Assembly: GCA_964017235.1 (NCBI GenBank)
Contig: OZ024928.1
Location: 3,968,001 to 4,032,000 of the forward strand
From: Sabellastarte sp. h YS-2021
Lineage: Eukaryota; Annelida; Polychaeta; Sabellida; Sabellidae
Length of the DNA stretch: 64,000 bases
Direction of reading: 5' to 3'
The notes beneath the pieces are model-generated. The model was not told the DNA's origin and did not search any database. It worked only from the letters and a program-made list of their open reading frames with translations. A program made the position numbers and the translations under genes. Shown here in pieces: positions 1 through 64,000 of the stretch; the first letter of the stretch is position 1; every line of letters begins with the position of its first letter.

Positions 1-21
1 TGCTTGCTCTGACTATTTCAG

Positions 22-150
22 GAAATCAAAGAGCTAGCTCAAAGGAAGTTCCTGCGTCGGGTGTCAACCATTACAGAAAAAAGGATCTACCCGCGTCTTT
101 ATGTACTTGACTTTTTGACAGAGAGTGAGAAGTCAAAGCTTGCACCCAAG
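22..150 (+). CDS. Left gene, exon (43 codons, phase 0 to 0)
   Basis: A pyrimidine-rich tract ending TTTCAG at 21 precedes the exon, and GTTTGT follows position 150. The frame reads 43 codons without a stop, beginning EIKELAQRKFLRRV and ending SEKSKLAPK. It is rich in charged residues. Confidence 0.75.
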
Positions 151-3100
151 GTTTGTAGACACCAGAATTTGCATGGAGACAACAAGGCATATCCAATTTA
201 GACATTTTATGTAAAACTTCTTCATCAAGCCAGTATAAAACAAGGTCAAATGATATCCTTTTTGTATTTAATATAAAATAGTAGATAAATTCAAGTTTAG
301 GGGAGTTGAACTTTGTTAACATTTTCTTATTTTTGAACAATAGATCAGCCGTGCACTGGAATTTCTGCAGTATTAATGTTTTAAATATTCAGCCATTGCC
401 ATCAATTTTACTTAAATATTGATATTTTTTTCAAAACTTTGCTTGTTGTTGATACTTCCAAGCAACTTATCACATTTTAAATACTGTTAATATGATTTAC
501 CACGTTTTAAAACAATTAATCCATATTAGTCCTTAATGATGGAGTAGTTTAAACAACAAGGCATCCAATCACTTGGTTCTTTTTTGTTGTGGGTTTGAGT
601 CTGTACATTAGTACAAAAGGCTTGCCTCGGGCACTAATGGATATGAAAGTCCAATAATAATCATTGATGATGGTCCATATCTACAGTACAGTGCCCGTAA
701 AAAATTACACTATTACTATTAGTAATAGCTGCAGTTAAAAAGGGATTACAGGTATAATGTTACGTGACATAATGTAAGTAGAGGCCAATGAAAACAAGTC
801 ATCCTGGCTTTTTATTTTGAAATGGTAATTGGATATGGTCCTGTAGACATGTGCTGGTTTTTCGTTAATATTTTAAAAACCAGCTTAGGTCCAAAAAAAT
901 GTTTTAAATATCATTGGAAAGATATTATTACACTACTTTTTCACATTTTTGTTTGACCAATCCGTGAAATAATAAGCGAGATATTACAAGTTAAAAATTT
1001 CAAATGCGAGTAAAATATTGTAAACAAATACTTGGCGACGACAGAACCCAGTCAATATTCCTTATAATTTGACTGCGGACTGGCTAGCAGTAAAATGTTG
1101 TATTTTCAGAGACTTTATTGTGTGCTGATAATCTCCTAGTACACCCCTGTCACTAATGTTAGACAAAATTAATGTTAGACAATGGCAACAAATAGGCTGT
1201 TTATGTGTTAAATATGCATTGCTATATATACATTAGGGTTCACTTATTGCATTTCTTAACATTTCTAGGAAAATTCATGCTAATGGGACCAGATAATGAC
1301 ATCCTGTCTGACATTAATGCCATCTAGCATTAGTGACACGAGTGTAATGCATGCTCAGCTAAAAATGTTTCAATATGCACTGTATTTTGCCTAAATACAT
1401 CTGTTTGAGCAGTTTAAACAGTTGACAGTCTTTTAAACAAGGGTGTATCTTATCTTTTTAAAACATATTTCGAGCAGACTGCATTTTTAAAAATTCTTTT
1501 CAACAGAAACCTCCTACAGATCTACAGGAAGGTATCCCAGAAGAGGATGAAAAAGAAACGTGAGTCTGACACAGATGATTTCTGAAGAAAGAGGTCTTTT
1601 TTTATGCAGCTACAAATTGACTGGATAGATTAATCACTTAAAAAATCTGATTAGTTTGCATAAAATACTCTGTGTAAACAGCAGACTGTACATAATATAT
1701 GTATGGGTTTTGCAAAGTGAAAAAGGTTTTGTTTGCTAATATGATGGCTAGCATCACCCTTACACCAACATAATTACAGGTACATTCTAAAACTCGGACT
1801 TCTGTCCAAATTGGAATTCTACTTGGACAAAGCGGCGATAGCGGCGATGGGATGGGGGGAGGGGGGGGGGGGGGGGGTGGTCAGCGGTGATGGAGGGTTT
1901 GTCCAAGGCAAGTAGCGATGGCCAGGGTGTTTTTTATTTGTAAAATATTGATTATACGATATTGTTGGTTATTGGGTATACAGTTCACGATGGGATGCCT
2001 TACTATTTATAAAATATTGCTAAGAAAACCGTACCCCGCAAGATGCCTCACATCTCTCATTTATGTCAAGGGGAGGGGTTGTGTTATGCACCCATTCAAC
2101 CAATCAAATACATTGCCATTTAAGTTCAAGAACAATTGATCAAAGTGTATAAACAGCCTCTCCCCCTCCACCCCACCCCATTCGCCCACATATATATGTT
2201 ACAGTAAATATGTGAAATCAGTAAATGCGTGTATATATAGAGTCATATACAGGAAGGTTGCTGAGATGTAAAATACTTCAAAAATTGTAGAGTTGTACAG
2301 TCAATATCATACTTATTATTGTTATTAAGGAAACGTGAGGCTACAGGAAGGCGGGGGTTATCGCCACTTGACTAGGACGATAAATTTTCGGCCAACTTCA
2401 CTTCCTCATTGCCGCCCCCACACCTCCCTCTCTATTTCCAAGTTGGACAGGAAAGCCATCGATCGCCGCTTTACTTGGACTATCGCCGCTATCGCCGCTG
2501 GCCATGTACCCCTCCTTATTTCTTCTCAATTACAATTAACATAATTGATCCCAGCATTATTTGTTTTCAGTGTTGTCAGACCATAGTTTAGTGCTTGTGT
2601 AAAACTATGCTTTTCCCACATATATTTCCTTATAAATTGCTAGTTGTCGGTAAATCTAATAATTTATATGTATTTTTCTCATCAATCTTCTGTACCTTAC
2701 CTCTTAAGGACCAGAGGTACTGGCTTAACCTAAACAATACACATTGAAAAGAATTTTCCTTTAGTTTTATTTATTTGGGGTTTAACATCACTTTCAACAC
2801 ATTGTATTTTCCTTTAGTTCAATGGTGGTGCTGTAGCTGTTTTTCACAGCAGTTGGATTTGTCCATTCATTACTCAGAGCTTTATGTAAGACAGCCTTAT
2901 TCCAATATGATACCTTGACCATAACTTTTAATGAAACCAGTGTTGAACTTGTCAATCGTGTGCCAAACCATCAAATTATGATGCATTATCAGTTTAGAGT
3001 TGAGAGGTCCTATCATTTTTCCTTGCCCTTATATTCATTTCTGAAATAACTATGGCCATAATCTCACTGACCACTAACTTGGACTTGCCTTACCCATAAT

Positions 3101-6100
3101 TCCCTATCATTTTCTAAAGGCAGAGCTGAGTTTGTGCAGGCTGAGAGGGGAAGAATGCTTATCCATAGGTCAACATCACTTTCTCCCTATAAACTCAATG
3201 TGTCAACTTATTATTGCATTTTGCTTTCAATATGGATAATACATTTATTAACTTATTTATTTTATTCTCTATCATGAGTTCCACCACCATTTGTAAGTAA
3301 GCTTGATTTACACTGGGTCTAGGTATTCACAGTTTGCTGTAGTGCATTTGGTAAAATTCATTATTTGGGCTGTGTATATGGGCTGCAAAGACGTAGATTC
3401 TACAATGGAAAGGATTAATATTTGTGGGGTTGAATATAGCAGCTGTCTGTATACATAAATAGTGCATTTGTTTCCACCTTGATTTTCCCTTCATTTTATG
3501 ACATCTCTGGGTTTCAACTCCCATAATCCCAAGAGTTGGTGAAAGTAAAATAATGGTCATGACTCAGACATAAAATCTGATAGTACAGAGCTTCAACGCC
3601 ATAAGAGTTTGATATACAATTTGATAACTCCATGTGCATCCTCCTCTGTGTGTGTTCTGTCAGATCCTATCCACTGGATGAAGAAGAAAATGAGGAAGAT
3701 GGTGATAACCAGACCGACACTGAGACAGATGCAACCCAGGTAAGAACTGCACATCTCTCATCCAAACTTCTACTTTGCAAAAATTTGAGTTTTAGGAAAA
3801 TTGTCTTGATATACAACTGTATTTCATCTTGGAATGAGATTTCAATCCGTTCTGCTTTGGCAGCCATACATAAGGGTGGATGCAACTCTGACATTTATAT
3901 AATTAGAAAATAACCTGACTCGTGCATAACTTTTATTTTGAATGATGACAAATTTATATGATGCAAAGATTAAAGATTGATCTGACTTAATATGGTTTGG
4001 CTCATGTATCTGGTCCCACATTTCAAAGGACTAAAAACGTTTTTGGCACAATTGAATCATTCAAACAACTTCTGCTGCTTTGAGGCTGTATTTACAAGAG
4101 GAATCAGTCATGAATCAGTGAAATATCAGTTCAACTGTACAGCACTTTGTGATAAACCTGAGCTGATTTTTACCTCTTTCTCTAATATGAATGGGCCTCC
4201 TGCTAAAAAAATTTTTTTTACAAGTCTATGTCAGAGCATATAATTATCCAGATTTGTTAGGAGCGTGGGATTTTAATTAGATAATAGAAAGTTAATCAAA
4301 TAGAAGAGACATTTTTGATTAAAATAACGGGAAGGTGATTAAATCAAGCATAGGAATTCGGGCTGCGAATGGTTACTCGAGCCTCTATAGATGGGTCGTT
4401 CTTTTTTAGTACTCGAGTCCATTTTAACTACACCATTACTCACAGCGTATTGTATTATCGCCCGCAAAATGAAACGTTTGTGTAAAATATGCTACATTTC
4501 TTCATTTCCGTCACATAATATCAATTAAAGTTGTGATTTTGGCTTATAAATGCATAATTTACTCCGTATTCTATAATACCAGGTTAAATAGAAGAGTTTT
4601 TCTTCAAAAGTTTCATTACCATTTGTGTACAGAAGACTTCTAATGGTAGATACTAAATGTCGCGATTACTTTATTTTGGCTCGGTTGTCAGAGTGCAGGT
4701 ACTCGGGGCTGTTTTTTGGCACCCATCCCAGCCCTTATAGGAATAGTAAATGGTTGGATAATGTCTAGTTTATATGTATATTTTTGTGTATTTTACATTT
4801 TACAGCAAGAGACTGCCAGACGTCCAAAAAGTGCATTAAGAAAACGGGGGTCTGGATTGAGTGTGTCCATCGCTGCCTCCGTGATGGCTGAAACAGATGA
4901 AGCCAAAGATATGACCTACTGTCTGAGATTCTTGTGTGAACATGAAGAGGTATTAATTATGTTATTTTATTGTGCCTAATACTTATTACATTGAAAGTAC
5001 AACTGAATATGGACATTTAATAGAATAGAAACATTGAAATAGCGCAAAATTGATACAACATCCTCTAATGCACTCAAGATTAGAAAGGGAAACTCCAGGG
5101 ACGTATCAGGTCGAGATGCAAATTAGCGCCCACCGGGGAGATGTACTATGGTGGAGGATAGGCTAGTCTAAACAAATAGGTTTTTATCTGGCTTCGGAAA
5201 CCTGTTATTGTGTGCTGTGATCGGACTGATTGTGGGAGTCAGTTCCATTCAGTGGGGGAAGCCATTGTAAAACCTTGCCTACCAATGGCCTTTCTAGGAT
5301 GAACTGAGGAAATAGATAGCTGATTTCCACGAGTTAGGTTACTGGTTTTGATCAAGGATGATAAGTATGTCGGTTGGGAGAATTTGATGGCCTTGAAAGT
5401 AATTAGAATATATTTAAACAAGATGCAGTATGTAATAGGGAGCCAGTGTAGTTTTTGAAGAAAGGGAGTGACATGGGTTGTTCTATCAAGTCTAAAAACA
5501 ATTCTGCAAAGGGCATTTTGAATCTTTTGGAGTTAAGCCACATTATATTTACTTATGCCATAAAGTAGGGAGTTGCAGTAGTCAAGTCGACTGCTGATCA
5601 TTGAGTTAGCAAGCAAGGCTGCAGTCTCCACACTAAGGAATTTTCGGATGCATCTTATATCCTTGAGGTGATAAAGGTGTTTCCAGAATGAAAAGTAACA
5701 CCTAGGTTCTTGAATGTATCGGTATGGGAGCTAGAATTTCCAAGAAGTTGGGTTGGAAATTTTTGGATGAGGGACTCTATCACCAATGATAATAAATTCT
5801 GTTTTCTCTGGGTTGAGTTTCAGTTTCGCACCATCTATCCAAAGTTTCTAGGTCAAGTGCTAGATATATTTGGGTGTCATCTACATAGAGATGGTGGGTA
5901 ACATTGAAACTGGAAATGCTATTACTGAGGGGGGTAGTGTAAAGGGTAAAAAGGAGGGGACCCAAGACAGAGCCCTGGGGCATTCCATAGGGGAGTGAAA
6001 AGGCATCTGAAAAGCTATTACCTAGTTTAACCTTATGTTTGCGGTTTGAAAGATAGGATTTGATCCACCTCAACACAGTGCCATCAACCCCAAACCAATC

Positions 6101-9100
6101 CCTGAGGCAATTAAAAAGAATGTTATGGTTGATAGTGTCAAAGGCCACTGGGAGGTCCCGCAGTGTGAGTGCAACAGCCTTACCAGAGTCCATCAAAGCA
6201 GCAATATCACTTTGGATTTTCAAGGGTGCTGTTTCTGTGGAATGCAATCTCCTGTAAGCAGATTGGTTAACATTGGAGAACCTCTCACTATTAATAAAAC
6301 TATTTAGCTGTTTAGCCACTACTTTTTTAATCAGTTTGGATATGAAACTCTGGTTGGAAACCGGTCTGAAATTTTTGAGGAGAATTCTGTCTAGGTTAGG
6401 TTTCTTGAGACGGGAGGTGACATATGCGGTTTTGAAGCAGTTTGGAAAGCTCCCTTCATTGAGTAAGTAATTAATAATATTGGTAATTGGAGTGATTAAA
6501 GTGTCCGCGCACTCTTTAACTAATGAAGTTGGTATCGAGTCCAGATTGCATGATTTGGTGTGGGAAGAATTTAGGATTTTGAGGATGTCGCCCTCAGATA
6601 CAGGCTTGAAGGAGGATAGGCCGCTGTTGTTGCTTCTTGGTCTTGTAAGGGAAACAGGCAGTAATGACTGTGGTGCAACTCTGATTTTCATAAATTTGTC
6701 ACTGAAAAAATGTCGTTGGCTAAATCAGTGGGACTAATGTGATCAGGTAAGATGATGGTTGAAGATTTGTGTAAGATTTTTTTGAAAGTGTTCCACAGAG
6801 CCTTGGGGTTACCATTATTTTCAGCAATAACTGTAGAATAGTGCCTGCATCTTGACTGTTCCAGCAGAAAATTATAACGATTGGCAGCAGCCCGATATCT
6901 ACTCCATTTGATTGTTGTGACTGCACCATACTTGCTCATACTTTCACTTAAGATGCTTTGCTGAGAGGATGTCTGAATTGACAAAACCTCTGTCACTGTG
7001 TACTGGTGCCACTTTCCTTTTGATTGGAGCATGCTTGTCCAGAATGTTGCGCAGGGTATTGAAATACTGGTGACTGAGTAAATTGGCTGTTGTCTGAGGA
7101 TGTTTGATTAGATCAGAATTCAGGATGTCCTGTCTAAAGTCAGTGATATTTATCTTGTGAATTATTTACCTGTCTAATTTGCAGGGTGCCTTAATAAGTA
7201 TATTGACCGAAAATGTGATGGTAAGATGGTCAGACAGCCCCCCTGAAACCTTTGGGCAAACCGCCTTTGAGAACACATACAACATCTAATGTATGGCCAT
7301 GAATATGGGTTGGGGAATCAATAATTTGGGTAAAATGGTATTGACAGAGGGAGTCATTGAATTTCTGCGACCAACCATCCTGTTTATCCAGATGTAAATT
7401 TAAGTCACCCAATATAATATGTGGGTAATATTTTCACAACATTATACATACAGGTATTAAAATTATACTAACTCAAGTTTATTAAAAATTAAATAGTAGT
7501 TATAAATGTTACGGGCCGTTTCAGCTCCATGCGCTGTTTCGACCTGGCGCACTCAATATGTGCGCCGTTTCAACACCTTTTCTTGGTGAAAATGGCTCAA
7601 ATTATAACATTTAGAGGTCATTTGAAGGCAAATGGCACATAACAAAAGGTTTTATTACGCTACAATAGCTTACCATGTGGGACTTAATGCTGTTCTCGGG
7701 TTGCCACACCCGGGGCCAACGTCTTAGAAAAAAAGATCGTTCTTGTTAGCCACCGGATATACTGGTAGTTGTCGTCACGTGATAACTTCTGACCAATCGC
7801 CCTACTTTCTCGTTTGCCACGATTGACTGGTAGCAGTTTGTAAATATACAGACATTTTCATTTATTTCTCAGCTTTTACTTATTGTTGGAGGCTCATATT
7901 TGCATATTTCTATATATATATATTTCATAGATCATTCTGTAAAATTTTAATTTTCACAGGATAAGTATTTCTTTGATTTTCGCGTGTTTTGAGTTTTCCT
8001 CGGTACAGGCAATTATATTGTACGTCTTTTTATTGCGTATAAAATGTCGATTCACCAAGCAAGTAAAGACAAACCGAGAGCTCAGAAATGCCGCCACTTT
8101 TGCTTCAGTTTTGATATACATCACTACTGCCCTACCTGTAGGGAGGCTGGCAAGGGAGACGACCCCTGTGTCACCTTTGAAACACCCTGTCAAATCTGTA
8201 CGTCTTTTTCAGATGAGCAGTTACAAAAAATTCAGAACAGGAAACATTATTTAAAAAAGCAAAAGGCGGCACCTAGTTCCAAAGATGATGAACTAGATCT
8301 TTTGGGTGAAGGTGACGGGGATTCCTTCACTGGATCCAATGCAGACCTCGAGTGTGCTGCTGATAATCTTTTCGCCTCACCCCCCCCCCCCCCTCTTGCC
8401 TTCAGCTCCCTGTCCTTAAAAACCCCAGCCAAGACTGTTCCACCCACCCCAGGTACTGCTTTGCAAAATAAAATCCAGAAAAACCTTGAGAAATCCCTGG
8501 GTGATTCCTTAAATATACATATACAGCAGCAAATGGGTTCCTTCCAGGCATCTATGTTGGAAGCTTTTCAGTCACTCCGAGAGGAGTTGGCTACACAAAA
8601 GAAAGTCGAGGTAGAGTCCTCGCTTCTTGCTTCCAAACCTGGCTCGTCCAGTAACAATGCTGCCCCTCTGGATTTACCCCCTCCGAGATCTGGTACTAAC
8701 CTTCCAAGCGAGGCTATGGATGTGGACTACAGTCCAGCACTCCCTCCTCGTCTAGTACTCACTCAAGATTCCTCGGAACAGTATGTTGCCCCCTCTGAAG
8801 GTCACCCCGAAGAGGTCTCGTACTCTCACAAAAAGCAAAGCCATAGGCAGCCAGTTGACCCGAGCTCTGCCTCGGACCAACTAAATGAGGATTCCGACCA
8901 ACCTCGGATCCCTTCTTCTAGATCCAAAAAACACTCTGATAAGAGCAAACATAAATCAAGATCTAGATATGTGTCATTCTCTTCAGAGGAAGATCAGTCC
9001 CCTGTAGCCAGACACAGGTCTTCTAAGCCCTCTAGGGCTCAGCCCTCAGGAGTAGCTTCTGATCAAGACCTCCCACAACATGATCCAGACCCCCCTTATT

Positions 9101-12100
9101 ATAGGGAAGTAGCTCTGTCTGACATGCCCTCACAATACTCTGAAGAAGTAGACACCTTCAGGCGTATTCTCTCTCTCCCTGACCCCAGGGAATCTATGCC
9201 CAGGTCGTCAACTTCGGTATTAGGTCTGGATGATGAAAAAGGCCGTCAAGAGCTCAGACCTAGAGGTCCTTCCTCTATCCTTCCACTTAGCTCAGTTATC
9301 AAGGACGCCTTTGATAAATTCCAACATGACTTTAAGGCGGCCAATTTATCTGAGGGAAAATATGTCCAGCCTCCTCCTTCCACTTCCAAGTGGTACAAGG
9401 TGGGACAGCCCACTTTTCAGGACAAAATTCAGGAGTTGAATACGGACTTTGCTAAGATCTGTATTACTCCTAGACCTTCTGGGGCCCCAGTAGCCAGAGT
9501 TCCCCTGCCAGTTCTCAAGGAGCTGGAACTTCAGGCTAGACAAAATATCTCAACCCTCAACTTCACCGCTGCATTTGCCAAAACCTCCTCTTCTTGCAAT
9601 GTTTCATTGGAAAAATGCCAACATAGCATTAAGTCTACTGTCAAGAAGATTAAATCTCAGATTCAGAAAGGTGCCAATCCTGAGAAAGCAGCAAAGCGCG
9701 GATATGAGGAAGTAGCTGACTACTTAGATTTTTGGAACAAGACAGTACTTGTCCAACACAGGGCCCTCACTTGTCTCAGCAAATCTCTAGCCCATATTTT
9801 GCAGAGGGGATTATACTCTATGGCTAATACCGGCTTGCTCAGGCGCGAAGCCGAGATGACTATTACATCCACAATTAGGAGAAACGAGACATCAAGAACT
9901 CAGGAACTCAGTCGCCTGTTCCTAGTACCCAAGCCTCACCAAAGGTGGAGGCCAGTCATAGACTTAAGCAGGCTCAACACTTTTCTACACGTAGAAAAGT
10001 TCAAAATGGAAACTCCAGAGTCCATCAGGACCTCCCTGATTCCAGGGGAGTGGGTATCGTCGATAGATCTGTCGGACGCTTACCTGCACATCCCCATCCA
10101 CCCAAACTCAAGGAAATACCTAAGGTTTTGCTACAAGGCTCAGGTGTTCCAGTTCACCTCCCTCCCTTTCGGGCTGGCCACAGCCCCCCAGGACTTTACA
10201 ATGATCGTAAAGGAAGTGAAACTAATGGCCCTCTCAAGAGGACTCAGAATTCACCAATACCTGGACGACTGGCTGATCAGGTCCCAGTCTCAGGAGGAAG
10301 CCCAAGTGAACACACAGGCAGTGGTAGACCTAACTCAGTCCTTGGGGTGGATAATAAATCAGGAAAAATCAGAACTGAAACCTACTCAGGTGTTTTCGTT
10401 CGTGGGCTACGAATACCACCTAGATTCAGCCCTTGTAAAACCCACTCAGGAGAGATGGCTCAAACTTCAGGATTTGATCCTACGACTCAAGTCAAAACGT
10501 GTTTTGACTGCAAGATGTTTGATGTCTCTAATTGGGTTGCTAGCCTCAACGGAGAAAATGGTCCCGGAGGGACGCCTTCACATGAGGCCCTTTCAGTTTC
10601 ATCTCAAGGAGCAGTGGAGATATCCTCAGTCGCTGGACAACCTCCTTCCCTGGACAGAAGCCATTGCAGCCCACCTAGACTGGTGGCAAAATCCCTCCAA
10701 TGTGATGAAAGGTGCAGACCTTCATCCCAAAGACCACAGTATCCAACTCTTTACCGACGCCTCAAACGAAGGTTGGGGCGCTCACTTAGACCAAAATTCT
10801 ACAAAGGGTCTGTGGTCAGATCGGGAAAAAAGGCTACACATAAATGTCCTAGAATTGAAGGCGGTCTCCCTGGCCCTTCGAGACTTCAAGGACCAGTGCC
10901 AGAATCAAACAGTGTTGGTTGCGACGGACAACTCAACAGTGGTAGCCTACATCAACAAACAAGGAGGAACACACTCAGCAGAGATGTGCGCTCTCCTGTG
11001 GAAGATCATGACCTGGTGCCATCACTACCACATAACATTGAAAGCCAGGCACATTCCAGGGTGCCTGAATGTGATGGCCGACCTACTATCCAGGTCCAAC
11101 CAAGTGCAGTCAACAGAATGGTCTCTGCACCCACAGGTGTTCAAACAGATCTGCCAGAAGTGGTTCACACCTCATGTAGACTTATTTGCCACTCACCTGA
11201 ACCACAAACTCCCACTATACGTGTCTCCTATCCCAGACCCAAGGGCCTGGGACATAGATGCTCTGAACCTAAACTGGACCAACCTCACGGCCTATGCGTA
11301 CCCTCCTACGGCCCTCCTTCACAAGGTGATCCAAAAGATCAGGCAATGTCATTGCCTGATCATCGTAATAGCCCCAGGCTGGCCAGGGATGCCCTGGTTT
11401 TGGGACCTAGTGCAGCTCTCAACAGAGATCCCACTGCAACTCCCAGTGTCAACGACCCTACTCAAACAGTCCCACAAGTTTGTGTTCCACAACAACCCCC
11501 AGCACCTGAACCTCCACGCCTGGTGTCTAGGAGCGGACAACTTCAAGAACAAGGCTTCTCTGTGGAGGTGGCAGAGAGAATTGCTGCCCCTCAGCGGTCA
11601 TCAACAAGGACCATCTACAAGTCAAAGTGGGCCCTATTTGAAAAATGGTGCAGAGAAAATTCGGTGGATTTCTCCACTCCATCTGTGAAACAAATCTCAG
11701 ATTTTTTCATGTACCTGTACCAAGACCTAAACAGGCGCCCCTCGACCATTGATGGCTACAGGACTGCAATCGTTGACACTTTGGGCCCAACGGCCCAACA
11801 TATTGCACACAATGCAGACCTTCATAGGTTACTCTCCAGTTTTCACAGGGATCGTCCTAAAAGTTCCAGAAATTTGCCCAAGTGGAACCTTTCTGTTGTC
11901 CTTAACGAGCTCACCAAAGCACCATTTGAGCCCATGAAAGACACAGACCTCAAGGTTCTCAAAGTGTGTCACCAGTGACTATCCCTGCTTTGACTACCAT
12001 TGTAGATAGACAGTTTAAAGAAGACAGGACCCTGTGTCCCGTGCGGGCCCTGAGGTTTTATTTGGACCTAACTAAAGACCTGAGAGGGTCTCGTTCTCTC

Positions 12101-15100
12101 CTTTTCATCTCCTTTAAGAAAGGACATACCTCAGACATCAGACCCGCTACACTCTCTTCATGGTTGAAACAAACCATCCTACTTTGTTACAAACAAGCAG
12201 ATCAACAAGCCTTGGACTTGGTCCAAGTCAAAGCGCATGACATCCGGGCCTTTGCGGCCTCTAAGGCCTTTTACGGTGGGGTATCGGTGGACCAAATCAT
12301 GCAAGCCTGTCACTGGAAAGCTCACAACACATTTACAAATTTTTACCTAAAAGACCTTACTTGGTCGGACACCGACAACAATATGTATCTGGGACCCGTG
12401 GTGGCGGCACAACAAGTCCTAGATCCTTCCCCTCAGACCAGTTGTCCTCGGAAAGAAAAAAGGGGGGGGGCACATCCGCTACAACCAAGTCTTCAGGAGT
12501 CTTTCCCAGGATCTAGGTATTCCTTTACCTTCAAGATGTTACGGGTAAGGTCATTTTATTCTTTAGTTATCAAAGTAATTTCTATTAAGGACTTATTTAG
12601 TTGTCATTAATCTCATATTCAGGGTTAAAAAATTTATGAGATGCCCAACCACTGGGTTGGTCAGTCACACGTGAAGGGCCCTTAGGGACCCTTAGACCTC
12701 GAAGTGAGCACTGCTGCACTTCCGTCCTACCATCAAACATCTAGACAGTTTTTAGCACTGTCTCTCATTTACTTAGGTTTTTGGCTCGTTACAGGCCCGG
12801 TCTTCGGGATCGGGGCACTGTAAATGGGACTCAGACTGGTATTTCTGGCACTATTCTATACTTTTAATTCAAAATCTTAGAAAAAAATTACATACCTTCC
12901 AGTCTCAGCTGTAATCCCGCCACCGGGCGGTTGAATTCAGCATTAAGTCCCACATGGTAAGCTATTGTAGAGTAATAAAATTGAAAATTTTAATTACTTA
13001 AATGTAGCTTTTATAAGCTACAAGCTTACCATGTGGGACTTAGGAGAGTCCCACCCTGCCTCCCCGCTGTTTACAGCTGAGGGGTAGGTTTAAAAAATTT
13101 CAACGAGAAAATAGGGCGATTGGTCAGAAGTTATCACGTGACGACAACCACCAGTATATCCGGTGGCTAACAAGAACGATCTTTTTTTCTAAGACGTTGA
13201 CCCCGGGTGTGGCAACCCGAGAACAGCATTAAGTCCCACATGGTAAGCTTGTAGCTTATAAAAGCTACATTTAAGTAATTAAAATTTTCAATTTTATCTA
13301 TACCTTTATGTATTTCATGCCAGGCAGGTTTATTTCTCAAAAAAAATCTCTCGATATAACATCCAAACACAAAGACTCCCTTCAGAAATTTCACCAGCCA
13401 GTCATATATATTTACCACATGTATTTGTATTTACAATATCATAACTTGAAGTGTAATGATAAGCTAGTGTTTGAAAGCCCCTTATATATTCATCCTATCT
13501 ACCTACTCAGTCCTGTATAAAACAATGTAAACTAACCATGGTGTTGAAACGGCGCAGTGAGCCGTTTCGACCCGGTACTAGTGTCTAAATGGCCCGATAC
13601 ACAAATACTTATAGGATCAGTGTTATGGTAACATATATATTTAATTATATTTTGTATGAGCCATTTTCTAACCCTTCTCACATCACACTCTTGCCATGAC
13701 AACAGAAAACAACCTTGATGTGATTTGGATTAGCCACACACAGGTCAAACAGTTATTGTCAGGCAATCGCTTGAATAGCTCAGTGTCAATAAAATAATTA
13801 AGAGAGCTTTTAGACTGAAGCTTTCATAAATTTAACCTACAAAACAAACAATTGCATTTGGGTGGCATTTAGAATTGTTTATACATATAATACACCTAGT
13901 TCAACGTCCTAGAGTTACCTAAGATATCTTCCCCTTTTATTGCCTAAAAATGCCTGTGAGCTTATCCCTACAAGTGCCTAATATGTTCATTTTGTAAATT
14001 TCCCTGCGTCTGCGTGGTGTGGACCTGGCTATGTCTCTGAAATCATTATGATAATTATTGCATTGGACTTGGTGTCGCACCTTAGAGTCTTCCTTACCAG
14101 AGATTAAGCGCTATAGAAGTATAGAATAAAATAGAATGTAGAGCAAAATGTGTTGGCCTGCAAGAATACTTAAAAAATGATCTTGAAGTTCTGTCGACAA
14201 AGTTTGTTAACAAAAATGTTCTACTGTGCATGTGCACACATGCACAGACTTGGGGTCACCTCTCTAACAAGAATATTTTTTTTACTATTCTTGTTGGTCA
14301 ACACATTTTGCTCCAGAGACCCAATGTAAGCACTTGTGAGACAAAGGTATTAGTACTTACAAAGAAAGTTAATTTGCAGTCAATTTTTTTACAATTTATA
14401 ACTCAGGAGGTAGTTACAACACATACTGATGTAAATGGTTCAGAAAAGTGGCAAACCATGTGATTTGCCCTCATGAGTGAAAAGACAGCCTGTACAACTG
14501 CAAAGTGTGCCCTCATCAATACAATCTGCTCTCCACTGTTACAACTCATGAAGATAACTAATCCTCTACATGTATTTGAAATTTTGGGGTTTGTAAGACT
14601 GACTCGCCCATGGCAACTTCTCTCAAGGGGTGTTATATATGTAAATTAGATAAAAATGGACAGGAATGGTAGTCTCCCAATGCTTTTTCAAATTACTGAG
14701 AAAACCAAAGATTTTAATGACGAATTTTGTGTTTTGTTGTTCATCGACATGAGTTATTGTTCGATGTAAAATAGTATTGAAAATGTCACTTTTATGACAA
14801 TTCTGAAAAATTCTGACATTTGTTTCTCAGAAATAATCACATTATTTTCTAGGGCTGGCACACCCATGGACCCTGTCTTCCCCTACCCCTGAAGCCAGAC
14901 CGGTTTGAGGAGATGACACAGACGGTAGCACCATACATGGCCCGGTTGTTTGCGATACTCAAACACACTGGCGCCACTCTTGAAATCCTCTCTGACAAAG
15001 GGTCAAACATCAGGAAACTCCTAGAAGAGGTACGCTTAGCTTAGCAACTAAAGACTATTTCGCAACTGGTTTAAGACATATTTTTGATTATACCAAATCA

Positions 15101-18100
15101 TTAATAATGCCATTGTGTTAATTTGAAGTACCAAATAGCAGACTATGTTAAACATGTGAGCCAAAGAAAGGGATTTTCATATTTTATTGGATCCTATTAG
15201 TAGTTTTAGAAGTGTGGTACGTGTACCTGATGAATCATATCTTACCAGTATCGTGGGTTCAAATCCAGTCTGTGACAAGATCTGGAATGCACTGAAGGTG
15301 TGTCCCTACATGACTTAAGCTGTTGGAAGAGAACATTAAAATTCATCTTGAATCTCATATTTTGAAGGAAATACCATCGTAGCTCATGACCTCCACCATG
15401 AAGGTATTATTTTCATGACCATTCGTTTGTCTGTTTGTTTGGTTGTTAGTAGGATTATGCAAATACTACTGGTTGGATCATCCTCCAAGAAATCAGAAGA
15501 TAGGTCTTGGTGCATCCTAGATCCCATTAAATTTTCAGATTGATCTGGATCACCATCTGTATACAAAAAAACGGATTTTCCCATTTACTTATTATCACAT
15601 GCCTTGGCAGAGGTACTTGCCCTGTGAGTGCTCTTTTTTGATGATGTTTCTGTGGTGTACAGAGTTCAGTAATGACATGGTATCAGACTCACCTTCTAGC
15701 TCAGTGCTGTTGGGTTCAGGTCATGGATCTGAGCTTAAGTGGGAAAGTTTTTTTGTTTTTTTTTTGTAAATATCCAGTGATTCACAGTATAGAGTCTGCT
15801 TTTTTACTCTTACAGTCATCTGTTTTGATACGACCTATACATTGTGGTGAAAGGACATTTAAACCAAATTTATCAAATCAGTGATGTATCTTCTTGTTTT
15901 TACAGAAATGTAATCTCGACTCAGAATTTGGGGAGGATTATGAAGAATTCAGAGACTTTGTCATGCAGCTGGATAAAGACCAAAGCTTTGGAGAATTAGC
16001 CAGGTAGGTTAACTGGTTGGTGACCATTTATTGAGAAACAACAAAGCTTAGGAGGATTAGTCAGGCAGGTTAACTTGAGTGATGATCATAAATCTCGAGA
16101 AAGACCAATGCTTAATGATTGCGAAGGTAGGATTTCAGAAAATTAACAACTTTTGAAAGTAGAATATCTGAGTTGTTGCGATATATCTGGAGACAAAATC
16201 TTTAGTGACCTATTTATATAGTTCTGCTGCAAAATGATCATACAAATGGATAAAGACCACAGCTTTTGGAATGAATGACATTGTAAGTTAGAATAGTACC
16301 AAACAGCTGGAGCAAGACCAAGGTTTATAGACTTAGCCAGGTAGATAATAGACTGAGTTATTAGCACAGTACATATAGATATGTTGCAAACCTTCACATG
16401 ACCAAACTTTATCCTTGTATAATAACTGTGCCTCTGTGCCTATCTACCTTGGAGTTCCAGATTCCAGTGTTTCCCTTTAGCTATATGCTATGCGTGTCTG
16501 TTTAGTGTTTAGTTTCTATGTGTGCATGCAGTAATGAGAAGGCAGTGAGATTCAGTATTAACAGAGGCTGAGCAGTTTGTTTTTATACGTATACAGCTAA
16601 GCAATGGCCAAATGTTTTAAAGATATCGGATAACTCAAGCGTTGCTACCATCACAGTATCTTATGCGAGTAAATCTCTACCTGGAATTTGCTTTTATACA
16701 TGCATTTTCTAAATAATATTGAGTATAGTAATACAGATGCAACCCTTGGATTTTGTTTAACAGACTTACCTTATCCTTCACATAGGTACTTGTGTCTGAA
16801 TGAGTTTGTACCAGTACCTTTTCAAAATTGTTCTTTTTGAGAGGTCACCCTGTTACGCCATAGACAGTGACCTGTTTATGCACGTATATTGCATGACTTC
16901 ACAATAGTTTTGGTGATAAAATTAAGAAGCACTATCAGGGACAACGAAAGTATTTTATTTATGAAGAATTATTTTCACATTTGATTGGCATGTACTTTGT
17001 CTAGATGCCATCTACCAAGTGGGAAAATTGTGTGGTTGTGTCCCACACATAGAGGACAAGACGATCGGATCACTGTGCTCAGTAAAGATGACAATGAAGA
17101 CATCATACAGAGTACAGATGATGATACAGTGACCGCCAGCATGCTAGACCATCTGAAGGAGCAAAACGTGGCATCTCCACCACAGGCAGCAAAACCACAA
17201 CCAGCAAATATACCAGCAGGTGTCAGTACACAGGGACAAGCAGTACCAAAAAGCCCATCCCAGAGTACTGCATCTAGCACATGTAAGTAAGAGGTTTTAT
17301 CCTGTATGTTTACATCTGCCATTCTGGCCTAATAGGTAACACACTGGCCTAGGAATTTAGGGAATCTGGGTTCAATCCCAGGTACAAGCAGATGCATAGT
17401 AGCACGGATGACAGTACTTGGTTATTGAGTCCTATCCACGGTGGCAGGCTAAAGAAACCTCCGGGTTGTTAATAAATGGCCATCCCTTAGTCTCAGTCTT
17501 TCAGTTATGTAAATGTCAGTCACTAGAGCTTGGACTGTACTAGTGCAGTCAGAATGGGTCATATGGCATTTGGAGTCCTGAAATAAAGGAAACCTTGCAC
17601 AAAACACGAACACAATAATTAAAAAAAGACAATGTAACACACTTTTTATCTCCCGCCGGACTTTGGCCCAGGAGGGAGATTATGAAATGCATCCTGTGTG
17701 TGCGCGCATGCATGTCGGGGGATTTGTCTGTTAGTGTGTCAAAAAACTACTGCATTTACACATTTTTGGTACATTACTTGTCGTAATGGATTTTTTGCCC
17801 TTTCCAAATGGTTTATGTTTTTTTGGACTTTGGCCTGAAGCTAAGTGAGTAAAGGCACTCTTAGCTAATTTGTGTAAATGGCTTCAAACTCAAAAACTAT
17901 TGCATTTAGAGTATTTTGGTAAAATATGTTGTTTAGCTGCTTTCTCCTTACCTACAAAATTGTATGTACTTTGGAACTCTATTGTACTATATAAGTTAGC
18001 AAAAGCTATTTCCTTAATTTTAGCTAAATTATTGAAAAAGTAAATATCTAATATCTCAAAAAGTACTGCACTCGGCCTATTCCTTTCCCATATGTTGTTT

Positions 18101-19350
18101 ATCTACTTTTGGGTCAGCCATAACATAGTAAAATTGCAGAGCTGTAGCTCATTGCACAGCTGAGCAATAGCTACTTTTATGTTCTCACCATTGATTAAAT
18201 CACTTCTAACTTTCCAATTTTTACTCTCTGACTTTTCATTACCTTCCATAATGAGTAACATCACTGGTAACTTGGAAACTATTGGATATAGAGAATTTTG
18301 TATATGTTATTCAGCTACTTTTTGGTCAGCTATAACATAGTAATATTGCAGACCTGTAGCCAATACCATAGCTGAGTAATAGCTACTTTGAGGCTCTTAC
18401 TGTTGAGTAAATCAATTGTAACTTGAAAACTATTGCATTAAGAGTATTTTGTTTAAATATGGTATTTACCTACTTTTGGGTCAGCTATAACATAGTAACA
18501 TTGCAGACCTGTAGCTCATGGCATAACTGAGCAATACCTATTTTGAGATTCTCACTGTTGAGTAACTCAGCTGTAACTAGAAAACTATTGCATTTAGAGT
18601 ATTTTGTTGCAATATGTTATTCACCTGTTTTGGTGTCAGCTTTAACAGTAACAGTGCAGACCTGTAGGTGATTCAATAGCTGAGCAATAGCTATAGCAGC
18701 CTTCTAAAGGTCAAATTTGAGGCATTACTTCTAGCACAAATTACAATTGTCAATTATGTTGAAAACCGTTAGATATAGAGTGACTTTAAGCTAATTTTGG
18801 GTCTTTTGGGTACTATAGACCCTGGATATAATGCCTCAAAAAAATTTTAATTTTCCAAATTTTGGCCGCCATCTTGAATTTTGGTAGAGAACATCACACC
18901 ATGTCCCATCTGGGGATGTACTGCCGCAAATTGATGGAATTCTAGTTGCTTCTAGAACTTCAAATGTGAAAACAACCTGTAGGAAATCTTGTCCTGCGAA
19001 TCTTTTGCAAGTGTCAGTTTGATCTTTGACCCCTGCTGCAAGGTTCAGTTGAGCCATTTTACTCCCTTATTGTTGCTCCTTGGGCTTTGAACCCTTCTTG
19101 TGGTCAGACTACCTGCATTTCTTCTTAATACCTGGTGGGAGATAAATACCACGGCAGTGGTCTTGTTGCTTTTAAAGCTGTACGTCTACCTGATCAAATC
19201 TCTCTGTATGTTTTAGCCTCAGTCTCAAGCAAGGTGAAGGCCTTATCTGCAGAACTCCAGTCTCAGGGAAAAGCCTCGAATGCCAAGGCAGCAGCTCAAG
19301 TCGCCGGGGGACTCGACAAAAACAAGAGCAAAGCCTGTACAGTCATGTGA
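22..19350 (+). CDS. Multi-exon gene, C-terminal half, ROCO-like C-terminal domain with CAAX end
   Basis: Eight exons can be joined: 22-150, 1507-1559, 3664-3739, 4806-4949, 14853-15029, 15906-16003, 17005-17282 and 19217-19350. Every junction has AG/GT borders and the phases match, giving 362 codons and a TGA stop. The upstream part lies outside the window. The visible protein has a basic start with an IYPRLYVLDF stretch, an acidic Glu/Asp-rich linker, then a folded segment with a Cys-His pair (LCEHEEGWH), a helical stretch (APYMARLFAILKHTG) and a second Cys-His motif (WLCPTH). It ends in a low-complexity Ser/Pro/Ala tail and the tetrapeptide CTVM. The LCE..H, APY and WLCP.H spacing resembles the C-terminal region I recall for invertebrate and fungal ROCO (ROC-COR GTPase) proteins; this is inference from pattern only. 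CTVM fits a farnesylation CAAX box and would suggest membrane attachment. The exon structure is well supported; the family name is not. Confidence 0.75.
1142..1344. mobile_element. Short inverted-repeat element (MITE) with TA target site
   Basis: About 40 bp at the left edge (starting CACCCCTGTCACTAATG) is the imperfect inverse of the right edge (ending CATTAGTGACACGAGTG). TA flanks both sides (1140-1141 and 1345-1346). A TA target duplication fits Tc1/mariner-type MITEs. It lies in the first visible intron of the left gene and has no coding capacity. Confidence 0.55.
1507..1559 (+). CDS. Left gene, short exon encoding acidic linker
   Basis: The acceptor is CAACAG ending at 1506 and the donor is GTGAGT from 1560. 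It encodes KPPTDLQEGIPEEDEKE plus two bases of the next codon. Those two bases are completed exactly by the first base of the exon at 3664, which supports the assignment despite the small size. Confidence 0.7.
1830..2505. repeat. Region bounded by GCGGCGATAGCGGCGAT and its inverse, with a G run
   Basis: GCGGCGATAGCGGCGAT near 1831 and again GTCCAAGG...TAGCGATGGCCA near 1900 are mirrored by ATCGCCGCTATCGCCGC near 2480-2497, next to TTACTTGGAC. A run of G interrupted once occupies about 1855-1878. The inverted layout suggests a degraded inverted-repeat element, but I found no clean target duplication. Confidence 0.35.
3664..3739 (+). CDS. Left gene, exon encoding acidic linker
   Basis: The acceptor is TCTGTCAG ending at 3663 and the donor is GTAAGA from 3740. 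It encodes a very acidic stretch (SYPLDEEENEEDGDNQTD and on to ATQ). The first base completes a Thr codon begun in the previous exon. Confidence 0.75.
4358..4736 (-). mobile_element. hAT-like MITE, TSD ATAGGAAT
   Basis: A perfect 8-bp duplication ATAGGAAT flanks the element (4350-4357 and 4737-4744). The termini TCGGGCTGCGA and TCCCAGCCCTT are imperfect inverted repeats. It is homologous, in opposite orientation, to the element at 38145-38531; the shared interior includes ACTCGAG and TTTACTCC(A/G)TATTCTATAAT-like stretches. An 8-bp TSD is the hAT hallmark. No ORF. Confidence 0.75.
4806..4949 (+). CDS. Left gene, exon (48 codons)
   Basis: The acceptor is TTTTACAG ending at 4805 and the donor is GTATTA from 4950. 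It encodes a basic patch (ARRPKSALRKRGSG) followed by DMTYCLRFLCEHEE, the start of the conserved Cys-His segment. A hAT-like element ends only 69 bp upstream of the exon. Confidence 0.75.
5030..7435 (-). mobile_element. LINE retrotransposon (L2/CR1 type), 5'-truncated and mutated
   Basis: On the minus strand the order is an endonuclease fragment (about 7430-7230, with GDLNLHLD and HTLD), a linker (7032-6688), reverse transcriptase (6691-5780) and a C-terminal region (about 5620-5239, with LDYCNSLL, IQNALCRIVF and HWLPI). A 3' UTR ends at about 5030 in an AGCGC(T)ATTTC-type tail. Frameshifts and stops separate these blocks. Order and motifs match L2/CR1-clade ORF2. It is 5'-truncated inside the endonuclease, as is usual for LINE copies. 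A second copy of the same family lies at 35070-35589. It sits in the large intron of the left gene, antisense to it. Confidence 0.85.
5780..6691 (-). pseudogene. LINE ORF2 reverse transcriptase fragment
   Basis: The 303-residue open frame carries the RT blocks in order: LDSIPTSLVKE, NFRPVSNQSF, a damaged HSTET motif, AFDTINH, the block B' PYGMPQGSVLGPLLFTLY, and YVDDTQIYLAL, which holds the catalytic Asp pair (usually YADD, here YVDD). The N-terminal part continues in another frame upstream (6688-7032). The C-terminal frame breaks after LALDLETLD, where downstream sequence shifts. It is therefore a dead copy. Function would be target-primed reverse transcription. Confidence 0.85.
7513..7577. 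repeat. Left arm of an inverted repeat flanking DIRS element A
   Basis: This arm begins GGGCCGTTTC and ends GCGCCGTTTCAACACC. Its imperfect inverse is at 13540-13595 (GGTGTTGAAACGGCGC ... GGCCC). The DIRS element lies between them, so they look like the ends of an older inverted-repeat transposon into which the DIRS element inserted. No matching target duplication was found. Confidence 0.5.
7651..7814 (+). repeat. DIRS A left inverted terminal repeat
   Basis: From TAGCTTACCATGTGGGACTT through CACCGGATATACTGGTAG and ATCACGTGATAAC-like sequence to the TTTCTCGTT region, it is the near-perfect reverse complement of 13100-13250. The tip outside AAGCTTACC/TAGCTTACC differs between the two ends, as in DIRS-1. 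Confidence 0.85.
8044..11688 (+). CDS. DIRS A gag-like / reverse transcriptase / RNase H polyprotein
   Basis: One open frame of 1214 codons starts at the first ATG (8044). Residues 1-60 contain a Cys/His cluster (CRHFCFSF, YCPTCREAGKGDDPC, CQIC) like the zinc motif at the start of element B gag. Up to about residue 540 there is a Ser/Pro/charged gag-like region. RT spans roughly 615-800: RLFLVPKP, WRPVIDLSRLN, SSIDLSDAYLHIPI, LPFGLATAP and the catalytic YLDDWL near residue 738. RNase H spans about 900-1020, with LFTDASNEGWG, LELKAVSLAL, ATDNSTVVAYIN and ADLLSRS. A conserved post-RNase H block follows (VDLFATHLNHKLP, YAYPPTALL, IAPGWPGMPWF), sometimes called a methyltransferase-like region. 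The frame has no stops, so this part looks recently active. It overlaps the recombinase frame. Confidence 0.9.
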   Translation: MSIHQASKDKPRAQKCRHFCFSFDIHHYCPTCREAGKGDDPCVTFETPCQICTSFSDEQLQKIQNRKHYLKKQKAAPSSKDDELDLLGEGDGDSFTGSNADLECAADNLFASPPPPPLAFSSLSLKTPAKTVPPTPGTALQNKIQKNLEKSLGDSLNIHIQQQMGSFQASMLEAFQSLREELATQKKVEVESSLLASKPGSSSNNAAPLDLPPPRSGTNLPSEAMDVDYSPALPPRLVLTQDSSEQYVAPSEGHPEEVSYSHKKQSHRQPVDPSSASDQLNEDSDQPRIPSSRSKKHSDKSKHKSRSRYVSFSSEEDQSPVARHRSSKPSRAQPSGVASDQDLPQHDPDPPYYREVALSDMPSQYSEEVDTFRRILSLPDPRESMPRSSTSVLGLDDEKGRQELRPRGPSSILPLSSVIKDAFDKFQHDFKAANLSEGKYVQPPPSTSKWYKVGQPTFQDKIQELNTDFAKICITPRPSGAPVARVPLPVLKELELQARQNISTLNFTAAFAKTSSSCNVSLEKCQHSIKSTVKKIKSQIQKGANPEKAAKRGYEEVADYLDFWNKTVLVQHRALTCLSKSLAHILQRGLYSMANTGLLRREAEMTITSTIRRNETSRTQELSRLFLVPKPHQRWRPVIDLSRLNTFLHVEKFKMETPESIRTSLIPGEWVSSIDLSDAYLHIPIHPNSRKYLRFCYKAQVFQFTSLPFGLATAPQDFTMIVKEVKLMALSRGLRIHQYLDDWLIRSQSQEEAQVNTQAVVDLTQSLGWIINQEKSELKPTQVFSFVGYEYHLDSALVKPTQERWLKLQDLILRLKSKRVLTARCLMSLIGLLASTEKMVPEGRLHMRPFQFHLKEQWRYPQSLDNLLPWTEAIAAHLDWWQNPSNVMKGADLHPKDHSIQLFTDASNEGWGAHLDQNSTKGLWSDREKRLHINVLELKAVSLALRDFKDQCQNQTVLVATDNSTVVAYINKQGGTHSAEMCALLWKIMTWCHHYHITLKARHIPGCLNVMADLLSRSNQVQSTEWSLHPQVFKQICQKWFTPHVDLFATHLNHKLPLYVSPIPDPRAWDIDALNLNWTNLTAYAYPPTALLHKVIQKIRQCHCLIIVIAPGWPGMPWFWDLVQLSTEIPLQLPVSTTLLKQSHKFVFHNNPQHLNLHAWCLGADNFKNKASLWRWQRELLPLSGHQQGPSTSQSGPYLKNGAEKIRWISPLHL
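9945..12610 (+). pseudogene. DIRS A tyrosine recombinase, internally deleted
   Basis: The frame (-1 relative to RT) is open from 9945 but its recognisable recombinase starts near 11575 (APQRSSTRTIYKSKWALFEK). It continues through SIDGYR-like PSTIDGYRTAIVDTLG and WNLSVVLNELTKAPFEP, then stops at 11976-11978. Homology resumes in another frame at 11966 (VTIPAL) and includes the HxxR box AHDIRAFAASKAF and ACHWKAHNTFTNFYLKD, with the likely nucleophile Tyr. Compared with element B, about 58-60 residues are missing at the join near 11963, including the GSGKRRSEIHAW block with the first catalytic Arg. The deletion also shifts the frame. The enzyme would join the circular cDNA to target DNA; this copy cannot encode it. 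Confidence 0.85.
12940..13043 (+). repeat. DIRS A internal complementary region
   Basis: CATTAAGTCCCACATGGTAA at 12941 is the inverse of the left end, and it is followed by the inverse of the right tip (AATTTTAATTACTTAAATG ... AAGCTTACCATGTGGGACTT). It therefore joins both outer ends head to head. In DIRS elements this region templates completion of the circular DNA. Confidence 0.85.
13100..13296 (+). repeat. DIRS A right inverted terminal repeat
   Basis: It runs from AACGAGAAAATAGGGCGATT to CATTAAGTCCCACATGGTAA, then a 50-bp AT-rich tip (GCTTATAAAAGCTAC ... TTTTCAATTTTA) that is not shared with the left end but is found inverted in the internal region. Confidence 0.85.
13540..13595. repeat. 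Right arm of the inverted repeat flanking DIRS element A
   Basis: It starts GGTGTTGAAACGGCGC and contains GCCGTTTCGACCCGG. It is the imperfect reverse complement of 7513-7577. Confidence 0.5.
13610..14030. other. Intron DNA with nothing recognised
   Basis: AT-rich intron of the left gene between the DIRS flank and a LINE tail. No coding frame, inverted repeat or splice pair fitting the flanking phases was seen. Confidence 0.4.
14035..14138 (+). mobile_element. LINE 3' tail (solo)
   Basis: CACCTTAGAGTCTTCC and GAGATTAAGCGCTATAGAAG followed by short AGAATA repeats match the 3' end at 62810-62870 (CTTAGAGTCCTC, GAGATTAAGCGCTATAAAAG and an ATTAGA repeat). This looks like a heavily 5'-truncated LINE insertion in the intron. 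Confidence 0.55.
14853..15029 (+). CDS. Left gene, exon (59 codons)
   Basis: The acceptor is TTTCTAG ending at 14852 and the donor is GTACGC from 15030. It encodes GWHTHGPCLPLPLKPDRF, then the helical stretch APYMARLFAILKHTG and IRKLLEE. It continues the previous exon in phase 0 across a 9.9-kb intron that contains a complete DIRS retrotransposon. Confidence 0.8.
15665..15880 (+). mobile_element. Degenerate SINE-like sequence
   Basis: GGTATCAGACTCACCTTC and GTTGGGTTCAGGTCAT resemble the A- and B-box parts of the SINE at 25448-25675. TTTGATACGACCTATACA near 15829 resembles its 3' part (GATATGACCTGTACAGTG). A T-rich stretch interrupts it. Confidence 0.35.
15906..16003 (+). CDS. Left gene, exon
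   Basis: The acceptor is TTTTTACAG ending at 15905 and the donor is GTAGGT from 16004. It encodes KCNLDSEFGEDYEEFRDF and then VMQLDKDQSFGELA, an acidic helical segment. It ends with two bases (AG) of an Arg codon. Degenerate copies of its 3' end and donor recur in the following intron. Confidence 0.8.
16030..16350 (+). repeat. Decayed tandem copies of the preceding exon end and donor
   Basis: The exon end reads GGATAAAGACCAAAGCTTTG then GAATTAGCCAGGTAGG. The intron contains AAAGCTTAGGAGGATTAGTC with AGGCAGGTTAACTTG (16042-16077), ATGGATAAAGACCACAGCTT (about 16246) and GCAAGACCAAGGTTTATAGA with CTTAGCCAGGTAGATAAT (about 16313-16348). These look like old tandem duplications spanning the exon-intron border. 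Confidence 0.55.
17005..17282 (+). CDS. Left gene, exon with WLCPTH motif and Ser/Pro/Gln-rich linker
   Basis: The acceptor is TTTGTCTAG ending at 17004 and the donor is GTAAGT from 17283. It encodes RCHLPSGKIVWLCPTHRGQ, then an Asp-rich stretch and a Pro/Ala/Gln/Ser-rich linker that looks unstructured. It ends with one base of a Ser codon completed at 19217. Confidence 0.8.
17315..17440 (+). mobile_element. tRNA-related SINE fragment (candidate)
   Basis: TCTGGCCTAATAGGTAACAC resembles a degenerate A box and TGGGTTCAATCCCAGG is a good B box, about 40 bp apart. There is no tRNA cloverleaf or CCA context, so it is more likely a SINE remnant than a tRNA gene. Confidence 0.4.
17645..19167 (+). 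mobile_element. Helentron-like non-autonomous element, copy I
   Basis: The head is TTTATCTCCCGCC (17645), which folds back on GGAGGGAGAT 15 bp later and is followed by a TGTGTGTGCGCGC microsatellite. The interior has diverged tandem units around AGCTGAGTAATAGCTAC and GGTCAGCTATAACATAGTAA (about 120-bp spacing). The tail has GGTGGGAGATAAA (19134), the hairpin ACCACGGCAGTGGT (19148-19161) and the terminus CTTGTT. Subterminal inverted repeats, a tandem core and a 3' hairpin are the described features of Helentron-associated elements (DINE/INE-1, pearl-like). Copies II and III share all parts. It lies in the last intron of the left gene. Confidence 0.7.
19217..19350 (+). CDS. Left gene, terminal coding exon with CAAX box
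   Basis: The acceptor is ATGTTTTAG ending at 19216. The frame encodes a Ser/Lys/Ala-rich tail ending KNKSKACTVM, then TGA at 19348-19350. Cys-Thr-Val-Met fits the prenylation consensus; Met at the last position favours farnesyl transferase in known substrates. Confidence 0.75.
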
Positions 19351-21310
19351 TCCTGTGGTCACATGATCTTTTGTAGCCATACATATGGCCCAAGTTATAC
19401 TTTAAGCCTCAACAGACCAGTGGTGGTAATCATAAAATGGATAAGCCAAAGATCATTGGAATTCTGCTCAAAATTCTGATGAGGTTTAGTTTATCTGCTG
19501 ACCCTTTACTGAGTACAGACATATATTTAGACATTGTTTCAATTTCTACAATCGCCATTTTAGTTTTTTTTGCATATTTCAACCCAGGGACCATATTTAC
19601 AAAAGGGATAACTGAAAGCTCATCCAAGACAAAGCTCAAGTTTTGTGTAAAGGGTAAAAAACTTGGGTTGTTTTTTTCCCACAGATTTGTGGTTGAGCTT
19701 TTTTATGAGTAACAGTCCAGACATTGATTTGAGAAAAAAAACCTGCAGTGTATTTTATTACAAAATATTCATAACCAAAGCCTACCAAGTAATACCAAAT
19801 TGAAAACCTGACTTGTGAATACCATAAAGAGATTTTTATAGATTACTTTTGTCACACACTTCTGTTAAACAATTCAAAAGTTATTATTTATGCATGAATA
19901 TGATAGAGCGTACTTTAAGTACTTATTTTTATAGACAAGTATTCTTGTTATTTTATTCATGAAGCATATTCTAGGACTATATTCTTTACAATGATAAGCA
20001 GTTGCAGGGTGTAGATTTACTTATCCAGATATTTGTATTTTCAATCATATTCAACATATAATTTTCAATGTGGCTATACCTTGAAGACTGTGATAAAATG
20101 ATTTTTGTCATATCTGGAAAAGCTTTTGTGATATATATTGATTAAATCGGAAAGTGTAGTTTAATTTTAATGAAGTTTTTAACTTTAAATCATTTGTTTT
20201 GAAATAAGCAACTGTTGTGCTTCTGAAATAATTCTGCTGAGGTGATTTAAACAAAAACATAAAATAAAACAGCTACTGTCCGTCCATTAAGGAAGAGTGT
20301 AATATTTTGACAATAGAAGATTGAATGACAGAGGTTCTAGCCAGTGCATGATGTAACATTACTTTATTAATGCAAAAATGTCTGTTCACCTCACATTTTT
20401 CTGTTTTTATATTGACACATTCATACAGGATCGTGATACTGTGATATGTAAAAAACCAGAACAGCTTTCCTCTTGTGTATTATTGTTGGTTATTGTACAA
20501 AACTTACCGTTCACATTCAATTTGAATGAGCATTGACTATGAACCTAATGCAGCATTTTTGTGTGCATGATATTTTAAAGTAGAGCTCAGACCTCTGCTA
20601 AGGCAGCCCAGTGTGACCCCATATCATTATTTGCATCCAAATACTCTTTGAAAAAGGGGGCTTTACAAAATTCAGAGTTTTTATTCGTTAATTTTTGGTT
20701 GATAAGCGATGTCACGTGACTTAGATGTTTGAGTGATTCCATGAAGATTTTGATTTTTAAAGGAAATTATCAACTATTCTGTGTAATTTACTGTTGTTAA
20801 ATATATTATATTGCATACTGTCACACTTTGCACCCTGCCCTTTGAATATCTCTTTATTGTTATCAAAGCATGAATACATGCACAAATACATGAACATGAA
20901 ATTTGAGACACTGATTGAATGGACAGTTCAGGGGGTGTATTTACTATCTCATCCAAGTATTTGACTTAACTTTTGTATACAGATCTAGCCAAGTTAAGCC
21001 TGAGATTTTGCTAAGACCTTGCTGAATACGGCCCCTGGTAAAATCTAGTTAGACAGGGTAAACTGCAGTAATTTTGTTATCAACCTGTACTTGTTAAAAC
21101 AACTGTTATGATTGTAATGTACTCTATGTCCTTGAAAATTGTGTGACCATAGCAATTAAATGACCACTATTTTATAGATGTTTAATAGTAATCTATTTTT
21201 AATTATTTCTTTTGATTATACATGACATACTGTCTAACGTATTTTTGTAATGTTATATTTCCTTATATCATAACACAGTTGTTGTTGAAATAAAGTATAA
21301 AGAAATAAAG
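19351..21310 (+). other. Probable 3' untranslated region of the left gene
   Basis: This AT-rich stretch has no coding frame or clear transposon and runs from the stop codon to two AATAAA hexamers. Assignment as a long 3' UTR is inference from position. Confidence 0.5.
21289..21309 (+). terminator. Polyadenylation signals of the left gene (candidate)
   Basis: Two AATAAA hexamers lie at 21289-21294 and 21304-21309, followed by a T/G-rich stretch (CTTCTTTTGTGT) suitable as a downstream element. They are about 1.95 kb after the stop codon. Other AATAAA matches are expected by chance in such AT-rich DNA. Confidence 0.4.
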
Positions 21311-21516
21311 CTTCTTTTGTGTACTAACTTCTTTTGTTTCCGGGTATTTTAAGGAAAAATATTTGACATATCTTTACCAAATATGGTATGAGCAATAGTT
21401 AGGTTCATAGCTTGCTTGGGAATGCTTACTGATAATAGCTATATAACTGACCGAGTAATAGATACTTAGCTACTTTGAGTAGCTTTTTTATTTTAAGCAC
21501 TTTAAAGAAAAAGTAT

Positions 21517-23321
21517 TATGTCCACCCCACTGGGGGGTGGACATATTATTTTTGCTTTTTCCGGCGTCCGGCGTCCCACTTGGTTTCCAGACATTTTAGG
21601 CAACAGTTCTTATCCTATCTTTACCAAATTTGGCATGCAGGTTTATTGGGTTAATAGCTTGTATGGGATTGCTTTTGGTGATGATAGCTCTATAGCTAAC
21701 TGAGTAATAGCTACTTTGCTACTTTTGAGTAGCTCTTTGGTTTCCAGACATTTTAAGGAATGCTATTAAGCCTAGCTTTCTGAAATTTGGTATGGAGGTT
21801 CATTGGGTTAATAGCTTGTATGGGATTGCTTTTGGGGGGAATTGCTTCATAGATGAGTGAGTAATTAATTAAATAAATGAGTAATTAGCTATTTTGAATA
21901 CTGAAAAAGGCAAATGTGCTCATATCTCCTAAACCGTGCGAGATAGAGCGATTTCGTCAAAATTTTCGACCCACATTGTATCTAAGGAATGTACTCTTTG
22001 CAATTTTCAAAAAATTTTCCCCTCCCCAAAAATGGCGGCCATTTTGAATTTTCGAATTTTTGCCAAAAATTGCAAAACACAAATTTGCTTCTATCTCCTT
22101 AACCGTGCGAGATAGAGCGATTTCGTCGAAATTTTCGACCCACAGGGTATCTAAGGAATGTATTCTTTGCAATTTTCAAAAAATTTTCCCCTCCCCAAAA
22201 ATGGCGGCCATTTTGAATTTTCGAATTTTTGCCAAAAATGGCAAAACACAAATTCGCTTCTATCTCCTTAACCGTGCGAGATAGAGCGATTTCGTCGAAA
22301 TTTTCGACCCACAGGGTATCTAAGGAATGTAATCTTTGCAATTTTCAAAAAATTTTCCCCTCCCCAAAAATGGCGGCCATTTTGAATTTTCGAATTTTTG
22401 TCAAAAATGGCAAAACACAAATTTGCTTCCATCTCCTAAACCGTGTGAGATAGAGCAATTTCATCGAAATTTTCGACCCACAGGGTCTCTAAGGAATGTA
22501 TTCTTTGCAATTTTCAAAAAATTTTCCCCTCCCCAAAAATGGCGGCCATTTTGAATTTTCGAATTTTTGTCAAAAATTGCAAAACACAAATTTGCTTCCA
22601 TCTCCTAAACCGTGCGAGATAGAGCGATTTCGTCGAAATTTTCGACCCACAGGGTATCTAAGGAATGTAATCTTTGCAATTTTCAAAAAAATTTCCCCTC
22701 CCCAAAATGGCGGCCATTTTGAATTTTCGAATTTTTGCCAAAAATGGCAAAACACAAATTTGCTTCTATCTCCTTAACTGTGCGAGATAGAGCGATTTTG
22801 TCGAAATTTTTGACCCACAGGGTATCTAAGGAATGTACTCTTTGCAATTTTCAAAAAATTTTCCCCTCCCCAAAAATGGCGGCCATTTTGAATTTTCGAA
22901 TTTTTGCCAAAAATGGCAAAACACAAAAAGTATGCTTCTATCTCCTTAACCGTGCGAGATAGAGCGATTTTGTCGAAATTTTCGACCCACAGGGTATCTA
23001 AGGAAAGTACTCTTTGCAATTTTCAAAAAATTTTCCCCTCCCCAAAAATGGCGGCCATTTTGATTTTTCGAATTTTTGCCAAAAATAGAAAAACAGGAAT
23101 TTGCTTCTATCTTCTTAACCGTGCAAGATAGAGTGATTTCGTCAAAATTTTCGACCCAACCAATGCAAAAAGGCATGAAGCTGAAATAATTTACATCTAC
23201 ACTAATAAATATTTAAGCATCATTGATATATTTTACAAATGAAACAGGGTCTTGTAAGACTACTGTACAATTTTGGCAAAAGGTTCATGGGGTGGACATT
23301 ACACATGATAATGTGTGTTCT
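21517..23321 (+). mobile_element. Satellite-bearing repeat element, GTCCACCCC family, copy 1
   Basis: The head is a hairpin: TATGTCCACCCC, then GGGGGGTGGACATA (21517-21545). Next comes a module with CTATCTTTACCAAATTTGG and GAGTAATAGCTAC, a 169-bp satellite array, and a tail module. GGGGTGGACATTA (23289-23301) is the inverse of the head, followed by the hairpin ACACATGATAATGTGT. The plan matches the Helentron-like family (copies I-III) but the sequences differ. The exact 3' limit is uncertain because similarity to the copy at 29840-31830 continues about 60 bp past the hairpin. Confidence 0.5.
21905..23160 (+). repeat. 169-bp satellite array (about 7 copies)
   Basis: The marker AATGGCGGCCATTTTGA recurs at about 22031, 22200, 22369, 22539, 22707, 22877 and 23047, giving a 168-170 bp period. 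Each unit also has GCGAGATAGAGCGATTTCGT and TTTTCGACCCACAGGGTATC. Units differ by few bases, suggesting recent amplification. Open frames on both strands are by-products of the period and are not genes. Confidence 0.9.
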
Positions 23322-23379
23322 TCTATGCTATCCTGTTTCTATTCGCATCTACTATCAACAGTGCGTCCTATTTCTAGTT

Positions 23380-24240
23380 TCACCTATGTTCACAAAATTT
23401 GGGATGGAAGATTATTGGATCAGTAGTTTGCTTGGGATTGCTTCTGGTGATAATACCTTTATAGCTAACGGAGTAATAGCTACTGTGCTATATAGCTATT
23501 ATGCTATTTTGAGTTGACTTTTTTTCTAGACATTTTAATAAAACAATGTTTTCTATCTTCACAAAAATTTATATGAAGGATAATTGGGTCACTAGTTTGG
23601 CCAGGATAGCTTTTGGTCGAGGGCAGCTTTGTAGGTATCTGAGTAATAGCTGCTTTGCTACCAGTTCCCAGCAAGTTGAAAGAAAGAGGGACATGGGAAT
23701 TAAAATTTTATTCTTTAACTTTGTAAAAGTACTTGATCTTTTAGAGAAGCACATGACAAAATTTATTACAGTTTATATTACTATTCATGTGTGACCTAGG
23801 CTGGCCGAGCAACCTGCCAAACTGAGCTAAGGATAAGAGGTCAAATCAAGTGACAAATGACCTACAGGTCAAAGCAAGGTCAAGCCAAGCAAGACAATGC
23901 AAAGGAAAGGCAGACAGATTGGGCAGCAATATATAACTGATTTTAGAGTTCATTGCTTGGAATAATTTACTCTGTCCAATCTACCTGCCAACCCAATAAT
24001 AAGCCGTACCAGACCAGAAATGAAATTAACCCGAAAGGTCATAGGTGAACGACTTGCAAGGTCAAAGTCAGGTCAGAGCCAAATCCGACGACCCCGAAGT
24101 GAGGGAGGTAAGCTGGCCAGCAAATAGTGTATTCCAATAAACTGTTAACACACTGAGATAATGTATAAGATCTTTTTAAATTTTTGATATTAATATTTGT
24201 ATGACTATTCTTGAATTCAGTTTGTATACAAGATCTAGCA
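23380..24240. other. Further copy of the GTCCACCCC-family head module, then unassigned DNA
   Basis: Around 23385-23665, TTCACAAAATTTGGGATGGA and GGAGTAATAGCTACT repeat the head module of the element to the left, twice. From about 23790 to 24240 I see only purine-rich GGTCAAAGCAAGGTCAAG-type sequence with no gene. Confidence 0.4.
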
Positions 24241-24268
24241 ATAAAGAAGCACCCAAGCCCCAGTAGTA

Positions 24269-25133
24269 CTAGGGAAGTAGTTCACACTGAAAGGCAAGTG
24301 ACACAGGGTTGGTAGCAGAGACAGAGGAGGAAAGGTAGGTCCATACTGAGTCCGATTTCCAGGTCCCGTGTTTCATAATGTGTTCGAGAGGAACCCCTTG
24401 ATGAAAAGCCCAAGAAGCCCCAGCCCTTCTAAAATCGTGGAAGGTTAGGGCCTTCTGAAGGCCCAAAGCTTTACAAATGTCTCTTAAATGCTTACGGGGA
24501 ACTGAATCAGTGGTACCCACTTTTTCTGTCTTGGGATCACAAATACAGGAGAATTGGAATCCCCAGGGAAAGCTTGCAAAAGGGTCCTAAGGGCAGTGAC
24601 AGGACAAAGGGAACTCTCTTGAAGATCTGGTAAGGGTATTGTAGCAAATTATTTTCTATTTTGCATGGTCTTAGACCAAGTAACCACCAGTACCGCTCAC
24701 TGTTGACCAAAAATGACATCCCTTTTTGCCAATTGCCTAGTATGGTCAAAAGTACTTGCAGAATGGGGCAACAAATTGGACAATCTCATAAATGAAAAAA
24801 AAGCGACCAAGTAGAGTGGTTTAAAAACCACTGAAAAGCTAAACTTGTCACATTGTTCCACAATTCTTTGCAACAATTCTATATCCAATGAAAGCACCAG
24901 CTTGGGTTTGAAAGGGGCCTGTAATTTTAGTGATTTTAAAAACAGTGGCAAACGCTTATCTTTAAATGCACTTGTATACAAGCCATACACAATATGTAAT
25001 GCCCTGAGAGCTGTAAGATAATTCTACGGTATTTCCTCAATGTGGTGGGACAAAAGCCTGATAACAATCTATCAGCAGCAGAGGTGGCCAGCTGGGCTGC
25101 CATGCCCAATGAATCTGAAACACAAAAGAACAT
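24269..25133 (-). pseudogene. Element C tyrosine recombinase remnant
   Basis: The C-terminal catalytic part is clear: LTFHDFRRAGASWAF gives HxxR, then GVPLEHIMKHGTWKSDSVW followed by TYL with the likely nucleophile Tyr. Upstream, in other frames, are the N-terminal fold (LLSGFCPTTLRKYRR, DIELLQRIVEQCD) and FFSFMRLSNLLPHS, which contains the first catalytic Arg. At least three frame changes occur between them, so no enzyme can be made. Confidence 0.8.
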
Positions 25134-25178
25134 ATAGTTTTAAATGTCATGGTTCAGAAGAGTCAGGTCCAAATGGGT

Positions 25179-27209
25179 TTAAACCCAAACTGATTGAGGT
25201 AGAATTTGCAGCAACTGTCTATAATTTTCAGCTGAAAACTGCCATCTAGACAAAAGGTCAGCTAATGTATTCTCCTTCGCTGGAATATGGCAAACAAGTA
25301 TCTGTATATTAAAAAGTGCACAGATTAACCATTTATTTCTGGCCAGAAGTGCAAGGGTAGCATCTCTAGCCCTACCTTTTTGAAGTACTTCAACTACTGC
25401 CATGTTATCACAATGAATCTTAATTTTTTTATTTGACCAGTGTACAGGGGCCGCGGTGGCAGAGTGGTAACACTCTCGCCTCCCACCTCTGAGGCTGGGG
25501 TTCGATCCCCGTCAAGTCCTTATGTGGGAAAGCTGGTAGTTGCTTGCCATTGGTCGGCAGTTCACAGTACAGAACCCTAGTGAACTCTATGTACTGGTTT
25601 CCTCTGCCCTTCCAACTACCCGTCGTGATATGACCTGTACAGTGTTGAAAGTGACGTAAAACCCCAATAAATAAATTGACCAGTGTACAGCCCACACTTT
25701 AACGGCAACAACTATGTTAAGAAGTTCTAAATGTACTATATTGTAGTTGTTATAATTTTTGGGTGTGGGTAAAGCATACACCACGGATTCAAAACTAGCC
25801 CCCAGACCTGATAAGCAAGCATCCAAATGAACCTCTGTGTGACAGTAATTTGTGTTGTAATATGTAACCCCATTGTATTGTGATAAAAATTGGTTAAACC
25901 AAGCTAAATCCTTTCTAAATTCTGGGGTGATTAAAATTTTACGACTTTGAACATTATCTCTAAGCATTTGTAACATTCTATTCAGAAAGTACCTAGAGTG
26001 TTTCACGCATCTAGTTACATAAAGTAAAGAACCCAGAAGTGATTCGAGATCTTGCTTCCCGCAATAAGTTTTTGTACTCCATCGTGAGCATAATTGGGTT
26101 ATTTCATGCAACTTATCTGCAGGATTGGAAACAGTTTTAGTAATTGAATCAACTAGGATGCGTAGACACACTACAGAAGTGGATGGTGGAACCAGCTTTT
26201 TGAGGCTGATGTCAAGACCTAATTCTGCCAATAAATCCTTCAAAAAGTGAAATAAAGTGTATATCAGAGGGCAATACAGTGTATATTAGATTGTCAATAT
26301 AATTAAACAAGTTGGGGAAACCATTCTGATTCATAATGTGGTGAATGGCATCAGTACACCTCTGAAAAATTAAAGATCCGTGCCTGAATCCAAAAGCCAC
26401 CGATTGATCAAGGAAGTACTTATCTTAGAACTGTAAGCCAAGAAGATCTATATCCACAGGATCTACCTTAATATGGCGAAATCCCTGCTAATATCAATCT
26501 TATACATTTGAGCAGAAGTACCTAAATTTCTCAACAAATTCGTTATAGTTTCAACAGATGTATAATGAAGCTCATATTCTGTACCTAAGTACACATTTTT
26601 CTTTACCCCATCATTAACGGAGGCAACTAAGATCCATAATGTTTTTTTTACTACTAGAATTCTGCTTATCCCTAACCAAAAGGGGTGAAACATGCATATG
26701 TATAGGCTTAGAGTCAAAAGGACCTAACATGGCATTATGATCAATTTCTTCCTGAATGAATTGGCTGATATGCTGCAAGTATGACTGACTTCTGTGGAAC
26801 TTAGAACACCGTTCCTATCAAAATCAAGCGGGAATCCGAATTCTAATATGTCACATAATTGTGGGTCCCAATAGTTGGACAAATGGGCCCTCCAGTCCTT
26901 AATATTAAGGCCAGACTGCACAGGAATGCGACACTTCATGTAATTGGGCATTTTTGTAGCTTTAATTAATTGATGAGCCTCTAGGCTATTTGGAATATCT
27001 TGCCAATAAATTATTTCCCTAGTATATACCTGTAAAGGTGCTTTAGGTATGAAGCCAGACGTATTTGCTACTAGCTTACTGTTATCTGGCTTCATATCTG
27101 TGTGAGCCATTACCTCATTTTCATTGCTAAGACAAGACTCAATAATAGGGTCTATATATTGCGGTTCTAAGTTTCTGGATAGCATTTGTTTGTCAATAGT
27201 CTTGTGCAT
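25179..27209 (-). pseudogene. Element C reverse transcriptase / RNase H remnant
   Basis: The pieces in order are: pre-RT block (CRIPVQSGLNIKDWRAHLSN, then FGFPLDFDRNG; 27209-26724), palm N-terminal part (26717-26463), palm with FGFRHGSLIFQRCTDA and the damaged catalytic motif YIDNLIY (YIDD expected; 26400-26212), thumb/connection LGLDISLKKLV, LLGSLLYVTRCVKHSRYF and LAWFNQFLSQYNGVTYY (26243-25690), then RNase H split by a SINE and resuming as MAVVEVLQKGRARDATLALL and ADLLSRW (25403-25179). Loss of the second catalytic Asp and several frameshifts show it is dead. Confidence 0.8.
25448..25675 (+). mobile_element. tRNA-derived SINE with perfect target duplication
   Basis: The A box TGGCAGAGTGGTAA and B box GGGGTTCGATCCCCG lie about 40 bp apart near the 5' end. 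The 3' part has GATATGACCTGTACAGTG and GACGTAAAACCCC, then an AATAAATAAA tail. A 15-bp duplication TTGACCAGTGTACAG flanks it exactly (25433-25447 and 25676-25690). It interrupts the RNase H of element C, so it inserted later. A related copy is at about 50022-50232. Confidence 0.9.
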
Positions 27210-27460
27210 GTTAAATTCACTTGCAGGTGTGCCTGGCAGACATTTGTGCTCTTTGAGTGATTTCTAGAGTGACAGCCTTCAGATCTTCCCCTTACCAAAG
27301 ACCCAGTTTTGTTTTTTTCCCCACCAATAATATGTTTTCTTGAGAAGCCAACAAGGGCTTAATATTTGGCTGTACATTTTTAACATCAACAGCTCTTGTA
27401 AGGCTGTACCTATCACTCTTTTGACCTTGCAAAACTTATTCTGAACCATCATCAATATGG

Positions 27461-28108
27461 TCATCTACCAATAACATTTGCAAGGGCTGAAATCTGTTTT
27501 TTCACTAACACTGAAGCCGCACATGGGCACAGTGACACCAACACTTTTTCTCCTATCAGCTTTTGCTGCATTTGTTTGCAATTTTTTGTTAAAACAAGGA
27601 TCAGGACGCGAACATTGAACAGTATTTGTATTAGCCAAACTTGTGTCAGTGGGACTAAAATTCTTAACATCCCTCTTGCAGACCTTAGCTGTACATGGAG
27701 AAGTTTTCTGTGTAACATCCCCACTAAAAATGCACGCGGCCTTGACCTCATGGTCCTTATTAGCCACTGTATTTCCCAGTGCCTGTGCATAAGATTTCTT
27801 TTCATCAATTTTTTAAAAGCCTTGGTATATGCAAACCACTTGAGTGCTGTATTTTTACCAGCATCCATTTCAGACTGAGACATTAAAAGCATATCATTAT
27901 ATACAATTCGAGGCCAAAATTTGTGGGTCCCCCCCAAGTTACTCGTTTTTTGACATTGCCTTTTTGTTGCTTTTATTCCTACAGTTTTGTTCAGAGTGTG
28001 GGTATGTTTTCCCAGTTTGTTGAAAACAATAACTGCAAATATGCCTATACATGGTACCTTTGGTGTGATCTTTGATGTATACATGTGCCCTGATTGAAGT
28101 ATGAGCAA
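27461..28108 (-). pseudogene. Element C gag/spacer region, frameshifted
   Basis: Two overlapping frames carry Cys-containing segments (SPCTAKVCKRDVKN, VPMCGFSVSEKTDF) expected for the zinc-binding end of a DIRS gag, but the frame changes repeatedly. A segment ending HTHTLNKTV suggests the His part of a Cys/His array. Assignment is by position between gag and RT. Confidence 0.5.
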
Positions 28109-28159
28109 GTGAAAACCTTACTATTTTTTCAACTTTTTCTGAGAATTTTGAGCCTCACC

Positions 28160-29508
28160 TGGTGAGGTGGTCACGTGTCTTTGAGCATTAGCTCTACGGA
28201 TTCTATCCAACTTATCAGTCTAACTATAACCTTTGACCTCTCCTTGCTCCATCCTACAAACAGGACTGCGTGGCTGGCCCTTGCCACATCCCAAGAGAAG
28301 TCATTAGCATCCTCCATTAATGCTATTATAGGAATATATCACGAAAAAACTGTCCAAACGCAGAATTTTAGCACGGGTGGCGTTGTCAAAGCACGAAGGC
28401 ACATGACTGTTTTAAATAAAATACCCTAAAACACTTGTAAAATTAACAAAATTATCCAAGTGAAGCCATGTTGGCTGTTCCATCAAGTGAACAGGAGTAA
28501 TTTTTTTTTCAAAAAATATACTGTAAACTTTTTCTGAATCAAGGTACAAGCAAACAATTCAAAAATGCATAACTTTCTACACTATCTCATAGTATTTTAA
28601 ATATAATTATGAAAACAAACTTATAGACAATTGTTTTTCAGCCAATAATTATGCATGGGGAATTTGATAACAGCCGTAATGTTGATGCAGAATTTTAGAC
28701 GGTTTAGAAATCGCTCTCGACCAATCAGAATGACGGACACATCTGTGTCATGTTAGAATAAATAATCTAGCATATGTTCTTTAAGTTGAGGATTTTTCTC
28801 TTCCCTTAGGATCCGGCAAAAGCCAGCCACCCATTGGACAACAGAAAGCTGGTCAAATTGTATCCGTTCTTTTTTGGATCCTGATAAGACAAACTCTTGT
28901 GGCCATTTTACACGATTTGGGACCACCTCAATCAGTGATTTAATTTTTTTACCTGAATTCTCATTGTTCGCAAGATCTCTGAGTCTCTGGTCCACCTGAC
29001 TTTGGATATATGAATCTTGTCTGATTTTGTATAAATCTGGCAACCCAGCCTGTGTTGGTGACACTGTAACCGAGGCAGCCTGTGAACTGGTTTTCTTTTT
29101 GGAAGCTCCCTTCATTTTTTTCGGATCCAAATGTTTCTTTACATTGTTTTTTCTAAAACTTGTAATCTATCACTAATAGCAGAAAGCTGAGAGTATTTGA
29201 ACATTTATCGCCTGCTGAACGGCAACATCCGACAATGAACTCTGTGTATCAAAAGTACTGCGAGTACTTGGAAGTACTCTGTGTGTTTGTTTATGTATGT
29301 GGTCATTGTCAGAGCTTTCTGCCACAGCACTCCAATTTAACTCCGAATCACAGGATTCATCCGAATCAGAGTCCTGATCCTGCTGTACTACATTAGCCAA
29401 AAATGCTGAATCATCCGACATTTTATTTTGAACCGGGAGTTTACCAGTTTCACTACCAGAACGCAAGTTGTAGTGTTTTTTGTCGGTCTCTGTCATTGTA
29501 CACCACAA
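28160..29508 (-). pseudogene. Element C gag-like gene, interrupted
   Basis: The N-terminal part (29508-29173) has KKHYNLRSGSETGKLP and an acidic DSDSDESCDSEL stretch. The middle (29130-28753) has VDQRLRDLAN, VVPNRVKWPQEFVLSGSKKE and VQWVAGFCRILREEKNPQLK. The C-terminal part resumes at about 28325 (ALMEDANDFSWDVARASHAV, DKLDRIRRANAQRH) after a roughly 430-bp insertion. These blocks fit the capsid-like protein of DIRS/Ngaro elements from my memory of the family. Confidence 0.75.
28327..28760 (-). mobile_element. Short repeat element inserted in element C gag
   Basis: One edge is TATAGGAATA (28327) and the other ends GTCATGTTAGAATA (28760). The same edges bound the repeat at 63155-63681. Both contain CTCTCGACCAATCAGAAT and GTGTCATGTTAGAATA. 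The gag frame reads DYL before it and ALMED after it, so it is an insertion. TA at the edges suggests a Tc1/mariner-type target. Confidence 0.6.
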
Positions 29509-29839
29509 TAAAATAATCTAAAAACAGTAAATACTAAAACCACTTAAAATTGTATGCATGTGTGCTGTCCTTTCAAAACTAATTTTTTAGATGTGTTCCC
29601 ATGTGCCTCCAACTTAAAAATGGTAGAGTGAAGAGGGGTTTACAGCCACTGACCAGAGAGTGGCCAATCAGAAAATGCCACATATACAACCGATGATCAG
29701 TAAAAGAAACTCAATTTGTCAGTAACAAAATTTTTAAAGGTAACACCAACTTCCCCAGAACTGACCTCACCCACACCCACATGTGGTCACAAATTTGAGC
29801 CTACTCTGAATTGCATTTCTGTTTTCACTCTGTTAAAGG

Positions 29840-31830
29840 AAACATATTCAACTCATCTTTGTAAATTTTGGTGTGAAGGTTTGTAGGGTCAATTGCTTGC
29901 TTGGTATTGTTCTTGATGGTAATAGCTTTAACCTTCTGAGTAATAGCTACGTAGCAAAAAACATAAATATGTCTATCTCCTTAACCGTGCGTGATAGAGC
30001 GATTTCTTTGAAACTTTCAACCCACAGGGTATCTTAGCAAACTACTCTTTTTCCTCTTCCCAAAAATGGAAAAAAACAAATTTGCTTCCATCTCCTTAGC
30101 CATTTGAGATTTCGACAAAATTTTGGATATCTGCAGAGTCTACTGGCGACTTTTCACAAAAATCACTTTCCCGCCACTTTTTGCGGCCATCTTGAATTTC
30201 TGCGCAAAATGCATAAGCGCATTTATCTTGGAAACGGTGCAAGATAGAGCGATTTCAACTAAATTTTTGGCAACTTTTCCCAAAAATTGCTTTTTTGCCA
30301 TTTTTGGCAAAAAAAATCTGAATTTCTGCGTAAAACGCAAAAACGCATTTATCTTGGAAACAGTGTGAGATACAGCAATTTCGATGAGTTTTGACCCACA
30401 AGGTATCTGCTGAGTGTACTGGCAACATTTCACAAAAATGGTTTTCATGCACTTTTTGGCAGCCATCTTGAATTTTTGTGTAAAACGCAAAAACTCATTT
30501 ATCTTGGAAACAGTGCGAGATAGAGCAATTTTGACCAAATTTTTGACCCACATGGTATATGCAGAGCCTGCTGGCGACTTTTCCCAAAAATCACTTTTCC
30601 GCCATTTTGGGCGGCCATCTTGAATTTCTGTGTATAATGCAAAAACGCTTTTATCTCGAAAACGGTGCGAAATCTTGAATTTCTGTGTAAAAATGAAAAA
30701 AAATACACATTCATCTACTGGCGACTTTACCAAAAATTCGTTTTCCTGCCAAGAGCCAATTTTGAACCCTGTGGGTACTACTAGAGAAGTTACATGTAGT
30801 GCCTCTGAAAAATGTTGAATTTCCCAAATTTTGGCCACCATCTTAAATTTTGGCGGAAATTGAAAATGTCATTTATCTCAAAAAACCTTAGAGATAGAGT
30901 GATTTCAAGCAATGTTTGGACCCTTTGGGTACTAGAGACCTTAGATATAGTGCCTGTGAAAAAAGTTGAATTTCCAGAATTTTGTCCACCATCTTGAATT
31001 TTGGTGGAAATTGAAAATGTCGTGTATCTCAAAAACTGGGGTTGGGGTCAAATCCTTTGAGGATTTGGATTTGAAGGATTTAAATCCTTTTTTCAAAGGA
31101 TTTGAAATCATTTCGCTAAAAAAGGATTTTGGATTTGGAATTGATTTAAATCCTTTTGTTTTTGGGCAAAATCCTTTTGGTTCTTAAAATCCTTTAAATT
31201 TTAAGAGTAAAGTGTATCTATTTTTAATATATAATGTATTAAATTAAATGTTTCTTTGCCCTTTTCTTAAATTATGTTAACAAATTCTAGTAATCGTGTG
31301 CAGGGTGCAAGTATCCCAACAAAATACAATTACACGGGTGGACACAAAGATAAACGGTCTTCCTTTTATCAAAAGGAATTGGATTTGGATTTAAATCCTT
31401 TTGAAAAAGAAAGGATTTGATTTGGATTTGAAAAATTTCAAAGGATTTGGATTAAAATCCTTTTTCAAGGATTTGACCCCAGCCCTGTCAAAAACTGTAA
31501 GGGATAGAGCAATTTCAAGCTAATTTTTGACCATTTGGATATTAGAGATCTTTGGTATATTGCCTCTGAAAAATGTCAAATTTAGCCCACCGTCTTCAAT
31601 TTTGTCGGAAATCAAAATTGTTGTTTATCGCAAAAACCTTTAGAGACACAGTGATTTTGAGGAAATTTTGAACCAATGCAAAAAGGCACGAAGCTGAAAT
31701 AATTTACATGTATACTAATGAATGTTTAAGCATCGTTGATATATTTTACAAATGAAAGAGGGCCTTGTAAGACTACTGTAATGTTCATGGGGTGAACATT
31801 ACACATGATAATGTGTGTTCTATGCTATCC
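29840..31830 (+). repeat. Diverged satellite-bearing element, GTCCACCCC family, copy 2
   Basis: It has the same order as 21517-23321: a head module (TTTGTAAATTTTGGTGTGAA, GAGTAATAGCTACG), satellite-like units with CCGTGCGTGATAGAGCGATT and GGCCATCTTGAATTT, a tail module ACCAATGCAAAAAGGCACGA, then GGGGTGAACATTA and the identical hairpin ACACATGATAATGTGT (31801-31816). Units are much more diverged than in copy 1. No matching head hairpin was found. A hAT-like element (31037-31487) is inserted in it. Confidence 0.6.
31037..31487. mobile_element. hAT-like MITE of AAATCCTTT-rich sequence, TSD TCAAAAAC
   Basis: A perfect 8-bp duplication TCAAAAAC flanks it (31029-31036 and 31488-31495). The termini TGGGGTTGGGGTC and GACCCCAGCCCTG are inverted repeats (10 of 13). 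The interior is built of AAATCCTTT/AAAGGATTT words on both strands, so it can fold extensively. It splits a satellite unit. Confidence 0.85.
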
Positions 31831-31879
31831 TGTTTCTTTTCATATGTTTCAGCTACTTGTAACAGGGCATCCTATTTCT

Positions 31880-33840
31880 AGTTTTGTGTTTTCATTCTAT
31901 CACAAATTGAGACTGCAATCGGGTCCACTTGATGTCACGTGATTTTAATGGTATCACAATATCCGGAGTGGTAGTGACATCAATACTTTGAATATCTGAT
32001 TATTATGGAAACTGTATGTCTGGACGAACTACTGCACACAGCTGTGCGATTCACTCATGTGCATGAATGAGGAGGGGTGAAAGTATTGTAATCAGGTTTA
32101 TCTGTCTCTCCGTGGGCATGACTTGAACTCTATACATCGGATCTGGGTCGTATTTTCACGCAAAGTGAGGTCTACCGTCTACTTGTGGCTTTTCTCCTTC
32201 AAGATGATCTGGATTTTGGTGTAGTCTCCAGATTTTTTTTTTTGTTTGTTTGTTTGTTTTTGGCTGATTATTCATAAATATTTTGTACCAATTTGACAGA
32301 TTAAATACAAAAGACAGAAAGGTGTATAGCAAAGTCATAAAGTGCAAACCCATTAAATCTGGGGAAAAAATAAGATCATAGTGATGGTCACTCTTTAGAT
32401 AGCCAGCATCGAATGAATTCACCAAGGATGTATATGTGGCCATATTCATTTTATGGGGGGGGGGGGGGGGGGGCTTTTTTCCCAGCATTATCCACAGGAG
32501 AGGGTTTATGTATCCCCAGCCACTGCTTGTTGGTAATTTAAAACCTGTGACCAAATAGTCACCTGTTCAAAGAGTAGAAATATTGATTCAATGTAAATAA
32601 CCACCGCACATATGGGCCCAAAAGATGATTGACAGCTTTGTCTGGAACTTTGAAAAAATTGAATTAAAATCATAAAACCCATTGATTTATTGCTTCATAC
32701 TGTACATTGTATTTTTTAACATGTGCTCGTCAACATTAACAGGTGGGCTTCTTTATCTCAGCAGAAATTTACACTGAAAAGGTTTTTCAAACTGGTAGAA
32801 ACTAAACAAAAACAAAACAAGCCAATTCTATTTGTGAGACCTTAACTATAAATAAGACTTAAATAAATATCAACTACACACTACAAACAACACACAACCT
32901 ACATACCCAACAGTTAAATGCAATATGTATCACTCAATTTCAAGTTGGTTTAAACAGAATTAATAGGAAAAACCATTATTTTACCTTTAATTATAGAGAA
33001 CATCATTATCAATTTTTGGTTGGAAATTTGGAACAAAAATTTTGAAAAACTGGCTAAACATGACTGAAAAAACATTTCAAGAAGACCAGATTCTGAACTG
33101 ACTTACTAGTGTGAAAGTTTTCATAAATTTTATACTGAATTTAATTTTATTACGATACTTGCGTTACCCCATGTTTAAATTTTATCCTAAAGTTTCCTGA
33201 AAATCTGTTTTAGAATGAATATCTGCACAGAATATGCATTACATATGTAGACCTACCAAGCTTCAAACTTCCCACTCCAAGAAGGTAACATTCAAAATAC
33301 TGTGAAATTTCTTGTCAGTTCAGCTCACTGATGCTCCAAATTCATTCAAATACCATGTCGTCTACTTCTTGCCATCTTAACACCAACACTCATTCTGTTC
33401 CTTTATACTTAGGTCTGTGCTTTGTGGTAGGGGGCCAATTTCAAACAGAAATGATTTCCCACCCTTTAAGAAGCCCTCTGGAAGCTTACTATCTGTACTA
33501 TTGGACATGTACAGTGTATGTACTGTTATCACATGTTTCTATCAAAACAAACCCATCCTAACGGGCACAGAGCCAGCACAAACATGGATTTTATCTACTA
33601 CATGTGCAGATTCACCTGCTTCAGGTTATAGCATCAATGTGTTACACAAGAGAACTTAATGACAAGTGACGACTGGATAACAGAGGCTCTTACTGTAAAC
33701 AGTACAGGGATTCTTATCAACAACGAAAAGAGATTCATTGAGGGCCCATCACACTACAGGCGATATAACCTGTGGTTATATGTATTAGACAAAACGCCCC
33801 TGTCCTTTAACTACCATCTGACGTCCTTATGTGAACTTGT
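31880..33840. other. Intergenic DNA, no gene recognised
   Basis: AT-rich sequence with a G run at about 32455-32473 and a TTTG repeat near 32240. No supported exon, RNA gene or complete mobile element was seen. Confidence 0.4.
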
Positions 33841-33841
33841 G

Positions 33842-34090
33842 GTAGAGTAAGAAATCTAAAATTCGCCAGGAATCAAAAATTCGCCACCTCTAAAACCTTA
33901 GTTAATTTTATGAAGAAAATGATGTTTTTGTCTAAAAATTGGTATTTTTCAGTTCCAAAAGCCTTAACTTACTATACAGTCAACAAGTCTCACCACAATT
34001 CATTTATTTTATTAGTATTTTCACATGTGGCGAATTTCAGATATGTGGCGAATTTCAGATATGTGGCGAATTTCAGATTTCTTACTCTAC
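33842..34090. mobile_element. Short inverted-repeat element (MITE)
   Basis: GTAGAGTAAGAAATCT with AAAATTCGCCA at the left is inverted at the right as GGCGAATTTCAGATTT with CTTACTCTAC. Just inside the right end, TGTGGCGAATTTCAGATA is repeated in tandem three times. No clear target duplication. Confidence 0.55.
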
Positions 34091-35065
34091 AGTGGCCTGC
34101 TGTCCCATTCCTTGAACATTCATGTTTAAAATGTTTAACATTTCCATCTCTGAATTTCTCACCATGACATTCGGCAGATACATTTTTGATAACTGAAGGC
34201 GACATCTGCAGGTTTTTATAAAGTTGTCACTTAGTCATGTTTCGATAGCACAAGTTCGTCTGACGGCTACCAAAGGTGAGTTGAGATTAACGAAGGTTGC
34301 CTTTTGTTGAGCAGTGTTTGTACTACTGTCATTCTACTGTTATTCACGGTTACACACCATGTCCCATTAGCGACCATGTGATACCTTATGGGTACACCAA
34401 ATCTTGGAAGATAAGAGGGGTACTGGGAGGTGGTACTGCCTCCGAGTAAAACTTCTAACGGCGGGGTATACCACCCATAGTGTGAATGGGGAATAAGAAA
34501 GGCACAAAGCAAAAACACAGACATAGCTAATTACAGAAAAAAACACTCTACAATATTTGTGTTATGTGACATACAGATAACACCTTAACTTAAAATATAA
34601 TTACACAAGAACAAATTACTGCCATCAAAGAAAGAGTTTATGCTCTTCACTTTTGCAAACCTACAACCTTTCTGGTTATTGAAAACAACAATATATCAGG
34701 CTTTGTAATGGCTGTCATCAAAGCAATAAAAAAACAAACAAATTTGGTTTAATATCTCAAATTTTTAATTTATAACCGAGGCTCTGATAGATTACTACAT
34801 CACCCAAAAACAATCGAAATACAGTGAGAAACCAAATACAAAGTAGTGAAGTGGGTAACTGAAAGTCTATTAAAATACAGTTTAAATCAAACTGCCTGGA
34901 AAAACTTTTGCATTAATCTGTCTGTATACCAAGAAAATATCAAAGTTCCCGATTTTCCTATTTCCTTAAATACAGAGTCGTTTTTAAAAGATCATGCCGT
35001 GGAACAGGCTATGTACTATCTGACTGCTCTTGCTTCACACATATTTGACATTTTAGTTTCACTAT
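34091..35065. other. Intergenic DNA, no gene recognised
   Basis: One short minus-strand frame (34524-34267) begins with a hydrophobic stretch (MSVFLLCAFLIPHSH), but there is no splice, homology or repeat support. It is best left unannotated. Confidence 0.35.
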
Positions 35066-35069
35066 TATG

Positions 35070-35589
35070 TTTACATCATAGAAACATTTATATAGTGCAA
35101 AATTAATACAGCATCCTGTAATGTGCTCGAGATCAAAAAGGGAAAGTCCAGGGATGTATAAGGTCGAGATCCAAATTAGAGTCCATCAGGGAGATGTACT
35201 AGGGTGTGCTGTGATCGGACTGATTGTGGGAGTCTGTTCCATTCAGCAGGGGAAGCCATTGTAAAACCTTGCCTACCAATGGCCTTTCTAGGATGAACTG
35301 AAGAAAGAGATAGCTGATTTCCACAAGTTAGGCTACTGGTTTTGATCAAGGATGATAAGTATGTCGGTTGGGAGAATTTGATGGCCTTCAAAGTAATTAG
35401 ATTATGTTTAAACAAGATGCAGTATGTAATAGGGAGCCAGTGTAGTTTTTGAAGAAAGGGAGTGACATGACTAGTTCTATCAAGTCTAAAAACAATTCTG
35501 CAAAGGGCATTTTGAATCTTTTGGAGTTTAGCCACATTATATTTACTTTCACCATAGAGTAGGGATGTTAACTGCACTGGTAGTTCCAC
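35070..35589 (-). mobile_element. LINE (L2/CR1 type) 3' end, strongly 5'-truncated
   Basis: The minus strand encodes the ORF2 C-terminal region (LLYGESKYNVAKLQKIQN, ALCRIVFRLDRTSHVTPF, LQKLHWLPI, PRKAIGRQGFTMASPAEWNR), followed by a 3' UTR ending near 35070. It is closely similar to the 3' part of 5030-7435. Similarity ends abruptly near 35573, as expected for 5' truncation. Confidence 0.85.
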
Positions 35590-37085
35590 TTCAGTATAAC
35601 TACAATGTGATTACCCAGCTACAGTTCAGACTCGTTAAACATGGAGTTTATTAACTTCAAAACATTCACAAATATATTTCTGCTTACAGATTATGTCTCA
35701 TGTACACCCATGGTCAAGTTTCACTTTATCACTGATAAGTGTAGTAAATAATATATTTTGCTTATTTCAAGACCCTAGAAACCTTTTTTTTACATTTCTG
35801 GTCTCACAATCCAAAAGTAAAAGGTAATAGGTTAATCTCCATAACATGAACTCTGTTGAATAGAAACTCCCTTTTTCAGTAGAATTAAAATCTGAGCTTC
35901 AGATTGCCTTTTCAAAGTTGATAACTTGATAATTACCCTGTTATCATCAATGCCTGGTTAAACAGAAGTCCCTTGAGACTCAATGACACAGAGCTCATCC
36001 CTTGCACAGAATCTTACAAAATATTGTATCAAATGCCCATAGAAATAAACCTTTACAAATATCCATATTTCTCTCTCTCACTGGACAAGTTATTTCAGAC
36101 AGTGTTCATTCTATACAACACTTTACAAACTGTGTAAATACAACTGTAAACACTATTTTCATTCCAGATACATCAAAGATAAAGCGACCGGGCTAAAATT
36201 ACCAAAATTACAACATTATCAACCTTCCCTGTACATTACAGAGTAACTATGTCCATAACTTATCTAATTTGTAACATCACTTTTAACAGGTTATATTGCT
36301 GAACATCTCAATGGATAATTGATGAAAATGGAGGAAAGCTATTTACACTACCTGTTGGTCACAATGACCTTTAACCTCAGAGGAGGGAAATGAGTGTATT
36401 AACCACTACAACAATCACTCACATCTCCAAACGCCAGCCCTCTCCATTTTACAGATTAAATAACATTACATACAGTTATGTATGAGATTATTGTGTGTAC
36501 ACCACCATCTTTTGGACGGTTAAACAAGTAAGAAAAAAAACTAGATTTCCTTCACAACACTGCAAGCACTGACAAACTGGTATTTTCATGTTATTGTTCC
36601 TGTTTTTTTATTTCTTTTACTGCTTTATAGCAGTTCAGTTCTGGCTGAAATGTACCCATTCAAAAACACCTACAGTACCAGTCTCGGTGACACGACTGCT
36701 TCAAATCCACCCAATATCCATCAGCCCTTCAAATGTTAAAGTTATTGTATGAAACCACTTTCCCCCCATTCTCAAATGTAATGCCCATATTATACACTAA
36801 CTTCTCAACCCCAATATATATCACATACCAGACCATAGCCCCCTTACATAACACGCTCGACCATACTCCACTTAAAGGCCATACACCAGACCACACTGCC
36901 TACCAAATATTGTACAATAAATGATATTCCACCAAATGTTACACACCAAAACCATAGCTTTAAGCCAATCTGTACAACCCAAATATCTATCATAAACTTA
37001 CACTTCTAACTCTGTATCCTCCAGTATCACCTTAACATTTTCCCCTGTACCTATGACGTCTGTATCTACTTGTACTGTTTCCCCT
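35590..37085. other. Intergenic DNA / possible 3' flank of the right gene
   Basis: No gene or element recognised. A TTTATT at about 36608 (AATAAA on the minus strand) could be a poly(A) signal of the right gene, but many such matches exist. Confidence 0.3.
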
Positions 37086-37093
37086 GTACCTAT

Positions 37094-37488
37094 TGGGGGT
37101 GTTGCGGTAGTACCAGTATTGTCGGTACGGTAAATAAATTATTGCAAACTGCCATAAAGTTCAGCTACTGGTTTTCCACTTCAATGTAACATAGCTTATT
37201 TAGCCTTACATATAAGACGAATAATAATTGCAAATTTTACAGTAAAACATTGTTATGATAGCCATAATGAGCGATATTAGGGAGCCACAGGGTTACCCCT
37301 GAACTCTTTCACTGTTTAGCCAATCAAATTCACCGACACATCCTTGTCATGCTAGAATTCCTGTTTTACAATATTGAAAACTATTTAGTTCTCACATTTT
37401 GTTAAATAAGAGATGGTTCACCGGTAACCGATCGGGAAGAACAAGACGTTAAACCATAAGGAAAAAATCGCTACCACAACACCCCCCA
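37094..37488. mobile_element. hAT-like MITE, TSD GTACCTAT
   Basis: A perfect 8-bp duplication GTACCTAT flanks it (37086-37093 and 37489-37496). Termini TGGGGGTGTTGCGGTAG and its near inverse ending CTACCACAACACCCCCCA. The interior holds AGCCAATCAAATTCACCGAC and TTGTCATGCTAGAATTC, similar to part of the repeats at 28327 and 63155. It lies just downstream of the right gene's stop codon. Confidence 0.8.
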
Positions 37489-37605
37489 GTACCTATTATC
37501 CCAAAAACTCCTTGTAATGTTACCCCTGTACCTTCCTTTATGACCCCACATTGTTATCCCTTTATCCACCTTGTTTCTGTTACCACTGTGTCTTCCTGTA
37601 TGACC

Positions 37606-37782
37606 TCACACTGCGGAACCCATAGCTCCCACCCCATACTCTCTCCTGCCCATGGGTGGGATGCACACAGCCTCACTGAACTTTGCATTGAGTTGCTGCA
37701 TCTCCTCTCTGAAGGAATCCTGCTTGCTGTCTATCTCTTCCTGTAAATCCCGCACCATGTGCCAGAGTGTGTCTATCTCAGA
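37606..37782 (-). CDS. Right gene, terminal coding exon
   Basis: The acceptor is TGTTTTCAG before 37782. It encodes SEIDTLWHMVRDLQEEIDSK and QDSFREEMQQLNAKFSEAV, a clear coiled coil, then CIPPMGRREYGVGAMGSAV and TGA (37608-37606). Confidence 0.8.
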   Translation of the reverse strand, partial: SEIDTLWHMVRDLQEEIDSKQDSFREEMQQLNAKFSEAVCIPPMGRREYGVGAMGSAV

Positions 37783-40700
37783 CTGAAAACACAGACCAGA
37801 CATATTGCATAACAATAAGTTATACACCACCCTCCACAGGATGTCCAACAGAAAGCATGTGTCAAACACTGGAGAAACTATAGAGCCTACCTGACATAAA
37901 AGTATCATATTCCATACCATATTCAAGGTTCACAGACTGAAAAGATACTGGGGGCTTAGTTTGTAATCAAACACAAAACCTCAGGAATCCTGCAAATAGT
38001 TCCAAATCAAAACAGAAACAACTAAACAGGTACCTCAGTTGGGAAAATCTGTTACTTATAAAGGGCATCCAAATCTGTAACAAAGAATGATCACAATATT
38101 TGTCCTTTACTTTGCTTGCATAAGCATTTGATTTTGATTTTTACTAGGGCTGTGACGGGTGCTGAAAAACGGCACCGAGTACTCGCCCTCCGACAACCTG
38201 CCCGAATTCAAGTAACCGCGAGATTTAGTACCTACCATTAGAAGTCTTCTATAAACAAATAGTCGGTTCCGGAAACGAAACTTTTGAAGAAAAACGTCTT
38301 CTATTAGACCAGATATTATAGAATATGGAGTAAATTATACGTTTTCAAGCAAAAATAACAAGTTTAATTGATATTATGTGACTGTAATGCTGAAATGTAG
38401 CATATTTTACACAAGCATTTCATTACGTGGGCGATAAAACAATACATCCCTAACCGAGTACTCAAAATGGACTCGAGTACTAGCAAAGATTGTCTCGTCT
38501 ATCGAGGCTCGAGTACCCGTTCGCAGCCCTAATTTTTACCTGAGAGTCAAATGTAAGACCTTTGATTTGGCTAAGATTAGGGCTTAAGTGGATTTCAGAA
38601 AAGGGGCCTTAGCTAAGACCAAGAGAAGACTGGTAGATCAAATAGCCCCAGAGATTTTCTGTGTCATGTGATTCTTTATTTTCACCCGAAAGTACTGGTG
38701 ACATATATCTTTTGTTTGAAGCATTTAACCCACATAGTTTAATCAATGTTAAGACCAAGACTTAGCCAAAGACTTAGATGCCATGTGAAATCCAATAAGT
38801 ATAAGACCACAGATTTAGCCATAGTTTAATTAAATTAAAAGCTGCCTTAACTTTTAGTCAAAAGTTTGTGTTAAGTCCTTCTGTGAAATTGGCGTGGTAT
38901 CCAAAACAGGAAATATTTAACAACAAGTGCATAAAATAATGCAAATAATGCTAAATATTCTGTATTTTGGTTTTATCAGCATACCATGACTTAATATCCC
39001 AAACGTCTACTTTTACTCACAAACAAGACCACTGCCGTGGTATGATCTCCCGACGCACTACATCAAAAAGTAGGTGAACAACATATTTGACAAAACTCCT
39101 TTAAATTGAATAGTTTTCAAATGAAAGGACATAAGCAATAAAGTCATAAAAACATTGAAAAGGCCAAGGAGAAACAACCAGTGTGATGTACAGCCCTTTA
39201 TAAAAGCGTGACACACACTCAATAGCATTTACTCATTTTCAGTAGGTGAGTAATTAGCTACGAGTCTGAAACTTCACCATGTGAAAGCTCTCCTAAAAGT
39301 AGATGAATGACTTAAAAAGTAGATGAACAATTTATTTGAGAGAAATTGTGTAGCTGCAATACTTTTGAAGATATAAGGCATTTATTCATTATGGTTATCA
39401 TTAAAAATTGACAAAGTAGCTATTACGGTTTGCGAGATATTAGTCATTTTTCACATTTTCACCAAAAGTAGCAATAAAGTAGCCATTACTCACTTGTACA
39501 TTGAGCAACAGTTGTGAAACTTAAATATGTTACAGTTCACAAAAAAGTAGATGAACAACTTATTTGAGAGAAATTGTGTAGCCGCAATACTTTTGAAGAT
39601 ATAAGGCATTTACTCATTATGGTTATCATTAAAAATTGACAAAGTAGCTATTACTCACTTAGCTATGGAGATACACTTCCAAACTAGTGACCATGTTGTA
39701 GCTGTGGAGATAGTAGCTGAACAACATATTGGAACAAAATTGTGTAGCTGCAATACTTTTGAAGATATAACCCATTTACTCATTATGGTTATCATTAAAG
39801 TAGCTATTACTCAGTTAGCTATGGAGTTACAGCTGTGAAAATTCACAATACAGTATATCCAAAAGATAGGTGAACAACATATTCGACAAAAATCCTCTAT
39901 ATTCAATAGCTTTTGAGTTATAAGTGACTTGCTCAATGGTCAAATGTTAAACTTAGTATAGCTATTACTCCGTTAGCTATGGTGCTACACCTTGGACACC
40001 TCACCATGATATAGTACATGAAGGAGTTGTTGAACAACATATTTCAGGCCAATATTGTAAGTAACAGTTACAAAGACAAAATCAATTTACTCATTTTGCT
40101 CATTGTTAATAACAGAAAATAGCTATTACTCACTTAGCTATGAAGATAGAACCCTAAAAATGGTACCATCTTGTAGGCATGGAGAAAGTAGCTGAACAAT
40201 GTATTTTACAGAAACACTCTAAATGCAGTCGTTTTGGAGTTATGAGCACTTTACTCAAAGTAGCCACCATTGCTATTACTCACTTAGCTATGGTCCTAGG
40301 TGTGAAATAACAGCATCAAATGAAAGGACATAAGCAATAAGGTCATAAAAAACATTGAAAAGGCCAAGGAGAAACAACCAGTGTGATGTACAGCCCTTTA
40401 TAAAAGCGTGACACACACTCAATAACACACGAACACACGCACCCATGCACGGAATGCGTTTTATAATCTCCCGCCCGGCCGGCGGGAGATTATAAACCAC
40501 AATTTTGGTTGTAATTTACAGAGCTGAAACGATTATTCGTACTAATCGATTAGTAGGTTATCAAGGCACTAGTCGACGCCAATATTATGAAATCGGTTAA
40601 TTGTTTTCTTGTGTATATCAGCACATAACGATTATACGTGATCGTTGGAACTATGAGTATCTCAAGTTAAGACCTTAAAACGTATCAAATTAAAGTATTT

Positions 40701-43700
40701 TATATGCATTTTATTTTTAAAATATCAAAATATTACATTATTGGCCAATTTACCCAATAATCTGGTGAATTCTTCGCTTTTCAGCATCTCGCAATCCACC
40801 ATTTTGTTTGTTTACATCCGGAACACACACGTTTTCGGTATTCCTCATACATGCTAAATGTCAGAAACAATTAATCGGTTAGTCGACGGTTAATGCAAGA
40901 GACTACCCGGCTACCAAAACTTGCTAATCGTTTCAGCCTTAGTAATTTATGGCTCATGTACAGCCATGAAAGATCAGAGACCTAGGTGAATGCTAAACAT
41001 TTAACAAATTTGAATTTCACTGAATTTTTCTTTAACAGATCCAATTTTCACAATGGCTTTGATTGTGACACTATAACCTAACTCACGCAATGTGTTGAAT
41101 GCAATGTTAAACCACCATTTACTTGCTATCCACATTACACACAGCCCTCAAACCCCAAACGAGCCCGACTTACTTGTATGGACACTAGCTGGCCAGTTCC
41201 CTGTAATGCGTCAGATCCACTTCCTGTTTGTGCGGTGATGTTTACAGCAGTCCTATTGTCAGGCTTCTTGTGGAGAAACCTACAAGTTTTACAAAGTCAT
41301 TAAATACTTGTGCTGGGAATCACCTCCAATTTTCTAGATTTATTTAATCTCATACTTTGGAGACTAATGATTGTTGAATATATTATATGTATCATCAGAA
41401 ACATATTTCACAATAATTCTTCTGCTCATTTTCACTGAATTAAAATTCATGCAGACATGTATACATATCACAAGATAAAAGTTTTTGTGTTTACTTATGG
41501 TCTCATATATTTCTCAGCCCTTCCAGCATTGTTTCTTTAAATATTAATTTATTTTACTTTTTAATCATACAAAATGATGGATAATAAAAGTAAAACATCC
41601 CTGTACATGTCATTTGAGAAATTTTCTTACAATATTACATTACAAATTTGCAAATTTAATAAGTAAATTAAATTTTTATAAGTTAATACCCTATCCAATG
41701 GACAATAGCTTATCCGGTCGGCGCAGACCGGCCCGCCAAACGTCAGAAAAAGACGTCCTGTGTTTCCACCAGCAGGTCGGTCCGGAGCACTTGTGCACTC
41801 GCCAGGTGGCGTGTCGTACTTCCTTCTGTCTAGACAGCGTGACGTCATAGCATCTTTTTCGTTGTCTAAACTAATTAAACCCCTAGTAAAGTGCTAGCGG
41901 GGTCGGTGGGAGGGTCTTGCGTGTCCATTGGATAGGGTATTAACTTATAAAAATTTAATTTACTTATTAAATTTGCAATTTTATTGCGTTAATACATCCT
42001 ATCCAATGGACAATAGCTGAATGACTACCGCTTGGACGGCGGGCAAGTTACTAGGGACTTAAGAATTGAACTCAGGATAAAGAACCTACTGGCCCAGTCA
42101 GACTTAAAGTCAATGACCTTGTCGGCCATGGTTGAATATCATCATCCGGTTATCTAGAGTTTAACCGTCAGAATCAACCTCGTTCCTCCCCCCCCCCTCT
42201 TTTGTACAGACCTGCTCTGAGGTAGAGGATGAGAGGGATGAGTTCAGTCCTACAGCAGTAAAGACCTCCCGAAGGAAGCACATTCCATTTTTTTTTTTTT
42301 TTTTTTTTTTTTTGTTTGTAATTCTTAACTGTATATACACTATTTACAATTTTTACATCTACTCTAGGCCTTGGATTGTTGGTGGATCTGCTGAGCAGCC
42401 ACTACAGGGCCTAAATGGTAGAGCTCTGAATCCGCCCATGCCACATCCTTCAAATAGAATTGCGTGAAGGTATTATGTGATTTCCAGTGGCATGCAGACA
42501 ATATTTGCTCTAAGGACACTCCAGCCTGGAAGGCCTTAGAAGCTGCAAAGGCTCTAACATCATGAGCCTTGACTTGGTGTAGGGTGTGAGCCTGCTGATC
42601 AGAGAGCTCATAGCATAGGATCACAGTCTGCTTGATCCATGAGGAGATGGTGGCAGGGGAGATGTCTCTATCAAAACCTTTCTTGAAGGAGACAAAGACT
42701 AACTCTTTGTTTTGCCTGAGGTCAGAGGTCCTGTCCAAGTAGTAGCGTAAGGCTCTCACTGGACAAAGGGATCTGTCAGACTTGAGGGATCTATCCAGAG
42801 TAGGGGCCAGAGCCGGAATGACCACTGGGGCTATGCTCTCTGGGCCCTCCTTGGCCAGCTGGTTCTTGGAAAGAAAGCTGGGAGATGGAAAAAGAGATAC
42901 CTTAGACCAATCGGATTGGTGCCTGATATTCCTATGCTGCCATGCGTGGATCTCACTTCTTCTTTTCCCCGACCCTAAGGCTAAAAGGAAGACTGATTTG
43001 AAAGTAAGATGTTTCAAAGATGCTTCCTTAAGGGGCTCAAAGGGAGCCTTTGTTAGTTGGTGTAGTACTAGAGAGAGGTTCCACGAAGGTACTCCCCTCC
43101 TTCCTTTGGGTCTATCTCTGTGGAAACTGTCCAAGAGACGAGTGAGATTATCCTCCTTGCTGACATTGATTATAGTATTGCCCAGCTTATCAGCAATGGC
43201 AGACCTGTATCCATCAATGGTGCTTGGTTGTAACTTCCTGTCCTCAAAGAGGTATAAAAGGAAGTCAGCAATGGACTTCACAGATGGTGTTCTGAAGTCC
43301 ACCTGATTAGAGTCGCACCATTTTGTAAAAATGGCCCATTTTGCTTCATAGACTGATCTGGTTGAGCTCCTTTGAGGTGCCTCAATCCTTGCTGCCACTG
43401 CCTCAGAGAAGCCCTGTTCCTTAATCTTTGTGGCTCTAGGAGCCAAGCATGGAGGTTCAGGTTGGTCAGATTTCTGTGAGGGATCTGATTGAAGGGCTGC
43501 GTCAGCAGGTTGGGTAGATTGGGAAGGCTGAGGGGAATCTGGCTTGACATGGCCACCAGGTCCCAAAACCATGGCATGTTGGGCCAACCCGGAGCAATCA
43601 GAATGATTCTCTTGCAAGGGGAGTCCTGTAGCTTCTCCACCACTCTGCCCAAGATGGCCGTCGGTGGAAAGGCGTATGCATCCAGATCCTCCCATGGCAG

Positions 43701-46700
43701 AGTGAGTGCATCCACCGCTACTGCTAGGGGGTCCGGAACCGGAGACACAAACTGAGGTAACTTGTGATTGAACCTCGTGGCAAACAGGTCTATCTGAGGC
43801 CGGTGCCATCTGTTGCATAGTTTGTGAAAGGTTTCCGGAAGGAGGGACCATTCTGTCTGTATGGTTTGACCAAGCCTGGATAATTTGTCGGCTATCACAT
43901 TGAGGTGGCCGGGGATGTGCCGGGCCCTCAATGTTACTTGCTTCTGGGTACACCAGGTCAAAATTCTCCAAAGTAGAGCACAGAGGGGACCTGACCTCAT
44001 GCCTCCTTCCTTGTTTATATACGCAACCACTGTAGTGTTGTCGGTGGCTATCAGAACCATATGACCGGAACAGTGACTTTGAAACTCTTTTAAAGCGAGG
44101 AAAACTGCCTTGAGTTCCAAATAATTTATGTGCAGTTTGCTTTCCGGAACCGACCAAGACCCTCTTGCAGTGAGTTCGTTTAAGTGAGCACCCCATCCTT
44201 CTTTTGATGCGTCTGTAAAGATTTGCAGAGCGTGTTTTATGGGGTGTAAAGGCTGACCTTGTAACACATTGCTTTCTTCTAGCCACCATGTTAAATGTGG
44301 ATGGAGTGACTTGGGTAAGGGTATGAACTTTTCTAGGGATTCCGGTACCCTCCAATTGTTTTTGAGGTGCCACTGTATGGGCCTCATATGCAACTGGCCG
44401 AGGTGAACTTGCTTCTCTGTGGCTGTCAGTAGACCTATCAAGGACATGAACTGCCGGACCGGACAGGCCGGGAGTGCCAACAGCTCTTGTATCTTGTCCT
44501 GAAGACTTTTCCACCGGTCCTGTGTCGGTCTGACCCGACCAGACCTGAGGTCGAACTGGTAGCCGACGAAGTCGAAGATTTGCTTTGGTTCCAGCTCCGA
44601 CTTCTCCAAGTTCACCAACCATCCTAGGTCCTGGCACAGCTTGACTAGGATTTGTGTGTCTTTGTAGCAAGCTTGGTGGGAGGTAGCCCTTACCAACCAG
44701 TCGTCTAGGTACTGGTGGATCCTTATACCCCTGCGTATAGCCATCAGTTTCACCTCCTTTGCTAATACAGTGAACTCCATGGGTGCTGTGGACAGGCCAA
44801 AGGGCAGAGCCTTGAATTGGTAAGTCCGACCCTGAATATGGAACCTGAGATATTTCCTGGACTGTTCCTGTATTGGTATATGGAAGTAGGCATCCTTGAA
44901 GTCTACTGAGGTAACCCATTCCCCTTGTTGGAGGGATGTCCTGATGGTTTCCGGTGTCTCCATCTTGAATTTTTCCGTTTTGAGGAAGAGGTTTAGTTTG
45001 CTTAGATCTAAAATTGGTCTCCATTTGTTGTTGGGTTTCGGGACCAGAAAAAGTCGGTTGAAGAAACCCAGAGATGTTTGATTGTGGACTAATTCCACTG
45101 CGTTCTTGTCTATAAGCTGATGTAATGCCTCTAACAGGTAGCTGTTCCTGAGAGGATTGACATAACAGCTTATGACGACTGGGGACCTTGTAAGATATGG
45201 CCGGGTCCGGAAGGGGAGAGTATAACCCTCTCTCAAGATTTGAACTACCTTTGGACCGGCATCTAGGTAAGACCAAGTTTTCCAAAAGCTTTGAAGTCTT
45301 GCCCCTACAGGTAGATTTGACACAACATTTTGGGCACATGTTACAGGTGGGGCACAAGGCAACTGAGTGACACACAAAACACCTTTCACAAATTTTAATT
45401 TTTGACTTTTGTACTGACAATCTGCTCTCCCGGGACTTACTTCTTTCTTTTGGGAAGGCCCGGGAGCAGAAGTGACATGATTTGCAACAGGCAAGTTTAC
45501 ACTTAAATTGTTTAAAGTCTGTTTTTGGTTGGTGTCCAGGGTCAGCAGTCGCTCCTGTAACTGATTTACAAAATAACTGTCATTTGTATGACTGCTGACC
45601 CTTGGCAGGTCGGGTTGAGAAATTAGTATTCTTCCCACGGCCTCTCCTGAACTGACGTCGGCCTATGTTCTTCCAAGCTGGTCTTTCTTGTTTACTGTCT
45701 GACCGACCTTCAAACTTCTTGTCGGTCCGCTCATAGGGGTGGAAGCGATTTTTGCCCCTGGCATAGGCCGTAGAGGACTGATTCTTACTGTCATAATGAG
45801 ATATTTCTTCCTCTGCCCGTTTTATAATAGCATCCGGGAAAAGTGTTCCAAGCTGAAGAGGAGCTGATCTAAGTGCAGCCAGAGTGTCTGACTTAATCCC
45901 ATTCTTGATGTGGCTGAGGTAGGAGTCACGTCGGGCAAGGGTTACATTCCCCATGGTAATGAAAACGAAGTCTGTTAAATGTTCCATGGCTTTAGCAGCC
46001 GCTTGAGTGATACTATTGTTGAAGGTTATGAGGAACTGTAACTCCTCAGAGGCTTCCGACACTTTCTTTGATGCTTTACCCTTTGCCTCCCCACGGATGG
46101 TCTTTAACTGTGTCTGCATTTCCTGTTGAACCTTAAAAAGGCAGCGATTAAAACTCGCGGACTGGTTACAGATTACAGACGCTTCTCTTGCGCTCTTCTC
46201 CCATTTCCGGAGTGTATCTTGTGAAATGCGCCGGGAGGCTGGGGGGGTAGAGGTCATACCCGTCTTCCTTGATATTCTCCCAAAACTACTATTAAGCTTC
46301 GTTGATCCTGTGTGCCAACTAGTTACTGGAGAAGTCTCCTTTTCTTGTCCGGGGTAGAGCCCATACCACTTATTCTGAGACCTAGCGGGCTTAATGAAAC
46401 TATCCATAGGTAAATGTCCCGCCTCAGCAGTCCTGGAAGGATATCCTTCTATCAAAGTCATGTTCAGTCTGTTTAACTTCCTACACAGCCACTCTTCGGT
46501 GGGCATGTGTACGGACACCTTGTTAGGAACCGGCACCTTGGGTCCTGCAAATGGGTTATCGTCGGATGGATTAGAACTTTCCATGTCCGGCACGTGAGAC
46601 CAGCCCATGAAGGAGCGTATGCCACTCATGGTTTCTCTGTAAGTCTGTTCTTCGGATGTAGGTAACTCTTCAGCAAAATCTTGATCATCCGAAAGTTCAG

Positions 46701-49700
46701 CTTCATCTACAAACAAGGAAATTGGGGGCTGATCCGACACCTCACTGTCCGGGTGAGATTCAACACTTGAAACACTGTCTCTCCGGCCACTTGGTAAGAA
46801 GGGTGATTCCGGACCAGTGATAGCAGAGGAAACTGGTCGGTGAGATGAAGGTCGGTCGGTGGTTGTTTTGCTGGTAGAAAGATGTCCGGTGACAGGAAGA
46901 TCAGAGTCTGAAGATCGGACATAGGCTTGCCGGTCGACTGAGGTTGTACACCAGCGTCTGGACCAGTGCGCCTGGAGGAAGTTGATCTGGACCGGTGATG
47001 CTCCGGCTTAAGCTTACCGGCCGACTGATGCTGTGAAGCATATACGTCTGGGCCAGTGCGCTCTGAAGACACCTGTTCCTGAGAAACTTGTGAAGTTTGA
47101 AGCTTACCAGCCGACCGCTGCAAAGCAGCATCAGTGTCTGGGCCAGTGCGCTTAACAGGTGAGTTAGTTCCCTGTTGATCAGTAGGCTGGAAAAAAGGTT
47201 CCGTGTCTTTAGCAATCCCTGAGGGTGGAGAGTGTGTAGGGGTCACACGAACTTCAGAAGAGAAGGTAGGTTGGAGAGACTTGGAAAGCAAAAGGGCTTC
47301 AAGCCTATTGAAGCGCTCCGACCACTTTTCATCTAATTGAGAAATCTTAGAATCAGTAGAAGCAAACTCAACAGATTTCTTGCCTTTCGCTGGAGCTTTG
47401 TCCTTCTTAATTTTCTTCTCAGGGGGGGCAGACGAAGACTGTGCACTATTAGATTCCTAAACAACCCCAATAACTGACACTGTGTCAGGATCCACCAAGG
47501 CAACGTCCTCAGGCGGGTTAGTATCCAAGCGTTTAGCCTCATGCTTTTCTTTTTTGATCTTGTAAGAAGGCGTAGCAAGCTGGACACGTTGCTCTGGGGT
47601 TAGGGAGTTACAAATGGTACAATCCGAAGTGTCTTTCTTAGATACACAAGGTTCCTCCCCTTTTCCTTTGTCGCGGCAACGTGCACAGTACATGTGTCCA
47701 TCAAAAATGGCCATGGCGTGGCCACAACTGCCCCTCTTTTGACCCGGGGATGACATATTGTTCTACACACTCTTAGAAACACAATAATTATAATATCACA
47801 CGAAAAACTTGAAGAATTCCACTCTATTTCACAAAAAACTGGCTGAGATAAAATTTCCGTCCACACAAGTGCGCGCCAAACGAAAAAGATGCTATGACGT
47901 CACGCTGTCTAGACAGAAGGAAGTACGACATGCCACCTGGCGAGTGCACAAGTGCTTCGGACCGACCTGCTGGTGGAAACACAGGACGTCTTTTTCTGAC
48001 GTTTGGCGGGCCGGTCTGCGCCGACCGGATAAGCTATTGTCCATTGGATAGGATGTATTAACGCAATAAAAACTGGAAATACAGTATACATTACACTTGG
48101 GGGCAATAGTCGTATGTGATCTTTTGACCACAGAAAAGACGTGTCTTAACATCAAGATTGGTACTTTATGAAAAAAAATAATAAGCTGCAATTTAGTTTC
48201 TCTGTTTATCAAACTGTCATATTATTCGTGGAATACAACACTATAAAAACATTTTCTTTTTCAAAAAAAAAACTTAAATTGTATCAAAATGTTATGAACA
48301 AGGTATTAGGATATACAATAAAAGATCATCATTCAACTTTCCATTGACCAAGTATTTTATTATGTGAAGAAAAGTTTACTTTTGCCATTTTAAACTAACT
48401 ATTTTTCACTATCTCACACCCAAACACCTCTACACAAAATTCAACCCTGAACCTTGTAAGTTCAGTTATTAGTGATTGTTCTTAGTTATTTGAACCTGTA
48501 TCTGACCTGGTTGGTCTGTGTGTCGGTTGTTTCTGGCCGGTGGAACTGATGACCAGATTTGCCTTCTGAATGGACAGCTCACTATCAATGGAGAAAAGTA
48601 GGCGGTCTAACTCCTCCTCACTCACTGTCAGGCTCTGTAGTGAGAGACATGAGTATTCATATTATACAAATTATATGAATATTCATATAGGTGACTTACT
48701 GACAAAATAGAAAGGGCAATTCAACTCATCCTCACTCACTGTCAGGTTCTGTAGTGAGAGACATGAATATTCATACAATATAGAGATGATATAAATATTC
48801 ATATGACTTGTTGATAAAATAGAAAGGTAATCCAACTCTTCCTCATTGATTCTCAGGTATGTACTGAGATATGAATATTCATACAATATCTGGATGATAT
48901 GAATATTCATAGGTGACTTGGTCATACAATAGAAAGGTGATATAACTTCTCCTCATTCATTATTAGACTCTGTACTGAGAGCAATGGATATTCATACAAA
49001 ATACAATTGACGTGAATATTCATACAACAGATAGGTGATGTGAATATTCATACAGGAAATGAGGTACTATGCATATTTAAGACAGTTTGCCTAATGCCCC
49101 TGTTCCACCAAAGGATTAAGCCCCGATCCTGTCTGGGACCCTTAATCGTGGGTAGTCTTGGAAAAAATGGAAAAAAAATTGACCAATGGGGTGGAAGACA
49201 GAATCGGTATGAAGGTCTGGGATTAACTACAGATCGGCCTCAGGACGCCCCAGGAGGCCCCAGACTGTCCCCCAACTGGTCTGGGACTAACAACCGATTA
49301 AGCCATTTTTCTAGTCGTAGACAAACCGACTGGGTCCCAGGACGCCTCAGGCCTCCTGGGACTAAGCCCCGACTAACCCAGGATTAAGTCCCGACCCCAC
49401 AAGGTGTCCTGAGGCGTCCCCAGGCGTCCCCAGACCAGGATCGCCGATTTTTGTTTGGCAATGGGACTAAGGGTCGCAGGAAGCCTGGGACTAAGTGATA
49501 GAGGTCTGGGACTAAGGGTCGGGGACTAAGGGTCGCAGGCGGCCTGGGACAGCATAGGACTGTGTAATTTTGGTCTGAGGAGGCCTGAGGAAGCCTGGGA
49601 CTGTACATTTTGTTTATGGCGGGAAAAAATAATAGGTTGGGGTCGGGAGAAATATCAAACATGTTTGATTTCTCTCACGGCCACAACCGACCACAACCGA

Positions 49701-52700
49701 CCCTTACAGGACGCCTGGGACTAAGCATATTTCTGAAACCGACCCTCAAAAACCCTTAATCGGGAGCCTTAGTCGTGTGGTGGAACACCCACAATAGACT
49801 GCGCTGAGTTTGTGTACAGGAACCGACTTGTATGACTGATCATTTGATCCATGAAGGTCAGGAACACACTCAAGGTTGAATAAATTTTTTTCAGTGAGCA
49901 CAAGTGTCCTGAGTAGCCAAGATCAATGATTTAAGTTGTAAGTTGCCTACCTTAGGGTGCTACGATTTAACCATATGGTGTAATGTCTAATCTTATCCGC
50001 TTTCCCATAAAAATCGATTGGCGTGCCAGGGTGGCGCAGTTGGTAACAGACATCTCTGAGGTTGGCGGTTCAAATCTTATGTGGGAGAACTGGTATTTGC
50101 TTACCAATGATCAGCAGTTTACAGTGCAGAACCTTGACCAAATGTATGTACTGGTGTTCTCAGCCCACAAAACTACCCGTCGTGATTTGACCTGTACAGT
50201 GTTGAAAGCGACGTAAAACCCAAAATAAAAAAATCCTGTCAAAAGAGATTATATAGCATATCACTGTCCCACATACTGTACAAGAGTCATCTGTAGTCAT
50301 TATTGCAAGTAATCTTTATGAGCTGTCACAATTAGGAACAGGTCTTAAAACTTGTGTTTCACTCTAGACAAATTATGTGTTTCAGCCATTTTTAGTCATT
50401 AGTTTCAGGCTATCCATACAGGTAATAAGTTACTGGGCAATTTTTTCTTTAATTACTCTAGTCATGAATAATAATCCTAAAGGTAAGTTTATTATTACTC
50501 AGCACATATTAATTTACATGTGTGGTTAATACTTATTTGTTTGCATTTGGATGTCTCAAGGACTGATGTGGGTGGGGGTGTGTGTGTGTGTTTGTTTTTG
50601 TTTTTTGTGGGGGGGGGTTCTTAAATATCCAGAAGATTATGTAAATCACTAGGCTGTAACAATTAACTATAGTAATCGAATACAAGGTTATCAAAGAACT
50701 AGCCGACCCAATATTGTTGGACCAGTTGATTGCTTTCTTATGTATAATCACCTCATGTGGGATTTCATTTGATTGCTTGAATTGTTAATATTTCAAACTG
50801 AGACTAAAGAGGTATCAAATTAAAGTATTTTGCCTGTATTTTATGTCAAAAATATAAAAGAGGACATTAGTTACCACTTACCCAACAATCTGGGTGAATG
50901 TTCTACTTTTCTAGCATCTCACAATCTAGTCATATTGCTTAGTTACATCTGGGACACATGCGACATCCTTTGTATTCCTCAAAAATGCGACACATCAGAA
51001 AAGGTTAGCCGGTTAATGGACACTTAATGAAAGCAGCTACTCCACTAGCAAATTCTACACATTCTTTCTGCCTTATAACTCACCTTACTCTCCCAGAGTC
51101 TCTCCAGATGGTCCACGATGGCCTCGTAATTCATAATTGCTTCCTGTAGTTCGTCGTGACATTCCTGGGTCAAGGCCACACTCTGTTGCATCACTTCCTG
51201 TGTGTTCAGCTTCACATCAGTTTCCATGGTTACAGAGTTTTCTTCATTCTGCTGTTCTGTGCGCTCCTTCAGTTTTTCATCCAGAACACTTTCCTATCAC
51301 ACACACACAAAAAAAAATTAAAGATTTCTTTTAAACATGGATTGGTTCAAGTTTAACACCAGGTTTACAGGACATAGTGGTAACACACTCACTTTCTAAC
51401 TCAGAAGTTTTGGGTTCGGATCTGTAGTGTAATCTTAAATTGGAAGCTTGGTAGTTGCTTGCTGATGCCAAGTACTTGTCAGTACAGCATTTTATCCAAC
51501 CAGTAGTGCTGGGACGATGTTTGCAAACTTTGGTATTATCGCTCGCTGGCTCATTGCCGATCAATGACCGGTAAACTTTAAGTACAACCGATATTTGCTA
51601 AATTCATTTCTTTGTAGCCTTTTGGTCACAATAAAACACTAACCGGAATAATATTTTGTAAAAATTTGATATATTTATCAGTTAAAATGTCAAAACTAGC
51701 TGTGAATGCAATAAAAATAACGTAAATAGAAACACTTTGGGGTTTTCCCACTGTTGTCAAGGTAATCATAAGATGAGCCAATCACAAGTGAAGATACATC
51801 CAGCATGGTCTGTTAGTGAGGGATACGTCTGTGAATGGCTTTTATGTTATATTTTTGTTATATTTGTGATAATTTGTGTGTATTTTACTTGTTATTTAAT
51901 ATTTGATTTTTCTTTCTGGTTCACACTTTTGACTCCATGATCGGAAATGTTCGAAGTTTGTTCACGAATTTCCGATACGAACATCGACACGTAATATCAT
52001 GGCGATCTCCCAGCACTACCAACCAGTATGCACTTCTATCCTCCACCCTTGAAGCTACCGGATAAGATATATCCTATTCAATGCATTAAAAGGACACTAA
52101 AAACACTTTTTTGATATTTGAATTGTACCTCGTCTACAAAAACTTCCACGTGAAGCAAAATGCATACATTTTAGCATTATTTGGCCTTTCCAGGTGAAGA
52201 CTGGTTAAAACTAACAAAGAGTCAACTGTTCTTTGAACATAAATGGGTCTGTTGATATGGGTCAAGTTATAATAGAGAAAATGGTACATGGTTTTAAATT
52301 CATTTGAAAGATTAAAGATGGAAGAATTCCTTTGGTCACAAGATGACCTCATCTCCTATACAAAACACTCAAAATACTTATATCTTAAACAGTGAAAAAC
52401 AAGCATTCTGACACATGCATTTATCTCCCGCCATATAAATTAGATGTACTAAAGATAACATATTTTAACAAGGTGCTGTAAATGTAATACTTTTCAAGTT
52501 ATAATCGATTTAGTGCATGATTTCATGAATTTTAATGCATTAAAAATTATTTAAAAAATTCATTAAAAAAATTTAGCATGTGAAAGCTCTCCAAAATGTA
52601 GGTGAATGAGTTATTTGAGAAATATTGGCTATCTGCAATACTTTTAGTGATAATAGGCAGTTATTCATTTTGAGTAGGTGAGTAATTAGCTACGGATCTG

Positions 52701-55700
52701 AAAATTCACTAATTGAAAGCTCTCCCAAAATGTATGTGAATGAGTTATTTCAGAAATACTGGCTATCTGCAATACTTGTAGAGATAATTCGCATTTACTC
52801 ATTTTCAGTAGGGGAATAATTAACTACGGGTGTGAAACTTCAAGTGAAAGCTCTCCCAAAAGTAGGTGAATGAGTTATTTGATAAAAATTGGCTATCTGC
52901 AATACTTTTACAGATAATTCACATTTACTCATTTTGATTAGGTGAGTAATTAGCTACGGGTCTGGAACTTCACCATGTGAAAGCTCTCCCAAAAGTAGAT
53001 GAACGAGTAATTTGATAAAAATTGGATACCCGCAATACTTTTAGAGATAATTAGCATTTACACATTTTGAGGAGGTGAATAATTAGCTACGGCTCTGAAA
53101 ATTCACCAAGTGAAAGCTCTCCCAAAAGTAGGTGAATGAGTTATTTGATAAAAATTGGCTATCTGCAATACTTTTAGAGATAATTCACATTTACTCATTT
53201 TGAGTAGGTGAGTAATTAGCTACGGGTCTGGAACGTCACCATGTGAAAGCCCTCCCAAAAGTAGATGAATGAGTTATTTGATAAAAATTGGATATCCGCA
53301 ATACTTTTAGTGATAATAGGCAGTTACTCATTTTGAGTAGGTGAGTAATTAGCTACGGATCTGAAAATTCACTAATTGAAAGCTCTCCCAAAAGTAGGTG
53401 AATGAGTTATTTGAGAAAAATTGGATATCTGCAATACATTTACAGATAATTCACATTTACTCATTTTGAGTAGGTGAGTAATTAGCTACGGGTCTGGAAC
53501 TTCACCATGTGAAAGCCCTCCCAAAAGTAGATGAATGAGTTATTTGATAAAAATTGGATATCCACAATACTTTTAGTGATAATAGGCAGTTACTCATTTT
53601 GAGTAGGTGAGTAATTAGCTACGGATCTGAAAATTCACTAATTGAAAGCTCTCCCAAAAGTAGGTGAATGAGTTATTTGAGAAAAATTGGATATCTGCAA
53701 TACTTTTACAGATAATTCACATTTACTCATTTTGAGTAGGTGAGTAATTAGCTACGGGTCTGGAACTTCACCATGTGAAAGCTCTCCCAAAAGTAGATGA
53801 ACAAGTAATTTGATAAAAATTGGATATCCACAATACTTTTAGAGATAATTAGCATTTACTCATTTTGAGTAAGTGAATAATTAGCTATGGGTCTGAAACT
53901 TCACCAAGTGAAAGCTCTTCCAAAAGTAGGTGAATGAGTTATTTAAGAAAAATTGGATATCCCAATACTTTTAGGGATAATTCACATTTACTCATTTTGA
54001 GTAGGTGAGTAATTAGCTACAGGTCTGGAACTTCACCATGTGAAAGCCCTCCCAAAAGTAGATGAATGAGTTATTTGATAAAAATTGGATATCCGCAATA
54101 CTTTTAGAGATAATTCACATTTACTCATTTTGAGTAGGTGAATAATTAGCTACGGGTCTGAAATCTCACCAAGTAAAAGCTCTCCCAAAAGTAGGTGAAT
54201 GAGTTATTTGAGAAAAATTGGATATCTGCAATACTTTTACAGATAATTCACATTTACTCATTTTGAGTAGGTGAGTAATTAGCTACGGGTCTGGAACTTC
54301 ACCATGTGAAAGCTCTCCCAAAAGTAGATGAACGAGTAATTTGATAAAAATTGGATATCCACTATACTTTTAGAGATAATTAGCATTTACTCATTTTGAG
54401 TAGGTGAATAATTAGCTACGGGTCTGAAACTTCACCAAGTGAAAGCTCTTCCAAAAGTAGGTGAATGAGTTATTTAAGAAAAATTGGATATCCCCAATAC
54501 TTTTAGGGATAATTCACATTTACTCATTTTGAGTAGGTGAGTAATTAGCTACGGGTCTGGAACTTCACCACGTGAAAGCTCTCCCAAAAGTAGATGAATG
54601 AGTTATTTGATAAAAATTGGATATCCGCAATACTTTTAGAGATAATTATCATTTACTCATTTTGAGTAGGTGAATAATTAGCTACGGGTCTGAAACTTCA
54701 CCATGTGAAAGCTCTCCCAAAAGTAGATGAAGCAGTTATTTGAGAAAAATTATGTCATTATTTTGCCACAAATAAGAAAATAGCTATTACTCACTTATGG
54801 CATGCAATAGAACCCCAAACTATATGCATTTACCCTACAGTCACAATTTCAAAGTAGGTATTACTCGGCTATCCAATGTGCAACAGGTCTGAAACTTTAC
54901 TATGTGATAGGTTATCAAAACTAGATGAATAACATATTTGAAAATATTTCCCTAACTTTAATACTTTTGAAGATATTTGACATTTACTTATGTCGTTATT
55001 TTGCTACAAATAAGAAAATAGCTATTACTCACTTATGGCATGCAATACAACCCCAAACTACATGCCAGCTTATAGCTAAGGACAAAGTAGCTGAACACCA
55101 TATTTGAAGAAAAAGCTGTAACTGCAATAGTTTTGGAGTTACAATGGATTTACTCAACAGTCACAATTTCAAAGTAGCTATTACTTAGCTGTGCAATGTG
55201 CAACAGGTCTGAAACTTTACTATGTGATAGCTTACAAAAAAGTAGATGAATGACATATTTGAAAAGAATTCCGTAACTTTAATACTTCTGAAGATATTTG
55301 ACATTTACTTATGTCATTATTTTGCTACTAATAAGAAAATAGCTATTACTCACTTATGGCATGCAATACAACCCCAAACTACATGCCAGCTTATAGCTAA
55401 GGACAAAGTAGGTGAACAACATATTTTACGAAAATATTGTAACTGCAATAGTTTTGGAGTTACAATGGATTTACTCAACTGTAGAATTTCAAAGTAGCTA
55501 TTACTCAGCTATCCAATGTGCAACAGATCTGAAACTTTACTATGTGATAGCTTATGAAAAAGTAGATGGATAACATATTTGAAAAGAATTCCCTAACTTT
55601 AATACTTTTGAAGATATTTGACATTTACTTATGTCATGATTTTGCTACAAATAACAAAATAGCTATTACTCACTTATGGCATGCAACAGAACCCCAAACT

Positions 55701-58700
55701 ATGTACCATCTTATAGCTAAGGACAAAGTAGCTGAACAACATATTTTAGGAAAATACTCTAACTGCAATAGTTTTGGAGTTACAATGGCTTTACTCAACA
55801 GTCAGAATTTCAAAGTAGCTATAACTCAGCTATCCAAGGTGCAACAGGTCTGAAACTTTACTATGTTATAGCTTACCAAAAAGTAGATGGACAACATATT
55901 TGAAAAGATTTCCCTACTTCAATACTTTTGAAGATATTTGACATTTACTTCTTCTGTTATTTAGCTACAAATGAGAAAATAGCTATTACTCGCTTATGGC
56001 AAGCAATAGAACCCCAAACTGTGTACCATCTTATAGCTAAGAACAAAATAGCTGAACAACATATTTTAGGAAAATACTCCAACTGCAATAGTTTTGGAGT
56101 TACAATGGCTTTACTCAACAGTCAGAATTTCAAAGTAGCTATTACTCAGCTATCCAAGGTGCAACAGGTCTGAAACTTTACTATGTCATAGCTTACCAAA
56201 AAGTAGATGGACAACATATTGGAAAAGATTTCCCTAACTTTAATACTTTTGAAGATATTTGACATTTACTTCTTCTGTTATTTAGCTACAAATGAGGAAA
56301 TAGCTATTACTCACTTATGGCAAGCAATAGAACCCCAAACTATGTACCATCTTATAGCTAAGAACAAAGTAGCTGAACAACATATTTTAGGAAAACACTC
56401 TAACTGCAATACTTTTTTAGTTACAATAGCTTTACTCAACAGTCAGAATTTCAAAGTAGCTATTACTCAGCTATCCAAGGTACAACAGGTCTGAAACTTT
56501 ACTATGTCATAGCTTACCAAAAAGTAGATGGACAACATATTTGAAAAGATTTCCCTAACTTTAATACTTTTGAAGATATTTGACATTTACTTCTTCTGTT
56601 ATTTAGCTACAAATGAGGAAATAGCTATTACTCACTTATGGCAAGCAATAGAACCCCAAACTATGTACCATCTTATAGCTAAGAACAAAGTAGCTGAACA
56701 ACATATTTTAGGAAAACACTCTAACTGCAATACTTTTTTAGTTACAATAGCTTTACTCAACAGTCAGAATTTCAAAGTAGCTATTACTCAGCTATCCAAG
56801 GTGCAACAGGTCTGAAACTTTACTATGTCATAGCTTACCAAAAAGTAGATGGACAACATATTGGAAAAGATTTCCCTAACTTTAATACTTTTGAAGATAT
56901 TTGACATTTACTTCTTCTGTTATTTAGCTACAAATGAGGAAATAGCTATTACTCACTTATGGCAAGCAATAGAACCCCAAACTATGTACCATCTTATAAC
57001 TAAGAACAAAGTAGCTGAACAACATATTTTAGGAAAACACTCTAACTGCAATACTTTTTTAGTTACAATAGCTTTACTCAACAGTCAGAATTTCAAAGTA
57101 GCTATTACTCAGCTATCCAAGGTGCAACAGGTCTGAAACTTTACTATGTCATAGCTTACCAAAAAGTAGATGGACAACATATTTGAAACGATTTCCCTAA
57201 CTTCAATACTTTTGAAGATATTTGACATTTACTTCTTCTGTTATTTAGCTACAAATGAGAAAATAGCTATTACTCACTTATGGCATGCAATGGGACCCCA
57301 AACTATGTACCATCTTATAGCTAAGGACAAAGTAGCTGAACAACATATTTGAAGAAAAAGTTGTTACTGCAATAGTTTTTGAGTTATGAGCCCTTTACTC
57401 AAAGTAGCTAAGATTGCTATTACTCACTTATCTTTAGGCCTAAGTCAATAAAACCAAAAATTTTTTCAAGGGCATGAAAATTCATTGGGACAATTAATTT
57501 ACAAAAAATCTGTAGCTGTAGTAGTTTTGGAGAAATCTGCGTGACTAACTAACGCACGCACACACGCACGCACGCACGTACGCACGCACGCACGCACGCA
57601 CGCACACACAGACATCATTTCATAATCTCCCTCCCGGGCTAAAGCCCGGCGGGAGATAATAACTTAGGTCTCATTAGGCTACCATCCAATTCCAAAATTT
57701 CTTTTTGCATGTACACAAATTAAATTCTATGAGGGTCTGATTAGATCAGATTACCATCCATTTCCAGAAGATGTCCTCATGCTCCCGCCACTTCAGCAGG
57801 TTTTGCAATCTCTCATTGTCTTGTTCAAGTAGCTGCATATTCTACAACAAACAAAAGCCCAGTTAGCTAATGAGACTAAAAATGTAGAGTAAAACCATAA
57901 TCCTGAACATCTGCCATATTCCTTGACCAAATATTAAAATATTTTGCGATAGGTTTTATTCTTTACGTAATTTGGTTGGTTTATTAGGCAAAATCAAACA
58001 TTGCCTTCTACTGCTACTGCACACAAAGCTTCAAATGTTACATACTTTTTAATCTCTACCCCAATGAGAGGTCACTACCTAGTACCTACCTAGATTTTAT
58101 ATTTTAATATGCAAAGTACAAGTACACAAAACTGGTACATAAAATTTTTAAAAGTTTGTGTTGTAATGTAAATGCTTAGAGAGAGGCTTGGCATCAACAA
58201 AGTAATACAGAAAAAGCATTTTAAACATGATACTTTCATGACAGTTTTGTGTACCTTACATATACAAATATTACAGACACATAAATTAAAACAACTATTT
58301 GTTGCACTCAAAAAATGTTCCACCAGTACTGCTGGTGACCAAATAGGAGATATCTAGGAGTGGGTGCATTGCTTGGCTGTGTTGATACTGAATGCAAAAA
58401 TATTTCAATATCATTTGATATCAAAGGATAATATTGTCTTCCAAGGAGTATGAATCCGGGATTCCAGAAAAGTTTTGTTCTTGTATCCCCAACCGCTAAC
58501 CAAAAGTGAAGTTTATCAAAATCAAAACACAGTAGTTCTGATCAAATTGCATTGAAAAACTACAAAATATGAGATAAAAGTGTACATTTTCTTCAGATTT
58601 AGGGTTTATTTCAAATATTTTCAGTGTAAGTTTATAGTTATACATAAAATAGTGATAGTGACACACATCTTTGTATACCAATATGAGCAACTGTGTCCAC

Positions 58701-61700
58701 AAACAATAAATATCGCTAATATTAATAAACAATGTACCCACTAATATCTAGTGTATAACTTTTAGCTTCAATATATATTGTATTTATACTCAGCGCAATA
58801 TCTCCATACACTACAGGACTCAAAGCGCTAATATATATCTAATCTAAAATAAATTGGGGCAGTGAAGACTGAAGACTTAAAATAATTTTATTGATACACT
58901 CTCTTATTGAAACTATCCTAAATGACACAAACTCTATTTTTTGCAATATAAGACAGAACAATTGCTAACTTTCCTGTAGTGTTGAAGACGGTAAACCGGA
59001 AACCTATTTGCCGACCGAAAGACACTGATCCGGTTACGTTTCGTTTTCTTGTAACCAAAACCGGTTTCGCCACATGTAGTCATTATTTTAACTTAAGTTT
59101 ACTAAAATATTAAACTACAACAAATATTTCACAGTATTTTATAATATTCTATCAATATATCACCCATTTTGTCCTCGAAAGTCTTCAAAAAGCCCATCAT
59201 TGTTCTTATTTATATACGAGTTACGTCTCATGTACGCGTTTGAAAACTTATTTCTTTGCGTTGGATAAATCAAACATACCCGGTTTTTCGTCGATTTACC
59301 GCTTTCGAAAACCGGTTCTGAAATTCGCATTCAACCACAACACTACTTTCCTGTTAAAATATGCATTGACACAGACACAATATTCATTCAATATGAACCA
59401 ATTTTACAGGAAAACCTTTTACTAAATTTTTACTAATCTTTTAGAGGTATTAATATGAGTACTTATAATTCTATGATTAATTTAGTACATTAAATGGCCA
59501 AAAATCATAACTAGACCTACGCATCGGAGAACCGATGCAAATCTGTATCCACCAGAAAGACAACTCACCAAAGCCAGTGACGATGAAGGAGGAGCCAAAG
59601 GTCACATCTGACAACATTAGAAGATCCCCAGCCCATGATATCTTACAAGTTGGTTTCACATTGCAAACCAATAATAAGATTCCCAGCCCATGATTTCCTA
59701 TACATTGCAAACCTCTAGGACCAATAATAAGCGAGTTTAAAGCACTTTTAAGTTTGGCTATCCTCGTTTGACCCTGAAGGAATGGCCCAAGGTCAAATCT
59801 GACCACATGATCCACATCAAAAGATTCCATGTCCATATATTCCTGTAAGTAGGCTTCACAATGCAAACCTCTAGAACCAATAATAAGCGAGTTATAAGCA
59901 CTTTTAACTGTGGCTATCCTCGTTTGACCTAGAAGGAGGGGTTCAAGGCAAAATCTAAGCACATCAGAAGATTCCCAACCCACGATTTCCTATAGGTTGG
60001 TTTCACATTGCAAACCTCTAGGACCAATAATAAGGGAGTTATAAGCACTTTCAAGTTTTTCTATTCTCGTTTGACCTTGAAGGAGGGGCCAAAGGTCAAA
60101 TCTGAACACATCAAAAGATTCCATGTCCATGATTTCCTATAAGTTGATTTCACATTGCAAACATCTAGGACCAATAATAAGCAATTTATAAGCACTTTTA
60201 ACTTTGGCTATCCTCGTTTGACCTCGAAGGAGGGGCTCAAGGTCAAATCTGACCACATCAAAAGATTCGCAGACCATGATTTCCTATAAGTTGGTTTAAG
60301 ACTACAAACCTCTAGGACCAATAATAAGCGAGTTAAAAGCACTTTTAGGTTTTTCTCTCCTCATTTCACCTTGAAGGAGGAGCCCAAGGTCAAATCTGAA
60401 CATATCAGAAGATTCCCATCCTATGATTTCCTATAAGTTGGTTTCACATTGTAAACCTCTAGGGCCAATAATAAGCGAGTTATAAGCACTTTTAAGTTTG
60501 GCTATCCTCGTTTGACCTTGAAGGAGGGGCCAAGGTCAAATCTGACCACATCACAATATTCCCAGCCCATGATTTCCTTTAGGTCGGTTCACATTGCAAA
60601 CCTCTAGGACCAATAATAAGAGAGATATAGGCACTTTTCAAGTCTGCTATGTGGGGTACTTTGGCACTCCGTGGATGACCTTGAAGTAAGAGCTTCAAGG
60701 TCAAATGTCTGCAAGGTTGTAGAGGACATGTATATCTGTTATACACATCACCTATGAAGAGATTCAACTTTCTACCTATGAGAAACAGCCAGTAGAAAAA
60801 TGTAGATAATTTTCAAAGAAATGCCCATGGCAGCCATCTTGTTTTCGCTTGAGGCTAATTTCAGTCCCAGAGAAGCTTACCCCCCAATGAAGATATCCTG
60901 CAAATTTGGTGAACCTAGCTGGTGTAGTTTTCCCCTGAGAGCGTTAACGCCAAAAATATCTCTAAGAGCGGCAGCAGCCGTGTAGCGAACGCTAAACCAA
61001 ATTATCCACCGGATGCCTCCAGTGGATACAATAAATGAGGAAACAGAAAACAAATATTCATCTTGGTATCAGTGATCCTGACTACACTTGAATTTTTTGC
61101 CAATTTAAGATATGTGCTGAAGTAGGGCACAAGGCACTGCATACCTTTTTGAGGAGATCTGGGTGTCGGAGTAAATGCACTTCAAACATGGTCAAGTGGT
61201 TTCTATCTGGGTCAGTGGAAACACTGTACGTTGCCTCATGAATCTACAAAACAATCAACCCCTTTCAATGGTTTACAACAGGTCGTCTCTAGTTAACAAA
61301 CTCTTTGTTGCAGTTACTTCAAGCTAGTCAGATTGCTCATTAAAATCAACCCTGGTTTCCAGGGCTTTGAAATCAACAAAATCTAGAATTTTGTTTGGAG
61401 GTCAATGATATATTAAAACTTATATCCCGATGTACATTAACCACAATTCAAACAAGAAATATCTTGACCAGATATTTTAAAATTCTGAACTCAAATATAC
61501 CCAAACCAATGTCTGAGACTGGCATTATTTCTACCCTTGGTAAGCAAGTTGAACATCTGATCACAGCTTGTGGGTTTGATCCCTGTAGTTGGCAATACTA
61601 ACGGGCTATGTAAGCTTGAGTTTTGAACAGGACATAAAACCCTAACTTTAACTTCAATTCTTTTAGCCTTTCTGTTGGTTTATTGGCTTTTGGCAGAGGA

Positions 61701-62293
61701 TTGATGTGCTTAATGAATCATATAGCCATTACTCATGTACTCTCATATTATTATTACTGGGAACAAGATGGTGGCACCAATATTTAAGTGTCAAGGCCAC
61801 TATATCGAAAGGCTGAAACTAAAAATCACAACCAGTATCTCAATTGTTATCACATGAAATGATGGAATAACTCAACTTGGTCTTGTCCAATTTACCTTGT
61901 GTTTTACAGTCTGAATTCACTAATTTGTCTTGCATTTTATTGACTGAATTTTGCCATTTACCATCTGCTTTACATAGTCTGAACTCCTTTACTTCATCTT
62001 GTGTTTTAGGGTCTGAATTCATCCATGTAACTTGCATTTCTAATTCATTAGTTTGCATTGTATTTTACTAACCCATAAATTTACCTTCTATTTCACAGTC
62101 TAAATTTATCAATTTACCTTGTGCTTTATACTCTTTGTTTAATTACCTTGTGTTTGAGCAGGTTTTTTTCCCTCTGTATGGCATACAGAGTCCTCAGATT
62201 GAGCCTCAGTTTGTTGTTGAACCACAGCAGTTGTTGTACTCGATCCACCACATCTTTACTTAATTTGGGAGGCTCAAATCCCTCCAGAGAAAC
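37606..62293 (-). CDS. Multi-exon gene, C-terminal part, coiled-coil-rich protein of unknown family
   Basis: Seven exons join in phase on the minus strand: 62293-62147, 61243-61145, 57841-57755, 51293-51084, 48634-48507, 41279-41174 and 37782-37606, ending in TGA at 37608-37606. This gives about 317 codons; the start lies beyond the window or in exons not recognised. The sequence is mostly helical and charged: KLRLNLRTLYAIQREKNLLK, LEQDNERLQNLLKWREHE, ECHDELQEAIMNYEAIVDHL, RDLQEEIDSKQDSFREEMQ. There is a polar, probably disordered linker in the 41279-41174 exon. I see no enzyme motif or membrane segment. A cytoskeletal, centrosomal or ciliary scaffold is possible but is only a guess. Introns carry DIRS B, Helentron-like elements and several MITEs. 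Confidence 0.75.
38145..38531 (+). mobile_element. hAT-like MITE, TSD ATTTTTAC
   Basis: A perfect 8-bp duplication ATTTTTAC flanks it (38137-38144 and 38532-38539). Termini TAGGGCTGTGA and TCGCAGCCCTA are inverted. It is the same family as 4358-4736, in opposite orientation. Confidence 0.85.
39022..40497 (-). mobile_element. Helentron-like non-autonomous element, copy II
   Basis: Read on the minus strand, it begins with the perfect hairpin TTATAATCTCCCGCC/GGCGGGAGATTATAA (40495-40461, 5-base loop) and a GTGCGTGTG-like stretch. The core has units with TAGCTATTACTCACTTAGCTATGG-type sequence (seen on the plus strand). It ends with CGGGAGATCATACCACGGCA, the hairpin ACCACGGCAGTGGT and CTTGTT (plus-strand AACAAG at 39022). 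Core units contain GAAGATATAAGGCATTTA and ATTATGGTTATCATTAAAAA and are shared in part with copy III. Confidence 0.7.
40519..40941 (+). mobile_element. hAT-like MITE, TSD GTAATTTA
   Basis: A perfect 8-bp duplication GTAATTTA flanks it (40511-40518 and 40942-40949). Termini CAGAGCTGAAACGATTA and TAATCGTTTCAGCCTTA are near-perfect inverted repeats. It is the same family as 50650-51075 (shared TATCAAATTAAAGTATTTT and ACCCAATAATCTGG-like parts). Confidence 0.9.
41174..41279 (-). CDS. Right gene, exon encoding polar linker
   Basis: The acceptor is AACTTGTAG and the donor GTAAGT. The first base completes an Arg codon from the previous exon. It encodes FLHKKPDNRTAVNITAQTGS then GSDALQGTGQLVSIQ, probably unstructured. 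Confidence 0.7.
41685..41870 (-). repeat. DIRS B inverted terminal repeat (low-coordinate end)
   Basis: From CCTATCCAATGGACAATAGC through AGACCGGCCCGCCAAACGTC to ATGACGTCA-like sequence and CATCTTTTTCGTT, it is the near-exact inverse of 47875-48057. Confidence 0.9.
41921..42019 (-). repeat. DIRS B internal complementary region
   Basis: GTCCATTGGATAGGGTATTA, then AACTTATAAAAATTTAATTT (inverse of the low-coordinate tip), runs directly into ATTGCGTTAATACATCCTAT (inverse of the high-coordinate tip). This is the same head-to-head junction as in element A. Confidence 0.9.
42289..42315 (+). repeat. T homopolymer run in DIRS B 3' region
   Basis: A run of about 25 T on the plus strand (A-rich on the coding strand) lies between the internal complementary region and the recombinase stop. 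Confidence 0.8.
42364..45420 (-). CDS. DIRS B tyrosine recombinase frame (overlaps RT)
   Basis: This is an open frame of 1018 codons. The first two thirds overlap RT/RNase H in the other frame and have no recognisable fold. The recombinase itself is the last 350 or so residues, from EAPQRSSTRSVYEAKWAIFT. Catalytic boxes are complete: GSGKRRSEIHAW with Arg I, AHDVRAFAASKAF (HxxR), SACHWKSHNTFTQFY with the likely nucleophile Tyr. The N-terminal DNA-binding part includes FLLYLFEDRKLQPSTIDGYR. The frame is -1 relative to RT, as in element A, and near-complete overlap of the recombinase and RT frames is known from Dictyostelium DIRS-1. How it is translated is not visible. Confidence 0.85.
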   Translation of the reverse strand: MSVQKSKIKICERCFVCHSVALCPTCNMCPKCCVKSTCRGKTSKLLENLVLPRCRSKGSSNLERGLYSPLPDPAISYKVPSRHKLLCQSSQEQLPVRGITSAYRQERSGISPQSNISGFLQPTFSGPETQQQMETNFRSKQTKPLPQNGKIQDGDTGNHQDIPPTRGMGYLSRLQGCLLPYTNTGTVQEISQVPYSGSDLPIQGSALWPVHSTHGVHCISKGGETDGYTQGYKDPPVPRRLVGKGYLPPSLLQRHTNPSQAVPGPRMVGELGEVGAGTKANLRLRRLPVRPQVWSGQTDTGPVEKSSGQDTRAVGTPGLSGPAVHVLDRSTDSHREASSPRPVAYEAHTVAPQKQLEGTGIPRKVHTLTQVTPSTFNMVARRKQCVTRSAFTPHKTRSANLYRRIKRRMGCSLKRTHCKRVLVGSGKQTAHKLFGTQGSFPRFKRVSKSLFRSYGSDSHRQHYSGCVYKQGRRHEVRSPLCSTLENFDLVYPEASNIEGPAHPRPPQCDSRQIIQAWSNHTDRMVPPSGNLSQTMQQMAPASDRPVCHEVQSQVTSVCVSGSGPPSSSGGCTHSAMGGSGCIRLSTDGHLGQSGGEATGLPLQENHSDCSGLAQHAMVLGPGGHVKPDSPQPSQSTQPADAALQSDPSQKSDQPEPPCLAPRATKIKEQGFSEAVAARIEAPQRSSTRSVYEAKWAIFTKWCDSNQVDFRTPSVKSIADFLLYLFEDRKLQPSTIDGYRSAIADKLGNTIINVSKEDNLTRLLDSFHRDRPKGRRGVPSWNLSLVLHQLTKAPFEPLKEASLKHLTFKSVFLLALGSGKRRSEIHAWQHRNIRHQSDWSKVSLFPSPSFLSKNQLAKEGPESIAPVVIPALAPTLDRSLKSDRSLCPVRALRYYLDRTSDLRQNKELVFVSFKKGFDRDISPATISSWIKQTVILCYELSDQQAHTLHQVKAHDVRAFAASKAFQAGVSLEQILSACHWKSHNTFTQFYLKDVAWADSELYHLGPVVAAQQIHQQSKA
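43278..45638 (-). CDS. DIRS B reverse transcriptase / RNase H
   Basis: The open frame has 786 codons beginning at a GTG; there is no early ATG, so translation by recoding from gag (+1 relative to it) is plausible. RT spans about 195-350: NRLFLVPKPNNKWRPILDLS, SVDFKDAYFHIPI, LPFGLSTAPMEF and catalytic YLDDWLVRA. RNase H spans about 475-600: IFTDASKEGWGAHL, YLELKAVFLAL, IATDNTTVVAYIN and ADKLSRL. The post-RNase H block follows (IDLFATRFNHKLP, YAFPPTAILGRV, LIAPGWPNMPWFWDLV). No stops or missing catalytic residues. It is diverged from element A, so the two belong to different DIRS families. Confidence 0.9.
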   Translation of the reverse strand: MGRILISQPDLPRVSSHTNDSYFVNQLQERLLTLDTNQKQTLNNLSVNLPVANHVTSAPGPSQKKEVSPGRADCQYKSQKLKFVKGVLCVTQLPCAPPVTCAQNVVSNLPVGARLQSFWKTWSYLDAGPKVVQILREGYTLPFRTRPYLTRSPVVISCYVNPLRNSYLLEALHQLIDKNAVELVHNQTSLGFFNRLFLVPKPNNKWRPILDLSKLNLFLKTEKFKMETPETIRTSLQQGEWVTSVDFKDAYFHIPIQEQSRKYLRFHIQGRTYQFKALPFGLSTAPMEFTVLAKEVKLMAIRRGIRIHQYLDDWLVRATSHQACYKDTQILVKLCQDLGWLVNLEKSELEPKQIFDFVGYQFDLRSGRVRPTQDRWKSLQDKIQELLALPACPVRQFMSLIGLLTATEKQVHLGQLHMRPIQWHLKNNWRVPESLEKFIPLPKSLHPHLTWWLEESNVLQGQPLHPIKHALQIFTDASKEGWGAHLNELTARGSWSVPESKLHINYLELKAVFLALKEFQSHCSGHMVLIATDNTTVVAYINKEGGMRSGPLCALLWRILTWCTQKQVTLRARHIPGHLNVIADKLSRLGQTIQTEWSLLPETFHKLCNRWHRPQIDLFATRFNHKLPQFVSPVPDPLAVAVDALTLPWEDLDAYAFPPTAILGRVVEKLQDSPCKRIILIAPGWPNMPWFWDLVAMSSQIPLSLPNLPNLLTQPFNQIPHRNLTNLNLHAWLLEPQRLRNRASLRQWQQGLRHLKGAQPDQSMKQNGPFLQNGATLIRWTSEHHL
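45580..47756 (-). pseudogene. DIRS B gag-like gene with in-frame TAG and frameshift
   Basis: Starting at ATG 47756, residues 1-60 carry a Cys/His cluster (CGHAMAIFDGHMYCARCRDK, EEPC, CTIC) like element A. A TAG at 47459-47457 interrupts the frame, which then continues unchanged (ESNSAQSSSAPPEKKIKKDK) to a frame change near 46740-46800. The rest (46740-45580) is open: FAEELPTSEEQTYRETMSGI, a KWYGLYPGQE segment, helical KASKKVSEASEELQFL, and a basic Arg/Gly-rich end (NIGRRQFRRGRGKN). It overlaps the RT frame by 59 bp. Thr/Gln/Ser repeats with TGPD occur in the middle. Confidence 0.75.
47875..48057 (-). repeat. DIRS B inverted terminal repeat (high-coordinate end)
   Basis: It contains AGATGCTATGACGTCACGCT, GTGCTTCGGACCGACCTGCT and TAAGCTATTGTCCATTGGAT, inverted relative to 41685-41870. 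The 5' end of the gag frame (47756) lies just inside it. Confidence 0.9.
48073..48506. other. Intron DNA, nothing recognised
   Basis: AT-rich intron of the right gene between DIRS B and the next exon; no repeat edges or exon seen. Confidence 0.4.
48507..48634 (-). CDS. Right gene, exon with tandemly copied 5' border
   Basis: The acceptor is TCACTACAG and the donor GTCAGA. It encodes SLTVSEEELDRLLFSIDSEL, SIQKANLVISSTGQ and a basic end, finishing with two bases of an Arg codon. Copies of its first 25 or so bases plus acceptor recur upstream (48590-49060). Confidence 0.8.
48590..49060 (-). repeat. Tandem repeat (about 112 bp, four copies) including an exon's 3' splice site
   Basis: The blocks AACTCCTCCTCACTCACTGT (exon copy), AACTCATCCTCACTCACTGT (48722), AACTCTTCCTCATTGATTCT (48834) and AACTTCTCCTCATTCATTAT (48945) recur with GTACTGAGA/GTAGTGAGAGACATGA and several ATGAATATTCAT motifs. 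The copy nearest the exon is the most similar. Each unit spans the first bases of the exon, its acceptor and upstream intron. Confidence 0.85.
49096..49789. mobile_element. Inverted-repeat element with GGGACTAAG-rich interior
   Basis: CCCCTGTTCCACCA and GGATTAAGCCCCGAT at the left are mirrored by ATCGGGAGCCTTAGTCG and TGGTGGAACACCC at the right. The interior repeats GGGACTAAG, GACGCC and AGGCCTGGGAC on both strands. No clear target duplication; superfamily unassigned. Confidence 0.55.
50022..50232 (+). mobile_element. tRNA-derived SINE, second copy
   Basis: It has an A box like GGTGGCGCAGTTGGTAAC and B box GGCGGTTCAAATC. The 3' part ACTACCCGTCGTGATTTGAC and CTGTACAGTGTTGAAAGCGA matches the SINE at 25448-25675, followed by an A-rich tail. 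Part of the B-box region is shortened. Confidence 0.75.
50650..51075 (+). mobile_element. hAT-like MITE abutting a splice donor, TSD TAA(A/C)TCAC
   Basis: Flanks are TAAATCAC (50642-50649) and TAACTCAC (51076-51083), an 8-bp duplication with one difference. Termini are TAGGCTGTAACAATTA and a degenerate CTTTCTGCCTTA. It is homologous along its length to 40519-40941. The right-hand duplication ends one base before the exon at 51084, and its ACTCAC is the reverse of the donor GTGAGT. Confidence 0.75.
51084..51293 (-). CDS. Right gene, exon (70 codons)
   Basis: The acceptor is GTGTGATAG and the donor GTGAGT. It encodes a helical, Glu/Gln-rich segment starting ESVLDEKLKERTEQQNEENS and ending DHLERLWESK. 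The donor hexamer lies inside the target duplication of the MITE at 50650-51075. Confidence 0.8.
51367..51490 (+). mobile_element. Degenerate SINE copy
   Basis: CAGGACATAGTGGTAACACA (A-box area), TTTGGGTTCGGATCTG (B-box area) and GAAGCTTGGTAGTTGCTTGC match the middle of the SINE at 25448-25675 with many changes. The 3' part is missing, cut near the MITE that follows. Confidence 0.55.
51504..52018. mobile_element. hAT-like MITE, TSD CCAACCAG
   Basis: A perfect 8-bp duplication CCAACCAG flanks it (51496-51503 and 52019-52026). Termini TAGTGCTGGGACGAT and ATCTCCCAGCACTA are inverted, with further inner pairing of ACGATGTTTGC and GAACATCGACACG. No intact transposase frame. Confidence 0.9.
52560..54745 (+). 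repeat. 131-bp satellite array (about 16-17 copies) with 262-bp higher-order period
   Basis: TAATTAGCTACGG recurs every 131 bp or so (for example about 52946, 53077, 53208, 53340, 53471). Units contain GAAAGCTCTCCCAAAAGTAG, GAGTTATTTGATAAAAATTG and TTTACTCATTTTGAGTAGG. Two variants tend to alternate (GTCTGGAACTTCACCATGTG and ATCTGAAAATTCACTAATTG), giving a dimeric higher-order repeat. Confidence 0.9.
54760..57420 (+). repeat. 321-bp satellite array (about 8 copies)
   Basis: Unit starts with AAGTAGATGGACAACATATT recur at about 55240, 55560, 55881, 56201, 56522, 56843 and 57164, a 320-321 bp period. Units share TAGCTATTACTCACTTATGG, AGAACCCCAAACTATGTACC and AAGTAGCTGAACAACATATT. Units between 55.9 and 57.2 kb are nearly identical, indicating recent expansion. 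Sub-motifs are shared with copy II's core. Confidence 0.9.
57550..57608 (+). repeat. (ACGC)n microsatellite
   Basis: A run of ACGCACGC units with a few ACAC and ACGT variants sits just inside the head of the copy III element. Copies I and II have shorter equivalents at the same place. Confidence 0.95.
57755..57841 (-). CDS. Right gene, exon (29 codons)
   Basis: The acceptor is TTGTTGTAG and the donor GTAATC. It encodes NMQLLEQDNERLQNLLKWRE then HEDIFWKWM, a leucine-heptad-like coiled-coil segment. Confidence 0.75.
57842..58970. other. Intron DNA, nothing recognised
   Basis: AT-rich intron of the right gene. A CAAAGCGCTAATATATATCT near 58811 faintly resembles LINE 3' tails, but I would not call it. 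Confidence 0.35.
58977..59345. mobile_element. hAT-like MITE, TSD CTTTCCTG
   Basis: A perfect 8-bp duplication CTTTCCTG flanks it (58969-58976 and 59346-59353). Termini TAGTGTTGAAGACGGTAAAC and CAACCACAACACTA are imperfect inverted repeats. The interior is rich in AAACCGG/CCGGTTT words on both strands. Confidence 0.85.
59530..60720 (-). repeat. 147-bp tandem repeat array (about 8 copies)
   Basis: AACCTCTAGGACCAATAATA recurs at about 59709, 59865, 60012, 60159, 60305, 60453 and 60599. Other unit markers are AAGCACTTTTAA with CTATCCTCGTTTGACC, GAAGGAGGGGCCAAGGTCAA and CCCATGATTTCCTATAAGTT. The first units are rearranged. It lies in an intron of the right gene. Confidence 0.85.
60830..61030. 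repeat. Edge of a larger repeat after the 147-bp array
   Basis: It contains GGCAGCCATCTTGTTTTC, GATATCCTGCAAATTTGGTG and a conserved-looking TATCCACCGGATGCCTCCAG with GGATACAATAAATGAGG. The wording resembles the flanks of other satellite-bearing elements in this window, but I could not find a second copy here. Confidence 0.3.
61145..61243 (-). CDS. Right gene, exon (33 codons)
   Basis: The acceptor is TTTTGTAG and the donor GTATGC. It encodes IHEATYSVSTDPDRNHLTMF then EVHLLRHPDLLKK; phase 0 at both ends. Confidence 0.75.
62147..62293 (-). CDS. Right gene, exon (49 codons)
   Basis: On the minus strand the acceptor is AATTGCCAG before 62293 and the donor GTAATT follows 62147. It encodes VSLEGFEPPKLSKDVVDRVQ and KLRLNLRTLYAIQREKNLLK, phase 0 at both ends. 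Confidence 0.75.
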
Positions 62294-62514
62294 CTGGCAA
62301 TTTTCAAGACAAATTATTACACTGCACTGAAAAACTGAACCATTTCTACTCAACAGGCTAATGACTTTGTATGATTAGTATATAAAATCTCCTTTCATAT
62401 AATTCTGGTGAACAAAGTTCCACTTGAAGGAAGTTCAACAATATAACAAAGTAATGTTGTGAGTTTGCTCCATATCTTTCTTCCTACAGCAGTTCTTATA
62501 GTACCAGGCGCAGT

Positions 62515-62870
62515 CAAAGTGGTGGTAATTTCCTTGTCATTCCAAAGTTTTGCCCTTCTGTTCATAAATCTGTCAAACAGTTTGGTAATAGTTTTGCTTT
62601 TGATGCTCCCACTGTGTGGAATGCTCTTCCTGATGAGATTCGTGCCTCTCCCTCCCTGGCCTCCTTCAGAAAGCAGCTTAAAACCTACCTGTACTCCAAA
62701 GCATACCCACCTTAGCTTGGATCATTCCCCTGGCGTTCTCCGTGGTGCTTGACCCCTCTTATGTCCCTGGATACAGAAATTTTGATGACTGCTTTTTGTT
62801 TTGTTGTGCCTTAGAGTCCTCTTGTTTGGGGAGATTAAGCGCTATAAAAGTCTAATTAGAATTAGAATTG
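62515..62870 (+). mobile_element. LINE 3' end (C-terminal ORF2 remnant plus tail)
   Basis: The plus strand encodes FGNSFAFDAPTVWNALPDEI then RASPSLASFRKQLKTYLY, typical of the C-terminus of L2/CR1-type ORF2, ending PP and TAG (about 62715). A 3' UTR follows with CTTAGAGTCCTCTTG, GAGATTAAGCGCTATAAAAG and a short ATTAGA repeat tail. It is strongly 5'-truncated and lies outside the recognised exons of the right gene. Confidence 0.8.
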
Positions 62871-63154
62871 TCATCCAACTGTGGACCAAAGTTTGCTTGA
62901 AAATAATGAATGAACATTGATCATGATTCAGATCTTTTATCATCTTTTGATATAAGCCCCACGACCAGACTGGAAGTAAATATAAAGATCAGATAAAGCC
63001 ACATTTTGTATCAACAGCTACATATAATCACTTTTGAGCCCAACATTTTAAAACCCCAATTTGAATTCCTTCCCCATTCCTTGGTAGTGTTTGTATCATA
63101 CATTGATATTACAATACCACTTGATTATACAGTAGTTTTGATTTTCAACATTGA

Positions 63155-63681
63155 TATAGGAATAACGCCCTCCAAACCATGGTATATGCAGAATTTTACC
63201 ATGGTTTGAGCAATAAACCCCTCAGGCTTTTTGCTCAAACCATGGTAAAATTCTGCATATACCATGGTTTGGAGGGCGTTATTCCTATTCTAACATGACA
63301 AAACAATTAAAATACTTGTAATTTCCTTATATTTTGCAAAAAATCATGCCCATTTCACAAACGTTCGAAACTAATCAGGCTGTTCTACCAATTGTACATT
63401 GTAGCAGTAGCATTTTCTCACTAAATACGCCGAAAATAAAGAGTTTTTTTTAATTTTTTAGGTTCTATATATTTTCTTTTCATTATCAGAATTATATCAA
63501 TTAAAAGTGCTTTTATGAATAATAATAAGTTCTGATCCTTAACTGTCAAAAAACGGAAGCATGTACTTGGTTGTTGTTACTTGCGATGGGATGACAATGG
63601 AACAGCCAACATGTATATCAAGGTTTTACCATAGCTCTCGACCAATCAGAATCGCGGACACAGCCGTGTCATGTTAGAATA
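63155..63681 (-). mobile_element. Short repeat element with internal perfect palindrome
   Basis: Edges TATAGGAATA and GTCATGTTAGAATA match those of 28327-28760. The sequence CTCTCGACCAATCAGAATCG with GTGTCATGTTAGAATA near its end is shared. An inner inverted pair TATTCTAACATGAC (63286) / GTCATGTTAGAATA (63668) suggests the true unit may be 63288-63679 with TA targets, the palindrome being an adjoining piece. Confidence 0.5.
63157..63287. repeat. Perfect 57-bp inverted repeat (hairpin) with 17-base loop
   Basis: The left arm 63157-63213 (starting TAGGAATAACGCCCTCCAAA) is an exact reverse complement of 63231-63287. Each arm itself contains ACCATGGTATATGCAG and TTTTACCATGGT, so smaller stems are also possible. 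Confidence 0.9.
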
Positions 63682-64000
63682 CTTAATAATGTCAATTTAA
63701 AAATAATTTTCAAGAAAATTTGTGACAATTTTTCTCAACAAATTTATGATTGCAGTATTAAAATTCATAACATTTTATTTTTCAAGAAAATTTCATGTTA
63801 CATATATTTTTGAATGCTAGGATTTGTTTTCATAGACTTTACAAAATATTAATATTACATTTTGGAGTAATATTCTTTGTTATTTATTTGGTGTTTTACA
63901 TCACACCTAGTGCCATTGTATCAGTTGTGTTGGGTAGTTAGAAGGGTGGCAATTACCAGTCCAGATCTGATTCATACTCAGGGGTCGTATTGAGCAAAGG

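Follow-up and report, generated by a model that had tools for sequence, protein, structure and literature searches.

Helentron-like elements with tandem-array cores, one core unit of which also forms a large satellite, in a Sabellastarte genome

Three stretches within the window, the analysed 64,000-nucleotide stretch of Sabellastarte sp. DNA with a GC content of 38.5%, are very probably non-autonomous Helentrons (HINEs) with a tandem array as their core, moving by the mechanism proposed below. The assignment to the Helentrons rests on the shared ends, on a T^T empty site that shows no duplication and on an element of like layout that encodes Rep, helicase and endonuclease. In bivalves, repeats carried by Helentrons are regarded as seeds of satellite DNA; in many assemblies the long arrays are poorly represented and the partners are missing.

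The limits of the three copies (Table 1) differ by just 1–4 bases from those given in an earlier note on this DNA, and the order described there, namely a fold-back head, a microsatellite, the core, an inverse subterminal repeat, a short hairpin and CTTGTT, was present in all three. CTTGT is conserved in this terminus, but the final T varies, though it is mostly T, and was counted as part of the target. The inverse subterminal repeats, 10–12 bp long, lie near both ends of the element as in HINEs and the 5′ one folds back, with the 3′ repeat of copy 2 showing one mismatch to ATCTCCCGCC. The microsatellite and central tandem repeats expected of a HINE are present, and the 3′ palindrome is ACCAC-GGCA-GTGGT in copies 1 and 2, while the stem in copy 3 is just 4 bp. 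The cores had been reported to differ, and they are indeed very different in length, but they are related, aligning with one another at about 66–77% across hundreds of bases. Copies 1 and 3, which were scanned for unspliced frames, are without coding capacity, the longest frame wholly within copy 1 being 73 aa and that of copy 3, which recurs with the array, 95 aa.

Table 1. Features of the three elements, in positions of the window
Feature	Position	Strand	Basis
Copy 1, 1.52-kb non-autonomous element	17647..19166	+	Structural scan and pairing of ends
Copy 1 head, subterminal repeat TATCTCCCGCC folding back on GGGAGATTA	17647..17683	+	4 of 200 shuffles fold as well
Copy 1 microsatellite-like TG/CG run	17695..17715	+	By eye
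Copy 1 core array, 155-bp unit, 2.9 copies	18252..18694	+	
Copy 1 tail, inverse subterminal repeat, hairpin ACCAC-GGCA-GTGGT, CTTGT terminus	19134..19166	+	
Copy 2, 1.47-kb element	39023..40496	-	
Copy 2 tail, CTTGT, hairpin, 3′ repeat with one mismatch	39023..39054	-	
Copy 2 head, perfect 16-bp fold-back	40460..40496	-	0 of 200 shuffles fold as well
Copy 3, 5.26-kb element	52399..57658	-	Structural scan and pairing of ends
Copy 3 tail, CTTGT, weak hairpin, 3′ subterminal repeat	52399..52432	-	
Copy 3 133-bp array, 16.4 copies, unit of the genome's large satellite	52577..54751	-	
Copy 3 321-bp (about 2 x 160) array, 8.0 copies	54829..57386	-	
Copy 3 microsatellite, ACGC on the + strand	57552..57609	-	
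Copy 3 head, fold-back subterminal repeat	57616..57658	-	0 of 200 shuffles fold as well

A blind scan of the window for a subterminal 10-mer that folds back and recurs in inverse form no more than 60 b from CTTGT recovered copies 1 and 3 at the coordinates already noted, plus one further match, and missed copy 2 because of the mismatch in its 3′ repeat. Five block-shuffled windows returned 1, 0, 1, 0 and 0 matches. The reversed (uncomplemented) window, in which repeats are preserved, returned five, which counts against the reading. None of the three copies passed a stricter scan, which called for 8 exact bases in the fold-back and a 3′ stem of 5 bp. DNA folding placed the heads of copies 2 and 3 ahead of 200/200 shuffles and that of copy 1 ahead of 196/200, and the energy of the 3′ hairpin was undistinctive, with 38, 10 and 97 of 200 shuffles folding as well for copies 1, 2 and 3, respectively.

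A search of the genome with the ends, as the earlier note had proposed, found many copies that share them and have variable cores. The exact tail pattern occurred 769 times in the 1.79-Gb genome and never in reversed form. These tails were selected by their hairpin ACCAC-GGCA-GTGGT. When the terminus was left free, CTTGT came next in all 67 readable matches, followed by T in 59 of them; 20 of 30 tails fetched belonged to the subfamily of copy 2. The sequence TTATCTCCCGCC was found 12,611 times, and 27 times reversed. Among 34 neighbouring pairs of it less than 12 kb apart, taken from the first 100 places, 17 converged, 2 diverged and 8 and 7 were parallel, and this excess of convergence is what the head and tail of one element demand. 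Of the 59 exact heads examined, 34 had an exact tail no more than 30 kb downstream on their own strand, against a single pair in the wrong order or strand, and the 25 heads lacking an exact partner among the listed tails pool mutated ends, unlisted tails and solo heads. Paired exact ends were 0.26 to 9 kb apart, with larger distances less sure. Many genomic copies share these ends. That the element begins with TATCTCCCGCC and finishes with CTTGT between two target Ts, with no duplication, is seen at the empty sites of one copy (L053, below) and, for others, at matching left and right junctions in the 133-bp satellite.

The 133-bp unit of copy 3 makes up about 1% of the genome or more. An exact 27-mer from it was found 130,965 times and never reversed, which at 133 b per exact unit amounts to 17.4 Mb, units inside elements included. 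One free array is at least 21.9 kb long (at least 165 units) and has no exact element end for 41 kb leftward. The 321-bp unit occurred in small clusters, 20 of the 22 examined adjoining element ends. The suggestion that one copy acted as a seed for two long satellite arrays therefore holds for one unit only: the 133-bp unit forms a large satellite, in which one long array or more has no exact ends nearby, but the 321-bp unit was seen in small clusters, nearly all of them beside ends. Elements were also found inserted into the 133-bp satellite, with matching left and right junctions. Counting every listed row, 7 of 11 right junctions on C1–C3 had a correctly ordered left junction within 30 kb and none had one in the wrong order. 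Four of the 67 right flanks opened with the part of the 133-bp unit that follows its T run; chance may account for this number, given that the genome offers 131,000 or more sites of that kind, and no preference of the element for its own satellite is claimed.

Block duplication within the long array is partially supported. The longest repeated gap word was 21, compared with at most 14 in 2000 shuffles, but autocorrelation gave a best value of 0.66 where shuffles reached 0.70, and the commonest 9-gap word occurred 5 times and up to 6 times in shuffles.

The 133-bp unit may have begun as an independent satellite that was captured by the element, an account of its origin only, which is compatible with the HINE reading and which we consider plausible though somewhat short of probable. 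The unit is far commoner than the exact tails (130,965 versus 769, a rough comparison between unlike patterns, with the unit present in other subfamilies too), insertions into the satellite offer a possible route of capture, and the long array has no exact ends nearby. On the other hand, the copy 1 core and the 133-bp array in copy 3 match at about 67–77% in parts of 55–136 b, which points to growth of the unit out of the core.

The insertion site was read from L053, a copy beyond the window, by comparison with empty sites in L046, L025 and L071. In this one insertion, set against three sites of 73–81% identity, the element lies between two Ts with no duplication, as is seen in HINEs, and the earlier note had named insertion without or with a minimal duplication as support; the T in 59 of the 67 right flanks agrees with this. 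In L039, a tail was found at CTTGTT^TCTAAA of an F1-like element (F1 is described below), and the same site is uninterrupted in L056. A joined-flank search, in which 40 of 650 candidates were scored, found no empty sites for copies 1–3. Six of those scored were the window's own flanks and 34 fell within the left flank of copy 2 (query 161–231), which is a high-copy repeat, and none of these 34 extended as far as the junction. CTTGTT precedes the cut in L046, L071 and L056, like the end of the element. It is not claimed as the target, because the left flank in L053 is TTTTATT and the flanks of 14 heads, picked by eye from 26 rows, are mostly T-rich (TTATT, TTTTT, TTGTT).

The genome contains 24 Rep loci, of which five were read over 20 kb and two had both ends located. 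A Helentron, F1, has the same layout as the window copies and a CTTGT end, and encodes DUF6570, Rep, PIF1 and an endonuclease match. Its copies A and B are 98.5–99.0% alike, with the likeness stopping at CTTGT and the flanks unlike. The subterminal repeat of F1, however, is GGCGGGTTGCG, unlike the TATCTCCCGCC of the window copies. No direct partner of the form TATCTCCCGCC...GGCGGGAGATA-hairpin-CTTGT with Rep, helicase and endonuclease was found in the 20 kb around those five of the 24 loci. Loci F2 (L016), F3 (L021) and F4 (L009) were rejected as partners, as scans of 20 kb each for TATCTCCCGCC-like ends and other subTIR pairs gave no convincing ends. A degenerate head like that of copy 1 lies 0.4 kb downstream of the last long frame of F4 and is not clearly F4's own end.

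Inverse subterminal repeats of this length at both ends would also suit a foldback or MITE-like cut-and-paste DNA element driven by a DDE transposase, and pearl elements have been classed as MITEs (PMC5139131). This is improbable, because the target site duplication of such elements is absent at L053 in the comparison with its three empty sites, the ends are asymmetric, with a hairpin and CTTGT on one side only, and F1 with its Rep-helicase has the same layout. At the places that were examined, such ends enclosed no DDE gene. A canonical Helitron, with TC at its 5′ end, CTRR at its 3′ end and an A^T target, would share the 3′ hairpin, the lack of duplication and the Rep-helicase relatives in the genome, but is hardly credible with a 5′ end of TATCTCC, a 3′ end of CTTGT in 67/67 and a T^T target. 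The layout of a Helentron-associated non-autonomous element, first proposed from the letters of the window, is backed by the ends, the T^T empty site without duplication and F1.

For these non-autonomous Helentrons, we propose that a Rep-helicase-endonuclease protein of the Helentron kind would cut the element ends, with the fold-back head serving as a start signal and the 3′ hairpin as a stop signal, and that rolling-circle copying would be followed by pasting at T-rich sites. The core array could be short or long with mobility kept. The element would disperse the 133-bp unit, which is also a free satellite whose five-T run receives further insertions, and local block duplication may then lengthen arrays that no longer need element ends. 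That element and satellite amplify each other, the element carrying the 133-bp unit, the five-T run providing a landing place and nested elements being duplicated in blocks with the array, is a rather doubtful extension that we offer tentatively.

The satellite, the element ends and a look-alike element encoding the machinery are visible together in one genome. A single element family holds two core units with different fates, one of them a satellite of about 1% of the genome or more into which elements insert back, so that the order of events can be put to the test by dating the units within elements against those elsewhere.

The family belongs to a known kind, that of HINE, Cg_HINE and pearl elements. 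HINE and DINE-1 Helentrons have palindromic subTIRs, a 3′ palindrome, a TT target, variable numbers of Ts at the ends and a Rep/helicase/endonuclease partner (PMC4067079), a partner being recognised by at least 11 identical bp of subTIR together with Rep/helicase/endonuclease. The first four features recur here, and F1 encodes Rep, helicase and endonuclease but has another subTIR; the sequences and host are different, and an identical-subTIR partner was not found around 5 of 24 Rep loci. The bivalve pearl elements (CvA, CvE), DTC84 and MgE and the Cg170/BIV160 satellites are described as modular elements with core repeats common to satellite DNA, in arrays that are element-bound, one-sided or free (PMC5139131, PMC8268682, PMC11136912, PMC12628747). 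In these respects the window family resembles the published descriptions. A literature search gave no paper on Helitron insertion into satellite DNA, which does not make nested insertion new, as nested and shuffled Helitron-satellite loci are described in oyster (PMC12628747). In Cg_HINE of the Pacific oyster, a 5′ subTIR with a fold-back inverted repeat, a microsatellite, central repeats mostly of 140–180 bp in fixed orientation, a 3′ subTIR and a palindrome are found at a T-rich target with no duplication, some elements having two successive arrays and up to 29 units per array (PMC7492417). The subTIRs, microsatellite, central repeats, palindrome, T-rich target, absence of duplication and the two arrays in copy 3 are all alike. 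The autonomous oyster elements could not be related to Cg_HINEs (PMC7492417), whereas here an autonomous element shares the layout and CTTGT end, yet again with an unlike subTIR. The Sabellastarte family further differs from Cg_HINE in combining 133-bp and 321-bp units in one element, with the 133-bp unit also repeated 165 times or more in a free array.

The three Helentron-like non-autonomous elements (HINEs) of the window, copies 1 to 3, each end in a hairpin followed by CTTGT. Copies 1 and 3 start with TATCTCCCGCC; copy 2 starts with TTTATAATCTCCCGCC, in which the arm is longer and complements its fold-back without a mismatch. The extended 5' arm of copy 2 (window 40460-40496) mirrors the fold-back partner perfectly over 16 bp, and looks as if it had been rebuilt via copying from the hairpin. 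A blind structural scan of the window recovered copies 1 and 3 plus one other match; the controls gave 0-1 matches in each of five shuffles and five in the reversed window.

Elements and tandem arrays in the window (C2:3968001-4032000)
Feature	Window position	Strand	Remark
Copy 1	17647-19166	+	
Copy 2	39023-40496	-	
Copy 3	52399-57658	-	
Fourth element	21518-23320		right limit approximate
169-bp array	21911-23158		inside the fourth element
Short element	13031-13281		perhaps a MITE
Tandem array, 147-bp unit	59702-60650		
Tandem array, 152-bp unit	30268-30670		

The fourth element has the same architecture as copies 1 to 3 and belongs to a different family, with the head TGTCCACCCCA, its fold-back partner TGGGGGGTGGACA and, at the 3' end, TGGGGTGGACA and the hairpin ACACAT-GATA-ATGTGT. 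It came from a separate blind scan that missed copies 1 to 3 and gave 0 or 1 match in ten shuffles (1 in two of the ten). The short element is bounded by an 18-bp inverted repeat, CTTACCATGTGGGACTTA. For the 147-bp and 152-bp arrays, the structural scan found no ends.

In the genome (1.79 Gb, 647 contigs), the tail pattern GGGAGATN{1,5}ACCACGGCAGTGGTCTTGTT had 769 exact matches and the reversed pattern none. Among the first 30 of these, the flanks beyond CTTGTT were unrelated between copies, bar two pairs or groups within shared repeats. As this pattern had demanded CTTGTT, the search was repeated without fixing the terminus. It gave 566 matches, of which 100 were listed, 67 of them with their sequence. 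All 67 continued with CTTGT and 59 had T as the next base, and the element end is therefore CTTGT. The word TTATCTCCCGCC, found at both ends of many copies, had 12,611 exact matches, compared with 27 for the reversed word, and its first 100 places included 34 neighbouring pairs less than 12 kb apart (17 convergent, 2 divergent, 8 and 7 parallel). Head-tail pairing covered C1 and the part of C2 up to 91.9 Mb, with the 59 exact heads in that range (100 heads listed of 321) and the listed tails of both searches, those past 7.9 Mb of C2 being of the GATCAT type only. Among these listed ends, 34 of the 59 heads had a same-strand tail downstream within 30 kb, compared with one in the wrong order or strand. 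The paired distances had a median of 2.85 kb and a minimum of 261 b; nesting or chance may account for the two largest, 14.7 and 29.9 kb. The copy 2 subfamily accounted for 20 of 30 fetched tails, with a mean divergence from their consensus of 1.3% over 70 b, about 27 of which are fixed by the search pattern, so that the true value is higher, near 2%. From this low divergence we infer that the subfamily moved recently.

One locus, L053, could be compared with uninterrupted sites at three others (L046, L025 and L071), which its joined flanks matched at 78, 81 and 73%. Joined after CTTGTT, the flanks were one base short of the empty sites; joined after CTTGT, the lengths were equal. The insertion is T|TATCTCC...CTTGT|T, without target duplication, and substitutions relative to the empty sites persist next to the junction. 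At L039, a tail sits inside an element like F1, a Rep-helicase family, and the same stretch is unbroken in L056 (tail side read).

A Helitron_like_N profile search found 24 places in the genome, four of which (L012, L014, L015 and L017) were about 99% alike over 2-3.5 kb. Two of these four, read over 20 kb as F1 copies A and B, are 12.3 and 12.5 kb long, with an identity of 98.5-99.0% that ceases at CTTGT (A 14659, B 14604), beyond which the flanks are unlike. In both, the fold-back head GGCGGGTTGCG...CAACCCGCC (one mismatch in the outer head of A) precedes a GTCY microsatellite, which is followed by repeats, then CGCAACCCGCC and finally CTTGT. The F1 frame contains DUF6570, Helitron_like_N and PIF1 and, at its C-terminus, a match to Exo_endo_phos slightly below the curated cut-off (22.6 vs 24.5 bits); at a further Rep locus, F4 (L009), Rep and PIF1 are accompanied by an endonuclease match that exceeds its own cut-off (29.3 vs 27.4). 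The F1 head had 1,387 exact genome matches, many as doublets 0.6-0.8 kb apart, as within A and B. F1 shows the machinery, and it shares layout and terminus with the window elements, but its subterminal repeat is a different one.

The core of copy 3 contains 16.4 units of 133 b, CCAATTTTT(A/C)TCAAATAAC, and 8.0 units of 321 b. A 27-mer of the 133-bp unit had 130,965 exact matches in the genome (reversed, 0). In the fetched sequences, 84 of 179 recognisable units were exact, and 17.4 Mb is therefore a lower bound for all 133-bp units, in and out of elements. Among 100 listed places, all from the start of C1 up to 761,468, the last position listed, 96 lay within C1:739,522-761,468, where all gaps were multiples of 133, within 1 b. 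The closest exact TTATCTCCCGCC were at 697,965 and 1,334,687 and the first listed C1 tail at 3.18 Mb; exact ends of these types are thus absent from the 41 kb on the left and, on the right, as far as 1.33 Mb, though mutated ends are possible. A 29-mer of the 321-bp unit had 5,000 matches (reversed, 0). Of its 100 listed places, half lay between the start of C1 and 17 Mb, grouped in 22 clusters of at most four. For 20 of these clusters an exact TTATCTCCCGCC was no more than 5 kb away, as it is for 6% of this stretch; for the remaining two the distances were 10 and 43 kb.

Elements are also nested in the 133-bp satellite. The right junction, tail followed by (A/C)TCAAATAACTCATTCAC, occurred 25 times and the left, CCAATTTT followed by head, 243 times (reversed controls, 0 each). 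The insertions counted are not independent: junctions cluster, for instance at C1:123.48-123.49 Mb and at C18:33.796-33.799 Mb, and this clustering points to nested copies duplicated along with the array. On C1-C3, for which both junction lists are complete, 7 of 11 right junctions had a left junction within 30 kb in the correct order and strand (wrong order, 0), with one left junction common to three of the seven. At locus L058, where the right side of such an insertion can be seen in the sequence, the element's own core consists of 133-bp units, about two further units and then another hairpin repeat follow CTTGTT, and a left satellite junction lies 2.1 kb upstream. At L058:1809-1900 a further hairpin, AAGCGTCCC-GCAA-GGGACGCTT followed by GTT, breaks the 133-bp array, with 169-bp-type units after it. 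Three mini-elements on C1 (6011541, 10228633 and 10797921) have 230-247 b between exact ends, and their common CCAATTTT left flank suggests one nested copy multiplied together with its satellite surroundings.

The window family shows shared ends, many copies, variable cores, one insertion at T^T for which empty sites exist, an abundant satellite that includes a long array, and nested insertion. Movement would be by rolling circle, driven by a Helentron Rep-helicase; cores may lengthen through unequal exchange or slippage and, as the data support in part, free arrays through block duplication. Similar elements have been described before: oyster HINEs carry satellite-like cores (PMC7492417), mites and flies also have HINEs (PMC4067079), and bivalves other than oyster have pearl elements (PMC5139131). 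The window elements are one more family of the HINE/pearl kind.
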